DNA from: Multifurca ochricompacta
Taxonomy: Eukaryota > Basidiomycota > Agaricomycetes > Russulales > Russulaceae
Length of the DNA: 64,000 nt
Direction: 5' to 3'
Assembly: GCA_022496185.1 (NCBI GenBank)
Contig: WTXG01000151.1
Location: 24,716 to 88,715, forward strand
Below the pieces are notes generated by a model. It was not told where the DNA came from, ran no database searches, and saw nothing but the letters and a program-made list of their open reading frames with translations. Positions within the stretch are counted from its first letter, which is position 1, and each line of letters starts with the position of its first letter. The translations under genes and the position numbers were made by a program. This document shows positions 1 through 64,000 of the stretch, piece after piece.

Positions 1-1168
1 TCGGGGAAGTAGTCGCCTAGGGGTGAACGGGGAAGCTTCTCGGCGAAGAGGTCAATCTTGTTGAGGAACAAAATCTGACAAGGGACCAAATGAAATTATG
101 CCTCCAAATAACGGGGAACGGAATAATGCATACAATAGATGTCTTAACAAACCACCGAGAGTTGCATATTGAGTCAAAGAGAGTGAGTGCCTCTTGCATG
201 CGGTTCTAAGATGATTTTGAGCGATAGGTGACTTGAAGGGGGTGGGTGGGCAGAGGGGGAGGGACATACCACGCTCTCATCTTCATATAACATCTGATCA
301 TACTCGCTGAGGGAGACCAAGAATACGAGGGCGGTGACATTCTCAAAACAGTGAATCCACTTTTTCCGTTCACTTCGTTGACCACCAACGTCGAAAAGTT
401 TGTACGTAAGCTCGCCAATCTTGAAGGCCGTCTCAGTGATACCCGTCGTCTTAACACGACTACGAAGGATGTCCTGATCGGTCGGCATATAACGAGGATC
501 GGCCATGCGGTCTATGGCGCCAAAGTAGTAAACTGCCGAGTCATTCAGTTGAAACTCGCGGGAACGGTTGACGGCCTCGCGGACGCCGGGATCACGCCAG
601 AGTCCCTTGACGGCATCGGAAACGTCCCCGGGAAGGACATCCGACTCTATTTGTGGAGGAAGTGAAAGGATGACCGCACGGCGAGCATCGTTCTGAGGGG
701 AAAGAGAGATATCCAGTTGGGGCATCGCTTCGAGGATAGCACGCATGGACTGTATGGTGTTGGAGAAGATAATTTCTTTGTACGAATCACGTTCTTGCTC
801 GGTGTAACCGCCGTGGTGAATAAGTTTCATCTGCTTGAGCACGGTAGACTAGCGTAACGGGGGAGGGGGGGAAGGGAAAGGAACATGTCATTAGAGACGA
901 AGCACAAGGCGGAAAAAAAAAGTCGAACAAGAGAGGATGATTACCTTGCCAGACTCGCCAGCGCCGAGCAACAACATCTTAATCTCATTCTTTGCCATGA
1001 CCTTATCCCGTCTGAGCTGATTCTCAATCTCTTCATTGCCTGCAGAAAGAAAAAGAAAGAAAGAGGGCGTAAGTGGGATGGGAAGACAAGGGTAAGAAGG
1101 ATAGAGAGAGGAGGATACACACGGGCTCTCGCCTCTTCATCAACTGCAGATGACTGAACGCAACCCAT
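1..1168 (-). CDS. Heterotrimeric G-protein alpha subunit (3' end outside window)
   Basis: GTP-binding switch subunit that couples membrane receptors to cAMP/MAPK signalling at the inner face of the plasma membrane. Five exons are visible: 1123-1168, 945-1039, 270-848, 134-205 and <1-74, all with GT..AG introns, giving about 288 residues. The N-terminus MGCVQSS carries a myristoylatable Gly2 and a palmitoylatable Cys3. The P-loop GAGESGK (residues 41-47) ends exactly at an intron and continues as STVLKQMK. The switch-I stretch [11 protein letters not shown], the switch-II stretch [12 protein letters not shown] (from residue 200) and the NKID guanine-specificity motif (269-272) are all present. 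The TCAT box and C-terminal receptor contact lie beyond base 1. Start and splice sites are read directly. The MGC start resembles fungal group I G-alpha, but the subgroup is inference. Confidence 0.96.
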
Positions 1169-4012
1169 TTTATGATAACAAGAAAGAAAATAAGAGTGAC
1201 AAGCGATGAGCGAGGAGGTGTGTGTGTGATATGAGTAAGTGAGTGAGTGAGTGAGTGAGGGAGGGAAGGGGATGAGAGGAAAATGGAAAAGGGAAAGAGA
1301 GAGAGGAGGGGGGGGGAGGAAGAAACGCTGGGGGGTTACAACCGCTGACCGAAAGAATCGAGTTTGTAGGAGAGCTGAGACCGAGAAATGAAATTGAAGA
1401 ATCGATTGAACTCCCACAAAAAAAAAACAAACCTCTCCTCCGCTCCCTCCGAATGAATGAGAGAACAGAACACCAAACATTTCAAAATATTTCATCTCAT
1501 TCATACCACACATAGCCATCATAGCCATAGTCATAGCCATAGCCATAATGCAATATCCATCTCCATCTCTCTGTCTGTCATTACCTGAACACTAGGCACT
1601 ACTGCCACTAAGTGAACATATACTACTAATCCCAATTCACTGACACCGCTGACACCGACAGACACTGCTGCTGCCACTGCCGTTGATGATAATAAAAAAA
1701 CTCAGGTTCGAGTCTATACCATCACTCTCCATGTTCCCTTGGTTCCTTGATCCCTTGGGCTTGGGGCTCCAGGCTGTTTCATCGGGTCGAATCCGCGTGC
1801 GGGTGTGTAACTTCTCCACTCCACCACTATTTCCGACTCGGCATGTACGTATAACACGTATACTCGTCCGGCATATTTGTAATCATATATAATTGTAATC
1901 GAGAGTGCGCCAACGGCTGTTTTAGAGCTTTGGAGCCTTAAGAGCGGGCTGGTACACACCGTGCCGCACCGCTAACACCGCTCCGTTAACCTACCTATAA
2001 TACCTTATACCGACGGCGGCTTCACTCCCACTCCTGCGAATATACCGGATGCCGGATACCCTCTCGCCATCCCATTGCACGCCAAGCTTCTGGTTTCTAC
2101 GGCGGAAGTGGCACCTTCTATTTGTTGTCCCCGTGCTCTCCCTTCTCTTCCCTTCTACTGACTGGAAAGGCAGGGCCTGGGGCCTGGCATACACGCACGA
2201 CATCAAATATGTTGCATGGTCGTCACCTCAATACATGTAGTAGCATTAGTTATATGAATGTAATGCCAACTCCCAGCTGGGGCGTAAACATTTCATGGAT
2301 CGGCGCAAAGATTGTTGGGTGTATCACGCCTTCCTCATACGCGTTTGGGGGGGGGGGGACATTTTTCTTGGACTTGGTAATTCCAATCCATATGCTATGA
2401 TTGAGAGGTAGAGAGAGAGCAGATGTCCCATCTCCACTTCATCATCCATCATCCATCATCATCAAATAGCAACAACACAGATTTGGCATGGATACGTACG
2501 CCCCCGAAACAGTTCATTAATTCTCATGACGCGCCCGCCCGCGCTCGCTCCCGGCGCCGGTATGTTGTCTTGGGCGTATCGTCCAAGAAGCGTGATCATG
2601 ATCAGAGTGGAAAGGAAAGAAGAATCCCATACCCTATTTTTTTTTGGGGACAAATGCACATGGTCTATCAGTGTAAAAAGAAAAATCACGAGAAAAAAAG
2701 GGGATGAGAGGAATAATGGAAGGGAAAGATGCGGGAAGGAAAGGGGGGGGGGGGTTGATCTGCTGCTGCTGGGAAGGTACGATTTAAGGTATAATGGCGA
2801 TAATCGAAAATCGATCTCTCTCTAGGAACAACCCAAGGGGATATTCCATTGGACTCATTACTCCTTTTTCGAATGGAGTGTGGGTATGGTAGCGTTAAGT
2901 GCAAGTGCGTTGGGGGGGATGGTAGAAGGCACGGTACGCACGGGTGGGTGGTTTGGTTCCGTTCCGCCTGCCACCCATTCGACTACCGCTTACTCGGATT
3001 CGGATGCGGTTGAACTCATAATGCGCTCATGTCGCTCACTCATCATAGATTAACCGTCCCTGCACCCGCCCCAGCCCCCGCCCCTCCCGCCTGAGCTCTC
3101 TCAACTCCACCCAGAACTTACAGCACAGACTTCTTTTTCTTTTTTTCTAACACACGATATGACAACTCGGGAGAGTAGAGCAGCTGGATGGCCCCAGCAC
3201 AGGGTCGGGTTGTAAGGTGAGAGAGAGAGAGAGAGAGAGAGAAGGCTTCTCTTTTTCTAATGAGTAGGTTGAGTTGAGCTAAGAAGTCATCCATAACATG
3301 TAACGCATACGCACAACACATGGGGGCAGAACTAGAAGTAGTAGGATGGTAGGGGAAGAGGGAAACAAACCTTTCCATCCGGGGATTCGTAAGTCACATG
3401 AGGGAGTAGAAGAAGAGGAAGAAGAGTCGAGTTAGAACTCTATTTTGGGTGAGTAGTAGGGGGAGGGGGGTCTTCGCTGTTCATCTTGTTTGATAGCATC
3501 ACAAAAGGCGTGCTTCAAGAACTTTGTTGTTGGGTACGATGGTGGTATCACGTATAGTGTTGAGCCTGACACAAGGTTTGGTCTGGCGCTGGCAGACTGG
3601 CCCACAGCACAGATGACTAATCACAGTCTGTAGTAGTAGCAGTAAGGGGCGGCAAGGACCATTTTTCCTGTCACCTGTCGTCGCCTGTCGCCGCCTGTCC
3701 AAGATTTCCATGGCGGCGTTCATCATCAACAAATCAAAAAACATTCAAAGGAGGGAGGGGAAATGTTTCAATTTGACTGTTTTAAGAATGTAATTGCTTT
3801 CCTTATCATCATAAAAAGAAGAAAAAATCATGTAAGCGAAAACTATTTCTGTATTAAAGATCAAGACATTTGATTGTTGTGCCACTGCCGCCCGAAAATT
3901 GAAAGCAAGCATCAGCGGCACTGCAATACACTGGGGTGAGGGGGAAACCGAATAGCAAAAAGTGTCTACTTGCTTGACAACAACAAATAACGGAAAGACC
4001 ATATCATCATCA
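1169..4012. other. Intergenic, no supported gene
   Basis: Low-complexity DNA: G-runs near 2346 and 2744, a (GA)n tract at 3219-3242, and pyrimidine-rich patches. Open frames are short, lack domain signatures and do not splice into anything I recognise. It holds the upstream region of G-alpha and the 3' flank of the minus-strand MAPR gene. Confidence 0.6.
1233..1264. repeat. (GTGA)n microsatellite
   Basis: About seven GTGA/GAGT units just upstream of the G-alpha start codon, followed by a purine-rich tract. It lies in the presumed 5' region of the G-alpha transcript. Confidence 0.8.
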
Positions 4013-4617
4013 TTAATTCGCAACGGCAGCTGGCAGATCGGAGACGCGGCCCACGATATTATACCGTTTCCTATTGAACGAACGAACGAATAATAAAACA
4101 TAAAACTAAATATTTATGCGGGGTGGGGAAGGGGTTGAAGAAACTCACGTGAAGAAGGCATGCCAATCATTGAGCGTCTTGAGATCACTCTCCTTGAGTG
4201 TGCTCCAATCTGGGACCGCATCCTCAGGTTTGAGACTCGACAAGCCCAAGGCGCGAGAAGCGTCTTTACCCGCGAGTACCGAGTAAGAACCACCAGGTCC
4301 GTACGTGTCACGCTTTCGTGTTACGTCGAATACTGTGCCTATACACCCCACACAAAAGAAATGCCAGTCAGAAACGAGTTGCTACAGAATTTTTGATGAT
4401 GATGGTTTTGGAGTAGAAGAAGGAGAGGGGAGGGGGGGAGAGAGAGCTGGGAAGGGAAGAAAGATGGATGTGGATGATGATTTTGGCGTTAGATGGACGG
4501 ACCTTTGATAGCTACATACACCGGCTTTTCCGGGTTACTCCCGTCAAACTCTTTGAGCTGCGCCTGGGTGTACGGGTCATCCTTGGGCGGAGCTAAATCC
4601 GTACGTTCGGGTTGCAT
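4013..4617 (-). CDS. Cytochrome b5-like heme/steroid-binding (MAPR family) protein
   Basis: Small membrane-associated-progesterone-receptor (MAPR) type protein. The family binds heme and supports sterol-synthesis P450s. Three exons are read: 4503-4617, 4149-4338 and 4013-4070, ending in TAA. The core YTQAQLKEFDG, PVYVAIKGTVFDVT, YGPGGSYSVLAGKDASRALG and DWHAFFTKRYNIVGRV is typical of the family. The ATG at 4617 is the first clear Met. The frame is open upstream to a possible acceptor at 4666-4667 (tract DYEYDYVKKIV), so a 5' exon near 4670-4900 may add an N-terminal segment that I could not fix. Neither neighbour suggests a pathway link. Domain identity is firm; the 5' end is not. Confidence 0.85.
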
Positions 4618-4669
4618 CACGATCTTCTTCACGTAGTCGTACTCGTAGTCGTCGCAATATTCGCTCTAT

Positions 4670-5881
4670 CAGCAAAAACGTCGTCCGTCGAACGATCTTT
4701 TAGATCTTCGGATGTAAATGCGAATGCAAAGTGATCGTGCTGTTCGCCGTGGTTCCTTCTTCTCTTCGTTGGGTACGGATTCAAGCTCCTCCGGATCGTC
4801 CGAATCGGCTGTGAGAAATCGTTGAAAGAGGCTGTCACAGCAAGGGGAAAGAAGAGGAATTGAGTCCGTAAAGGACGACGTCACCGTAGATAGTGGTGAG
4901 TGGTAAATAGACATATACACATATATACACACACACGCCCACACACTACCAATCAGCGGTTATCCCCGGTTGGTCCGTCCGTATGTACGGAGAGCCCGGG
5001 GCCACACACAATTCCTGCCCTGCCCTGTGGAACGTTACGTCACACGTCACGTAAGATACCTATACGCTACGCCCGTCATTCATTTGGGCTGACCTCCGTA
5101 CACCCTGTCTGTCTCTTCTCGTGTCAATGATAGTAAAAAAGTAAAAGTAAAAAGTAAAAAAAAAAAAGGAGACGACGTCGGCCTCGGGCATCGACTACTT
5201 TCATTATCATCACCAATCATCAATCATCAATCATCCGGCAAACCGACGTACACAGACAAGAGCGGAATAGTCGGTCGGTCGGAGGAGGGAACAAACTTGT
5301 TTTGGAGTGCGGAGTGCGATCACTAAGTTAAAATTAGCTGTGCGGCAATCGCCTCGATAACAAACAATTCAGGTAACTTGTTTAGATTCTCCCCCCCCTA
5401 AGAAGTGCTCACACTGCATGGATTTATGTTAATAGTCCCTGATAAAAGATTGTGTCAACAACAAAAAAGAAAAACCTCTAGAGAACGCACAAGGCGCCAA
5501 TCGCACGCGACGAATCCATTCAGAGAAAGAAAGAAAAAAGTGGTAAGTATTTGTTAAAATGCCAACATAGAAACAACTCGAACAAAAAAGAAAAACACGG
5601 GTATGATTGGATTGTATGTCGGTATGTAGTAGCAGTTTGTGCGAATATAGGAGAAAAGAAAGAAAGAGCCGCAGTTGAGAGATCAAACGTCTTTCTTGCT
5701 TGGTCCAAAGGGCATGCTTGCATGTATGTCATCTCCATTTTCTTTCCTCCCCTCCCCTCCCCTCCTTTTTTTTTTCTTCTTCTTTTATCGCATTTATAAC
5801 AAGTCCCATGTTACCTCGCTTGCGAGCCTGAGTGGGAAACAAAAGTAATGGGAGAGAGAGAGGGAAAGAGAGAAGAAAAGA
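4670..5881. other. Intergenic between MAPR gene and SEC2-type gene
   Basis: Probably contains the missing 5' exon and promoter of the MAPR gene (4670-5000) and the 3' flank of the SEC2-type gene. It has short CA/TA repeats near 4915-4940 and a pyrimidine run near 5765. No gene is supported. Confidence 0.5.
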
Positions 5882-7507
5882 TCACCACTTGCCCCACGGA
5901 GCGGCCATCTCAGCTTCGGATGGTGAAGTGAACGGCATAACGATTCGAGGCACCGACAGGCGCCTCACCATCTCGTCCTCATCCTCGTCCTCATCCTCGC
6001 GCGCCGTTAGCGGGCGCGCCCATGGTGAGTCTGGGAACCCGTCCGCCGCGGATGGAGGGGGTGGCGCGGGCGGATGTGTAGCGGGACGGAGATGCGTTAG
6101 CCTGTGCGGGTGTGGTAATGGCATGGGTGATCCCGTGCGCGAAGCCGGAGCCGAATCTTCCAGATGGGGAGGGGGTACATAGAGCGGTGCGGGCGAGGCA
6201 GGCGCGTCGTCCGTGTCCGTGGAGTCTGGAATGACCGTCGTTATCGTTATCGACGTCGGAGACTGCGAGAGCGACTGTGCGGTTGGTGGTGGTGGGGAAG
6301 GAGGGCTCGAGGAATCACGTGGACGTGGTGAGACGATGGCTTCGCGGGTGGAGGATCGGGAGTGTGTGTTTGCAATGGCACCGGCACCATTGACATGGGG
6401 TGTGTGAGCGCGCTCTGCGCGTATGCGTTCCTCCTCGATGAGACGAAGGGCAGATTTGAGAGCTTCCTTCTCGAGGTGCACTTCCTTAAGTTCATCTTCT
6501 GCCTCTGCGCGCTTGATCCGTTCCACCGCTACCATCTTGTTCGCCTAAAAAAAAAAAAAACCCCCCATCGGTGTGATCAGCCGAAAAAAAAGAAAAGAAA
6601 AGATTGCTATAACAAAATCGGGGATAAGCATCACAGACCTCCTCGAACAACGCCTGACTCAAGCTCTCGAGTTCGCCTTCCAGCTCTTTCTTCTCGTGCG
6701 CGATACTCTCCGACTTGCGTTTCTCGTCCAAGAGCTGAACACGCAGCTCCTCGAGCTCGCCGCTAACCGCCTGTGAGGGTCCAATAAGCGAGGGTAACGA
6801 TGCGGACGTTAGGTGGCCTGCTGAGGGGTGTGACGTGCGCAACAGCCGTGACGCCTGTGGCGGCGAATTTGGCGGTCGCGTTGGCGTGGATCGCCCACTG
6901 CCTGTGAAGCGGAAACGGAAGAAACGAGAGTCATTCTGGGGTGTGGGCGTAGGTGAAGGTACACGACTATCGCGGTCAGAGTTGGGCGAGTCGAGACCAC
7001 CGAGCGTGTCGCTCTCGTCGATGCTCGTACGTTGGGATTGTGACGTAGGTAGAGCAGAAGATGGCGTCGGCTGCAAGGAACCTGTCTCGCGTGACGAACG
7101 GCGCCAACCGACGTCCTTGGACAATGAATTATTCTTTAATGCATCCTCCAGCATCTCATTGTTCGCCAGTGAGAGTTTGAGATTCGATTGGGCGAGGGTA
7201 AGTTGCGTCTCCAGATCCGTCGTGGTCTGGTAGGACGATTTGAGCATCCCACACTAATGAATGGTCAGCGCTTCCAGGTATACGATAGCAGAGGGGCATC
7301 AAAGGAATCCGAATAAGATCTAACCATTTCTTCCACCCTCGCCATCATGCGGTTTAGCGCCTCGCGTAGATCTTCTTCCTGGCCCTGGCGCTGCACTCTT
7401 TTACAGTCACGCAGTTCCTCATCAACGGGACCAAAAAAGTTTGCATGTTTCACGGCATTGAGACTATGCGTGCGTTGGGGGAGCGGTCTCGAATTGGGGG
7501 AAAACAT
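5882..7507 (-). CDS. SEC2: Sec2-type Rab guanine-nucleotide exchange factor
   Basis: Likely GEF for the Sec4/Rab8 GTPase that drives post-Golgi secretory vesicles to sites of polar growth. Three exons are read: 7325-7507, 6639-7253 and 5882-6544 (TGA), giving 486 residues. The Sec2p coiled coil is clear. It runs from about residue 226 (GELEELRVQLLDEKR) across the exon 2/3 junction, which reads SLSQALFEE then ANKMVAVERIKRAEAE, to about residue 310. An N-terminal coil (residues 35-100) is linked to it by a Ser/Pro/Thr-rich spacer. The C-terminal 170 residues are Pro/Ser-rich with an acidic run. The ATG at 7507 is the first Met in the frame; the frame stays open upstream without another ATG. The family call rests on the coil sequence. 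Confidence 0.85.
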
Positions 7508-7777
7508 GGTCGTAGGGAAGAGGATTGCAACGTGAGGCAGTGAAGGCCCAACGTCAACGTAAACGCGTTTTTCGCCTGTCCAAAGCACGTGCACAACCTT
7601 CACTTCTGGGGTTATTTATTTTATTTGATAGTGTCTCTGTAGTTAAAATATTTATAGAACGACAACTGTAAGTCTGCGTAGCAAGCTATACGCTCACGAG
7701 TCACTGTCTACCCGACCAATTGTTTGGGCACACCGGCATCACATGTAAATTGTAGGTAGGGTAGGGAGATGAAGCGA

Positions 7778-9516
7778 TCATGTTCTCCGTCTCACTGTGT
7801 CTGCGCCCCGTTTCTCAATCCCAATCTCTGACTGACTGGGTGGCGCCAATACTTTCTCATCTGCGCATCCTCCATCCAATTCGATTAATGGCGGTGGCGC
7901 TGTTTTGTTCCCGCGTGGGGGGCGCTTCACACGGGAAAAGATACCCACGTTTCTGTCCCTGATGAAATTGATGACAATCATCGGCCATGAGGGGTGCGAA
8001 GGGATTGTGTCATAGAACTCGGGCGCGAGGGCGCGCAGCGCTGGTAGCCGTGTCCACGGCACAGAAGGAAAGTCATGGTGCTCATTATGATAACCGACCT
8101 GGGATGAAAAATAGGTGTAGTTTCACAGGGGACTGCCGTTGACAGAGAAAACCTCACTCACGTTGTAAGCGAGGATGTTCAGCCAACCATAATAAGAATA
8201 TGTTTCTTGTTGCAAGTTGTCCCACACGTAATGCTCGGCAATGAAATGACCGGCCAGCGGGTGTAAACTACCAGCCCAGAAGCTAGACATGATGAGATAA
8301 ATTAACATGCGCATCCCACCCGGGACAAAGGTCACAAGCAAAACATCAAAAGCCAACTGAAAGGCTATGCCGAGGAAGTGCCAGTAAGTTGGCTTTTGAG
8401 AGCGGACGAACCCCGGACGAAGAGCATAAAAGAGGATCTGAAAGGTGCTATGTTGGAATGAAAGTTCAGCTAAGAAGCAACAACGGAAAGTGACACCAAC
8501 CAGAAGAACACTTTTCCGAGAACGTTGTTCAAGCATAAAAGTTCCAGTCGAGTGGGGAGATCAACGTCGATCCCGTCTTCTCCGAGGTATTTGTGGTGCT
8601 CTAAATGATACCCCTACCAAACTCAGACGTGAGGATGAAAAAAACAAACCAAATTGGAGTATTTAATTCACTTTGAACGACATAGCGTATGGGATCCCGA
8701 TAGGCAAGTTGGCTATGATCGCCAGCACCTTGTTAGCCTTTACACCTTTGAATGCCAAATTATGGGTAATTTCGTGAATTGCGAGGAATAAATTATGATT
8801 AGCGGTGCCACCAATGACATAGGCCACGGCAACATATTCCAAAGAGAGTGGATGAGTATGTCGGAGTAAAAAGGCAATCGTCAATTGTAGGATCACGACT
8901 GTGAGAATGATATATTTCGTAAGCGGCTCATGGCCCATGAGCTTGGTGACCTGGAAAGACGCTCAGAAGGCACATCTTTGGAAAGGAGAGAGGAAGGTAG
9001 ATGAATAGATAGAATGCCGGGTTAAAAAACAATCTGCGTCCAAAAGGCCGGAGAAGCATCCCGTGTTCGCAGCTCAAGCCGAAAACACCCATGAGTGACG
9101 TCAGTCACACCCAGAATTTCAGTTATGCGTCGTTTTTTGTCAGTCCGGGTTCTTGGATTATGGGCGAAGCACGAAAGAAAAAATGATGATTGTGAGGTGG
9201 ATCGTTTACTCACTTCTGGATGCGCCTTCATGATGGCCACGCGCCTCGAGCGGTGAGGTTCCTCCGTCATTATCCAAAGAAAATCAGATGGGTCCTGCGG
9301 TTTTGAACCGTAAGTAATATTTTGGAGGTTTTGAGGGAGTGGTATCTTTGTGCGCCTGGCTACCCATCCTGGAGGATGCTTGCCTTCCGAAAGGCTTTCT
9401 GCGCCACCGAAAAGGCTGAAGTCTGTTAAACGTGGACTCATAAATATAATAAGAATAAGAAGGTCTGAAGGGCAATATTTACCGATTTCCTCTGGGATGT
9501 TGGGAGACGGCGCCAT
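7778..9516 (-). CDS. DES1: Sphingolipid (dihydroceramide) delta-4 desaturase
   Basis: ER membrane di-iron enzyme that puts the 4,5 double bond into dihydroceramide, a step towards glucosylceramide. Six exons are read: 9483-9516, 9214-9368, 8672-8950, 8497-8613, 8162-8437 and 7778-8098, with phases that join to 393 residues. The Lipid_DES start motif ([14 protein letters not shown] ... [17 protein letters not shown]) precedes hydrophobic spans. All three histidine boxes are present: HEITHN (122-127), HLEHH (159-163) and HNEHH (291-295). The acceptor of exon 2 (9369-9370) was chosen because it alone keeps the frame from [12 protein letters not shown]. It is divergent from thymidylate synthase, with 149 bp between start codons. 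Confidence 0.94.
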
Positions 9517-9665
9517 ATAAAGATCGCTTTGATCAGGCGTTGTGCGTCGTTCGTCGTTCAAGGGCTGCGGGTGGGAGAGTTGATTACGTCAGACTCGCGT
9601 CGACGCGTCCCAGGCCACGCCGTTGTTCTTGTTAATTTCATTTCTTTCGGGCAAAGCTGCTCACC
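9517..9665. promoter_or_regulatory. Short bidirectional promoter between DES1 and thymidylate synthase
   Basis: Only 149 bp separate the two divergent start codons, so both promoters and 5' UTRs must share this segment. No TATA box is evident. A GACGTCAG-like element (GTCAGACTCGCGTCGACGCGTC region, 9587-9608) is the most structured part. Shared control is an inference from spacing. Confidence 0.6.
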
Positions 9666-10665
9666 ATGTCTAGTTCATCTGTCCCTGTTGAACCACACGA
9701 CGAGCTCCAGTATCTCAACCTTATCCGAAATGTCCTTGATATCGGAGAATCGCGTCCAGATCGTACGGGAACGGGTACCATCTCCTTGTTCGCACCGCCA
9801 TCGCTTCGTTTTTCCCTGGCAAACTCTACCCTCCCTCTCCTTACGACTAAAAGAACATTCCTGCGGGGAATAATAGAGGAACTTCTCTGGTTTGTCAAAG
9901 GCCAAACTGACTCAACTTTGCTTTCAAAGAAGGGCGTGAAGATCTGGGATGGGAACGGCTCTAAGGAATTCCTTGAGAAGCGAGGGTTGGGCCATCGCCG
10001 CGCTGGGGATTTGGGGCCTGTTTACGGCTTTCAATGGAGACATTTCGGCGCCGACTATGTAGATGCGGATGCAGACTACTCCGGCAAGGGTGTCGACCAG
10101 TTGCTTGAAGCAATTCGCAAAATAAAAGAGGACCCAACTGACCGTCGTATTATCATGAGCGCATGGAACCCCGCAGGTTTGTTTTCAATTCATCATTTCA
10201 TTCTTTCTTCGGGTTGGCTCCACCTCTCTAATGTCATTTATCATACATACAGATATACCACTTATGGCGTTGCCACCCTGCCACGTGATGTGTCAGTTTT
10301 ACGTTCACCTGGCCCCAAAGAACAACCCTAGTGCACCGCGACGCTTATCTTGCCTGATGTATCAACGCTCCGCAGATCTGGGACTTGGAATCCCATTTAA
10401 CATTGCATCATACGCCTTACTTACACACATGATTGCGCGGGTGACCGACACGGAGCCTTACGAACTAATCATTCAACTCGGCGATGCTCACGTTTACCAG
10501 GATCACGTCGATGCGCTAAATATACAACTTACCCGTCAACCACGTGCCTTTCCTACCCTTCGCTGGGCACGCGACATAACCGACATCGAAGAATTTACGT
10601 ACGAAGACTTTATTGTAGAAGGATATGATCCACATCCGGCTATCGCAATGAAGATGAGCGTGTAG
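9666..10665 (+). CDS. TMP1: Thymidylate synthase
   Basis: Converts dUMP plus methylene-tetrahydrofolate to dTMP and dihydrofolate for DNA synthesis. Two exons, 9666-10176 and 10253-10665, joined in Asp171 by a 76-nt intron, give 307 residues, the usual size. The phosphate-binding RTGTG loop begins at Arg33. [34 protein letters not shown] and the [12 protein letters not shown] motif come next. The catalytic cysteine is Cys180 in [18 protein letters not shown] and the [13 protein letters not shown] end are complete. No frame problems. Identity is certain; only the symbol follows yeast usage. Confidence 0.98.
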
Positions 10666-13600
10666 GTTGGAATTGAGGTGGGGGGGGATTTGCGCGAACC
10701 TTCCCGTCTGGAGGCTATCTGACTCGGTCATTTTCAGGAGGTTTTCTCTTGAAACTTGTCATTATCATAGGCATAGTGGATACCTCACAAATTGTATCAG
10801 TGGACCCATCGTTGTAAATCACGTGATCCTGCTTGTCTTGTGCACTTTCATTCGCTTTTGCGTGTTTGATAACTAACGGACCGATTCAGTACAGTACTGG
10901 AATTATGTTCGTTGGAACGATGAGGTCAAGTGTGCTTTCCCGGGTGTCCTGGATAAAGTTGCGCATCGGTCCTCAATGGTAACCGGGAAATGGGATGAAG
11001 TTCCAACGTGCCAACGTGCCAACCCATGGTGATTCCTTTACAGACCCTCCTGGCCTTATCCCCTTATCCTATTCGCGGTACGTTAAAGCGTCTACTGTAG
11101 ATGTCTTGTGAGATATCCTCGTAGGCTATTCATCTTTCTTTGGAACCTAATTCCATTGGGAGATTAAAATTTGATTTTTGGGATTGGGCCTTTGCAACGT
11201 GCGGCGCGCTTCGTATCTAGACCGTCCAAGACCGGTCATGCGCCAAAGAACACATTGGCCAACAAGGTAGCCAACAAGGCAGAACCCCCCCTCCTTTCCC
11301 CCTCCGCCCTTTCGCCATTTCTGGGGCTCCCTGACTTTTTCGGATCAATTACGGTTGCGGAGCTTCTTTGCAATGGAAAAGCTCACCTGTCAATAGAATC
11401 GCGTTTTAGACTCTCGTAAGAAACATGGTTCATGTTGTCTAAACGTTTAGGATATGACCCTCTCGTGTAGGCTTTCGCTATCCACTACTCTGCCTGTCGG
11501 CTTCAACGCCCAGTTTCCTGGCGTTTCAGACATTTTTCGATATTGGGTTCATGGTTCTGTCACGAACGCCTGACTCATTCCAAAATGTCCTCTTGCATGA
11601 GGCGAGAGCTTCAAGAGATTACCCGAAACACGCGAGTGTTTACAACCCTCACCGAACCCCCCCCGTTGGAAACACTTGACGCATAATTCCTGTTGGGGCA
11701 TCGCCGTGGCTGGCCGATCAGGCGACTCGCACCCTTCCTCTGCGCTAGACTTGTAATGGCTGCGTTCTCTCCCCTGACACCTCTCCTTATCACTCGGAAA
11801 TCTATACTCAGAGTGATGGGCCCCACCACCTCTTTCACTAAACCTTTCATGGGCCAGCATGTTCAATATGAAGGCCGCACGATAATCGCACGGTTTTTCC
11901 CCCAACTCGAGGGTCTTCCTCTTCCGACCTTCCCCTCCCAGTCAGATTCTGATGGACTGTGATCACGGCAGCGTTTGGCAAACACATGCGCCTTCAGCAC
12001 CGCGCAACCCGGACCCTGACCTTTCAATTTGCGGTGACCATCGTCCTTCATTTCCGCATTTTTCTGAGTGTTCTCGTCCTTTGGTGTTTTTTTTCAGGTC
12101 TTCCTATCGTAAATTCCGCAGCATTGCTGCGTAGAAGAGGGGGACTCTGCTTCAGAATCACCTTTGCGGCCTGCTGCGACCTTCAATGCCACAAAAATTT
12201 CACCATTCCGTAACAGTTTCTTTGTTTCGTGAGACAACCGCTAGCAAGCACTGCTTGAATCCCCTCGTCGTCGGACCACCAGAATCAACGTCGCCGGTAC
12301 CGGATATCATCGCTCAAACTTCCTACGACAGCATTCAACCGGCCCACAACCGACTTGCGTACGTTTGGCTCGACCTAGATCCACCTTTCCCGGTGCGTAG
12401 CCCCCCGAAATACACCTGAAACACCCTGCAGACCTACGCATTATCTCCACTCGTTTCCCTGGAAGCGGGTCACCGGACTATAGAGTTCCACTTTTTTAAC
12501 CCGGAGGTTCAACCGCCGTAGTGAGAGGCTCATCAGCTCCCGACGAAAGTCTATGCCGAAGGCTCTGGGAAGTTCGTCCGATACACGCCCCCACCCCCAC
12601 CCTCATTCCCCCTTTTTTTTGTGTGCGTGACTCACGATCATACCATGAATGGCAGAATGAGCAAAGCGAGGGAGTGGGGTTGTGAAGCACCGTCTGTGTC
12701 TACGGAATAGCATTGCACCTACTAGACGCCGCCATGAGTCAGTCAAATTTAGAGGTTTCTACATGATTCGAGCTTCTTGCGTCTTGCTTTGCTCAACAAA
12801 ATTTCAGTCAGCCATGTTCATAAACACGCCGGACAAAGCAAGCAAGTAAGCCGCGTTCCTAGTCCCCGCCCGCCACCTGACCGGACCGGGAGATGTACAA
12901 CTGGCGGGCGCACCCAGACGGCGGACTAGTTGGATAAAAACCAGGCCGGCATTCCGTCTTTTGGCACTTTTAATCTGACTAATGAAGGGCGGAAAACGCG
13001 CGCCGCAACTCCGCATGTTCCTTTTAGACACAAAACTACTGCGACCGAGAGGCTTAAGCGTGTGGGGTGAGAAGATCCCTTTCATATTAACGGAGGCGCT
13101 TGGGCGATTTCGTAACTCTTGTTCTTTTTGCTCTTTTTTGTTTGTGCCGGCGCTCTAATTGAGGATTTCACGAGAGAGATATGACTATGACCTGGGCCTC
13201 TCAAGGCTGCGATTGATTGATCCTGGAGGCGGTCCACGGCATATAGCAATAGCACTTTGTACGAGGAGTTGGTCACACTGTGACAGACAAGAAGTCACAT
13301 TGGTGAGTTGAGTGGCATATTTATATTATTTAAATCCAATAGGTTGAGTGATGGGTCACGTGTGCTTTGATTTTTATAATATAAATTAAAACAATTATCG
13401 TCTGAGTAAGTAAGAACAGGAGAAGGGGGGGTTCACTTATTTACTCAAAGCGGCTTATAGGAACATATTCCGGACTCACTCATACTTATGATTTATTTTA
13501 TATTCTTATTCTATTCTTATTCTTATTTTTAATTCCTAAATTGGAGATGAAAAGAAATTCGGTCATGTTCGGGCAGGATGAGAGAACAACCTGGTTTAAA

Positions 13601-14104
13601 GGACCCCGTTACCCCTGTTGCTGTTGGTTATTTGCCGTTTTACCCGAACTCGGTAGTCAGTCAGAAAAGAAGTCACTTCCTTGACTTGGGCGCAACGTTT
13701 TTCTTGCTCTTGCTATGCGGTTGTCTTCAGGCAGTGCCTCCCCCGCGGTCCACTCCGTGGTTAGGTCTATACCATGAAAGGACGAAATAGCCGGCTCGGG
13801 GGAGGAACACCTCCCTGCTCTTCGGCGCATGCGCAAAGCAATCGATTTGTCAGCTTCCGCGTCCGAGATCGACTCCTTCGTATCGTATCATCAACATCAT
13901 CAACATGAAGATACCCAACGTCCGTCATGACGCATGACGTCCGTCCGTCCCATCTTCATCTCGTCGGGAGGAAATAAGGCCTCGTAATTCATGGGCAGAG
14001 AACATGACCTCGCAGTGCTTTGTAGTTGCCTCACGTCCGCCGCTCATGTGCACAAGCGCGGTTGGGTTGCGGCTGTTTCAAGTCCACTCTTGAGCCTCGC
14101 GAGA
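10666..14104. other. Gene-poor 3.4-kb stretch, no assignable gene
   Basis: Several short open frames exist (for example minus 11549-11905 and plus 11693-11962), but none shows a known domain, and they do not chain through plausible introns. The 11430-12470 part has coding-like base composition on both strands and could be an eroded gene. The 13370-13540 part is AT-rich. Confidence 0.4.
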
Positions 14105-14112
14105 TATATAAG
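14105..14112 (+). promoter_or_regulatory. TATA box of the Zn2Cys6 gene
   Basis: TATATAAG, 69 nt before the ATG at 14181, in the correct orientation for the transcription factor gene. Confidence 0.6.
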
Positions 14113-14180
14113 TATGGACGCCACCCCGGGTCCCAATCCGCTTCTCGATCTTCAAACAAAACAATCTCCTCTAATACTAC

Positions 14181-16454
14181 ATGGACTCTCCTACACCTCC
14201 ACGGGCAGGTTCCTCCAGCACCCTTCAACGTGGAAAAGCATGCCTGAACTGCAGGTACGCTCCACGTACTGATGCAACGTTGACATTGAATTTTCCTCAC
14301 CTAATCCTTTACATAGACGTCGTAAGATGGTTTGATCTTTTTTTTTTCCTCATTGCAATCACCCTGAAACCTTCCTTTTCCCGCTTTTAGAAATGTGATG
14401 GAATCCGCCCAGTGTGCGGCCCATGCAGTCGAGCCAATCGCTCAGAGGATTGCGAATATACCGACGGTCAAAGTCGAACGCGTACCCAAATACTCGAGGA
14501 CACTATCGCCCAACTCGAAGCTCGCATACAAGAACTAGAGCACCCTAACAGCGCCCCCCCATCGGTGATACTCCGTGATCCTCATTCCACTTTTTACCAG
14601 GCCCAGCCGTCTCCTATCCCTGGGCCTTCGCATCCGTCCCCACCCGTGATGCTCTCCCAGTCGGATTTCTCACATGAGTCACAGGCTTCCACCCCATCAA
14701 GTCCCCTCATTGGTAAATCTCTATCGATTACACTGGATTTGATGTTCAAAAGTCTGACAGGTACGACCGTGCCAACGACCCATTCGTCGACATCAATGTC
14801 GTGGGTAACTGCCGACGAGCCCCCAGCTCATGTTTCGCAAGAGCTGTAAGCGAACCAGTGGTACGAATCACGCCTTGGCGCTAACCCATCTCCCCCCATG
14901 CTAGCCTTGATGCGTTCTTCCAATACGCCCCCAGTCTGCATTTCTTCCTTCACCACGTTCGCTTTCAGCATTCCGTATCTCTGTCTCCAGGGAACCCCAG
15001 TCGACCTATCCCAGCTCTTATCAGTGCGATCTACCTTTGGGGGGAAGTTCTTAGTAAAGGCAAAGAATTCCTCCAGAGCGGGTCCATTCTTGCCTCTCGC
15101 GTTACTGCTCAACTCGGGAACGCGATCCCCGTCACCCCCTCCCATCAAACGTTGCAAGTGATACAGGCAAAGCTTCTTCTCGCAAATTACTTCTTCTACA
15201 TTGGTCACTTCCTTGCTGGACGCCACGAGGCATATTCCGCCGCATCTCTCGCCATGGCATGTGGCTTACACAAGATCCGGACAGCACAACCTATGCCTGC
15301 TTTCACGAGCTTTATCGATCAACTCGACATCACCCTACAGAACCACGGGACCAGATAGAAGAGGGAGAGCGCATTAACGCGTTCTGGGCTGTATTTATCA
15401 TGGATCGCTACCTGTCGGTTGCCTTCGGCGCTCCTTTGGTGATTTCGGATATGGATGCACCTGGGCTGCAGATAGATACACCATGGCCATTGGAGATGGA
15501 GACGTATGAACGTGTGCGTATGCTTTGTGTTGGCGCGTGGTAGAGGAATGTTGAAGATCTTGCCTTTTTTTGTTTTCTTTCAGGGACAAATATATCCGAA
15601 TCTGCGTACTAGTAGGACTGTACGTAGTTTTTTTAGCGGCATGAATAATGGGTGGCCTTGGGAGAACCACAGCCCGCTTACACAGCTCAGCAAGGCTACT
15701 GCACTCTTTGAGCGCGCGACCCGTCTGGCCGCGACTTGGAGACCGGGTGCGCTATACCTACTCTTTTAATATATCACCATCTGATATTTCCAGAAGAAAT
15801 ACAAAACGTCGGCTCGTTTTATTCGGACTTTGTTGCTGTCGACCAACGTATCGATGAGTTTAAATTACAACTGACGCCCATCGAGACGGTTCCTGGTGTC
15901 AACGTGCAGCTGGTGCATCTCGCACATTGTCTTTCCAATTGCGCTACATTCAGTTGCACGCTACATTCTCGTCCCAGAACTTGGGTTCCCGAGAGAAGTG
16001 CCTGTCTGCCGCAATGGCCATCGTACGGGCCAATCACGCCGCCCATGTACGAGAGCGTATCTATACGAGTCCGATACTTGGCGTAGGTTCCTCCCCCCCC
16101 TCCCACTTTTCAATTTGCGTTTCACGTGAGGCATGTCCTAAACACGATCCTACAGTCTCTCTGGGCTGCGGTGGCCGCGTCATCATCAACGAGATTGTCG
16201 CACTTCATTCCTTCCATGCCGAACCGAACCCGTCCCCGCAACAACGCGACGTGGAGCTCCGTGATGCATTAGAGCAAATGCAGTCCGCGATGGCGGCGAC
16301 TGCGTCACACTGCGCTTTCATGAGTGCGTCCTTCACGCGCATCCTGATTGTCGCATATGTGCTTATCCCAGACAGACTATCATCTGGGTCGCCTCCAACA
16401 GGAGAGCGCAGGAATTTGATCACCTCGGCGCTACCGGGTTTCCTCCTCGTTTAG
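14181..16454 (+). CDS. Zn2Cys6 fungal transcription factor, frame-broken as sequenced
   Basis: Binuclear zinc-cluster regulator of the nucleus. Exon 1 (14181-14254), a 13-nt micro-exon (14317-14329, encoding RRKM) and exon 3 (from 14391) build the cluster with Cys21, 24, 31, 38, 41 and 50, followed by a coiled coil (TQILEDTIAQLEARIQELE). Later exons carry the fungal-specific middle region (LDAFFQYAPSLHFF, ASLAMACGLHKI, ERINAFWAVFIMDRYLSVAFGAP). Homology-like reading passes between frames at about 15336-15341, 15945-15948 and 16173-16178, each time needing one extra base. So the gene is either a recent pseudogene or carries consensus errors. Target genes cannot be inferred. A TATA box precedes it. 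Confidence 0.8.
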
Positions 16455-18400
16455 CAAGAATTCATGACACGTATCTCTGCATCCATTCCAACTGTACGTA
16501 ATAATAATTAACGAGTCGCTACCTCGTAATAGGACATCCGTGTAGAACACTCTACAGTTTTCGTCATCCTGTCATAGATAGATCATGTATTTGATAGCTC
16601 TTCTCAAGTGCTCACTAATAGTGCTCACTAATCAACATTTTATATACCTCATAGCATTTTTAAGCTTCTGACAAAGTGAGTACTTTTTAAAACTAGATCC
16701 GAAATCCTGCGGACTCTGGTAAGGGTGCGTTGTTGTTACCTTAGCTATCCTCCATAAGGTCGAGTAGGATAGGTGCATCGAACCACACAAGGGATAATTA
16801 ATTGCCCAGATCGGAAGGCGAAGGGCGCCAATGGCACAATTGGTCGGTCGGTCGGTCGGTCGGGATGGATTATTATTTGCAACTGAGGCGTATTGTCCTG
16901 TGATTATCCTACCTCGTCCTTCCGTGGGTCCCTTGATCACGAGCGTGTGTGCTAGCGCTAGCACGACGAGCGCTAAATGTACAACACATCTCCGTGCTCG
17001 TCCTCCTCCAGATAAGGCGCGCGCCTACCACATGGCTTCTTAAACTGAGGGGGGTAACCAGTTGATGGGGAACCCCGCCATGCCCACCACAACGCTGTTG
17101 ATCACCATTCTTTGAAGAAAAATCACCCTCCAGGGCTTGGCCGGGTTGGCCGAGCCCCCTAGCCCTCCCAAACCGTTTTGGTTTCGGTTTTTGGTGGCTG
17201 GGATCACCACCACCACCACCTAACACGGATCCCGGGAACATTGCAATAAGGATGAACCCGAATTCACCAAAGTCGTATTTTAGGTATAGAAGATGAAACC
17301 CAACTTGCCCCCAGTACCCAGCACATTACCAGCCTGGCTCGGCTGGCTGTTTGGCTGTTCAGGTCTCTGTTGCATCGCCGCCTCCTGAGCTGACTGAGGG
17401 ACACAAATATCCATATGTATAAATATAACTGAGCCGAGCCGAGTTACCAAAATAAAACAAACAAAAAAAACAAATTCAATAAATAAATAAATGAAAGGGC
17501 AGACAGAAGGCAGAACAGAAAGGGGAAAATAAAAATAAAAAGTGCTAATATTCTTGTTTGTTGCTTTTTTTTTCCTTTTATTTTATTTTATTTTAATTTT
17601 ATATTTTATATTTTTATATTTCCTCGAAGCTGCTTCGATCGTGTTGGAGATCTCGTTCGGTCATGGTCGATCTCGATTGTGGCACAAACGGGACCCCGCA
17701 AAGCTTACGACCTAGTTAGTTAGTTTTGTTATCATTATATTTATTATCCATCCATCCATCCATCCATCCATCCATCCATCCACCATGTATTCATCCAATG
17801 ATGATTGACGATGACTACGACAATGACCCAATGGATCCCAACCCAACAACGGGTTGATTGAATGGATGTCAAGGCTCAAGAGCAGCGTACAAGTCAGGCA
17901 GGCAGGTCATGCAAGCGAGGAGGAAGGTTCAGGATGATGATGTACACAATTCAAAATAAAATAAAAATCCCGCTGGCTGGTTACCAACCCTTGCATTGAA
18001 CACCCGACCGCATCTCCAAGTTGTCTAAATCACTTCTTCCCCCTCGCCCCTCTTGCCTTATTCAGGAGGGGAAGGAGGAAGGGGGAAGGCGCTTACCCTT
18101 TTCCTGGATCTAGTGACATGAGCACGAGCATACTATGCGCAGAGATAAGGGCGTCTCGTGATCAAGACAAGCGCCGACCCGCCGCCTGAGCATTTTTGTC
18201 GGGGTGCGGTCGATGTCGGTCGAGGGGACAACTAAACTTGTTAGGGTAGGGGCAGGGTACTCCACATGTTCGATAACGCTACGCTACCATCATTCCCCTC
18301 CCCCATCCTCGATCAAAAAAAAAAGGGGGGTAATTCCGTTCGACGGCCTCTTCGGAAGTTAACCACCACCCGCTACAGATAAAAAGAAAAGAAAAATTAA
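16455..18400. other. Intergenic with tetranucleotide repeats
   Basis: Contains (GGTC)n at 16842-16863, a (CATC)n tract at 17747-17782, and A- and T-rich low-complexity DNA at 17450-17630. No supported gene. Confidence 0.6.
17747..17782. repeat. (CATC)n microsatellite
   Basis: Nine near-perfect CATC/TCCA units in the gene-free stretch upstream of the NIMA kinase gene. Confidence 0.85.
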
Positions 18401-19633
18401 ACAAAAAGGCTTTATTCCGTTGACCGATTTACACACCGAGGTCGTCTCGTGGGGCAATAGCACCGCCGGCGTCAATTCTTTTGATCGGGTTGTGATGAAT
18501 GTAAGCGCTCGCTCCATGACCGGCATCTTGTCCCCCCATCCGATCACCTTTGACCAACCAATCACGGAACCCAATCAGGTCGTCATCACACTCTCGTTGC
18601 GGCGCTGCTTTCGTGTGACCATCTATCAGACACGGTAAGCCCACCCTCAACTTGTATAATGCTTGACGATGTGCCTATAGAGGGAGCACCTGGTTTCCCT
18701 TCAGTTCAGTTTCCCAATGCAAATGTAAATGGGAGACTGCTTCGTAAGGTTGAGAAGGCTGTTGAGTTAAAAGCAATTTGGACAGGCGGGCTATTGGCGT
18801 ACCTCCTGAACTACGGTGCCAAGTCTATCAAGCGTCTTAGCATAACCGGGCACGCACGTAAAGGGAAAGGACCGAGGGGCTTTGCTGATACTTCCTGGTG
18901 AAGGTTGGGAACGGAATCTAGACGATTCGATTCGCAAACTCGATTACTCGAATATGATCAATCCATATTTCTTGTACCTCCTCAACTCGAATTTTTTTAG
19001 TATTTTGATCGTACTCAGTTCAACATCGCGATCTCAACGCCTCCGAGCCGGCAAGTCACTGGCGTTATAGCTGGCTGTGGAACTCGTCCTCGAAGCTATT
19101 CTATTTAAACGGGTCTTCGGATAACGTGAAAGTTAGTTAAATCCTGCGAAAAACGTTAGCTTTGGGAGCTTGCAACGAGTGTGCGAGGGGTATTGAAGGC
19201 CACGCAGGCTTGGGTCTTCGGATGTCTTTCGTTGGCCGTACCCATTTAATAATAATTACCCAGTGGCGATCGTCCAAATCCGGTTCAGGTGGAGCCTCGG
19301 TGAGGTCATTCGGCTTCGGCGTCCTCGACCCGCTCCAAAGCCCGAGCTGCATTATTTCCATCTTCGGTGAACGTAGGGCCCTCTACATTGTAAAGGGGTG
19401 TTTACATGCCACATATTATCAGTCAGTGCGTGTATAGTCACGTGGATATTTTTAAACCACGTGCAAGGTTGAACACGATCACATGATATTAACTGAACAC
19501 GGCCTGGCAGTTTCCGTTCGGTGGTCAAGGTTCTTCTCTAGAGAGTCAAGATCATTGACACAATCAGAGGTGACGCTGTGATTCAGTAAAGCCTTTGTAG
19601 ACTTATAGAAAGCCTTCTTTCTCAAAACTTGCG
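18401..19633. other. Unresolved stretch with short open frames
   Basis: The frame on minus 18429-18650 is coding-like (GFRDWLVKGDRMGGQDAGHG ... APRDDLGV then stop), with a possible acceptor before its first residues near 18625. It could be the last exon of a minus-strand gene whose upstream exons I could not chain. A plus-strand frame at 18659-18901 has no recognisable domain. Neither is assigned. Confidence 0.25.
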
Positions 19634-22600
19634 ATGTCTGGCACGTCTACATTCTTGGAACAGTATGAACCTCTCGACGTGATTGGGAATGGGTCGTTTG
19701 GTATCATACGAAAAGTCAAACGGAAGCAAGATGAGACTGTGAGTATCCTCCTGTCTGAGATTTTTTTGACACCTCTTTAAGCGCAGTCATAGACCTTTGC
19801 TCGAAAAGAGATTGACTTTGAACGAATGAACGAACGCGACCGCAAGCAAGTCGTTGCAGAAGTGTTGGTGTCCGCGTTATTTGTAACAGCCGAGCAGTTC
19901 CCCCTAACGTAACACTAGTAATATCCTGAAAGATCTCGACCATGCACACATCGTACGATATCATGACCGCCATGTTGACCGCGACGCTGGAATCCTCTAC
20001 ATTCTCATGGAGTATTGTGGAGGCGGTGACTTGTCATCGGTCATCAAGCAGGCTCAAAAACATAACCGCCTAATTCCGGAGGAAACAATCTGGCATTACT
20101 TTATGCAGATTTTACTCGCACTGCATTACTGCCACCACCCGAACGGCAACACGCGATCGAGTGGCTCGGATGGTGAGGGTAAGGAGAGAAGAGCCCCCAT
20201 TCTGCACAGAGATCTAAAACCGGATAATGGTGCGACATTTGGTGACGAATTTTTTTTTTCTCCACTGATGATCCCGTCCTGTGTTTTAGTGTTCCTTGAT
20301 GAGAACAATTCGGTTAAACTGGGTGACTTTGGCCTGTCCAAAGTGCTTACACAAGCCAGTCTCGCAAGCACCTATGTTGGCGTATGTGCTTCCTTGTTTG
20401 CAGATGTTCATCGTGCCAACGAACCGCCGTTTGAATAGACACCATACTACATGTCCCCAGAGTTGATGCAAGAAAAGTCATATGACTCGAAATCGGATAT
20501 TTGGTCATTGGATGCCTTATCTACGAGTTATGCGCGCATAAACCACCCTTCCATGAAGCTAAGACGCATTCCGAGCTGAGCATAGCCATACGGTATGTGC
20601 CTCCATGCTGGCTCAGCTCGTTCCGGATGTTTAATACCTGAGAAGTAATGGCCGCATTCCCCCATTGCCTCGGGGGTATAGTCAAGCGCTCTCCGCCGTG
20701 ATCAAGGCAATGTTAAACTTGAACGTAAGCGATCCTGATGTGTGCACGTACTGCCATCAGTGACCGGAACGCGAACAGCCCTCAATTCGGCCATCAGCGG
20801 CTCAATTACTGCAGCACGAGCGGATAGAATTCGCATACAAAGTATTTGAGACGCAAAAGCAGTAAGTCGAAATCGCCGTTTTTCACAGGAGAAATAACCG
20901 TTGAGGACGCGTCGCAGACTGGACAGCGTGAAAACTCATAAGTCATCTCTCGTGGAACGCGAGCGAGAGCTCGTCGCAAGAGAGTCAGCTCTTGTAGCAC
21001 GAGAAACGGCGCAGAATGCCGTTATCTCCCAGAAGGACAGCGAGATTGCGGCTCTTCAGACCCAGCTCACGGAACTGGTTGCTTCTATTGCGACTCAAAT
21101 GGAGCAAGCGGTCGCCGCACGCGAAGTGGAACTACGCCGCGCGGTTCTCGAGTACGAGAAGGTGGTCGAGTTGCGTGTCCAACGACGGGAAGAGGAGGTC
21201 ATGGAGGCCGTGCGCGTGCGCGAGGCCGAACTTTGCGAAGCCTGGCAGAGGCAGGAGGTCACCCTGCGCGCGGCTTGTGAGGCGGAGCTGGAGGAGCGTT
21301 GGCGTATAGAACACAACAAGCTCAAGCGCATGAAAGATGAAATCGAAGAGAAGGCGCGAGCCATCGAGGAGAGTCAGCAGAAAGGTAGGGAAGGGGAGGG
21401 GGGGGCATGTCAATGTCAAGAGACTCTCGCGCTCACACACACCTTGGACAACAGGACAGAAAAAGGAAAAGACACCGCTAGAAGAAGTGAAGAACATCCT
21501 CGCGCCATTAGCGCAGCTAACCAGAGACCCGCAAAGCACCCCTCGTCCCAACATGACCTCACCGACGCGCTCAACTCGACGTCCCTTCTCGAGACACCGG
21601 CCGATCGCGCGGCGGTACCGCCGATCTTCCCACTCGCATCCGCCATGAAAGGTGTCATCCTCACCGCAACCGGAGAATCCCTCGAAACCCCAACGCCCAC
21701 CAAATTCGTAGACCTTCTTCTCACCGACTCACCCAGAGTGGGTGGTGCCCGTGTCGGTGCCGGCGGTAGCCTTGGGTTTGCGAAGATATTCGATTTCGAT
21801 AGACTGGACGAAGAGGAAGAGAGTGGTGACGAGAATGGTGGTGGTGTGGGAGGGGGGAAGGGATCGACTCGGACGCCGAGGTCGCCATCGAAGCGAAAGG
21901 CTGAGGCCGTTCAGGTCCAGGTCCAGGTCCAGGCTCAGGCTCAGGCTCCTACATTGACGCGCGCAAATTCGGCACCGAGGTCACCCTCGAAGCGTAAGTC
22001 TATCGGCGCCGTCTCAATTAAACAATCCACATTGCAATCTGCTGTTGTCGTCAATGCACCTGTACCGGCACCCACACGCACAGCCCCACACCACCTTCCC
22101 AATCGACCGGTCGCTTTCGTCGTCCATCCGTGTCAAGTCGATCCCGAAACCAATCTCAATCCCAAGGAAGTCGGACCAAAGCGCCGGCTGCGGCCGACGC
22201 CCCTAACTTGGAGGACTCAACGGTCACGCCATCTTCCTCCACTTCCTCCACTTCCTTCACTTCCTTTTCTCATCTTCCTCCTCCTCTTCTTCTTCTTCGT
22301 CTTCATCCATAGCAACTACACCCACATCAACATCTTCGTCATCCATTAGCACCCGAACTGTCACATTTTCCTCCTCCGCCACTTCCGCCACCGCTGATGC
22401 ACATTCCACGGTAGTAACAACAGCGACAGCAGCACCACCACCAGCACCACAGCGGTCGCGGTCGCGACACCTATGTACGACTTGCACGACGAGGAGAACC
22501 TGCCCAGTCCATTCCTGCGGCGTATCGAACGTGAGGGTGGAGGAGCAGGGAGCGGGAGCGGCGGCGCAATAGGGATGATGATGGCGATGGCACAGGGTAC

Positions 22601-22852
22601 TGGGTCAACGGGAAAGGGAAGTGCACCTATGACGACAACGACGACGACACGCGCTTAAAACGGCCGAGTGGGGCTAATCTTTTGAGAGTTGCGGCCGCGG
22701 CGAACAACGCCAAAGCCGCTGTCGCCACCACCACCACCAATGCCGATGCAAGCGCGAAAGTTACAGGTACGGGCACTGTGGCGCGGTCATCGTCATCGAT
22801 GGTAGTGAAGAGGGCTGGTGGAGAAGCGCGCAAGGCGCTGTTACGGATGTGA
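19634..22852 (+). CDS. NIMA (Nek/Kin3)-family protein kinase, frame-broken as sequenced
   Basis: Ser/Thr kinase of the family that promotes mitotic entry. Exons are read at 19634-19738, 19793-19863, 19919-20229, 20290-20381, 20439-20592, 20646-20724, 20779-20861, 20918-21384 and from 21455 to a TGA at 22850-22852. Motifs in order: GNGSFG, ARKEI (ATP lysine), MEYCGGGDLS, HRDLKPDN, DFGLSKV, TPYYMSPE, then a long coiled coil (20930-21380) typical of NIMA kinases. A charged insert of about 20 residues sits just before HRDLKP. Conserved blocks change frame at 20509-20511 (inside kinase subdomain IX) and about 21554. They change again between 22020 and 22110, near 22270, between 22400 and 22470, and between 22560 and 22655. 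All are net minus one base. The C-terminal blocks LASAMKGVILTATGES, YDLHDEENLPSPFL and EARKALLR remain recognisable. Confidence 0.85.
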
Positions 22853-24697
22853 GAAACGTTTGAGAGGGGTGTGGAGGGGGGGGGGTGTACTTGACTTGGA
22901 GGTGTAGTCCGCATTGCCGCAAGTTGAAATTTCCTATATTTCTTTTTCCTTTTATTTTTTTTTTTTTGGTGACACATCATGTATATTATTTATTATGCAA
23001 GAACTTTGGAGGATAATACAACTGTCTACACTACATTTTTCAATGCTAGACTGGTATCAATCGTCGACCGACACGACATCGACGAAACGAGAAATTTTAA
23101 GAGTAACAAGACCGACTTTAGAAAAGGGGCATCATTCAGACTAAATTTATGTGCCTTTCTTATGGACCATGTCGCACGTCGACCCCCTCCCGTTACCCGG
23201 GGGCATAAGGGGATATAAGCGACGTGATAAGCGTATGTGAATATATGGTTGGTTATTGTATGTGTAGCTCGTTCGAGATTTTTTTTAAAAGGAAAGAAAG
23301 GAAATGTAAAACGTATGAAGGGAGCGGGTGGTAGTGTTCCATTTCATTCATACGTAACAACCAAGCTGTGTTATTGTATGAAGGCGCCGTGAGCCAAATT
23401 GGTATCACCGGACCGGTTATGCCGGGAAGGTTTGGGAGGAGGGAGGGAGGGTGGATGGCAGTGGAAGCAACCCCCGCCTCCCTCCTTCGCTCCCCACGCC
23501 CCAAATTTCCCGCCCGCCCTGAACTTGTCCTAAGGTATTTAAAGAAAATTGGCAACTATAAGGTTTTTTTTTTTTTTTACGCGAGGCTGCGGTTATAAAT
23601 CGTCGTTGACTTAAGCCAAAAAGCGCGAACAATGAAACGCGGCAAAGCAAGTTGTTGAATTTTTAATTTTAATTTTTCAACTTTTCTCTCACTCTCAACC
23701 CACTCTCTTTCTCTCTCTCTTTGCTGGGGGAGCAAGTTGTCGGTTAGCATAGAAGCTTAGGAGCTGTAGTTGGCCGTATTGGAAAGCGATCACAAATAAA
23801 AAATAAACCATACAATTGCGATGAACGCACGCTTAGGAAGGAAGGGGGGACAGTTTACGGTTTACAGTTACAGTTATGATGAACGATGACGAGAAGAGAC
23901 GAGGATGCCGCGGTTAGGATTGTTTATGAGTATGGATCCATGTGGATACATGTAGATACCAATTTTGAGTGAGTGGAGTATTACTCTCAGTCAGGAACGG
24001 CAAGTGAATGAATGAATGTGCTCAGCTGATTAGATAACTACGCTACGCTACAAGTAACACAGTACCACTTTTATCATCCACATCCAACATTCACAAATTG
24101 GAAAAAGAGAGAAAAGTGGTTTATTTTATATAAGAGATAATTTTTGGTGTGGACACGGACGGATGACGGCAGAAGATGAGCCGTGAAGAAGTGAATGAAA
24201 TGAATTGTGGAATTGTCTATTGTCCTTGTCCCCCGTCCTCTGTGGCGTGTCCTGTGGCGTGAGTTTTCAATCCTTTTTGAAAGGGGACACGGACACAATC
24301 TCGCGGGCCCAATTCCCCGTTCATTCAACTCCAAACGCAATCCACTCCTCCCCCCACACCCAATTAACCCCCCTCTCTTTCTATACCTTCCATCTCTTCA
24401 ATCATTACAAAGTGGCATCCTTCAACTTGTGGCAGTTCTTCACCAAAAAAACAAACAAATAAACAAACAAAATTCGTCTGTGGTCCCGGTAGCGAACAAG
24501 CGCGTCGTCGGTGGAACTTGCTCAAGCCGCAAAGCGCCTTACAAAATGGGTCCTTCTTTCCTCGTAGCTCATCCTCCACCAACGACAACTCTTCTTCCTC
24601 CCACCCTTTCTCTCTCTTTCTCTTTCCCTTTATCTAACTCCAACCCGACATCGACATCGACATCGTTTCCTTTCACCACGTATCTCAGAATACCCTC
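22853..24697. other. Intergenic upstream of the HMG-box gene
   Basis: Homopolymer-rich DNA with T-runs near 22958 and 23563 and a pyrimidine-rich stretch at 24350-24690 leading to the HMG-box start codon. No gene supported. Confidence 0.55.
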
Positions 24698-26137
24698 ATG
24701 TCAGATGCCGTGCGAAACAAAGCAGCCGCGGGCTCAGGCGCAGGCGCCCAACAACCTCCCAGGCCACCTAACGCCTGGATCCTCTACCGTTCTGACAAAC
24801 TTCAACAACTCCCACCACCCCCCGAAGGTCAACCGAAACCGACCCAGGCAGAAGTTTCCAAGATCATCTCTGCCCAATGGAGGTTAGAGTCCGACGAAGT
24901 ACGCGCCCTCTACGACCAACGTGCAGAGATCGCAAAGGCAGAGCACGCTCGTTTGTACCCCAATTATCGCTTCGCTCCCATGAAGAAGGCCGAAAAGGAT
25001 CGTATTCGTCAGGAGAAGCGGCAAGCAAAGGAGCAGGAACGCGCCGGACGTCGTGGTCGTACGCGCGTTGCACCATACCCAACTCCTTCTACCGCGTCAT
25101 CCTCTACACCATATCCCCCGCTCGTCTTCAAACACACCCCCCACATCCCAATACCTCATCTCCGCCCATATCCTCCGCTTCATCACCCTCACCGGCTACT
25201 CCCTCATCACAATCCAGCGCAGACAGCCCCTTTCGTTACGTCTGGACTCATCCATCACCACCTGACGCGTTTTTGGACCCACAAATACATCCTGTTGACT
25301 CGCAATGGCCATCGTCGCGTGTCTTTTCCTATACAAGGGTTCCTACTGTTGTACCGATCGTGACTACATTACCCCTCGTCTCCCCTCTTGTTACGTTCCC
25401 CTCGCTACCTCCTCCTCCCGGTCGTTGGCGGCCTCCCGAATCTGACTCCCCGACCACATTTCGTAGCCCTCTTCAGGAATTTCCCACCACAGACGTGCCA
25501 CATCCAACTGAAGTACCACTAGAGGCACGTGGCTTTTTTGAATCTTTTTTCCTACCATCGCATTTTTTAATTTATGGTCTTCTCCTAACAGAATTCTGAT
25601 AACCTGTTCTTCTCCATGTCTGGCTTGGAGAACATCTCGTTGCAGGATATGGCAAATGCCTCGCTCCTCACAGAGCTCTATGGAGCCAACCACCCTGGTG
25701 TCTTCCAGATACAGGGCCTTGCAAATCATTGCCTCACCGCTACTCCACCTGGTAGCATCGACCTTGGAGTTGGGGCCTATCCTTCCGGGATGTGTGGATC
25801 TTCCTCATTTGATGACACGTTCCGTACTCTAGGCGAAAATCCTGCGACGATGTATATGTCTAATCCTTCTCCAGAGGAGTTTCTTGCTGCTATCAGCATG
25901 CTGGCGCCGCCCGAGTCGCAACAACAAGAGAATATCTCTTCGCCAACGGATTCGATGTCTATCGATCAACTGCAAAGCAGCAGCTTCAACTTTGATGAGT
26001 ACTTGTTGGACTTTACCACGTCCGTACCATCCGAATTGAGAGATGATGATGGATTTGACGCTGCACGAGCACGAACAAAGCAGCAAGAAGGTGAGAGGGA
26101 ATCCATGTCGAGCGGTAGTGATAGCGGTGAACTGTGA
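24698..26137 (+). CDS. HMG-box (MATA_HMG type) transcription factor, frame-broken as sequenced
   Basis: Sequence-specific DNA-binding protein. The HMG box occupies residues 21-97: PRPPNAWILYRSDK, then QAEVSKIISAQWRLESDEVR, then KAEHARLYPNYRFAPMKK, the pattern of fungal mating-type, Ste11-like and Pcc1-like regulators. A basic tail follows. The Ser/Pro-rich continuation (YVWTHPSPPDAFLDPQ) lies in another frame, so one base appears missing near 25080-25110. An intron at 25513-25591 (donor after HPTE) leads to exon 2 (25592-26137, NSDNLFFSMSGLENIS ... SGSDSGEL). Coding-like sequence continues past that stop in the next frame to 26424 (YVPPRGAVNASMRRVGG), suggesting a second lost base near 26130. 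A link to mating is family knowledge, not shown here. Confidence 0.82.
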
Positions 26138-26424
26138 CAACCCCCTTGCCGCCGTCTTTCTATGCTGCTGGTGCTGGTGCTACTGGTCCCATCACCACTT
26201 CCCCGACCGAGTCAATGCCGCCGCAGATGAAGGAGCCGTACGTGCCACCGCGAGGCGCTGTGAATGCAAGCATGCGACGTGTCGGTGGGATTTGGAAGGA
26301 CCCGATGATCGTCGTTCCTCGTATCGGATCTCCGATGGGAAGTTGCGCTCCTGCTACCGTCGTTACTGCTGTTGCTGCCTCTCCTCAAACGGGCGATGGC
26401 ATGACAGAGAGCAATCAATCGTAG

Positions 26425-27447
26425 CAATCTGCCCCCCACACCCTACACTCCCCAACACTACGATTTTTTGGCTTTCGCTTCCTGAACCTCCGCACGCACA
26501 GTCTCTCTCTTTCTCTCTCTCTATTCGTCATCAATCAACTATCATCTCCATCAAATATTGCTATCGTCCGTTCTGTCGCATATTATCTCATCTCTTCCAT
26601 CTCTGGCCTCTTTGTTGTCGCTTTCGTCATTGTTCGCTTTGCTCTCGTATGCTTTGCTTTGCTCTCTTACCCCCTTCCACATCATTGCCCCACGCATGAC
26701 ATTTCTTCCTTTCGCTTTCTCTTTCTTTGTTTTAGAAAATTCCGTGCTTTTTTTTTTTTTGAGGGGTAGTGTCCGGCACAGCAATAGGGTATTATAACAC
26801 ACGCCTTTTTTTTTCTGTTGTCTCCCCTCTTTTTTTAATTTGGTCTTGGCGGCTGTTGTCCCCCATCCCTCCCTCCTGTGTGCCTGACTTGGACCTACGA
26901 CAAACCTTTTCTATTCATTACTGACTTGCATTATATTTCATAATAATAACTTTCCCCAATCTCCTCTTCTTCCTTGGTCTACACCTCCAGATTCCCCCCC
27001 CCCCGCCCACTACCTTGATTTTGCTTTTTGCATTTATCCTTTTTTTTTTGTTGGAGTGCCTACTATTTGCAAACTGCATCGTTGTCAAACTTGTTTCTTT
27101 TCTCTCTCTGTAGTTTTCCTTTCCTTTTCTTTCTTTCTTTTTTTTGTTATGTGTTATAAAAGATATACAGATCAGAAGAAGTAGAACCAATAACAATTCG
27201 TGCCGTTTTTCAAACAAGAGAACGTAGGGTAGGGTGGAAAAGTAAAGAAATCTATAACCTACTAGAAAACCACTCGGAAATGACTAATCATATGTCTAGC
27301 GCTAGACGGACCATATCGTGGGAACTGCATTTTCCACGCCAATTACTCTCAAATGTCTACTAAAAATAAAATAAAATCTACAATTTTGATTTGCCTTCTT
27401 TCATGCCCCGTCAGTCGTTACCTATACCTATGGTAGTGTGGTCCATC
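26425..27447. other. Intergenic, T-rich
   Basis: Pyrimidine-rich 3' flank of the HMG-box gene with repeated T-runs. No gene supported. Confidence 0.6.
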
Positions 27448-28985
27448 CTAGGTTGAGATCGCGGCCCCTTTCAATTTGTAAAACGCTGCACCTTTCGCCT
27501 TCTTGACGTCGTCGCTTATCAGATTGTCCTTGATCTCTTCCAATACATATGTTTCAGGAGACTGAGTATCACACTGCAACAAAGCCTGATACCAGCGCGA
27601 ATCCCCCGTCGATGCCTTCGAACGTGTGTCTCCTGATACTCTCCAGCGCACACCACACATCGTAGCAAAAGTCGATGAGTTATAGTTGGTGCCGTCGCTG
27701 TGGTGCAACTGGAATCGACAACCCCAGCTTTGGAGGGAGGCCAGCGCGAAGACCATTCAGATAAATGGAAGAGGTGCGTAGCCTTTGGGGAACAGCCCTG
27801 ACCTGATATGATTCCATGGTGTCAAACAGAAATTGGCTGATATATCTACTGGTAGCTCTTGTCGTCCTTTGACCTGAATGAGAATCGCCATGGTCGTGCG
27901 CAGAGAAAGCTTTTTGTTCCTCACACAAATGGGAAGGACAATGTTGACCCCACGTTGGTTGTAAATGAACACAATCATGGCACCTTGCATGATGAGTTCC
28001 CAGAGAGACTTGACACTGATCTTGTCCGAGAGTTTTCTGACCTTGATCACATGGTTAAACCATCCTCGAACGCTGTTTCTAATGGCTTGTCCTCGTTGCA
28101 ACAGGAAAGGGTTGGAAGACTTTGTTTTTCAATTCATCATATGCCGAGGCAGGAAGTAAAGCCTTCATAAAGTCAGCGACGAACACCCATTGTCGCTTGG
28201 CCGCTGATGAAGCCGTATCGAGGGCCTGCATGACGATGAGTGTAGCAGCCAGTTCGCCACGCTGGCTACGATCGACGCAATTCAGGTCTGAATTCTTCAC
28301 AAGGCAATGAACAGGATTCACTCCTGCTCCGCTAATAATCCTTCGGGCAGCTTCGGCCAGATATGGCTCCGACCCCAACGACGGTGATCATATCTTCCAG
28401 TCCAGTGGTGGCCACAAGGCAGAACCGCATGTGACGTTCGGACCTGAGTAGGGCTGGACTCTGTTTGTAGAATTGTGTCGTACTTTGCGTGAGCTCGTAG
28501 AACTTCCCATCTTCTCGTAATTCTTTTCTACCGCGGGCCCGGAGATAGGAAGAGATCCCTCTAATCAAAAATGGACCTTTCAGTTCTGCATCCAATTTCG
28601 GAGATTAGTTTCGATGACCTCATGACACCTCCGGAGGAGGATATTGTGACTGGACGAAATGGTGTATGAAAAATGGATAACTCAGCCGTCCACTGTGCGT
28701 CCATCTCACCTATCGTTATTAATGATGACTGATAATTGGGTGCCTCGCGAAGGTTTGGCACTCATTATGATCCTTTTTAGAGCTGAACGAGAACTTATGG
28801 TCCTCGCGAAGCAAAAGCTGCTGGATGGCAACACCACACTGGGTGAAGATTTGCGTGGACAAGGTGCTCTGGCATTGTCTCTGTTCGATTTCCCCTCGAG
28901 TTCAATCTCGCCCACCTATATACTAGTCGTTTCCTGGTGGGGTCTTGCCTAGCACATGAGCTTAAACGAAGGCCAGGATAACAAG
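27448..28985 (-). pseudogene. 3' part of a decayed P-loop ATPase family gene (copy 1)
   Basis: Minus-strand fragments in three frames match the second half of copy 2 (31271-34000). Shared blocks are RRIISGAGVNPVHCL, LNCVDRSQRGELAATLIVMQ, WFNHVIKVRKLSDKISVKSLWELI and the GAMIVFIYNQRGVNIVLPICV block. The Walker-B-like LAF..AHVLG block at about 28970 contains a stop codon, and nothing upstream of it is preserved, so the Walker A half is missing. The family resembles large ATPase-like proteins, amplified in Agaricomycetes and of unknown role, that I recall from several genomes. That assignment is memory-based. Confidence 0.65.
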
Positions 28986-29885
28986 GGGCCGCCTTGGGCC
29001 TTCAAGTAGCTCTAAGCATCCCTCAAAGCGATTTATGCGAGGTGCGGGCATTCGACAAATATCTCCCTTATCAGTACATAGATCGTGCACTTTCCGAGAC
29101 GCCGGGCCGCCTGCCCGTCCATTTATACTCAGTTTCATACCCTCTGTCACCTCTCCGTTACCTCCCCGTCTTATTGTCAAAAGTTTTCACCTCTCCGTCT
29201 TCATCTCTCCGTCTTTATTGGATGTTTTTCACTTGGTCTTTATTTAAATCACTCTCTACGGCTTGCTCTTACTATACCGCTCACACGCAAATCTGGACTT
29301 TCAACAAGTATATAAAGGTATCTACAAATGCCTGTAGTAAAAGAGGAACACGCAATCTAGCAGTCTCTCTTTCTTTGTGTGCCAAAAAGAATTTTTCGAC
29401 GACATCCACGCAAAGGTCAAACGGAGCCAACAAGCAGCGATCTCCTTGAGTTCAAGCACGATACGTCCACATTCGATCTAGTTATCTCAAAGGACGCGCT
29501 CTTTCTCTTTTCTTTATCTCTCTCACCATCCAGGGAATACTTTACCTTGCACTCACTGTGGATATGATCCGTACAATGTCCACACGAACCATATGCTGAG
29601 AACGAGTAAGTGTGTTGAGTAGTCCTGGAAGGAGGTGCTGATTCGTGCTTCCACGTGACCATTACCATTTCGGGTAAAGTGCCTCCATCTGTGCTGTATG
29701 GACTCCTACTGAACCTTCGTTTCCTCAGACTTGAACCTGAATAGGGGGTTACAGTCCCATCGATTTTACGATCAACTGTTCAATTCCCGTGCCATCATCG
29801 AGACGCATAAGTTCAGACTGAGCACAATTGCGATGTAATCCACAGATCAGTGATAATGTCTTAGGTTCGTTCTGAGTGGAATGAG
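28986..29885. other. Unassigned, contains TATA-like site
   Basis: A TATATAAAG-like box at about 29311-29318 points along the plus strand towards the broken glycopeptide gene. A short stretch near 29540-29600 reads GNTLPCTHCGYDPYNVHTNH, Cys/His-rich but without a known domain. No gene model is supported. Confidence 0.3.
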
Positions 29886-29901
29886 TTGCGGCTCATATAT
29901 G

Positions 29902-30439
29902 TGGCAGGTGCATGCCTACTGAATGGCGAGAACTGTGCGCTTTTGGAATTCAACCTGAACAATCCTGCTTGCACTGGATGTGGCTCTAGTGCGGACGTTT
30001 CTCTGATCGATCCGTGCGTCGTCTTGCGATCCCACCGACTGCCAGCACGGATGCTATCTAATCTTATCCGCAGACACTTAAAGTCCCTGTCGCGTTCAGG
30101 TGGATTTAGGCGTATACATCTTATGTATGTGTGGGGCTAATTCGGATTTGTAGTTACTTCAATGACTGCGACAGTCAAGGTGCCACTTGTATGACTAGTG
30201 GTGTCGCCTATGGGTTTCTTTCACGACTCATTAAACTGCCCAGGTACCACGCCAGACTGCAACACCGCATTCCATAATTCCGACGACAATCAGGTTCAAG
30301 TTGCATGTCAAGTTGATAATGTACGTTTATTTCGAGCCCTCGTCCCTTCTGCGAGATTGACACCTTTGACTTGTAGGTTGATCTATTGATAACGTTCTAT
30401 CCAACTGGAGGTGAAGTGACGCCTGCTGTCACGCCTCAA
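29902..30439 (+). pseudogene. Secreted 'glycopeptide'-type small protein, frame-broken fragment
   Basis: Exon-like blocks on the plus strand: up to 30013 (CLLNGENCALLEFNLNNP, GCGSSADVSLIDP), 30074-30099 (KVPVAFS), 30154-30188 (YFNDCDSQGATC), 30244-30320 (TPDCNTAFHNSDDNQVQVAC) and from 30377 (VDLLITF). All sit between GT..AG introns. They match, as I remember it, the C-terminal two thirds of a cysteine-rich extracellular family annotated as glycopeptide in mushrooms. One base is missing near 30078, where a TTT run appears as TT. No signal peptide or start exon could be placed. The open frame past 30440 is Pro/Thr-rich and probably not part of the domain. Confidence 0.5.
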
Positions 30440-31270
30440 TCCCCTGTCAACAGTAAGCATCTATTTCCGGTGCATCCCCGTACATCCCGTACATTTTCAC
30501 ACGCACCGGCACTCAGTTCCTATGTACCGCCTGCGACGAAACTAGGCGTAATCTCAAACCCCAGTTCGACTTCTCCGCTGCCTAGCACCCCGCTGTCCAG
30601 GGTACCGGAAAGCGAGGTGGAAAGATGCGAAGAAGACCTACAGGCACGGGCGTGCAAGAGGTGCTGGTGCTGTTACTGCCTTTGACACTCACCGCCGCTC
30701 ACACTCCTGTGAAAAATGTTTTCCTGTTGTCCATAAACTCTCTACCGTCTATAGGTTTGGCTTCCTTCCTTCCTGAACCCGCGCTCTTTCCCTGATATAC
30801 ACTTTGTTTTCAAGGCCTTTCTTCCCACACTGTGGCTGCACATGCGGAGCCCCGTGTTCCTCTCTTCCCTGTCGTGTCATTATAGGATATTTAGTCCTTG
30901 AATACACACTCGACGTGTCTAGTTTATTTGCTGCTTCATGTTAATGAAGTACCTGGCGTGACCTTTAAACACATGCAATGGAGTATCCTCTGATGTGACC
31001 CGATTACGACGGAGAACAAATTCGTTGAACAAGCTAAAACGGCACCAGCGAAAACAAGACACGCAAGACAAACAAGCTTTCAAGACTGGACAAGAACCTA
31101 CCTGCTTTTTGTCCTCGCTCTTGAACATTAATCTAATAAAGCTGTTGGTGGCTTTCGGTTCGACACTGAGTCGTCTTGAAGGCAGCAAATCATCGTCACC
31201 GAAAGCGGCCACTGTGATCGGATCGATGCCCACTACATCTCCGCTTTTAAATACACAAATTCTCATACTC
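30440..31270. other. Unassigned spacer between decayed genes
   Basis: A minus-strand open frame at 30919-31266 (VGIDPITVAAFGDDDLL) abuts the 3' end of ATPase copy 2 and might be a former terminal exon. No domain recognised. Confidence 0.3.
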
Positions 31271-34000
31271 TGGCCCCTTTCAATCCACCAGCGCCTGCAC
31301 CTTTCTCCTTCGACCCCCTTTCACCTCCTTGACCTCCTCGCTCATCAGTTTGTCCTCAATCTCTCCCAATGCATATATTTCAGGAGGCTGAACATCACGT
31401 TGCAACAAATTCCGGTACAGTGCAAATCTCCCTCCATGTCCTTGAATGTGTCTCCCGATATTCCCGCGCACCACACGTCATAGCAAGTCGATGTGTCATG
31501 GTGGTGTGCCATCGCTGCCGTGCCGCTGGGGTCAACACCCCAGCATGGTCGGAGGCCAGCGCGAAGACCATTCGAATAACCGGAAGAGGCGTGTGGCCGC
31601 AGGGAACAGCTTTACGTGAAATGGTTCCATGCCGTCGAACAGATGGCCACTAATATCACACTGGAAGCTCTTGTCATTCTTGACTTGGATAAGAATTGCT
31701 GTTGTGTGCATGGAGAAAGCCTTTCATTCTTCACACAAACAGGAATGACAATGTCAACACCACGTTGGTTGTTGATGAACAGAATCATGGCACCTCGCGT
31801 GATGAATTCCCAGAGAGACTTGACACTGATCTTGTCAGAGTTTCTGACCTTGATCACATGGTTGAACCATAGACAGTATCCCTCGAACGCCATTTCAAAT
31901 GGATGTCCTCGTTGCGACGGAAAACGGCTGGAAGACTTGTTCTCAGTGCATCATATGCCGATGCAGGAAGCAAAGCCTCCATAAACTCATTCACAAACAC
32001 CCATCGCCTATTGGCCACTGCGCAGCAGCATCACGAGCCTGCATAACAATCAGTGTGACAATCAGCTCCCCATGCTGCCCACAGTCCACACAATTCAGGT
32101 CCCAATTCTCCTCCAGGTAACGGACAGGATTCACTCCTGCCTCACTTATAAGTTCAAGGGAGGCTTGAGCCAGATATGGCTCTGATCCAACGACGGTGAT
32201 CGTGTCTTCGGATCCAGTGGTTTCCACAAGGCACAGTCGCATATGACGTTCGACCTGAGTGTGCGCCAACTCGCGACCATGTGAGTAGGCAAGGTTGAAC
32301 CCAAGGAAAAGCGGACAGAGAGACAGGCCAAAGGACCTGGTCCATGTAAATCTTGATCAGTAAGGTGTGACCACCCAATAACTTTTGTTTCGCAAGATCT
32401 AGAAGGTCGCCATCTGCTTGAGACTCCACCAAAAGATCATAATGAGTGCCAAACCTGCATGCTACCTATCAATAATAATAATATAGAGATAAGAGAGAGA
32501 TAGACGCACAGTGGACGGCCCAGGTAAGTTATCCATTTATCATGTACAATTTCATCCAGTCACAGTATCTTCCTCCAGGGGCGTGATGAGATCATCAAAA
32601 CTAATCTCTGAAATCGATGCAAAACAGAAAAGTTCGTGTTTGCGACCCGATTAGAAGGATCCTTTCTTATCTCCGGCGAGAACACGTGGAACTTTCCAGC
32701 CGTTGAAAGGGACAACGAAAAGATTGGGAATTTGACTGGCAGCCGCAAAGCACGGCGCAATTAATGGAACAGTGTCCATTCCTTTTCAGGTGGGATATCG
32801 CCTAGTACATGCGATTCATCAAAAGCAAGGATGATCAGAGGCCGCCTTGGTCCATTAGCCGAATTTAAGGATCCTTTAGGGTCCAAGAGACGACAGAGCT
32901 TGAGTCCTGCGTTTATTACTCCCTTTCCATCCACTGCGTATGGGAAGGGGCTACGATTATTTTTCTTATGAACCCGCTTGCTAGACGCTATGAACTTGAA
33001 GACGGTCAGTCAATTTACGAAATCGACACAGCTCAGTTCAACTCAACCGACTTGGAAGCCTCGTCAACTACAGCCTCGAAAAAGTTTCTACAATCATCGA
33101 ACTCGGAAACTGACTTTCATTGTTCCGTGCCTGCCAGCTTCCTGGCGCTCCTTCACAAGCGTCGCTGTATCTGTCCTAGGTCGACGCCGAACCCTCCCAA
33201 TGCTGGTCAATCCTTTGGGGCAACGTCATCTGCAACGCCATGTTACCACATGGGTTTAGGAGATGAGATGAGTTCAATCACCCTGCTGATCGGATTCAAT
33301 ACCTTCCAAATGCTTCTCGGTGACGGTCAAAAGGGCATAGACAAAACCATGAAGCTTCTTGGCAAGCTCATCTGGATTAATGTCGTCCTTAACAGAATAC
33401 AACCAGTTCCGCAGATCGATATCAGGAGGTGGAAACCCTTTTTGGGATCAGAGAATAAACATATATATAAGAAAAAGCGTAAAAATGAACCTTGAGTCCC
33501 AGTGCTGCGAAGACACATAGGAACATAATAATTTTGGTCGCCACTTCATCCACCATATGAAATTTCCCTGTTCCTGATGAATTCACTATGCTGGCATGCC
33601 GAGCGTAGACATCTATCCGCTTGTCAAGATAACTCTCGATTGTGAGAGGAAGTGAATCGGCTGCATTGACTTTGAAAGGGAATGCCATGAATATAAGGTA
33701 GCTATTATAGGTTTTTATAAGCATGGTTAACGGCTTTTGGATAGTTGGGCACCTTGAATTGATGTAACCGAGTTGGGAGCTAGGGGGGGTGGATCAGTCC
33801 TTTGTTTCAGGTTGGAATCAGTGGTGTCGGTCGTAAAATTTCTGCATGTTAGGGCGGTTTGAGAAGCGATTGGGTGTAGGTTGTGTGGAAGACGCTTACT
33901 GAGACGACGAATATCGCGAAACAAACTCTGGTCGCAGCACTTGCCAAGATATGGGACGAGCCAGGGGCGTATTTTGAAGAGATCCCGGATCAATATCTTT
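31271..34000 (-). pseudogene. Decayed P-loop ATPase family gene (copy 2)
   Basis: Reading down the minus strand, the order of conserved blocks is kept. It starts with RPEFVSRYSSSQ near 33920, then a P-loop segment at 33560-33660 (YARHASIVNSSGTGKFHMVDEVATK written here as two overlapping parts: YARHASIVNSSGTGK and TGKFHMVDEVATK). Next come LRNWLYSVKDDINPDELAKK near 33370, the Walker-B-like LAFDESHVLGDIPPEKEW near 32830, IFSLSLSTAGKFHVFSPEI near 32690, and the C-terminal blocks shared with copy 1. The Walker A Ser/Thr after GK is Phe. Frames switch repeatedly and stops intervene. Function of the family is unknown to me. Confidence 0.65.
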
Positions 34001-34110
34001 GATAGTGGGGCTTCTCTGTAGCACTTTTGATCTAATTGATTACAATCGCTAATAATTGTCTGGAGAAGAGGGAGTGCGACGGAATTGAGTTGACCAAAAA
34101 AAGGTGAGAG

Positions 34111-34910
34111 TGGTGACTCAAAGCCGTAAGCCGGCCGTTGCTAAGCCGGAAAAAGCCGGGCCCACATAGGCCGTGAAAACAGCTTCCAGCGGCCCACGGC
34201 TCAGGCTTAAGTTATGGAAAGCCTGAAGCCGCGGCTTTTGGTGGCTGAATCACGCTTTCTATCTGGATTTTTGCAAACTTCAACTGAGCAGTTTACGGTG
34301 TAAGGATGGTGTTGAACCAGAATACCGGTACAGAGATACCGGGATAGCGGTCCGACGTAATTGTGAGTATATACATCTCAGATTGATCATGTGATTGAAT
34401 CACGAGCGAGATAACGCGTTCGTTAGCTGATTATAGTACATCTAGATTGTATATACTCAGTATCTAATTAATGTGGCGTTTTGATTTTATCAATTGTTTT
34501 ATCTAAACGCGATCACAATTATGTTGGACCACAATCTCAGTGTCTCTGTACCAGTATTCTGGTTAAACAAATTCAATGCTGTTATTGATACAAGCTAAAC
34601 TAAGGGTTTTTATACAATTTATGTTACAGGAATTAAATAGGAGACATAATACAATTGAGTTGAAGCAGAAGGCCAAAGCAGTGGCCAGGAGTTGATACAA
34701 TGTAAACTACAAGTCCTTCAGAAAATGCAGAGTAAAAGCCATCAGAAGATGCAAACTAAAACTTGATTTGATGCTGTAAAGCCGCGGCTTGAGCCTAAGC
34801 CGGCTGGAAGCCGTCGCTACGCTACGGCCCAGGCTTGAGTTTTGAAAAGCCTGAGCCGCCCAAAGCCGAGAGCCCAAGCCGCGGCTTTCAGCCGGGCCGA
34901 GCTGTCACTG
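34111..34910. mobile_element. hAT-like non-autonomous element with GC-rich ends
   Basis: Both ends are built of GCCGGGCC, AAGCCG and CGGCTT words in opposite orientation around an AT-rich core. The ends read GTGGTGACTC and, reverse-complemented, AGTGACAGCTC, similar to the clearer hAT-like element at 37536-38037. No 8-bp target duplication could be found, so the borders are approximate. Confidence 0.45.
34315..34564. mobile_element. MITE with about 50-bp terminal inverted repeats, nested in the hAT-like element
   Basis: AACCAGAATACCGGTACAGA at the left is mirrored by the right end (AACCAGAATACTGGTACAGA when reverse-complemented). The similarity runs on for about 50 bp, through GGTCC and AACATAATTGTGA-like words. 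No coding potential; the target duplication is unclear. Confidence 0.55.
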
Positions 34911-35242
34911 CAACCGCTTGCTTGGGCGCGCAGGGCAGATCCTTCACTTCAACTCTTCAGCAACTCTCCAGCACCTGGTTTATCACACGAGAGGAAGAAT
35001 GATAGCGTTAATTCACACGCAAGTAGGGATCCCATATATTTCGCCCTCCCACCCCAAGTTAGAACTGCCCCACCCGTACGTCCACCACACCGTCCTACAC
35101 TCAGGCTCTCAGATGGAGCCTCGCGTTCTACAACGAGTGAGCCTTCTTAAGAAGTATATGAGTCGGGTGTCGGACAGTTATGACTCCTCAACCAATGCGT
35201 TTCTAGAAGGAAATGCTTTCCCTATGAGTGAGATCTCCGTTC

Positions 35243-37210
35243 ATGTTCATCTCACAGCTTTCCCATAATCTATCTCCAGCTATAAACTTCCTGAGACAAA
35301 CTACTGTTGGAGGGATTCTGGAAGACAAGAACAAGACTCTTATCACAGGCGCCATTCTCGCCTTGATCATCTATATCATCGTTTCTTATGTTAGAAGTCC
35401 TTGGAGGAAATTACCTCCCAGTCCTCGACGCTTGCCGATTCTGGGGAATACCTATCAGCTTTTAGATAAGACCTGGCTGTTCTCAAAAGATTGCAAGGAA
35501 AGCTTCAGTGGGTTCTCACAATTGACTGTCCAAAAGGTTGCTAACATGAAGATATGAATGCTGTAGAGGATGTTATGTATCTTGACGCAGCAGGAACGCC
35601 CACGGTTATATTTAACAGCTTCAGCTCGGCCTTCGATGTTCTTGAGCGTCGTGCGAATAGTTATTCCGACCGCCCTCAGCTGATTATGGCGCAGAAATTC
35701 CTCAACAAAGGCGTTGTGATCTCACTTATGAACTATAACTCGCAGTAAGTGATGATTCAGGTGTCGCATGATCGTACGCGGTCCATGCTTACGCCCTTAT
35801 ACAGCTGCCGTCGCATGCGTCGTGCTTCACAAGCAGCACTCACCAAGACAGCTGTGCGGGATTACCATTCGATTCAGATGAAGGAGGCTACCATCTTGAC
35901 TTCGGCGTTCCTGACGAACACATCGGGTCATGATTGGAAGATAGAATATCAACGCACAGCAGCTTCCTTGATTATGACCATCCTGTACGACTATCCGACA
36001 CTCACGTCACTAAACGATAGTGCCATGAAAGACATTGAGACGTATAACAACAGAGTTTCGCATGCTGCTGTTCTCGGGAACTTCTTTGTCGAATTATTCC
36101 CTTGGATGATGTACATTCCCGAGAGGTATCCAATTCGGTCCTCCAATCCCACAGATTGTACTGAACACGGCATCAACAGGTTTGCAAAGTGGAAGAGGGA
36201 AGGCTTAAAGCATGGCGAGGAGCACTATGAACTGTTCCGTGGTCTTCTAAACCGCGTTAAAGTTGACCTTGTATGTTCTGGAAATCGTCATGGGTTGTCT
36301 AGCTAATAGATCTCACAGGCCAGCGGAGGGACCAGGCCTAGTTTCTCCGCGTCTTTGCTGCATGATAACGTTCGCAACAATCTGACAGAGCTGGATATGT
36401 CATTCCTGACTGGAGTGATGTTGTGAGTCAACATTATTCTCAATCTTTGTGAGAGAATAAATGCGAGCCATCACAGTTCTGGTGGCGCTGAAACCACTGT
36501 TACCACTCTCATTTGGTGGACACTGGCCATGATAGCCTTTCCTGAGGTGCAACGCCGCGCGCAAGACGAACTCGACGCGGTGGTCGGCCGATCTCGTCTG
36601 CCCACTTTTGCCGATGCTCCGCACCTTCCATATGTGCGCGCAATCGTCAAGGAAATTCTTCGCTGGCGACCGACTCTACCGTTCGGATTGCCTCATGCCG
36701 CGAGTGAAGATGGCTGGTATGAGGGCATGTTCATCCCGAAAGGCACGATGTGCATGGCGAACATGTGGCACTGTAATCATGATCGTGAGGTGTTTGGTGA
36801 CGATGCGGATGATTTCCGGCCAGAAAGATTTCTCGACGAGAAGGGGGAGGTGATACTCGGCTCCACAGAAGCAAATCAGGAGGGGCACATCACGTACGGT
36901 TTTGGGCGGCGTGCTTGCCCGGGAAAGCACCTCGCCAACGAGGCGCTCTTCATCGACATAGCGAGGATTCTGTGGGCGATAAATCTTGAACGCGGACGGG
37001 ACGAGAATGGGGATGAATTTTCGCTCGACACGGAGTCGTTTACGGATTTAGGCGTATTCATGTGTGTACCCACAATGACCCGACAAAGTTGTAACTTGAT
37101 TGACGTTCGTTGCACACAGCCGGCCGAAACCATTCGACTGCCAATTTAGTCCTCGATTCCCTGAAGTGTTGTCAATTCTTGCGGAGGAACGAGAGCGCTG
37201 GGGGGTCTAA
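35243..37210 (+). CDS. Cytochrome P450 monooxygenase (microsomal, Agaricomycete type)
   Basis: ER-anchored heme-thiolate monooxygenase. Seven exons are read: 35243-35507, 35567-35744, 35805-36125, 36180-36270, 36319-36422, 36477-37061 and 37120-37210, summing to exactly 545 codons (544 residues, normal length). Residues 32-50 form the N-terminal membrane anchor, followed by the proline-rich hinge KLPPSPRRLPILGN. The I-helix reads SGGAETT (from 321), then KEILRWRP (ExxR) and FRPERFLD. The heme loop is FGRRACPGKH with ligand Cys467. The C-terminus FDCQFSPRFPEV is reached only by using the GTGTGT donor at 37062. The 54-nt intron at 36126-36179 keeps the frame open if left in, but splicing restores PERFAKWKREGLK. 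Substrate unknown. It stands intact at the edge of the transposon block. Confidence 0.95.
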
Positions 37211-37535
37211 AGCTAGTCTAGACGATGATGGCGTTTTCGCATTTAATTATATAGACTGGACAGTGTAAGCAGTTTTTAGGCTGTATAGGGAGCAATGTGC
37301 TCTAAGGGATATGTCAATTTTTAGTATGAAAGGGAGGGTATCTTCCTCAATCCTGACGGATTATTATTATTTTTTTTTTTGAACTCAAATTTATTATGCA
37401 CTTCAGCCATACAGACAAATTGTGTGGCTACTACAGGGACATAGTAACTACTGTGAAGAGGGGACAAATGTCCTGGAGGTATTGGTGGAAAACCCTAGGG
37501 GAAAAACCATGGAGAATGTATGTGGAAGACCCAGA
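37211..37535. other. 3' flank of P450 and pre-insertion sequence
   Basis: A T-run near 37371 is followed by DNA that, once the two downstream hAT-like elements are removed, continues at 38046 and 40678. Nothing coding was recognised. Confidence 0.4.
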
Positions 37536-38037
37536 TAGTGATGTGCCTGGCCCAGCTCAAAGCCGGAAGCCGGGCCAAGCTGGGCCTGTTTGGGCCGGGC
37601 CAAGCCGGGCCATTGTGACAGCCCAGCAAGGGCTTTGGCCCAGCTCAGAGAAACTAAAAGCCAAAGCCGCCGGCTCAGGCCACGGCTTTCAACAGCACAT
37701 ACAAGTGCATTAGCAATCATCAAAATCAGTAGAAATCTGATCACAAAGTGGTTGATTTGGGTCACGTGATCATGTTTATTGCGGCATTTCAAACTTTTTC
37801 TTCGATATAGCTTTGCAATATGTAACACACTAAGTCAGATTTGGATTAGCTGAACTATAACTACTAGTTATATGTCATAAAATTCTCTCTGCCAAAAGCT
37901 GCGGCTTGGGCCAAGCCGGGCCAGGGCCAAGCTGTCTGTGGCGGCTTTGGCTCGGCCCAGACTTCAGGAAAGCTGGAGCCGCCTCAGGCCGAGCCAAAGC
38001 TGCGGCTTTTGGGCCAAGCCGGGCCGGAACATCACTA
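37536..38037. mobile_element. hAT-like MITE (502 bp) with 8-bp TSD
   Basis: Terminal inverted repeat TAGTGATGTGCCTGGCCC at the left matches TAGTGATGTTCCGGCCC at the right (reverse complement). It is flanked by an exact 8-bp duplication GACCCAGA (37528-37535 and 38038-38045), the hallmark of hAT transposition. Subterminal GCCGGGCC/AAGCC words are dense. No transposase. Confidence 0.85.
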
Positions 38038-38322
38038 GACCCAGAGCAGAGACCAGGACCCTAGTGTTCACCATGGGTAACCTGCAGGTAAAAACACATG
38101 GACCTGTACCCATACCTGTATGTACCCAGACCCTTACACCAAGGGTATGGGTTTGCCATACTACGGGTATGGGTACACCATGGGTCATATACCTGTGGGT
38201 AAGGGTGGATATTTACATTTCAAGTCTGATAACCTAGAATAACATTGTACTACTTAAGCTATAATCCATTTGTCATCTGGCCATTCTTCATTGTTTTTGG
38301 TATCAGGTTGAGATGCTGCATA

Positions 38323-39932
38323 CAGTAGCCCACAAAACCGTTCCAATGTTTGGCCACCCTGAAGAGATTGACCTACCACACAATGAGAATAATTTCCAAA
38401 ATTAGTAGAAATTAGTAGATGATAGTGTAGCATCTAAGCTTCAATTAGAGCCTATAATAATGTCAATTGGATCAGTGGTTCATGATATATAAAATGTTTT
38501 GTGAGGCATTATCATTGGAACGGTTTTGTGGCCAACATGTGAGATGACAAAACCAGTATCTGGTGGTCATGGGAATGCATTGACAGTCATGTGACAATGT
38601 TTAATAAGTTGAACACACACCAAATAATCATCAAGAACACTTGCTTCTTACCATGCATGCCCTCTCTGCTGCCAAAAGGACTCACATCATCTCCCTCCTC
38701 ACTTCAGGCAAATCTGCCCATAAAGTGTCAACTATGACTGGCCATGGCACTATTATCATCTCAAGATGGGTCATAAATACTGCCCTTACCATCCCAAGTC
38801 AAATGGAGGGAGACCAAGGAAGCTGACAGAGAGAAATGCTCAGCATGCTGTTTGCCTTATCTCCTCTGGCAGGGCAGACACAGATGTGGAAGTGACTAGA
38901 GCACTTCAGAAGTTGTTAATGGGTTCCTCTATCAACATAATATGCCCATCCATCCTCCCATCAAGTTTTCAAGCCATAACTGGCCCCTCCCATATCATAC
39001 ACCCCCATTCCATCATACAGTAACCCACAAAACCATTCCAATGTTTAACCATCCTGAAGAGATTGACCAACCACACCATAGGAATAATTTCCAAAATTAG
39101 TAGAAATTGGTAGATGATATTGTATCATCTAAGTGTCACTTAGAGCCTATACTGATGTCAATTGGGTCAGTGGTTCATGATATATAAAATGTTTTGTGTA
39201 GCAATGTCATTGAATTGGTTTTGTGGCCTATTGCACTTATGATGGAATGGGGGTGTATGATATGGGAGGGGCCAGTTATGGCTTGAAAACTTGATGGGAG
39301 GATGGATGGGCATATTATGTTGATAGAGGAACCCATTAACAACTTCTGAAGTGCTCTAGTCACTTCCACATCTGTGTCTGCCCTGCCAGAGGAGATAAGG
39401 CAAACAGCATGCTGAGCATTTCTCTCTGTCAGCTTCCTTGGTCTCCCTCCATTTGACTTGGGATGGTAAGGGCAGTATTTATGACCCATCTTGAGATGAT
39501 AATAGTGCCATGGCCAGTCATAGTTGACACTTTATGGGCAGATTTGCCTGAAGTGAGGAGGGAGATGATGTGAGTCCTTTTGGCAGCAGAGAGGGCATGC
39601 ATGGTAAGAAGCAAGTGTTCTTGATGATTATTTGGTGTGTGTTCAACTTATTAAACATTGTCACATGACTGTCAATGCATTCCCATGACCACCAGATACT
39701 GGTTTTGTCATCTCACATGTTGGCCACAAAACCGTTCCAATGATAATGCCTCACAAAACATTTTATATATCATGAACCACTGATCCAATTGACATTATTA
39801 TAGGCTCTAATTGAAGCTTAGATGCTACACTATCATCTACTAATTTCTACTAATTTTGGAAATTATTCTCATTGTGTGGTAGGTCAATCTCTTCAGGGTG
39901 GCCAAACATTGGAACGGTTTTGTGGGCTACTG
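38323..39932. mobile_element. Tc1/mariner-like palindromic element, TA target duplication
   Basis: Begins CAGTAGCCCACAAAACCG and ends in its exact reverse complement, flanked by TA at 38321-38322 and 39933-39934. Two 695-bp arms (38323-39017 and 39238-39932) are inverted copies that I found identical wherever I compared them. Each arm carries the start of a transposase-like reading frame. A helix-turn-helix segment lies at 38641-38826 plus and 39429-39614 minus (AAKRTHIISLLTSGKSAHKV). A second, GRPRKLTERNAQH-type segment follows at 38766-39023 and 39175-39489. No DDE catalytic domain is present, so it cannot move itself. Confidence 0.85.
39018..39237. mobile_element. Tc1-type MITE at the centre of the palindrome
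   Basis: A diverged, single-orientation copy of the roughly 215-bp terminal unit (CAGTAACCCACAAAACC ... GGTTTTGTGGCC), bounded by TA on both sides. The same unit forms both outer ends of the palindrome (38323-38535 and, inverted, 39720-39932). Confidence 0.7.
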
Positions 39933-40212
39933 TACTTTAAATCAGCAGTCTCTACATAACCTGCCTTCATCCAAGCTCCCAAACATAGAAGAGCCTGAGT
40001 TGTATGCAATGGGACCACCAGGTCTGTATACAGTATCTACAATACATGTACTATATAGTTTTTCTGTAGCTGGTGCAATGCCACATGCATTGCCACCCTC
40101 ATTGCTGCCCTTCCAATTTCAGCTTACCTGCTCTGGTGGGTAAGGGTTGGGTGTCTGTGGGTAGGGGTCACATGAGGGGTATGAAGATGTGACCCTGACC
40201 TGTACCTGCATG

Positions 40213-40616
40213 TGTCGGAAATGGATCAATATGGCCAGGTCGGATCAATCGCTAAGTGTGTGGTACTAACAAGTGAGTTGTGTGTTGTGCAGTAGCACGC
40301 GGACTGTGTTTCACCTTCCTGTGAATACTTTGATACCTTACTTGATTAGACACAATCCTTTATTGTCTTGGTTACTATAAGCACACTCATTTACAGTATT
40401 TAAGGACACTCTCACTGTACGGTTCACTTCAGTTCTGACCATCACAACTGAAGTGAGTATTCTGTTATCTTATCTTTACCTATGTAGCTAACGCGCACTA
40501 GTTATAACTACCATTCTAGGTAAAGACTAATTAATATACAGTTCTGACCATCACAACTGAATTATAACTACCATTCTAGGTAGTTTGGATTATCTAACCT
40601 CAGGCTGCGTTCTTTA
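40213..40616 (+). mobile_element. Solo copia-type LTR (family F) with intron and spliced copy
   Basis: Flanked by GCATG at 40208-40212 and 40617-40621; starts TGTCGGAAAT. TATTTAAG at 40397 is followed by the hairpin ACTTCAGTT/AACTGAAGT. An intron-like segment at 40453-40501 (GTGAGT ... GCTAAC ... ACTAG, 49 nt) and exon 2 at 40502-40519 come next. The tract at 40539-40579 repeats exon 1 plus exon 2 with the intron precisely absent. The right end is CTTTA rather than the usual CA, so that border is less sure than the TSD. Confidence 0.72.
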
Positions 40617-40677
40617 GCATGTACCCTGACCACATACCAGCAGGTTGGGCCTACCTGTAGTGAACACTACAGGACCC

Positions 40678-40943
40678 CCACCCTCCAGGGTGGGGAAAGG
40701 AAGGAAGAAGTAGATTAATTGGGGACAGCTAGGCACGTTTGCCAGGTCCAGACCCCTTGGTGATGACATGGTTGAGAACCCAACCAGTCAGAAAATGAAA
40801 ACCAAAACACAAAAGTGACAAGTAAAAATAGAAAATGCTGCTAAGCAGCAGGTGTGGGGGCTGGGACAGCCGGCTTCTTGGCACAGGGCAGCTTCTTCCA
40901 ACAATGGACTGCACCAGCATGCCTGAAGGCATAGAGGGTGCAC
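40678..40943. other. Older flanking sequence with GC hairpin
   Basis: Continuation of the sequence into which the hAT-like elements and the copia element inserted. It begins with the inverted repeat CCACCCT/AGGGTGG at about 40675-40692. No gene. Confidence 0.4.
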
Positions 40944-41449
40944 TGTTGACACAGGACGTGTCTGGAGATGCTTCAGGCATCTAAGGTTCGCTTCAGCTGT
41001 AGATTAGATTAAGATTTCGGAGTATCAGACTTTTTATGTTATCTTTATTACATTTCTTTCTCACCTTACTCAGCTGATTAGTGATGGACTTAGTAATGTG
41101 CAGTAAGCATGTGATATCTCTTTAGCCAATAGCCTTTATCCCTCTCTGTTTATTGTCTGGCACTTGTGGACTTATTCCCAGTGCGCACAGACCATTTTCC
41201 CTGGCCCCCATGGGTATATAAGGGTGTCTGTTTTGTCTCTTTCACTTCAGAGTTTCTTCAACCTCTGAAGTGTAAGTCCTTACTATACTTTCTACTTTCC
41301 TTTGACTAACGTCTCTTGTAGATACTTGTCTTTCTAGGTCAGTAGTATAGTTAATAGAGAGTTTCTTCAACCTCTGAAGTATACTTGTCTTTCTAGCCTA
41401 AACCGCTACTAACCACAGTCAGTATAACCAGCAGCATGATTGTTTGACA
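40944..41449 (+). repeat. 5' LTR of copia element A
   Basis: 506 bp with a TATATAAG box at 41215-41222. The downstream part holds the hairpin-intron-spliced copy arrangement annotated separately. It ends directly at the primer-binding site. Confidence 0.93.
41244..41396 (+). other. LTR hairpin, 50-nt intron and precisely intron-less second copy
   Basis: A 28-nt hairpin (ACTTCAGAG stem, 41244-41271) is followed by GTAAGT ... GACTAAC ... CTTGTAG at 41272-41321, a canonical short fungal intron, then exon 2 at 41322-41337. The tract 41358-41396 is identical over 39 nt to exon 1 (from AGAG at 41249) joined to exon 2. The left edge of the second copy falls 34 nt after the TATA box, where transcription should begin. 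Equivalent structures occur at 40430-40579, 55636-56353 (split), 55722-56228, 56414-56568 (minus), 58025 onward, 60134-60291 (minus) and 61264-61424 (minus). Confidence 0.85.
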
Positions 41450-41461
41450 GGTTATGGGCCC
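41450..41461 (+). other. Primer-binding site, half-tRNA-iMet type
   Basis: GGTTATGGGCCC directly after the LTR. This word is the primer site of Drosophila copia, which pairs with an internal part of initiator methionine tRNA near the anticodon rather than its 3' end. The same word follows the LTR end at 58235. Confidence 0.75.
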
Positions 41462-42385
41462 TGCTGCTCATACTGATCTGTTCTTCCCTTTGTTCATCAC
41501 AGCCCAACTCGCTCTTGCACATCAAAGCTCACAAAAGCTTCAAAGTCTTTCCCACTAGCTTCTTCCTGTGAGCTTTCATATTTACTGTCTGTGCACCTTA
41601 ACACCCCACAGGATGACGCAGTTTACTGCTCATCCTGAACTGTTTGGCTAGCCCTTCGGGGTTCTTGCAAAAGGTGATGAGGGACCCTAAGCGGGTGAAA
41701 CACCTTGAGCTCCTTGAGTGCGCACTAGGTATTAGTAATTTCATAGTTGTAGCTGGGTCTTCGTCCCATAGATAGTCTTAGTAGGCCTATAGCCAGAAGC
41801 TTGTGGCTTTAAGTCCAGTCAATGCTTGGCTCTATCTGTAAGCCGGGTTTAGCGACCTGCATGTGGAGTTTAGGGTCTAGAACAAGGCATGGGTAGTCAC
41901 TCCCATGATGCTTAGGCTCGATACAAGTAGGCTGCACTACTATAGTCTATACATAGTAGATATAGTCTTCATCTCTGGGCATAAGCATCCATTGCCTTTG
42001 TAGGGTAACCATGCCCTACCAGAGACAGACTAGACATCTACTTAGTCATGGCCCCAATCATCTAGGGCTTAATCATGGACTCCACCACCAGCATTAGAGG
42101 AAGGGCTATACACCCTTTGTCTCTAATGGAACTTGCAGTTGGCTCCTCCATGACATGACTCCCAGTCTTGTTTACACTAGACACTCTGGCTAGTCTACCA
42201 GAGCTTATGTCTAGTTACAAGATTGCGCTAGACAGCTTTACTATACCTAGAAAGTCGCACAACAAAGGCAGGACCTTCTTAGGTTCTGAAGCATAGTGCC
42301 ACAGTATGGGGTGGCACTCTTAAGTGAGACCTGGGCACTGGTTCTAACTGCTCCTTGGAACCAGGAACACATATAACATCTCACA
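41462..42385 (+). other. Untranslated leader of copia element A
   Basis: About 0.9 kb between primer-binding site and gag start codon with no long open frame. A related leader is found at 58247-58475 and 59918-60081. Confidence 0.6.
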
Positions 42386-42734
42386 ATGCCGTCCTCTATC
42401 GTCTTCCCTCCCTCCTCCAAGATGGAGTGCCTCGATGGGTCCAACTGGCAGGTTTGGTCTGCCAACTTCAACGCCCTTTTGAGGATGAATGGGCTCAGGA
42501 GGCACATTATGACTGCCTACCCTGATATGCCCCTCCTCCCAGAGGATAAAGAAGAAAAGAAAAAATGCAGAAGGAGGTTCTTGATCCCATCCTTAGGGAA
42601 TGGATGGGAGAAGAGGAAATGTTAATTGGGCTACTCTATCTCAATGTAACCCAGGAGGTTTACTCTCAAGTAACCTCTGATGCCGATTATCCTTCTCTTT
42701 TTGAGAAGTATAATAAGTTGGAACGGCTGTATGG
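42386..42734 (+). pseudogene. Copia element A gag, 5' part (disrupted)
   Basis: Starts MPSSIVFPPSSKMECLDGSN and runs through a UBN2-like gag region to KLERLYG, where a foreign LTR splits the codon after TATGG. Within an A-run at about 42560-42566 the frame changes by minus one (RMNGLRRHIMTAYP before, EVLDPILREWMGEEE after). After removal of the insertion the gag frame continues in phase at 51106. Confidence 0.88.
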
Positions 42735-43062
42735 TGTAACGGGTGATGCTCCGTGTACACTTAGTAATCAAGAAGGGCAAAGGTGAAAGTGACCTTTGTC
42801 GTTGGGCGTACCGCAGAGGCAAACATCACGCGTTAAGCAATGACCAGGAACTGTGTCACCCACTGTGGTTTATTCAACCATGATGACGGTGTTCTGAAAC
42901 TGGAAGAAGCTGCAGCCCCAAGAGGACAAGATCCAAAGGATTGAGTCACACAGGGAGGCAGGATACCATTAGCACTATGTATCAAACTCGTGTAGACAGT
43001 TACTCACCTGCAGCCCCAAGAGGACAAGATGGGGGGCTACAGGCTGTTACAGAGGGTCTTAT

Positions 43063-43656
43063 TGTTACGAACCCCGCTACGTCGTCTTACTTTCCTTTTT
43101 CCTCATGTGACACTCTGCTTGGCTCTATTTGCCTCTTTGTTGACTATGTTGCGACCGCCTTTGTACTTGTTTGTTCCTTATCTCTGACTCATGCTGTGCT
43201 TATCTATGACTCATACTTTACGTCAGGACACTTACATATTTTCCCACCAGAATCGCGACTATACCGGATTCGTCTACGTATATTCTCACCTGGCCCACAT
43301 TGACTCCGTTCCCTACTTAGTTACATTATGACTTTGTTGATACATCGAGTACGGTACTCCGATTCAGACTCCGATCTCTATTACGTATATAAGGCCTGCC
43401 TAGATAGCCTGTATACCTTAGACTCGACTTCTTAATTGACTTGGTGCATTACCTTCTGGGTGATTCCTAAGACCTGACTCTTGAATCGTCTCAGTGCTTT
43501 TGGCACTTCTCCGCTCACCAGTACTAAGGGATTAGCTCCTTGGTATTGACTTCTCACCCGAACTTCGTGTACTTGAAAGACAGTATACACTTGACCTCGT
43601 AGTTTCACTATGCGACTTATCACACGTCATGACGAACGCCCGCACCAGGCGTTACA
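43063..43656 (+). repeat. 5' LTR of the gypsy element
   Basis: 594 bp from TGTTACGA to GCGTTACA, with TATATAAGG at about 43386. Compared with the 3' LTR it is 10 bp longer; all the extra bases lie in its first 200 bp. Confidence 0.92.
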
Positions 43657-43678
43657 CTAAGTCGAGTCTCTCCCCACC

Positions 43679-44918
43679 GTGGCTTCATCTAGCTGCAGTC
43701 AGACCTTGCACAACGAGGAGCTCATCGACCGCCGAGACGAGGATAATCTTTCACAACAAGTCCTTGGCTCTGCCGTCTGGAAAGACTTTGAAACCGAGTT
43801 TGGATACTACGTCTATCACGACGACCAGTACCAGCCAGTTGAATACGACGAACAGAAGAGGGTCTGGTACCGTATCCGTTACTCTCGAAGCCATCGTTCC
43901 TGGGTTACCACAGGACCCGCCCCACCAGAGTACGGCCTAGGACCTTGGAGAGAAAATCCTCCAGCCATCATCACAGATTCAGAACCTGAAGAATATATCG
44001 AAGAAAGCAGCGAAGACGCACAAGTCATAGCCACAGATTTTATGGCTCAGACAGTTGCACCCGAGAGTACTGCGTTCAGAACAACTGCTTTAGTCTCTCC
44101 CCAGATTATACGACAAACTTCAGACACCCCAACCATTACCCATCCAACGATGTCCACGATTGCTGCACAGTTACCCAACCCCGCTCCAGTTGTCCCTGCT
44201 CCGAACCTCCCCCGCCATCAGGACGCCTTACGGGGTCCTGCCGACAACATTCACCGGTGACCGATCCCAGAGCAAGAAGTTCATGCTCGAGTTCGAGACG
44301 TTCAAAAACTTTAATCATGACGTCCCGCAGATCGTGAACCCCTTCCAACGAACTAATCTCTTCCTCTCGCTTATCAGAGGAGATTCCGTCGATGATTGGA
44401 CAATGGAGCAGATCGAATGGCTAAATGACAGAGTCACAGCCGGAACCAGAACCACAGACGAGGATCTGTGGGATATAGTGGCGCAAAGATTTAAAGACGC
44501 CTTCACAGATGGGCAGGCCAAACAGAAGGCTGCCAGAGAGCTGAAGTCCCTCAAAATGGAGAGAGGGGATCTAGATGGCTATGTGGCCAAGTTCCGCAAC
44601 CTGGCCAAGAGAGCAGGGTACGATGTGAATGAGGAAGCGACGCTTGACCTCTTCTCCCAGGGATTGCCTAACCCCCTGGTGAAAAACATCATTCAATTCC
44701 ATCACCCTGAGTCATGGAGCCAGTGGACGAGTGCTGCTAGGACGCAGCAGCAGGACTATTTAGACTTCCAGACGCGATTTGGAGTCGACACGAAAAAGGG
44801 CAGAACTCGTGATCAATGGAAAGCAGCGTTTGGGGTAAACCTACTCACCCTAGAGACCCCAACACTATGGACACGTCGGCAGACCGTACCAAGCTCGCGC
44901 AGCTCTTACCGACAATGA
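43679..44918 (+). pseudogene. Gypsy gag (frame-broken)
   Basis: The first frame, 43679-44260, is an N-terminal region. The retrotransposon gag domain follows in another frame from about 44235 (PTTFTGDRSQSKKFMLEFETF, then RFKDAFTDGQAKQKAARELK and GDLDGYVAKFRNLAKRAGYD). Near 44835 a G appears missing (FGG instead of FGVN) before DPNTMDTSADRTK, and near 44905 another base. Both are net minus one. Confidence 0.8.
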
Positions 44919-44919
44919 A

Positions 44920-47900
44920 AAGAAGAATCTTATGAAGGAAGGGCGCTGCTTTCACTGCCGAGCACAAGGGCATATGTCGCGATTCTGCCCAAAGAAGACA
45001 GTCCGAGCTGCAGAAGCAACGGTAGCTGCCACTGCCACGACACCACCAGTGCAGAACCTACCAACCCCAGTAAAAGAAACCCGGTGACTGCCCCAAAGAC
45101 TAAGGAACAGAAGGCAGCAGCAATCTGGGAACACATGATGAACGAAGATGAGGCGGTGCGCGCCTTGATCGTCGACAAGGCCTTTGGCCAAAAGGATTTT
45201 TGATCGGCTCGACCCCATCGGCCTGGGCAAGAGCACTCCATGTAACTTCTGTGTATACTAGTCATTTCAAGTCATTAAAAATACCAGTACATTTTGAAAC
45301 CAAACAGAAGACGGCCGACAGACGAATATTGATCAACTCTGGAGCTACAGACAACTTCATCAGTCAACGACTTCAGAAGACGTTAGGATTGGGGACACAA
45401 TTGCTTCCCCAAGAGAAAAACATTTGGAATATAGACGGAACAGCTAACAAAGCTGGGAAGATCACACATTGCTGTGATCTAGAAGTACAGGTGGGGAGTG
45501 AACGAAGCAGCTCGCTTCCTCATCACAGACCTAGGGAGGAGGATATGGTCCTGGGATACCCATGGCTGGCAGCATTTGAACCCAAGATCAACTGGGCAGA
45601 AGCCACCATGGATAAAGATTTTTATCCCGTCATCATTACGTCCCTCGGATACGACTACGCTGCACGACATCCCATTGTCATGGGATCGGCCGTCACCTGG
45701 AGTGATGTAAGCCTGTGGATCAGGTGTATTGTTATGTTACGAAATCATCAGAACTGGCCCAGGCAGAGGCGCAAAGAACCCAGAAAAGACATTTGAAGAA
45801 GCAGTCCCAGTAGAGTATCATCGCCATTGGAAGGTTTTTCAGAAGAAGAGTCACAACGCTTTCCTCCCTCTCGACCTTGGGATCATGCCATTGACTTCGT
45901 CCCGGACGCCCCGCGATCAGTAGACTGTAAAATCTACCCCCTGTCACAGCCAGAGAAGGAGGCGCTCTCTACCTTCCTGGAAGAACACTTGGAAAAGGAT
46001 ACATACGACCCTCCAACTCGCCCTATGCATCGCCCTTCTTTTCATCAAAAAGAAGGACGGGAAGCTACGACCGGTACAAGACTACAGACGGATCAATGAA
46101 CTACGGTGAAAAATAACTACCCACTCCCTCTGATCTCAGAATTATCGACAAAATGCGTGACAAAGCCCTGTTCTCAAAGATGGACATTCGTTGGGGATAC
46201 AACAACATTCGTATCCGAGAAGGCGACCAGCCCAAAGCCGCCTTCAAGACTAATCAAGGACTCTTCGAACCCAATGTCATGTTCTTTGGCTTGACAAACT
46301 CGCCGGCAACCTTCCAGGCCATGATGAATCACATTTTCCGAGATCTCATCCTCACAGAAGAGGTTGTAGTATATATGGACGATATCCTGGTAGCCACGAA
46401 AGATGACATCCACCACCACCGAGCCCGAGTCCATGAAGTACTAGAAATCCTGGCAAAACACGACCTTTATTTGAAACCTGCCAAATGTTCCTTCGAGCAA
46501 AAGACCGTCGAATATCTAGGTGTTATCCTGGAAGGAGGACAAGTACGCATGGACCCAGTAAAAGTACAAGGCATTCGAGAATGGACCACCCCTCAGTGTA
46601 CCAAAGACGTCAGATCATTCATCGGATTTTGCAATTTCTATCGACGCTTCGTCAAGGGATTTTCCGCTATTGCCCGACCGCTGAACGACTTGTTAAAGAA
46701 GGACATGCCATGGCACTGGGATGAACCACAACAAAGGGCATTTGACCAGATAAAAGCAATTATCAGCTCCGAACCGGTTCTTATCCAACCTGACCTGACC
46801 AAACCCTTCGAACTGGAGGTTGACGCTTCTATGTATGCCAACAGCGCAGTCCTGTCACAAAAAGATATTGGAGGGATTCTTCATCCTGTCGCATTCTATT
46901 CGGAAACGTTCTCGCCAGCAGAAAGAAATTATGACATTTGGGACAGGGAATTGCTAGCTATCGTTAAAGCATTACGACATTGGCGGCCCTATTTGGCTGG
47001 ATCTCCGCAAAAACCATCATCTATACAGACCATTCCAACCTTCTGTACTGGAGAGAACCGCATAAGATCAGTCGACGGATAGCACGAGAAGTCCTGGAGC
47101 TTGAGGAGTATAACTTCACACTCAAACACCTACCCGGAGCTCGTAATGCACGAGCTGACGCCCTGTCTAGACCAACCGGACGAGACGAAGGAGAAAATGA
47201 CAATGACAACATCGTCGTTCTACCGGAAGATGTCTTTGCGAAAACCGCTGTTGTTAGCCTCCATGACATGGATCTATGGGCCCAAGTGACCAAAACATGA
47301 ACCAAGAACTGTGCAAATCTTGGGCAGAGCCGCATAACATAAAGATGAAAGACGGCCTCTGGTGGAAGGACAGCGATCGATTGGTTGTCACCAGTGGCGA
47401 CAACATTAAGAGGGGGGTGATTCATTTTCACCACGACCTTCCCTCTGCAGGACACCCCGCATCGCAAATACTTACGCCCTTGCCAAACGAGACTACTGGT
47501 GGCCCAACATGAAAAAGGATGTTGAAGCATATGTCAAAGGATGTGCCGAGTGCCAGGCAAATAAAGTAAACACTCATCTGAAACCGCCGGCACTTTCACC
47601 CATTACGCCAATCGCAACAGCTCCCTTCCAGACCATCGCTATGGACTTCATCGTTAAACTCCCACAATCACAAGGATACGACTCGATACTCACCATCACG
47701 GACCATGACTGCTCAAAAGCGCCCTCTTCATCCCCTGTAACGAGACAATATCAGCAGAAGGAGTTGCGAAACTCTACCTGGACCATGTCTACCGTCATTA
47801 CGGATTACCGCAGAAGATCATTTCCGACCAAGACCCACGGTTTGCCTCCATGTTCGCCCGGGCCCTCTGTAAACGCCTCGATATCTAACAGAACATATCC

Positions 47901-48720
47901 ACTGCGTATCACCCCCAGACAGATGGACAGTCAGAATGAATGAATCAATGGCTGGAGCAATATCTTCGATTCTGGTGTAACAAACGACAGGACGACTGGG
48001 CAGAATGGCTAGCGACGGCTGAGTTCACGCATAACAGCTGGCCAAATGGGACAACGAAAGCCACTCCCTTCTCCCTTATTATGGGATGGAACCCCGCACC
48101 ACATGGACAGACAAACCTACGAACGTACCATCTGTGACAACGTATCGGCCAATGGGAGGAAATACGGGAATGGCCAATAGAAATCTTCAGAAGGCGCAAA
48201 AGACCCTGGCCGAGAAGCCACTAAGTTTACGCCCTACCAAGTGGAGACCAGGTCTGGTTAGAAGGGCGCAACATCCATACGTCTCACCCACAGCAAAACT
48301 AGCTCCCAGACGCCACGGCCCCTTTGTAATCGAACAGAAGCTTTCGGATGTTACGTACAAGCTCACATTGCCCGCCACCTGGAAATACACCCGGTCTTCC
48401 ATGCAACCTCTCATGCCATACAAAGAGACCGTCATTCACGGACAGAATTTTCCCAGACCTCCCCCTGACCTCATTGATGGAGAGCCGAATGGGAAGTGGA
48501 ACGTATTGCCGACACCAAATGGAAGGGCCGAGGAGTAATCGAAGACTCCATTATTTGATCAAATGGAAGGGATTCCCAGATGCGACAGCTCATGGGAACT
48601 GCTGCGGACGTCTTTGCACCCAGCTCATCGAAGACTTCTATAGCGCCATCCAGAGGCAGATAAAGAGCCAGAAAAATACGAGTTATGAACAGCTCTCCCC
48701 CCACAACTGACCAGGAAACC
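44920..48720 (+). pseudogene. Gypsy pol with zinc knuckle, protease, RT, RNase H, integrase, chromodomain (frame-broken)
   Basis: The zinc knuckle CFHCRAQGHMSRFC is near 44950-44995. The retropepsin motif reads LINSGATDNF: the catalytic Asp is Asn (codon 45335-45337). The EDMVLGYPW block follows in another frame. Reverse transcriptase lies at 45840-46620 with VVYMDDILVAT near 46370. RNase H-type and connection blocks run to about 47170 (LKHLPGARNARADALSRP). The integrase zinc region CAECQANK and core (AMDFIVKLPQS, YHPQTDGQSE) cover 47400-48130. A chromodomain-like YLIKWKGFPDAT stands near 48560. At least six frame changes; not translatable as read. Confidence 0.85.
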
Positions 48721-49934
48721 CCCATGTCGTCTTCTAAAATCCACGCCTCAGCTGCTATCGATGCGTTTCCCGTACTTACTCCTGTGCATCCTCCTTCTCA
48801 CCCACTTTCTCCTATTGACTACATGCGACCGCCCAAGTGGCCCAAGGGGACAGAATCATCGACATCGACGAAGATTTTAATTTGCCTGAACACCCCCATC
48901 CCAACGACTGATCGACGTAGACTTTGGTGATGAATCCCCCAAGTTCCCATTCTTCCCAAACGACCCCAATTCTCAGTTCTACTTCCCGCTTATGATCCCA
49001 TCATCCAAGAACGACAGCACTACAGAAGTGGCCAAGTATATTTATTACACCAATGAAGGTATGGATGTAGCGGGATGTCTAGAGAAGGGAGGACCTGTCT
49101 ATGGGGCCCCAGTCTATCTAGAGGAAAAACCGTCAACCGGCTACACTACGTCCTAGGCCCTGAACATCTACAGCATCTCTCGGCCCACGACCCCCTGCCT
49201 TCGCAATCAATGAAGTGCTTCGAGACCTACGGATGCCACGGCTGACTGCTGAAATCGCTCGGCTCCGCAAGTTCCAGGCGCTTCGAGATAACTTGGAGAT
49301 GCAGCGCCGTGATTATGAACAGCAAATGGTAAAGATCAACGAGGGTTTTCGACATAAAGCATCACCTGGCAAGCATTAGGACAAGACTGGAGCAAGGGGA
49401 GGCGTACCAGATTATCTCCGAACGGTACGCCGATATTTTTGCGCGACCACTTCCTCGTCACCGCCTCGACCTCGCACCTCGGCTTAATCCCCATTGTTTC
49501 GAAATGCCCCGCCTTCATGAAAACCCGATGGCAAGCTTTGCTGGCGCTGTAGCAGCAAGTACCATCTCAGTTGGTGCTGCCCCACAGCCAAGAAGCATGT
49601 CGGCATTGTCAAAGTACCTCACACTGGAGTCGCCAGTGTTGTTCCGACGACTTACGCAAGCTCCTACTGTCCAGAACCCCTCAGGTGGTGCGGCAAGTGT
49701 CTCTCCCACAACGCGGACATCGAGAAATCGACTGTCATGTTTACGACGGCTGCTTTCGCTGTGGGAGACGGGGGCCCTACGGTTTTCTACGAACACACGT
49801 TTGCCCCACTGATGAAGAAAAGGAGAACTACGATGCTGACCACTACGCCGTAGCCGACGACTATCTCTCCCTGGTTCAGGATGACGATGGTATGCCAATC
49901 TAGCTGGCTCTGCTAGGACTTAGAAGAGGGGTAA
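48721..49934 (+). other. 3' untranslated/extra region of the gypsy element
   Basis: Between the chromodomain and the 3' LTR lies 1.2 kb with short open frames (for example 49504-49812 and 49571-49903, Cys-rich in one frame: GCFRCGRRG). It may be a former extra reading frame; no domain could be assigned. Confidence 0.4.
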
Positions 49935-50518
49935 TGTTACGAACCCCGCTACGTCGTCTTACTTTCCTTTCCTCACGTGACACTTGTTGGCTCTATTTCC
50001 TCTTGTTGACTATGTTGGACCGCCTTTGTACTTGTTTGTTCCTTATCTTGACTCATGCTGTGCTTATCTATGACTCATACTTTACACAGGACACTTACTA
50101 TTTTCCCACCAGAATCGCGACTATACCGGATTCGTCTACATATATTCTCACCTGGCCCACATTGACTCCGTTCCCTACTTAGTTACATTATGACTTTGTT
50201 GATACATCGAGTACAGTACTCCGATTCAGACTCCGATCTCTATTACGTATATAAGGCCTGCCTAGATAGCCTGTATACCTTAGACTCGACTTCTTAATCG
50301 ACTTGGTGCATTACCTTCTGGGTGATTCCTAAGACCCGACTCTTGAATCGTCTCAGTGCTTTTGGCACTTCTCCACTCACCAGTACTAAGGGATTAGCTC
50401 CTTGGTATTGACTTCTCACCTGAACTTCGTGTACTTGAAAGACAGTATACACTTGACCTCGTAGTTTCGCTACGCGACTTATCACACGTCGTGACGAACG
50501 CCCGCACCAGGCGTTACA
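49935..50518 (+). repeat. 3' LTR of the gypsy element
   Basis: 584 bp, same ends as the 5' LTR. Ten single-base absences relative to the 5' LTR are packed into 49955-50105; the rest differs only by a few substitutions. Confidence 0.92.
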
Positions 50519-51105
50519 CTTATATACATTTCTCAGTGTAACGAGGTAAGCAATGAGTGTAAGCAAGAATCAGCAAGTATCAGTCAGCTGTATTGCTGAC
50601 TGAGCCTTATCTTTGTGATTCGTAAGCTGCTTTACTCTGCTGACTGATCATGCTCCACAGTGTGATGTCATAATGACGTCACTGTGGAGTAGATAACTGA
50701 TATGTAGTCTAGCCCTTAGGTCTGGAACACGTCTATCTACTGATACATGTGGTTCTGTGCTAAAATTGGCCATGGCCCAACCTGGGCCCTTATCTAGAGC
50801 TCCACTTACCTAGAACCTTCTAGGCTGGACTCCTCTTATCTTGATAACAGCTCCACTTGGTCTAGAACTGTCTAGACTGTGGGGCCTTGCCTATTGTGGT
50901 AAACACAATAGAGAATCGACTTGTTATTGTTGAGTGGCTCTTGTGCTGACTAAGCAGCATGTGACTATTACATGTGACTCGGTCACATGATCCATGTCAC
51001 GACTACATTCCCATGATCACGTGTTGAGACTGCTGGGTAATCTTCCCACAGTCATGTGATCTAAAAGGGAGAAAAGAAAAGGAAAAATAAAGTAGAGCCG
51101 TGACA

Positions 51106-54100
51106 TATGGCTCTGTAGGTAGCATGGCCACATATAATTTGTGGCTTGCCCTGGTGTCCTTCTGTCTTGATGAAGGACAGTCATTCAGGACCCAATTACA
51201 AAAGGTCCTGGATGCCAGGAGTACCCTTAGGGAGAATGGGATGGAGGTCAATGACCTCCAGATGAGCTTTATATTGTTAAAAGCTCTCCCAGATTCCTAC
51301 AGTGCCATTGCTGGCTCCATACTGGCCTCTGGCGATCCAGAGCACCTCTCCCCTCAGGACCTTGTGCAGAGGTTCCTGAATGAGGAAAGTCGCCTGGCGG
51401 GTCCCTCGGGAAGTGGTAGTGCAGTCCTGTCTAAGGCTGCACCTGTCAAATCAAACAAACCAAAAAATTTATCACCACTTCCTGCTGCTGCCCCTGGTTC
51501 ACAAGGGGTGGTCTGCTTCTATTGCCAAAAGCCTGGACACAAGTCCAATGCTTGCGCAAAGAAGAAGAAGGACCTGGAGAATGCCAAAAAGGGCAAGGCA
51601 GGGAACAAGAAGAGGGCTGAGGCCCAACATGTAAATACTATAGCCACTGTAGTTAATGGTAGTGGCAAAATAGAGGAGGTGCATGAAGCACCTTGCATTC
51701 GCCTTTATGTTCACACCTATAATCTGGATATGAATTCAGATTATTGGATGCTTGATAGTGGAGCAACAGCACATTTCAGTCCAAACCTTGAAGACTTTGA
51801 TACATATAAAGTCGACACCACCCATGAAGTATCATTAGGTGACAACTCCATAGTCAAAACAAGTGGAGTTGGAACCGTGGTCATCAAGACTGATCAAGGT
51901 TTTGACTTGGAACTGAGCAATGTGCTCCACATGCCTGGAGGACATAAAATACTCTCCACCAGTGCCCTAGTAGAAAAAGGGGCAACTGTGTTCTTTGATA
52001 ATAAGAAGGCAACAATTAAATATGGCGACAATATTATAGCGGAAGCATGGAAGTTTGGCAAATTGTATTGGGTACTAGGCAAACACGTCCTAAATAGTAT
52101 CCATACAACTGCATCTGCCTCACTAGAAATCTGGCATCAAAGAATGGGCCATATGTCAAAAGAGGCCCTGAAGAGATATGCTCCTGAGGCGGTTAAAGGC
52201 CTCAAAATTAATAATAGCCAAGTGGAAGACAAGCCATGTTATGGCTGTGAAATGGGCAAGTCCCATCGTCTTCCATTTCCCCCATCTTCAAAGCGCGCAT
52301 CAGCCCCCCTTGAGATCCTTCATAGTGATCTTGTAGGTCCCTTGCAGTGCAGTTCAATACAAGGGAATCTATACTTTGCCACCTTCTTGGACGACTTTAG
52401 CAGATACGCTTTAATCGTTCCAATGAAGTCTAAAGATCTGTTCACACCAGTTTTTAATAAACTGAAGACACTACTTGAAAACAAATTTAATCATAAAATC
52501 AAGTGTCTTCATACAGATCGTGGTGGTGAGTATGTGAACAAGGTGCTGAAGGCAATGCTTGAAGATTTTGGCATAGAGCATAAACTTACGATGCCGTATA
52601 GTCCACAACAGAATGGAAGGGCTGAGAGGTTCAATAGAACTATTATGGAAAAAGGCACAAGCATGCTGCACGATGCTGGCCTGTCTCTCGGTTTTTGGGA
52701 GTGTGCTGTTGAAACAGCATGTCATATATATAACAGAACTCCCATTCGTTCTAATAAGTGGAAAACTCTGCTTGAGCTTCTGGTTGGGAACAAACCAGAT
52801 GTCTCGTATTTCAAGGTCTTTGGTTGCAAAGCCTTTTATCATGTTCCAGAGGGCAAGCGGTGTAAATTAGATCCCAAAGCAAGGGAAGCCGTCTTTGTCA
52901 GGTATGAGCCCACTTCCAAGGGCTATACACTTTGGGATAGTCGTACCCAGTCTCTCATCTCTTCACGAGATGTTACATTTGATGAGAGATCCTTCCCATC
53001 CCGCTCTGATAAGGACAACAGAGCAGATAAATCCATAGAGCAACCTACTGAAGGTGGCTCATTTACTTTACCTGGTGGCAATGTCCAGCCACCACCAACA
53101 GCAGCTACGCATGTTCCTGAGGTCCCTCAGCATGAGGAGCACCTGGAAGAGGAACAGGAGGACATCGTACCTCCTCAATTAGCACCACAGCCTACCACAC
53201 CCACACGTAATGTAGACACCACACACCCTCAGACTATATATCAGACCCCTCCATCTCAAATCATGGAACCATCCTCCCCTCCCAAAAGAACCAAAGCAAT
53301 CAGAAAATCACAAAGGATTGCAGACAGAATTCCTCAACCTAATTTTCAGAGGACAAGTCCATGCTCTGAACGACGAGATAGGGCAATCCAAGAAGATTTA
53401 GACTTGGATACTGCATGTCCCAATCGCAATCGTCATCTGAATCCTCGCTTCTACAACGAGGATAATGCAGAGTTTGTGCAAGGTTCTTCCAGACTTGGTC
53501 AGATGGATCTACTTAATGCTGCAGGATCGCCTTATAGGGATCCTCTTACATTTAAAGAAGCAATGGAGTCTGATAATGCCAGTGATTGGCTTGAGGCATG
53601 TCAATATGAAATTGATGCCTTAGAAAAACTTAAAGTGTGGCACCTTGAAGACCTTCCTGAAGGTAGAAAGGCTGTAAAGTCCAAATGGGTCTTTAAATTG
53701 AAAGCAGATGGATGCTTTTGTGCTAGGCTTGTAGCAAAAGGGTTCACCCAAATAGAGGGGGTGGACTTCGATGAAACATTCTCCCCAGTTGCCAGGTTTG
53801 AGTCTCTTAGACTGTTATTAGCATTGGCCATGCTTGAGGATTGGGAAATCCACCAGATGGATGTCAAATCGGCATTCCTACATGGCGATCTGGATGAGGA
53901 GATATATATGGAGCAACCTGTTGGTTTCGTCGTTGCTGGACAAGAGTCCAAAGTTTGTAGGCTACAGAAGGCTCTGTATGGCCTCAAACAAGCTTCCCAA
54001 GCATGGAACTTGCAATTCCATGCAGTTCTCAATGAACTGAGCTTTACTTGGACGTACTCTGATGCAGGAGTATATGTGTATCATCACCAAGAGGGGGATG

Positions 54101-55083
54101 GTTCACTTTTCATCATTTTATATGTTGATGACATCACTATACTTGGGTCCTCCACTAAGAAGATTCAATGGCTGAAGGACTCTCTATCTAGCCGATATGA
54201 GATGACTGATCTTGGCGAAATCCAGTCCTACCTTGGAGTTAACATCACCAGGGACCGTCCTAACAAGACACTGGATATTGACCAGACAGCCTATGTGTCC
54301 TCAATAGTTGAGAGGTTTGGAATGGGGGATTCCAACCCAGTATATACTCCTCTACCCTCTGGCGTGGATGTTCATTTGGTCAAGTTTGAAGACCAAGCAT
54401 CTACCTCTGATATCAAGAGGTATCAGCAGTTAATGGGGTCTCTGCTTTGGGTGCAGATTGGAAGCAGACCTGACATTAGTTTTGCTGTTGCACGCCTTAG
54501 CCAATTTGCTTCCAACCCTTCCCAGCAGCACATGCGACTAGCAAAGTATGTCTTAGCTTATCTAAATGCTACAAAGGACTACAAGTTGCGCTATTCTGGA
54601 GGGAATGGTGAAGTTGGCCTTCATGGCTTTGCGGACTCCTCATGGGGAGATCAAGAGGACTGCCACTCCACCTCAGGCTATGTCTTTTTCCTTGCTAATG
54701 GAGCCATCAGTTGGTGCTCCAGGAAACAAAAGACAGTAGTGCAGTCCACCACAGAAGCTGAGTATATGAGCCTAGCAGAGGCTTCAAATCAGGCTGCGTG
54801 GTACAGGACATTCATGCAGGAGTTGGGATATGAAGTTAGTTCACCCATACAACTGCATTGTGACAATAAGGGTGCAGTAGATCTTGCATTAAACCCTGTC
54901 ACAGGAAGGCAATCAAAGCACATACCAATAAAGTACCATGCCATTAGGGAGTATGTAGAATCACACCAGATAGACTTGGTGAGAACTCCCACTGGAGAGA
55001 TGCTAGCAGATGGCCTTACAAAGTCTCTGCCTAGATCATCTTTTGATCACATGGTAACTGGATTTGGACTAGTGCTGGAATGA
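51106..55083 (+). CDS. Copia element A gag-pol polyprotein (3' part of gag, protease, integrase, RT, RNase H), open
   Basis: Uninterrupted frame of about 1325 codons that resumes gag after element B (YGSVGSMATYNLWLALVSF). Zinc knuckle CFYCQKPGHKSNAC near 51510. Protease DSGATAHFSP near 51755. Pre-integrase HQRMGHMSKEAL, then CYGCEMGKS. Integrase acidic residues lie in LHSDLVGP, LHTDRGGEY and the NGRAERFNRT block. Reverse transcriptase (SKWVFKLKADG, HQMDVKSAFLHG, ILYVDDITILG near 54120) and RNase H (GFADSSWGDQED, STTEAEYMSLAEA) complete it. Domain order and motifs look intact, so the enzyme part could still function if supplied with gag; the split start prevents its own expression. Confidence 0.95.
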   Translation, partial: YGSVGSMATYNLWLALVSFCLDEGQSFRTQLQKVLDARSTLRENGMEVNDLQMSFILLKALPDSYSAIAGSILASGDPEHLSPQDLVQRFLNEESRLAGPSGSGSAVLSKAAPVKSNKPKNLSPLPAAAPGSQGVVCFYCQKPGHKSNACAKKKKDLENAKKGKAGNKKRAEAQHVNTIATVVNGSGKIEEVHEAPCIRLYVHTYNLDMNSDYWMLDSGATAHFSPNLEDFDTYKVDTTHEVSLGDNSIVKTSGVGTVVIKTDQGFDLELSNVLHMPGGHKILSTSALVEKGATVFFDNKKATIKYGDNIIAEAWKFGKLYWVLGKHVLNSIHTTASASLEIWHQRMGHMSKEALKRYAPEAVKGLKINNSQVEDKPCYGCEMGKSHRLPFPPSSKRASAPLEILHSDLVGPLQCSSIQGNLYFATFLDDFSRYALIVPMKSKDLFTPVFNKLKTLLENKFNHKIKCLHTDRGGEYVNKVLKAMLEDFGIEHKLTMPYSPQQNGRAERFNRTIMEKGTSMLHDAGLSLGFWECAVETACHIYNRTPIRSNKWKTLLELLVGNKPDVSYFKVFGCKAFYHVPEGKRCKLDPKAREAVFVRYEPTSKGYTLWDSRTQSLISSRDVTFDERSFPSRSDKDNRADKSIEQPTEGGSFTLPGGNVQPPPTAATHVPEVPQHEEHLEEEQEDIVPPQLAPQPTTPTRNVDTTHPQTIYQTPPSQIMEPSSPPKRTKAIRKSQRIADRIPQPNFQRTSPCSERRDRAIQEDLDLDTACPNRNRHLNPRFYNEDNAEFVQGSSRLGQMDLLNAAGSPYRDPLTFKEAMESDNASDWLEACQYEIDALEKLKVWHLEDLPEGRKAVKSKWVFKLKADGCFCARLVAKGFTQIEGVDFDETFSPVARFESLRLLLALAMLEDWEIHQMDVKSAFLHGDLDEEIYMEQPVGFVVAGQESKVCRLQKALYGLKQASQAWNLQFHAVLNELSFTWTYSDAGVYVYHHQEGDGSLFIILYVDDITILGSSTKKIQWLKDSLSSRYEMTDLGEIQSYLGVNITRDRPNKTLDIDQTAYVSSIVERFGMGDSNPVYTPLPSGVDVHLVKFEDQASTSDIKRYQQLMGSLLWVQIGSRPDISFAVARLSQFASNPSQQHMRLAKYVLAYLNATKDYKLRYSGGNGEVGLHGFADSSWGDQEDCHSTSGYVFFLANGAISWCSRKQKTVVQSTTEAEYMSLAEASNQAAWYRTFMQELGYEVSSPIQLHCDNKGAVDLALNPVTGRQSKHIPIKYHAIREYVESHQIDLVRTPTGEMLADGLTKSLPRSSFDHMVTGFGLVLE

Positions 55084-55326
55084 ATGAGCTGGAATCTGGA
55101 AACTTTGTACACCAGTTTCACTTTCCCACCATGCTACATGAGCACGTTCTCGACCTTGAGAGTGACGCAAGAGGTGTGTAGACTTGCATAAGCAAATCTA
55201 CAACTCGTATGCAAAACTCACAAAGAGTTAGAGAAGTTGGATCTCTGGCTGGCGATATGTTCGTTCAATTGTGAACAGCAGTGTGCTCATTCAACTCATT
55301 TCCACCTAATGATTGATGCCTTCACC

Positions 55327-55335
55327 ATGGAGGGA
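55327..55335 (+). other. Polypurine tract of copia element A
   Basis: ATGGAGGGA immediately before the 3' LTR. The same word (TCCCTCCAT on plus) borders the minus-strand LTRs at 56856, 60586 and 61712, showing that those are 3' LTRs. Confidence 0.75.
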
Positions 55336-56353
55336 TGTTGACACAGGACGTGTCTGGAGATGCTTCAGGCATCTAAGGTTCACTTCAGCTGTAGATTAGA
55401 TTAAGATTTCGGAGTATCGGACTTTTTATGTTATCTTTATTACATTTCTTTCTCACCTTACTCAGCTGATTAGTGATGGACTTAGTAATGCGCAGTAAGC
55501 ATGTGATATCTCTTTAGCCAATAGCCTTTATCCCTCTCTGTTTATTGTCCAGCACTTGTGGACTTATTCCCAGTGCGCACAGACCATTTTCCCTGGCCCC
55601 CATGGGTATATAAGGGTGTCTGTTTTGTCTCTTTCACTTCAGAGTTTCTTCAACCTCTGAAGTGTAAGTCCTTACTATACTTTCTACTTTCCTTTGACTA
55701 ATGTCTCTTGTAGATACTTGTTGTTGACACGGGACATGTCTGGAGATGCTTCAGGCATCTAAGTTTCGCTTCAGCTGTAGATTAGATTAGATTAGATTCC
55801 GGAGTATCGGACTTTTTATGTTATCTTTATTACACTTCTTTCCCTTCTTACTCAGCTGATTAGTGATGGACTTAGTAATGCGCAGTAAGCATGTGATATC
55901 TCATTAGCCAATGGCCTTTATCCCTCTTTGTTTATTGTCCGGCACTTGTGGACTTATTCCCAGTGCGCACAGACCATTTTCCCTGGCCCCCATGGGTATA
56001 TAAGGGTGTCTGTTTCGTGTCTTTCACTTCAGAGTTTCTTCAACCTCTGAAGTGTAAGTCTTACTATACTTTCTACTTTCCTTTGACTAACATCTCTTGT
56101 AGATACTTGTCTTTCTAGGTCAGTAGTATAGTTAACAGAGTTTCTTCAACCTCTGAAGTATACTTGTCTTTCTAGCCTAACCCGCTACTAACCACAGTTA
56201 GTATAACCAGCAGCATAATTGTTTGACACTTGTCTTTCTAGGTCAGTAGTATAGTTAATAGAGAGTTTCTTCAACCTCTGAAGTATACTTGTCTTTCTAG
56301 CCTAAACCGCTACTAACCACAGTCAGTATAACCAGCAGCATGATTGTTTGACA
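55336..56353 (+). repeat. 3' LTR of copia element A, split by a solo LTR
   Basis: The two pieces, 55336-55721 and 56234-56353, together match the 5' LTR with few substitutions. Its own intron-like segment is 55664-55713. The split lies in exon 2 of the leader structure. Confidence 0.92.
55722..56228 (+). mobile_element. Solo LTR of the same copia family inside the 3' LTR
   Basis: 507 bp, TGTTGACAC to TTTGACA, flanked by CTTGT at 55717-55721 and 56229-56233. It carries the same hairpin-intron (56054-56102)-spliced copy structure. Confidence 0.92.
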
Positions 56354-56360
56354 TGCACTG

Positions 56361-56855
56361 TGTGAAACAGGCAAGGTGCACAGCATACTGACTGTAAAGG
56401 TTAGCAAGTTAGGCTAGAAACAAGTTATACTTCAGAGACAAAGAAAACTCTATATTACTATACTACACACCTAGAAACAAGTTATCTACAAGAGACAGTT
56501 AGTTATAGGTAAGGTAGTAAGTAGAGAGAGTGGGACTTACACTTCAGAGACAAAGAAAACTCTGAAGTGTAAGAGACAAAACAGACACCCTTATATACAA
56601 TCCAAGGGATGGTCTGTGCACTGGGAATAAGTCCACAAGTGCTGGACAAAGTCCAAACAATAAACATGAGGGAGAAAAGCCATTGGCTATTACAGAAATC
56701 ACATGTTACATGGTGCATCAGTCAGCTACTGCGGAATGTGAGAAAGAAAGTAATAATGATAATGTAAAAAGTCCAAAACTCCAGTATCTAATCTGATCTA
56801 CAAAGTAGCTAATCTAATCACCTGAAGCATCACTGAACATCTTCTGTGTTCAACA
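56361..56855 (-). repeat. Copia subfamily B LTR (3' LTR, minus strand)
   Basis: 495 bp from TGTTGAACACAG (minus-strand start) to its end at 56361, next to a purine tract on its upstream side. Contains the leader structure: hairpin 56541-56568, intron 56486-56540, exon 2 at 56471-56485, and a 38-nt intron-less copy at 56414-56451 that is identical to the predicted spliced product. Confidence 0.85.
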
Positions 56856-57115
56856 TCCCTCCATGCTGAAGGCATCTGGTCATGGATGGGAAATGAATTG
56901 GATGAGCACACTGCCATCACAATTGAATGAGCATATTGCCAGCCAGAGATCCAACTTCTCTAACTCTCAAGTGCAGTTTGTAAGTTTTGCATACAAGTTG
57001 TATATTCGCTTATGCAAACTCACACCACTTGCATCACTCTCAAGGTCAAGAATATACTCATATGGCATGGTGGGAAAGTGAGACTGGTATACAAAGTTTC
57101 CAGATTCCAGCTCTT

Positions 57116-57605
57116 TCATTCCAGCATAAGTCCAAGTCCATTGACCATGGTTTCAAACAATGCTCTTGGTAGAGACTTAGTGAAGCCATCTGCCAGCATT
57201 TCACCTGTGGGGGTACGCACTAACTCAATTATGTGCAATTCAATGTACCCCCTAATGGCATGGTACTTGATAGGTATATGCTTTGACCGCCTTCCTGTGA
57301 CTGGGTTTAATGCCAAATCTATGGCACCCTTATTGTCACAATGGAGTAGAATAGGGGAGGATACCTCGTACCCTAATTCCTCCATAAAAGTCCTATACCA
57401 CGCCACCTGATTTGCAGCCTCAGAGAGGCTCATATACTCGGCTTCAGTGGTGGACTGTGCTACTGTTTTCTGCTTTCTGGAACACCATGAAATGGCACCA
57501 TTTGCCAGGAAAAACACGTAGCCTGAGGTGGAGCAGCAGTCCTCTTGATCTCCCCATGAGGAATCTGCAAAGCCATGAAGGCCACTCTCCCCATTCCCTC
57601 CAGAG
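57116..57605 (-). pseudogene. Copia subfamily B pol fragment (RNase H and C-terminus)
   Basis: Reads SGGNGESGLHGFADSSWGDQ through STTEAEYMSLSEA and HIPIKYHAIRGYIE to a natural stop. The upstream part is cut off at 57605 by a plus-strand LTR of the same subfamily, so the junction is a rearrangement rather than a simple insertion (no matching target duplication). Confidence 0.85.
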
Positions 57606-57995
57606 TGTTGAACACAGAAGATGTTCGGTGATGCTTCAGGCATCAGGTGATTAGATTAGCTACTTTGTAGATCAGATTAGATACCGGAGTTTCGGACTTT
57701 TTACATTATCATTATTACTTTCTTTCTCACATTCCGCAGTAGCTGACTGATGCACCATGTAACATGTGATTTCTGTAATAGCCAATGGCTTTTCTCCCTC
57801 ATGTTTATTGTTTGGACTTTGTCCAGCACTTGTGGACTTATTCCCAGTGCACAGACCATCCCTTGGATTGTATATAAGGGTGTCTGTTTTGTCTCTTACA
57901 CTTCAGAGTTTTCTTTGTCTCTGAAGTATAACTTGTTTCTAGCCTAACTTGCTAACCTTTACAGTCAGTATGCTGTGCACCTTGCCTGTTTCACA
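57606..57995 (+). repeat. Copia subfamily B LTR lacking the intron tract (390 bp)
   Basis: Starts TGTTGAACACAG and ends TGTTTCACA like the 495-bp LTR. It has a single hairpin followed directly by exon 2 and the downstream part: the intron, the first exon 2 and the linker are absent as one precise block of about 105 bp. Either recombination between the two tract copies or reverse transcription of a spliced leader would give this. Confidence 0.8.
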
Positions 57996-58234
57996 TATAT
58001 AAGGGTGTCTGTTTTGTCTCTTTCACTTCAGAGTTCTTCTAACCTCTGAAGTGTAAGTTCCCTTTACTATACTCTTCTTTTTACCTTTAACTAACCGTCT
58101 TATGTAGACTACTTGTTTTCTAGGCCAGTAGTATAGTTGTAATAGAGTTCTTCTAACCTCTGAAGTACTACTTGTTTTCTAGCCTAACACACTACTAACC
58201 ACAGTCAGTATAACCAGCAGCATGATTGTTTGAC
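57996..58234 (+). repeat. Copia subfamily C LTR, 3' part
   Basis: Begins at its TATA box (TATATAAGGG) directly behind the subfamily B LTR. It contains hairpin 58025-58052, intron 58053-58107 (GTAAGT ... AACTAAC ... TGTAG) and the intron-less second copy, and ends TTTGACA before a PBS at 58235. Confidence 0.8.
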
Positions 58235-60081
58235 AGGTTATGGGCCCTGCCACTCATACTGACTGATTTATTCCCTCTGTTCATCAAACAGCCCAACTCA
58301 CTCTTGCACATCAAGCTCACAAAAGCTTCAAAGTCTTTCCCACCAGCTTCTTCCAGTGAGCTTTTCTATTTACCGTCTGTGCACCTTAACACCCCACAGG
58401 ATGAGACAGCTTGCTGCTCATCCTGAACTGTCTGGCTAGCCCTTCAGGGTTCTTGCAAAAGGTGATGAGGGACCCTAAGCAGGTAGGGATCAGCAAGGGT
58501 TTTCATACCCGCGCGGGTAAGCGCCGCGGGTTTTGACGGGTACAGGTATGGGTATACAACTCCCAACCCGCCAGAAACCCGTACCCATGCAGCGGGTTTG
58601 GTGGGTATAAGTGGTCATCAGTCATTGACAAGATCAGCAGAAATGTAATGATAAAATACATCTGTAGCAAACAAATGACAAGATTAAATTTGATGTATGC
58701 TACAGGGCTTCTGTAAATATATTCTAGTGTTATCCTATGAAATATCAAAGCAGATCAACAGTGCGATGTAAAATAAAAGTGTTATCAGTGATCCACTCTC
58801 TTGAAAATCATGATGCAACTGTTTTATTAATGCGCGATCAATTCTGCCGGTCTGGCACTATCTAAAATACACTCTAGACTACTTTAGACTATTCTATAAT
58901 CTAATTATCAATTTATTTTACTGAAACAAGGCCCGCGTGTATCTACAGGCTGCATAGAGCAGCGACTACATTGCATCGCATGGACCAGCATATTGGTCTG
59001 ATCTCCTTCCTATTAAGGAAGGTTGACTTAACAATCACGGCTTTGATTTTCCATTGGTCCGACAAGATTGTGATCACGCATAGATAACACAACAAAAACG
59101 CGTTCACAAATTAATTAGATACATAGAATATACATCTAAGATCTGACATATGATCAAATTACATCATTAAATGAGATAACGAGATAATGCGTTCATTTAA
59201 TCTAGTAGCTGATATAGTACATCTAAAGTACAAGCCTGCGCCATGCCTGTTCCACAAAATGAAATAAAATAATAATGTAAATAAAGAATAAACTTAATCT
59301 TCTGAACATAAATCAGCAATTATTGAGGGATCCTGAGTAGCCACAAATGAACGCGTTGTATCCAAGTGCATATCTCCTTGACCGGGATGGACCGGGCCGG
59401 GTGTCCGAAATGCGCGATGCAAGTAAAGAACTTGCACGCGTTTCATTTTATGGGTAACCTGGGTATCAAAACAAATATCCAGGGGTTACCCCTGCCAATC
59501 ACTATGCATTTGTCAATTATTTTTGCATTCTATGCAGTTATCTGACAGGCTTTTCATCAATGTTCTATAACATCTATCTAATCATCTTTGTATATTGAGG
59601 TGGATTTTAGTTGCGCTTGTATAAAATTGAAACCAGAATAATAAAACAACAATAGAATAATGAATTATCTTAATCTTATGAATATAAAACAGGAATCTTT
59701 GAAGGATCCTGAGTAGCCACAAATGAACGCATTGTGCATCTCCTTGACCGGGATGGCCTGGGCCGGTTATCCGAAATGCGCGATGCAAGCAAAAAACTTG
59801 CACGCGTTTACACAGGTAACCCGCGGGTTACCCGTACCCGTAGCAACGGGTACGGGTACGGGTACGGGTACCAATGAAGATACCCGGGGGTTACCCCTGC
59901 TATTCACTATAAGCAGGTGAAACACCTTGAGCTCCTTGAGTGCACACTAGGTATTAGTAACTTCATAGTTGTAGCTGGGTTTTCATCCCATAGATAGTCT
60001 TAGTAGGCCTATAGCCAGAAGCTTGTGGCTTTAAGTCCAGTCAATGCTTGGCTCCATCTGTAAGCCAGGTTTAGTGACCCG
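58235..60081 (+). mobile_element. Copia subfamily C leader (PBS and untranslated region), split by a hAT-like element
   Basis: GGTTATGGGCCC at 58235 and the following 240 bp, then 59918-60081, correspond to 41450-41860 of element A. It is cut off at 60081 by a minus-strand LTR. No coding sequence remains. Confidence 0.75.
58484..59909. mobile_element. hAT-like non-autonomous element (1.43 kb) with 8-bp TSD
   Basis: Flanked by TAAGCAGG (58476-58483 and 59910-59917). Ends TAGGGATCAGCAAGGG and, reverse-complemented, TAGTGAATAGCAGGGG. It contains GGTACG tandem words near 59838-59872 and an internal duplication of about 190 bp (around 59265-59460 and 59640-59815, sharing GGATCCTGAGTAGCCAC). No transposase. 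Confidence 0.82.
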
Positions 60082-60585
60082 TGTAAAACAGGCATGAAGC
60101 ACAGCATACTGACTGTGTGTTAGCGGGTAAGGCTAGATGAAGACAAGTTAACTTCAGAGGTAGAAGAAACTCTATTATACTATACTACTGACCTAGACGA
60201 AGACAAGTTACTACTAAGAGCATTAGTCTCAAGGTATGATAGTAAGTAAGAGAAGGGACTTACACTTCAGAGGTAGAAGAAACTCTGAAGTGTAAGAGAC
60301 AAAACAGACACCCTTATATACTCTTCAAGGGATGGTCTGTGCACTGGGAATAAGTCCTCAAGTGCCAGACAAAGTCCAAACAATAAACATGAGGGAGAAA
60401 GGCCATTGGCCACTACAGAAATCACATGTTACATGGTGCATCAGTCAGCTACTGCAGAATGTGAGAAAGAAAGTAATAATGATAATGTAAAAAGTCTGGA
60501 ACTCCGGTATCTAATCTAATCTACAAAGTAGCTAATCTAATCACCTGATGCCTGAAGCATCACCAAACATCTTCTGTGTTCAACA
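60082..60585 (-). repeat. Copia subfamily D LTR (3' LTR, minus strand)
   Basis: 504 bp. Hairpin 60264-60291, intron 60211-60263 (GTAAGT ... GACTAAT ... AGTAG on the minus strand), and an intron-less copy at about 60132-60173 that differs from the predicted spliced product by one base. Confidence 0.85.
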
Positions 60586-60844
60586 TCCCTCCATGCTGAA
60601 GGCATCTGGTCATGGATGGAAATGAGTTGAATGAGCACACTGCCATCACAATTGAATGAGCATATTGCCAGCCAGAGATCCAACTTCTCTAACTCTCAAG
60701 TGCAGTTTGTGAGCTTTGCATACAAGTTGTATATTTGCTTATGCAAACTCACACCACTTGCGTCACTCTTGAGGTCAAGAATGTGCTCATATGGCATGGT
60801 GGGAAAGTGAAACTGGTATTCACAGTCTCCAAATTCCAGCTCTC

Positions 60845-61213
60845 TCATTCCAGCATAAGTCCAAGTTCATTAACCATGGTTTCGAACGATGCTCTTGGTA
60901 GAGACTTAGTGAAGCCATCTGCCAGCATCTCACCTGTGGGGGTACGCACTAACTCAATTATGTGCGATTCAATGTACCCCCTAATGGCATGATATTTGAT
61001 AGGTATATGCTTTGACCGCCTTCCTGTGACTGGGTTTAATGCCAAATCTATGGCACCCTTATTGTCACAATGGAGTAGTATAGGGGAGGATACCTCATAC
61101 CCTAGTTCTTCCATAAAAGTCCTATACCATGCCGCCTGATTTGCAGCCTCAGAGAGGCTCATATACTTGGCTTCAGTGGTGGACTGTGCTACTGTTTTCT
61201 GCTTTCTGGAACA
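60845..61213 (-). pseudogene. Copia subfamily D pol C-terminal fragment
   Basis: RNase H end: AEAKYMSLSEA-like start, HCDNKGAIDLALNPVTGRRS, HIPIKYHAIRG, then a natural stop. Truncated at 61213 by the LTR of another element. Confidence 0.85.
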
Positions 61214-61711
61214 TGAAGAACAGGCATGTGCATGCAGTGGTACTGACTGTAGTTAGCGTATAAGGCTAGAAGAACAAGTTATACTTCAGAGATGAAGAAA
61301 ACTCTATATTACTATACTACACACCTAGAAGAACAAGTTATCTACAAGAGACGGTTAGTTATAGGTAAGGTAGTAAGTAGAGAGACTGGGACTTACACTT
61401 CAGAGATGAAGAAAACTCTGAAGTGTAAGAGACGAAACAGACACCCTTATATACTCTTCAAGGGATGGTCTGTGCGCAATGGAATATGCTAGAATGTACT
61501 ACTGAGGGACTAAGGCCATTGGCCAGTGAGATATCACATGCTACATAGGATTACTAAGGTACATCAGTCAGCTGCTGCGCATCGCGAGAAAGAAAGTAAT
61601 AATGATATGGTAAAAAGTCCGAGACTCCAAATCTTTATCTAATCTAATCTTGCACAGCTTAGACCCTAACCCAGATGCCTGAAGCACCTCAAGACACATA
61701 CCATGTCAACA
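61214..61711 (-). repeat. Copia subfamily E LTR (3' LTR, minus strand)
   Basis: 498 bp, followed on its upstream side by a purine tract at 61712. Hairpin 61397-61424, intron 61342-61396, and an intron-less second copy near 61264-61303 identical to the predicted spliced product. Confidence 0.85.
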
Positions 61712-61955
61712 TCCCTCCATGATTAAGGCATCAGGTCAAAATGAGTTAAATGAGCACATTGCCAATTAAGAGGCGTGAGAATGAGTCGACGAAAGGAGAG
61801 GAGTGATCTGAAGTGTGTTATGCAAACTGAAACGTGTTCAGTCACACACCTCTTGCGTCACTCTCGAGGTCGACAACGTGCTCATATAAGACCAAGTCTA
61901 GTAACCATATTTTCATGTGATGCTCTTGGTAGAGACTTTGTGAAGCCATCTGCCA

Positions 61956-62559
61956 TGTTACGACCTACCCAGCGTACCGGACAGACAGCAAGACATGGGG
62001 GACACACAAGCAGTGACAGTAGCCGCGCGGGGTCCGCAAGGACATCGCCGGCTTAGTCATGATGTCCCATGCCGAAGTCCAGAAGACAGATACGGCATGA
62101 GGTACAGAAGCAGATCACGTGACAGTAAGGTTTGATGCCTCGTGTACAGAAGGACCCTGAACCTTAGTTGACATGGGAAGATGGTGGCACTGGTTCTGAT
62201 GGAAGGTTCCATAGTCACATGTCCAGAACCACAAGCGTCTAGATAAGCATGATAAGAACAGATGACTAAGCTAGTACCAGCATGTATATATACCCTAGCT
62301 AGTCTCGCTCAGATGGTTCCCCATCTTGAGCTCCTGTGACAATCAGTAGCCTTGTGGACCTTTAACTTCCTTCCTTGCGTCTCACCACCCGAACTCGTCC
62401 CTTTGGTACTCGTCTTCTGTGACTTGTACACTGAGCCTGTGACTCTGGTAGACCCTGCGTCGGACTTATTGTCTTCCGCATCGACCCAAGATCGTCCCGA
62501 CCTTGTCTCTGTGACCTAGCCGCCCGCACTCGACTGCGTACGCCCCTCTGAGCGTAACA
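61956..62559 (+). mobile_element. Solo LTR (gypsy-like) in copia pol
   Basis: 604 bp with perfect terminal inverted words TGTTACG and CGTAACA, flanked by TGCCA at 61951-61955 and 62560-62564. TATATATA near 62285 suggests plus orientation. Confidence 0.88.
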
Positions 62560-63180
62560 TGCCAGCATATCACCAGTGGGAGTTCGCACTAATTCGATTA
62601 GATGTGATTCAACATACTCCCTGATTGCATGGTACTTTATTGGTATGTGTTTTGACTGCCTTCCTGTGACAGGGTTTAATGCCAGGTCTACGGCACCCTT
62701 ATTGTCACAATGGAGTTGTATGGGTGAAGTGACTTCATATCCCAATTCCTCCATAAATGTCCTATACCACGCTGCCTGATTGGAAGCCTCAGCTAGGCTC
62801 ATGTATTCAGCTTCTGTGGTGGACTGTGCTACTGTCTTTTGCTTTCTAGAGCACCAAGATATAGCTCCATTTGCAAGTAAATAGACATAGCCTGAAGTAG
62901 AGTGGCAGTCCTCTTGATCTCCCCATGAGGAATCTGCAAAGCCATGAAGGCCACTCACTTCATTCCCTCCAGAATATCGCACCCTGTAGTTCATAGTAGC
63001 ATTAAGGTACTTTAGAACATATTTTGCTAGGTGCAGATGATGTTGTGAAGGATTGGAAGCATATTGACTAAGGTGCGCAACAGCAAAGCTAATGTCGGGT
63101 CTGCTTCCAATCTGCACCCATAGCAGAGACCCCATCAGCTGTTGGTACTTCTTAATTTCTGAAGTAGATGCCTGGCCTTC

Positions 63181-63685
63181 TGTCACAGTTAGGTGTGGAA
63201 CTGTGTTGGGGTCAGACAGGAGCAAGTCTTCCAAGTCAAGGCAAGGTTCAAAGTTACAATAGAGTCAAGATCTAGTCAAGCCCATGATGAAGTCAGAGGG
63301 CACGCGCGTGAGATTCGAAGTCGACGGCAGAGACTCTAAGTCCTGCAACAAGTTCAAGATGATGAAGGCTCTCCAAGTCACATCTTGGAGAGTTCAAGTG
63401 GGGCTCTAACTGAGAGGATTCAAGGATTCTGAAGCACCTCTGATTGAATACAAGAGAACAGACTTAGTCTGTCTCTCTACTCTAGTAGGTCTTTAAATAC
63501 ATGTAGTTCTAGCTATGTCATAGTAAATAGAAGGTTCTAGTTCTATGATATAATATCTAAATGGTTGTGCAGTAGAACGAGCTAGAACTAAGGAGAATTA
63601 GGAGGGGTTAGGCCCTCAGTAAGCAAAACACCAGTGAAACACAATATCGAGTCATTAGTAACGTCACAGGGAGAATTCTGTCACA
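63181..63685 (-). mobile_element. Second solo LTR in copia pol
   Basis: 505 bp flanked by CCTTC at 63176-63180 and 63686-63690. On the minus strand it starts TGTGACAG and ends CTGTGACA, with a TATTTAAAG box at about 63494. Removing it restores VKFEGQASTS in pol. Confidence 0.86.
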
Positions 63686-64000
63686 CCTTCAAACTTGACC
63701 AGATGTGCATCCGCACTGGCTGGTAGGGGAGTGTATACTGGATTGGAATCCCTCATCCCAAACTTCTCAAGAATAGACAAGACATAAGCTGCCTGATCAA
63801 TTTCCAGCGTCTTGTTAGGACGATCTCTGGTGATGTTAACACTGAGATATGACTGGATTTCTCCCAGGTCAGTCATCTCATATCGGCTAGATAGAGATTC
63901 CTTCAGCCATGTTATCTTATCTTTTGAAGATCCAAGTATAGTGATGTCATCAACATAAAGAATGATGAAAAGTGAATCATCCCCCCCATGGTGATGATAC

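What the first reader, a model, noticed from the sequence alone, without database searches (positions are those of the whole stretch)
40430..61424. Copia-type LTRs contain a spliceosomal-type intron followed by a precisely intron-less copy of the same leader
In seven full or partial LTRs from six subfamilies, the region just after the TATA box is exon 1 (hairpin), a 49-55 nt segment with GT(A/G)AGT donor, CTAAC/CTAAT branch site and TAG acceptor, then exon 2. About 20 nt later the exon1-exon2 tract recurs with exactly that segment missing (41249-41337 versus 41358-41396; 40430-40519 versus 40539-40579; minus-strand 56471-56563 versus 56414-56451). The left edge of the second copy falls about 33 nt after the TATA box, where RNA should start. 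This looks like the spliced 5' end of the element's own RNA written back into the LTR by reverse transcription. I know of no described element with this arrangement; the mechanism is inference.
Basis: partly seen in the sequence, partly recalled or inferred. Interest (0 to 1): 0.92.

Follow-up and report, generated by a model that had tools for sequence, protein, structure and literature searches.

The report
Retrotransposon keeps intron through landing pad
In a mushroom genome, a large family of jumping genes carries introns inside its end repeats and appears to keep them through every jump, because a ready-spliced copy of the start of its RNA sits next to the intron as a place for the new DNA strand to land; introns are normally expected to be lost when such elements copy themselves through RNA.

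Summary
Confirmed and extended. In Ty1/copia elements of a Russulaceae mushroom (very probably Multifurca ochricompacta) the LTR reads U3-TATA-E1-intron1-E2-spacer-E1E2-U5. E1-intron1-E2-GT has 1249 exact pattern matches in the genome. In 61 of 65 parsed LTRs the second copy equals the spliced first copy (2 substitutions, 2 indels in 2527 sites; 31 exon strings). On a tree from other LTR parts, at least 117 of about 120 exon changes are shared by both copies (control 16%). The copies differ less than the two LTRs of one element (0.08% vs 0.41%), so copy 2 is apparently rewritten at each transposition. The nucleotide before copy 2 varies between elements but agrees within 9 of 10 LTR pairs: a strand-transfer scar. 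My addition: spacer plus copy 2 is itself a second intron (GTNNGT...TAG, 55-61 nt). Doubly spliced RNA (E1E2-U5) gives a strong-stop cDNA that lands exactly on copy 2 of the unspliced 3' LTR and regenerates everything; growth or single-loss products have 1, 1 and 0 matches. No RNA data were available; splicing and start site are inferred. Ten paper searches listed no description of it.

The parts
40944..41449 (+). complete copia LTR (506 bp, TGTTGACA...TTTGACA) holding the structure
   Evidence: repeat D2 starts at 40944; PBS follows
41215..41222 (+). TATA box (TATATAAG), 34 nt before exon 1
41249..41271 (+). exon 1 (E1), inferred RNA 5' end at 41249
41272..41321 (+). intron 1 (GTAAGT...CTAAC...TTGTAG, 50 nt)
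41322..41337 (+). exon 2 (E2), ends CTAG, followed by GTCAGT
41338..41396 (+). proposed intron 2: spacer 41338-41357 plus intron-less copy 41358-41396 (GTCAGT...TTTCTAG, 59 nt)
   Evidence: inference
41358..41396 (+). intron-less copy of E1+E2 (proposed landing pad for minus-strand strong-stop cDNA)
41397..41449 (+). U5 to LTR end
41450..41461 (+). primer binding site GGTTATGGGCCC (copia-type, inner part of initiator tRNA-Met; tRNA sequence recalled)
40430..40579 (+). second LTR lineage (family A): E1 40430-40452, intron 1 40453-40501, E2 40502-40519, spacer 40520-40538, intron-less copy 40539-40579; exon sequence not alike the others by inspection apart from CTGAA, same plan
55641..56300 (+). 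LTR (starting at 55336) interrupted by a nested solo LTR: E1 55641-55663, intron 1 55664-55713, start of E2 55714-55721, target duplication plus rest of E2 56229-56241, spacer 56242-56261, intron-less copy 56262-56300; by position the 3' LTR of the copia element with the frame 51100-55083 (inference)
55722..56228 (+). nested solo LTR with the structure (E1 56031-56053, intron 1 56054-56102, E2 56103-56118, intron-less copy 56137-56175), target duplication CTTGT
56361..56855 (-). intron-bearing LTR: E1 56563-56541, intron 1 56540-56486, E2 56485-56471, spacer 56470-56452, intron-less copy 56451-56414
57606..57995 (+). simple LTR: TATA 57871, E1 57905-57927 joined directly to E2 57928-57942 and U5 57943-57995; 380 of 383 aligned bases identical to the LTR at 56361-56855, with one 112-nt and one 7-nt gap
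58030..58182 (+). intron-bearing leader: E1 58030-58052, intron 1 58053-58107, E2 58108-58123, spacer 58124-58143 (GCCAGT in place of the GT donor), intron-less copy 58144-58182; PBS at 58236
60133..60286 (-). intron-bearing leader: E1 60286-60264, intron 1 60263-60211, E2 60210-60193, spacer 60192-60174, intron-less copy 60173-60133 (one G/A difference)
61266..61419 (-). intron-bearing leader: E1 61419-61397, intron 1 61396-61342, E2 61341-61325, spacer 61324-61306, intron-less copy 61305-61266
51100..55083 (+). open frame of a copia polyprotein (gag-pre-integrase, integrase, RVT_2), upstream of ATGGAGGGA (PPT) at the LTR starting at 55336

Best explanation
These copia elements replicate from an RNA that is spliced twice inside its own R region. 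Transcription starts at E1 in the 5' LTR. The spliceosome removes intron 1 (between E1 and E2) and intron 2 (spacer plus the intron-less copy), leaving E1-E2-U5-PBS. Minus-strand strong-stop cDNA made on this RNA is E1E2-U5, identical to the last part of the LTR. At the first strand transfer it pairs with the intron-less copy in the unspliced 3' LTR, and synthesis continues through the spacer, E2, intron 1, E1 and U3. The new LTR therefore has both introns back, and its intron-less copy is a fresh transcript of the spliced E1E2. The intron-less copy is a landing pad that lets an LTR element keep introns in its R region through retrotransposition. Shown by sequence: the arrangement, exact edges, mirrored evolution, junction scar, shared state of paired LTRs. 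Inferred: start site, both splicing events, identity of the packaged RNA, and that the 3' LTR escapes splicing.
For: Copy 2 equals spliced E1E2 in 61 of 65 LTRs, 2 substitutions and 2 indels in 2527 sites, 31 exon strings; 200 random re-pairings give 6.8 exact on average, at most 12 (the parser asked for E1' within 5 mismatches of E1 and for a donor within one substitution). Parsimony on 60 LTRs: 122 steps in copy 1, 119 in copy 2, 124 jointly, so at least 117 shared (98%), control columns of intron 1 16%, at most 21%. GTAAGT 65/65, CTAAY 65/65, TAG acceptor 65/65 (acceptor not asked for by the parser), intron 1 48-56 nt. Copy 1 is followed by GTNNGT in 63 of 65, in three versions (GTCAGT 52, GTGTGT 10, GTATGT 1), proposed intron 2 55-61 nt; in the mismatch-based scan the copied tract ends exactly at TAG in 46 of 48 rows. 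Copy divergence 2/2527 is below 5'/3' LTR divergence 9/2203 (11 pairs). Nucleotide before copy 2: T32 C24 A6 G3, before copy 1 always C; most variable of 244 columns in the 17-LTR group (0.68, mean 0.055), top in one of two 4-LTR groups; equal in both LTRs in 9 of 10 pairs with the same exons. Genome patterns: intron 1 with E2|GT 1249, intron 1 with E2|CC 4, no intron 1 with E2|GT 0, no intron 1 with E2|CC 34, alternative-acceptor product 0, growth product 1, unspliced landing 1. A second lineage has the same plan; 39 other matches (the best 40 of 560 candidates were scored, one is the window itself) cover the whole structure at 94-100% identity, and two of them flank a RVT_2 match on contig C76.
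Against: No RNA reads, no start-site map, no packaged RNA. Intron 2 has no branch motif common to all variants by inspection, GTCAGT is not an ideal donor, one LTR has GCCAGT, and the TAG at the end of E2 was used by the script to set that end, so only speaks for it independently. A planned comparison with host introns failed and was not repeated. The model needs the 3' LTR to stay unspliced although intron 1 is complete there. The 34 simple LTRs do not prove double splicing: a deletion between the direct repeats E1 and E1' gives the same sequence. The junction column is not the most variable one in one of three groups. A 66th LTR (L055 at 56) was left out; its copy 2 lacks one T, so it would be a fifth imperfect one. 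The pattern does not include copy 2. All letters come from one genome and 65 LTRs, chosen mostly through the best RT matches and one LTR query.
Confidence: 0.78

Rival explanations
1. Transcription starts at the intron-less copy, which is an ordinary R; the upstream intron-bearing copy is only part of U3. Strong-stop lands on the intron-less copy as in any LTR element.
For: Would also explain the hypervariable nucleotide before copy 2 and the simple LTRs by landing on E1.
Against: Gives no path for at least 117 shared changes or for 61 of 65 exact copies; the TATA box lies 33-34 nt before E1 and by inspection none lies at that distance before copy 2; does not explain donor, branch and acceptor at the missing segment.
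Confidence: 0.06
2. One-off write-back: the spliced leader was copied into the LTR once in an ancestor; both copies are since kept alike by selection for pairing with the strong-stop cDNA or by DNA gene conversion.
For: One origin is plausible because all subfamilies seen and a second lineage share the plan.
Against: 31 exon strings, 61 of 65 LTRs with exact copies, copy divergence not above insertion age; conversion would have to act on tracts of about 23 and 14-18 nt while hardly ever carrying intron 1 or the spacer across (one genome match each).
Confidence: 0.05
3. Only intron 1 is spliced; spacer plus copy 2 is not an intron, and copying works by a different transfer geometry.
For: No common branch motif seen; donor GTCAGT or GTGTGT, once GCCAGT.
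Against: Single splicing predicts LTR growth or loss of intron 1 alone, 1 and 0 genome matches against 1249; GTNNGT kept in 63 of 65; right edge of copying exactly at TAG in 46 of 48 rows.
Confidence: 0.1
4. Tandem duplication followed by insertion of a non-intron sequence into the first copy, or assembly artefact.
For: None found.
Against: In the scan, which did not ask for splice signals, all seven junctions of the window fall at GTRAGT/AG; 1428 matches to TATA-E1-GTAAGT in the assembly and like structure in paired LTRs.
Confidence: 0.01

Closest known systems
Drosophila copia and the Ty1/copia superfamily (Pseudoviridae)
   Same: Integrase before RVT_2, about 500-bp TG..CA LTRs, 5-bp target duplications, PPT, and a PBS matching the middle of initiator tRNA-Met as recalled for copia.
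   Different: I know of no intron in their R regions (recalled). Copia splices out 2.9 kb of pol to make a gag RNA (PMC3735527, passage); that its unspliced RNA replicates is recalled.
BARE1 of barley
   Same: Copia element with a small spliced intron (104 nt).
   Different: The intron lies just beyond the gag domain and serves translation; the authors state that retrotransposons must avoid packaging and reverse transcription of spliced RNA and find only the unspliced R-bearing RNA in particles (PMC3735527, passages). Here the spliced RNA appears to be the one copied.
Ogre, EVADE and other intron-bearing LTR elements
   Same: Spliced subgenomic RNAs (PMC12786077, passages).
   Different: No intron in the LTR and no intron-less twin is mentioned in the passages seen.
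Intron-loss assay (intron-marked TyH3, 1985)
   Same: Splicing of the RNA intermediate followed by reverse transcription (PMC12786077, passage).
   Different: There the intron is lost in the new copy, the classic proof of an RNA intermediate; here it would be lost and restored in the same cycle.
Retroviruses with a splice donor in R (HTLV, spumaviruses; recalled)
   Same: Splice donor close to the RNA start inside the LTR.
   Different: Acceptors lie far downstream and the unspliced RNA is the genome (recalled).

Membership tests
Ty1/copia LTR retrotransposon | RVT_2 reverse transcriptase, integrase upstream of it | tested here: met
   window 51100-55080: rve 401-502, RVT_2 845-1085, 1.1e-79; 150 scored RVT_2 matches of 1159 candidates in the genome
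Ty1/copia LTR retrotransposon | paired LTRs, TG..CA, short target duplication, PBS and PPT | tested here: met
   43 LTR rows: 42 are 495-514 bp (one fused row 630), 5-bp duplication in 7, PBS directly after in 7, ATGGAGGGA directly before in 29; 13 LTR pairs about 6 kb apart, 10 with identical exon strings
Spliceosomal intron (intron 1) | GT donor, branch site, AG acceptor | tested here: met
   GTAAGT 65/65 (parser allowed one substitution), CTAAY 65/65, TAG 65/65, 48-56 nt; one truncated LTR outside the set has ATAAGT
Spliceosomal intron (intron 1) | resembles introns of host genes | not tested
   the comparison failed and was not repeated
Spliceosomal intron (intron 1) | removed from RNA | not testable with these tools
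   no RNA data; exact absence in copy 2 is indirect evidence
Spliceosomal intron (intron 2) | GT donor and AG acceptor | tested here: met
   GT in 64 of 65 (one GC), GTNNGT in 63 of 65; copied tract ends at TAG in 46 of 48 rows
Spliceosomal intron (intron 2) | branch site | tested here: inconclusive
   no motif common to all variants by inspection of the strings; no score computed
Spliceosomal intron (intron 2) | removed from RNA | not testable with these tools
   inferred from near absence of growth products and from the right edge of the copy
Standard LTR replication (single R at both RNA ends) | RNA 5' end and 3' end share one colinear R | tested here: inconclusive
   the usual LTR here has two R-like tracts; the strand-transfer scar lies at the second; RNA ends not mapped

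The most novel reading that the evidence does not exclude
A natural LTR-retrotransposon lineage in which the spliceosome is an obligatory part of the replication cycle: only doubly spliced genomic RNA yields a strong-stop cDNA that fits the landing pad, so introns in R are removed and restored in every round, and the LTR stores both the unspliced and the spliced form of its leader. Intron 2 would be a self-renewing intron made of the element's own spliced leader, and the rarity of simple LTRs (34 pattern matches against 1249) would mean that the introns are kept by selection.
Probability: 0.7. Interest if true: 0.88.

Novelty: new variant of a known kind. Interest (0 to 1): 0.83.

Why it matters
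Loss of introns on passage through RNA is the classic signature of retrotransposition, and workers on a copia element state that replicating RNA must avoid splicing. An element family that splices its replicating RNA inside R and still transmits the introns would show a way round that rule, with over a thousand intron-bearing LTRs in one genome. It gives a built-in recorder: each LTR holds the genomic leader and the splice product of its last cycle, so splice-site choice, RNA start and non-templated nucleotides at strand transfer can be read from genome sequence alone. It also raises a testable question: why is the 3' copy of the same intron not spliced?

Tried and rejected
Non-intron insertion or chance: rejected. 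Start at copy 2: rejected by shared changes and TATA position. An alternative downstream acceptor for intron 2 (CTAAC...ACAG in U5): its product has 0 matches, so it is not used in the replicating RNA. I first took the 34 simple LTRs as proof of double splicing; the alignment in the window shows one 112-nt gap between direct repeats, so a repeat-mediated deletion is equally possible, and I demoted it. Two pairs of simple-LTR matches lie about one element length apart on one strand with a RVT_2 match between (C246:168853/174817, C94:16101/21955), which would place the loss before or during integration there; their letters were not seen. Relatives elsewhere: no match in viral contigs; protein relatives exist in the protein database, but no scan of metagenome contigs was allowed, so their LTRs were not seen. 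Ten paper searches ran (one search was rejected for a character); none of the listings shows a description of an intron within LTRs with an intron-less twin. Passages only were read of PMC3735527, PMC5542766, PMC12786077 and PMC7550596; the other papers were seen as listings with the start of the abstract. The library lacks most subscription journals. The parser rejected 105 regex matches and that output was cut; an independent census by TATA box (within 3 substitutions of TATATAAGGGTGT) met 61 parsed LTRs, 3 true LTRs not parsed (one split, one truncated with a mutated donor, one simple), 2 chance matches, and 36 TATA-like matches without E1 behind them, one of which is a truncated LTR with an exact copy. 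In that census no intact LTR with a disagreeing copy was dropped; 5 parsed LTRs lack the TATA match. 19 of the 20 fetched element regions had at least one parsed LTR; L053 had none. The odds of the main reading were lowered from 0.80 to 0.78 on checking, because the TAG end of E2 is set by the script.
Full report
WHERE IT IS. The window lies in a 53.8-Mb assembly of 605 contigs, on a contig of 88,715 bases. A thymidylate synthase named as Multifurca ochricompacta sits on a contig of exactly 88,715 bases and is 97% identical over 78% of the window's frame, so the organism is very probably this mushroom of the Russulaceae. The genome has 1159 candidate copia reverse transcriptases, of which the best 150 were scored and all pass the cut-off.

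THE OBSERVATION. A scan that knew nothing of introns found seven places in the window where a contiguous tract X+Y recurs upstream as X-gap-Y with a single unambiguous junction and a gap GT(A/G)AGT...AG; other groups that it printed come from nested and tandem repeats, and shuffles gave nothing comparable. An eighth LTR is split by a nested solo LTR but has the same parts. The order is U3, TATA box, E1 (22-23 nt), intron 1 (48-56 nt), E2 (14-18 nt), spacer (about 17-22 nt), E1E2 without gap, U5 of about 53 nt, LTR end, and in 5' LTRs the PBS.

HOW GENERAL. I fetched 20 of the 150 listed element regions, plus short loci from two searches. 19 of the 20 regions carry the structure, and 13 regions have two such LTRs about 6 kb apart. 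Genome-wide, TATA-E1-GTAAGT has 1428 exact matches and its reversed control none; E1-intron 1-E2-GT has 1249 (this pattern does not include copy 2). On the 66 parsed LTRs these two patterns match 55 and 62, so both counts are underestimates. A second lineage with different exon sequence (window 40430) shows the same plan; the 39 other matches among the best 40 of 560 candidates cover the whole structure at 94-100% identity.

THE TWO COPIES EVOLVE AS ONE. Of 66 parsed LTRs 65 were compared. Copy 2 is exactly E1+E2 in 61; the total difference is 2 substitutions and 2 indels in 2527 sites, although there are 31 different exon strings and LTRs differ from one another by 4.6% substitutions and 2.8 gaps per pair in copy 1. 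The one left out (L055 at 56) lacks one T in copy 2. On a tree built from U3 end, intron 1, spacer and U5 (60 LTRs), copy 1 needs 122 changes, copy 2 119, and both together only 124, so at least 117 changes are shared; columns of intron 1 used as a control share 16%, at most 21%. The copies differ less (0.08%) than the two LTRs of one element (9 of 2203 sites, 0.41%, over the 11 of 13 pairs under 6%). So copy 2 was made from copy 1 at or about the last transposition of each element.

THE SCAR. The base before E1 in copy 1 is C in 65 of 65. The base before copy 2 is T in 32, C in 24, A in 6, G in 3. Among 17 LTRs of different elements with the same exons it is the most variable of 244 columns (0.68, mean 0.055); it is top in one group of 4 and not in another group of 4. 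Yet it agrees in both LTRs in 9 of the 10 pairs with equal exons; the tenth involves the misread L055. That is what a non-templated nucleotide at the 3' end of strong-stop cDNA, fixed at first strand transfer, would leave; C can also come from a start one base upstream. Untidy cDNA ends are recalled for Ty1; I did not find a paper on them here.

WHY TWO INTRONS. If only intron 1 were spliced, strong-stop cDNA would be E1E2-spacer-E1'E2'-U5. Landing on E1' would add a unit each cycle; landing on E1 would delete intron 1 alone. The genome has 1 match to the first product (the pattern covers only LTRs with GTCAGTAG, its first part matching 52 of the 66 parsed LTRs) and 0 to the second. If both intron 1 and spacer+copy 2 are removed, the cDNA is E1E2-U5, which fits copy 2 and U5 without a break and restores the whole LTR. 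The right edge of the copied tract is exactly TAG in 46 of 48 rows of the mismatch-based scan, and what follows E2 in copy 1 is GTNNGT in 63 of 65, in three versions. Unspliced landing on copy 2 has 1 match. Weak points are the missing common branch motif and the GTCAGT donor.

SIMPLE LTRs. 34 matches have U3-E1E2 followed by CC, with neither intron nor twin (a looser pattern gives 37), against 4 with intron 1 but E2|CC. One is in the window (57606-57995), 380 of 383 bases like its intron-bearing neighbour apart from a 112-nt and a 7-nt gap. They fit landing of E1E2-U5 on E1 instead of E1', or deletion between the repeats; the sequence cannot tell which. That they stay at about 2.6% (34 of 1287) suggests that the introns pay their way; this is inference.

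WHAT IS NOT KNOWN. No RNA was seen. Why intron 1 of the 3' LTR survives is open; I propose that polyadenylation within copy 2 removes the acceptor of intron 2 and outruns splicing of intron 1 (inference). The origin of the arrangement and its spread outside this genome could not be tested: no match in viral contigs and no access to relatives' DNA. A comparison with host introns failed.

NOVELTY. The element is a copia member by the features tested. Introns of the LTR elements in the passages read are internal and serve subgenomic RNAs; the BARE authors state that spliced RNA must be kept out of replication. Ten searches of an open-access library listed no description of an intron-bearing LTR with an intron-less twin; subscription journals are mostly absent from it. 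I rate it a new variant of a known kind, with a replication step that I have not seen described.

Noticed in passing
L046 (36/6049), L048 (49/6083), L056 (29/6025): Three of 13 LTR pairs about 6 kb apart have 5' and 3' LTRs with different exon strings, which normal replication should not give; recombinant elements or neighbours.
   Followed up: no
window 41398-41406 and equivalents: The first bases of U5, three to five after copy 2, are also very variable between near-identical LTRs (CCTAACCCGC, CCTCACCGC, CCTTACACGC ...; columns +42 and +44 in the 17-LTR group). Unexplained.
   Followed up: no
window 41409-41418: U5 keeps CTAA(C/T) and shortly after it a (A/G)CAG-type end before TCAGTAT in nearly all LTRs listed, like a third 3' splice site; its splice product is absent from LTRs (0 matches). 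It may serve an mRNA that does not replicate.
   Followed up: partly
L008 2439-2537 (+): A relative of the 40430 lineage with a simple, intron-less leader (TATTTAAGGACA...E1E2 directly followed by GTAGTGCTTATCTAACC): simple LTR of the second lineage or its ancestral form.
   Followed up: partly
window 55722-56228: Solo LTR inserted into exon 2 of another LTR of the same kind, with target duplication CTTGT.
   Followed up: yes
window 57996: The simple LTR is followed without a gap by TATATAAGG of the next LTR, whose upstream U3 is missing; the flanks of the simple LTR show no target duplication.
   Followed up: partly
L042 about 780-950 (-): Truncated LTR fragment starting within intron 1 that still has E2, spacer and exact intron-less copy.
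   Followed up: partly
L041 1-330 and L055 about 6556-6800 (-): Tandem arrays of a roughly 56-61-bp unit beside copia elements.
   Followed up: no
window 44160-47082: Ty3-type element pieces (Retrotrans_gag, RVT_1, RNase H) beside the copia elements.
   Followed up: no
window 174-839 (-), 9666-10328 (+), 36529-37146 (+): Host genes: G-protein alpha subunit, thymidylate synthase, cytochrome P450.
   Followed up: partly
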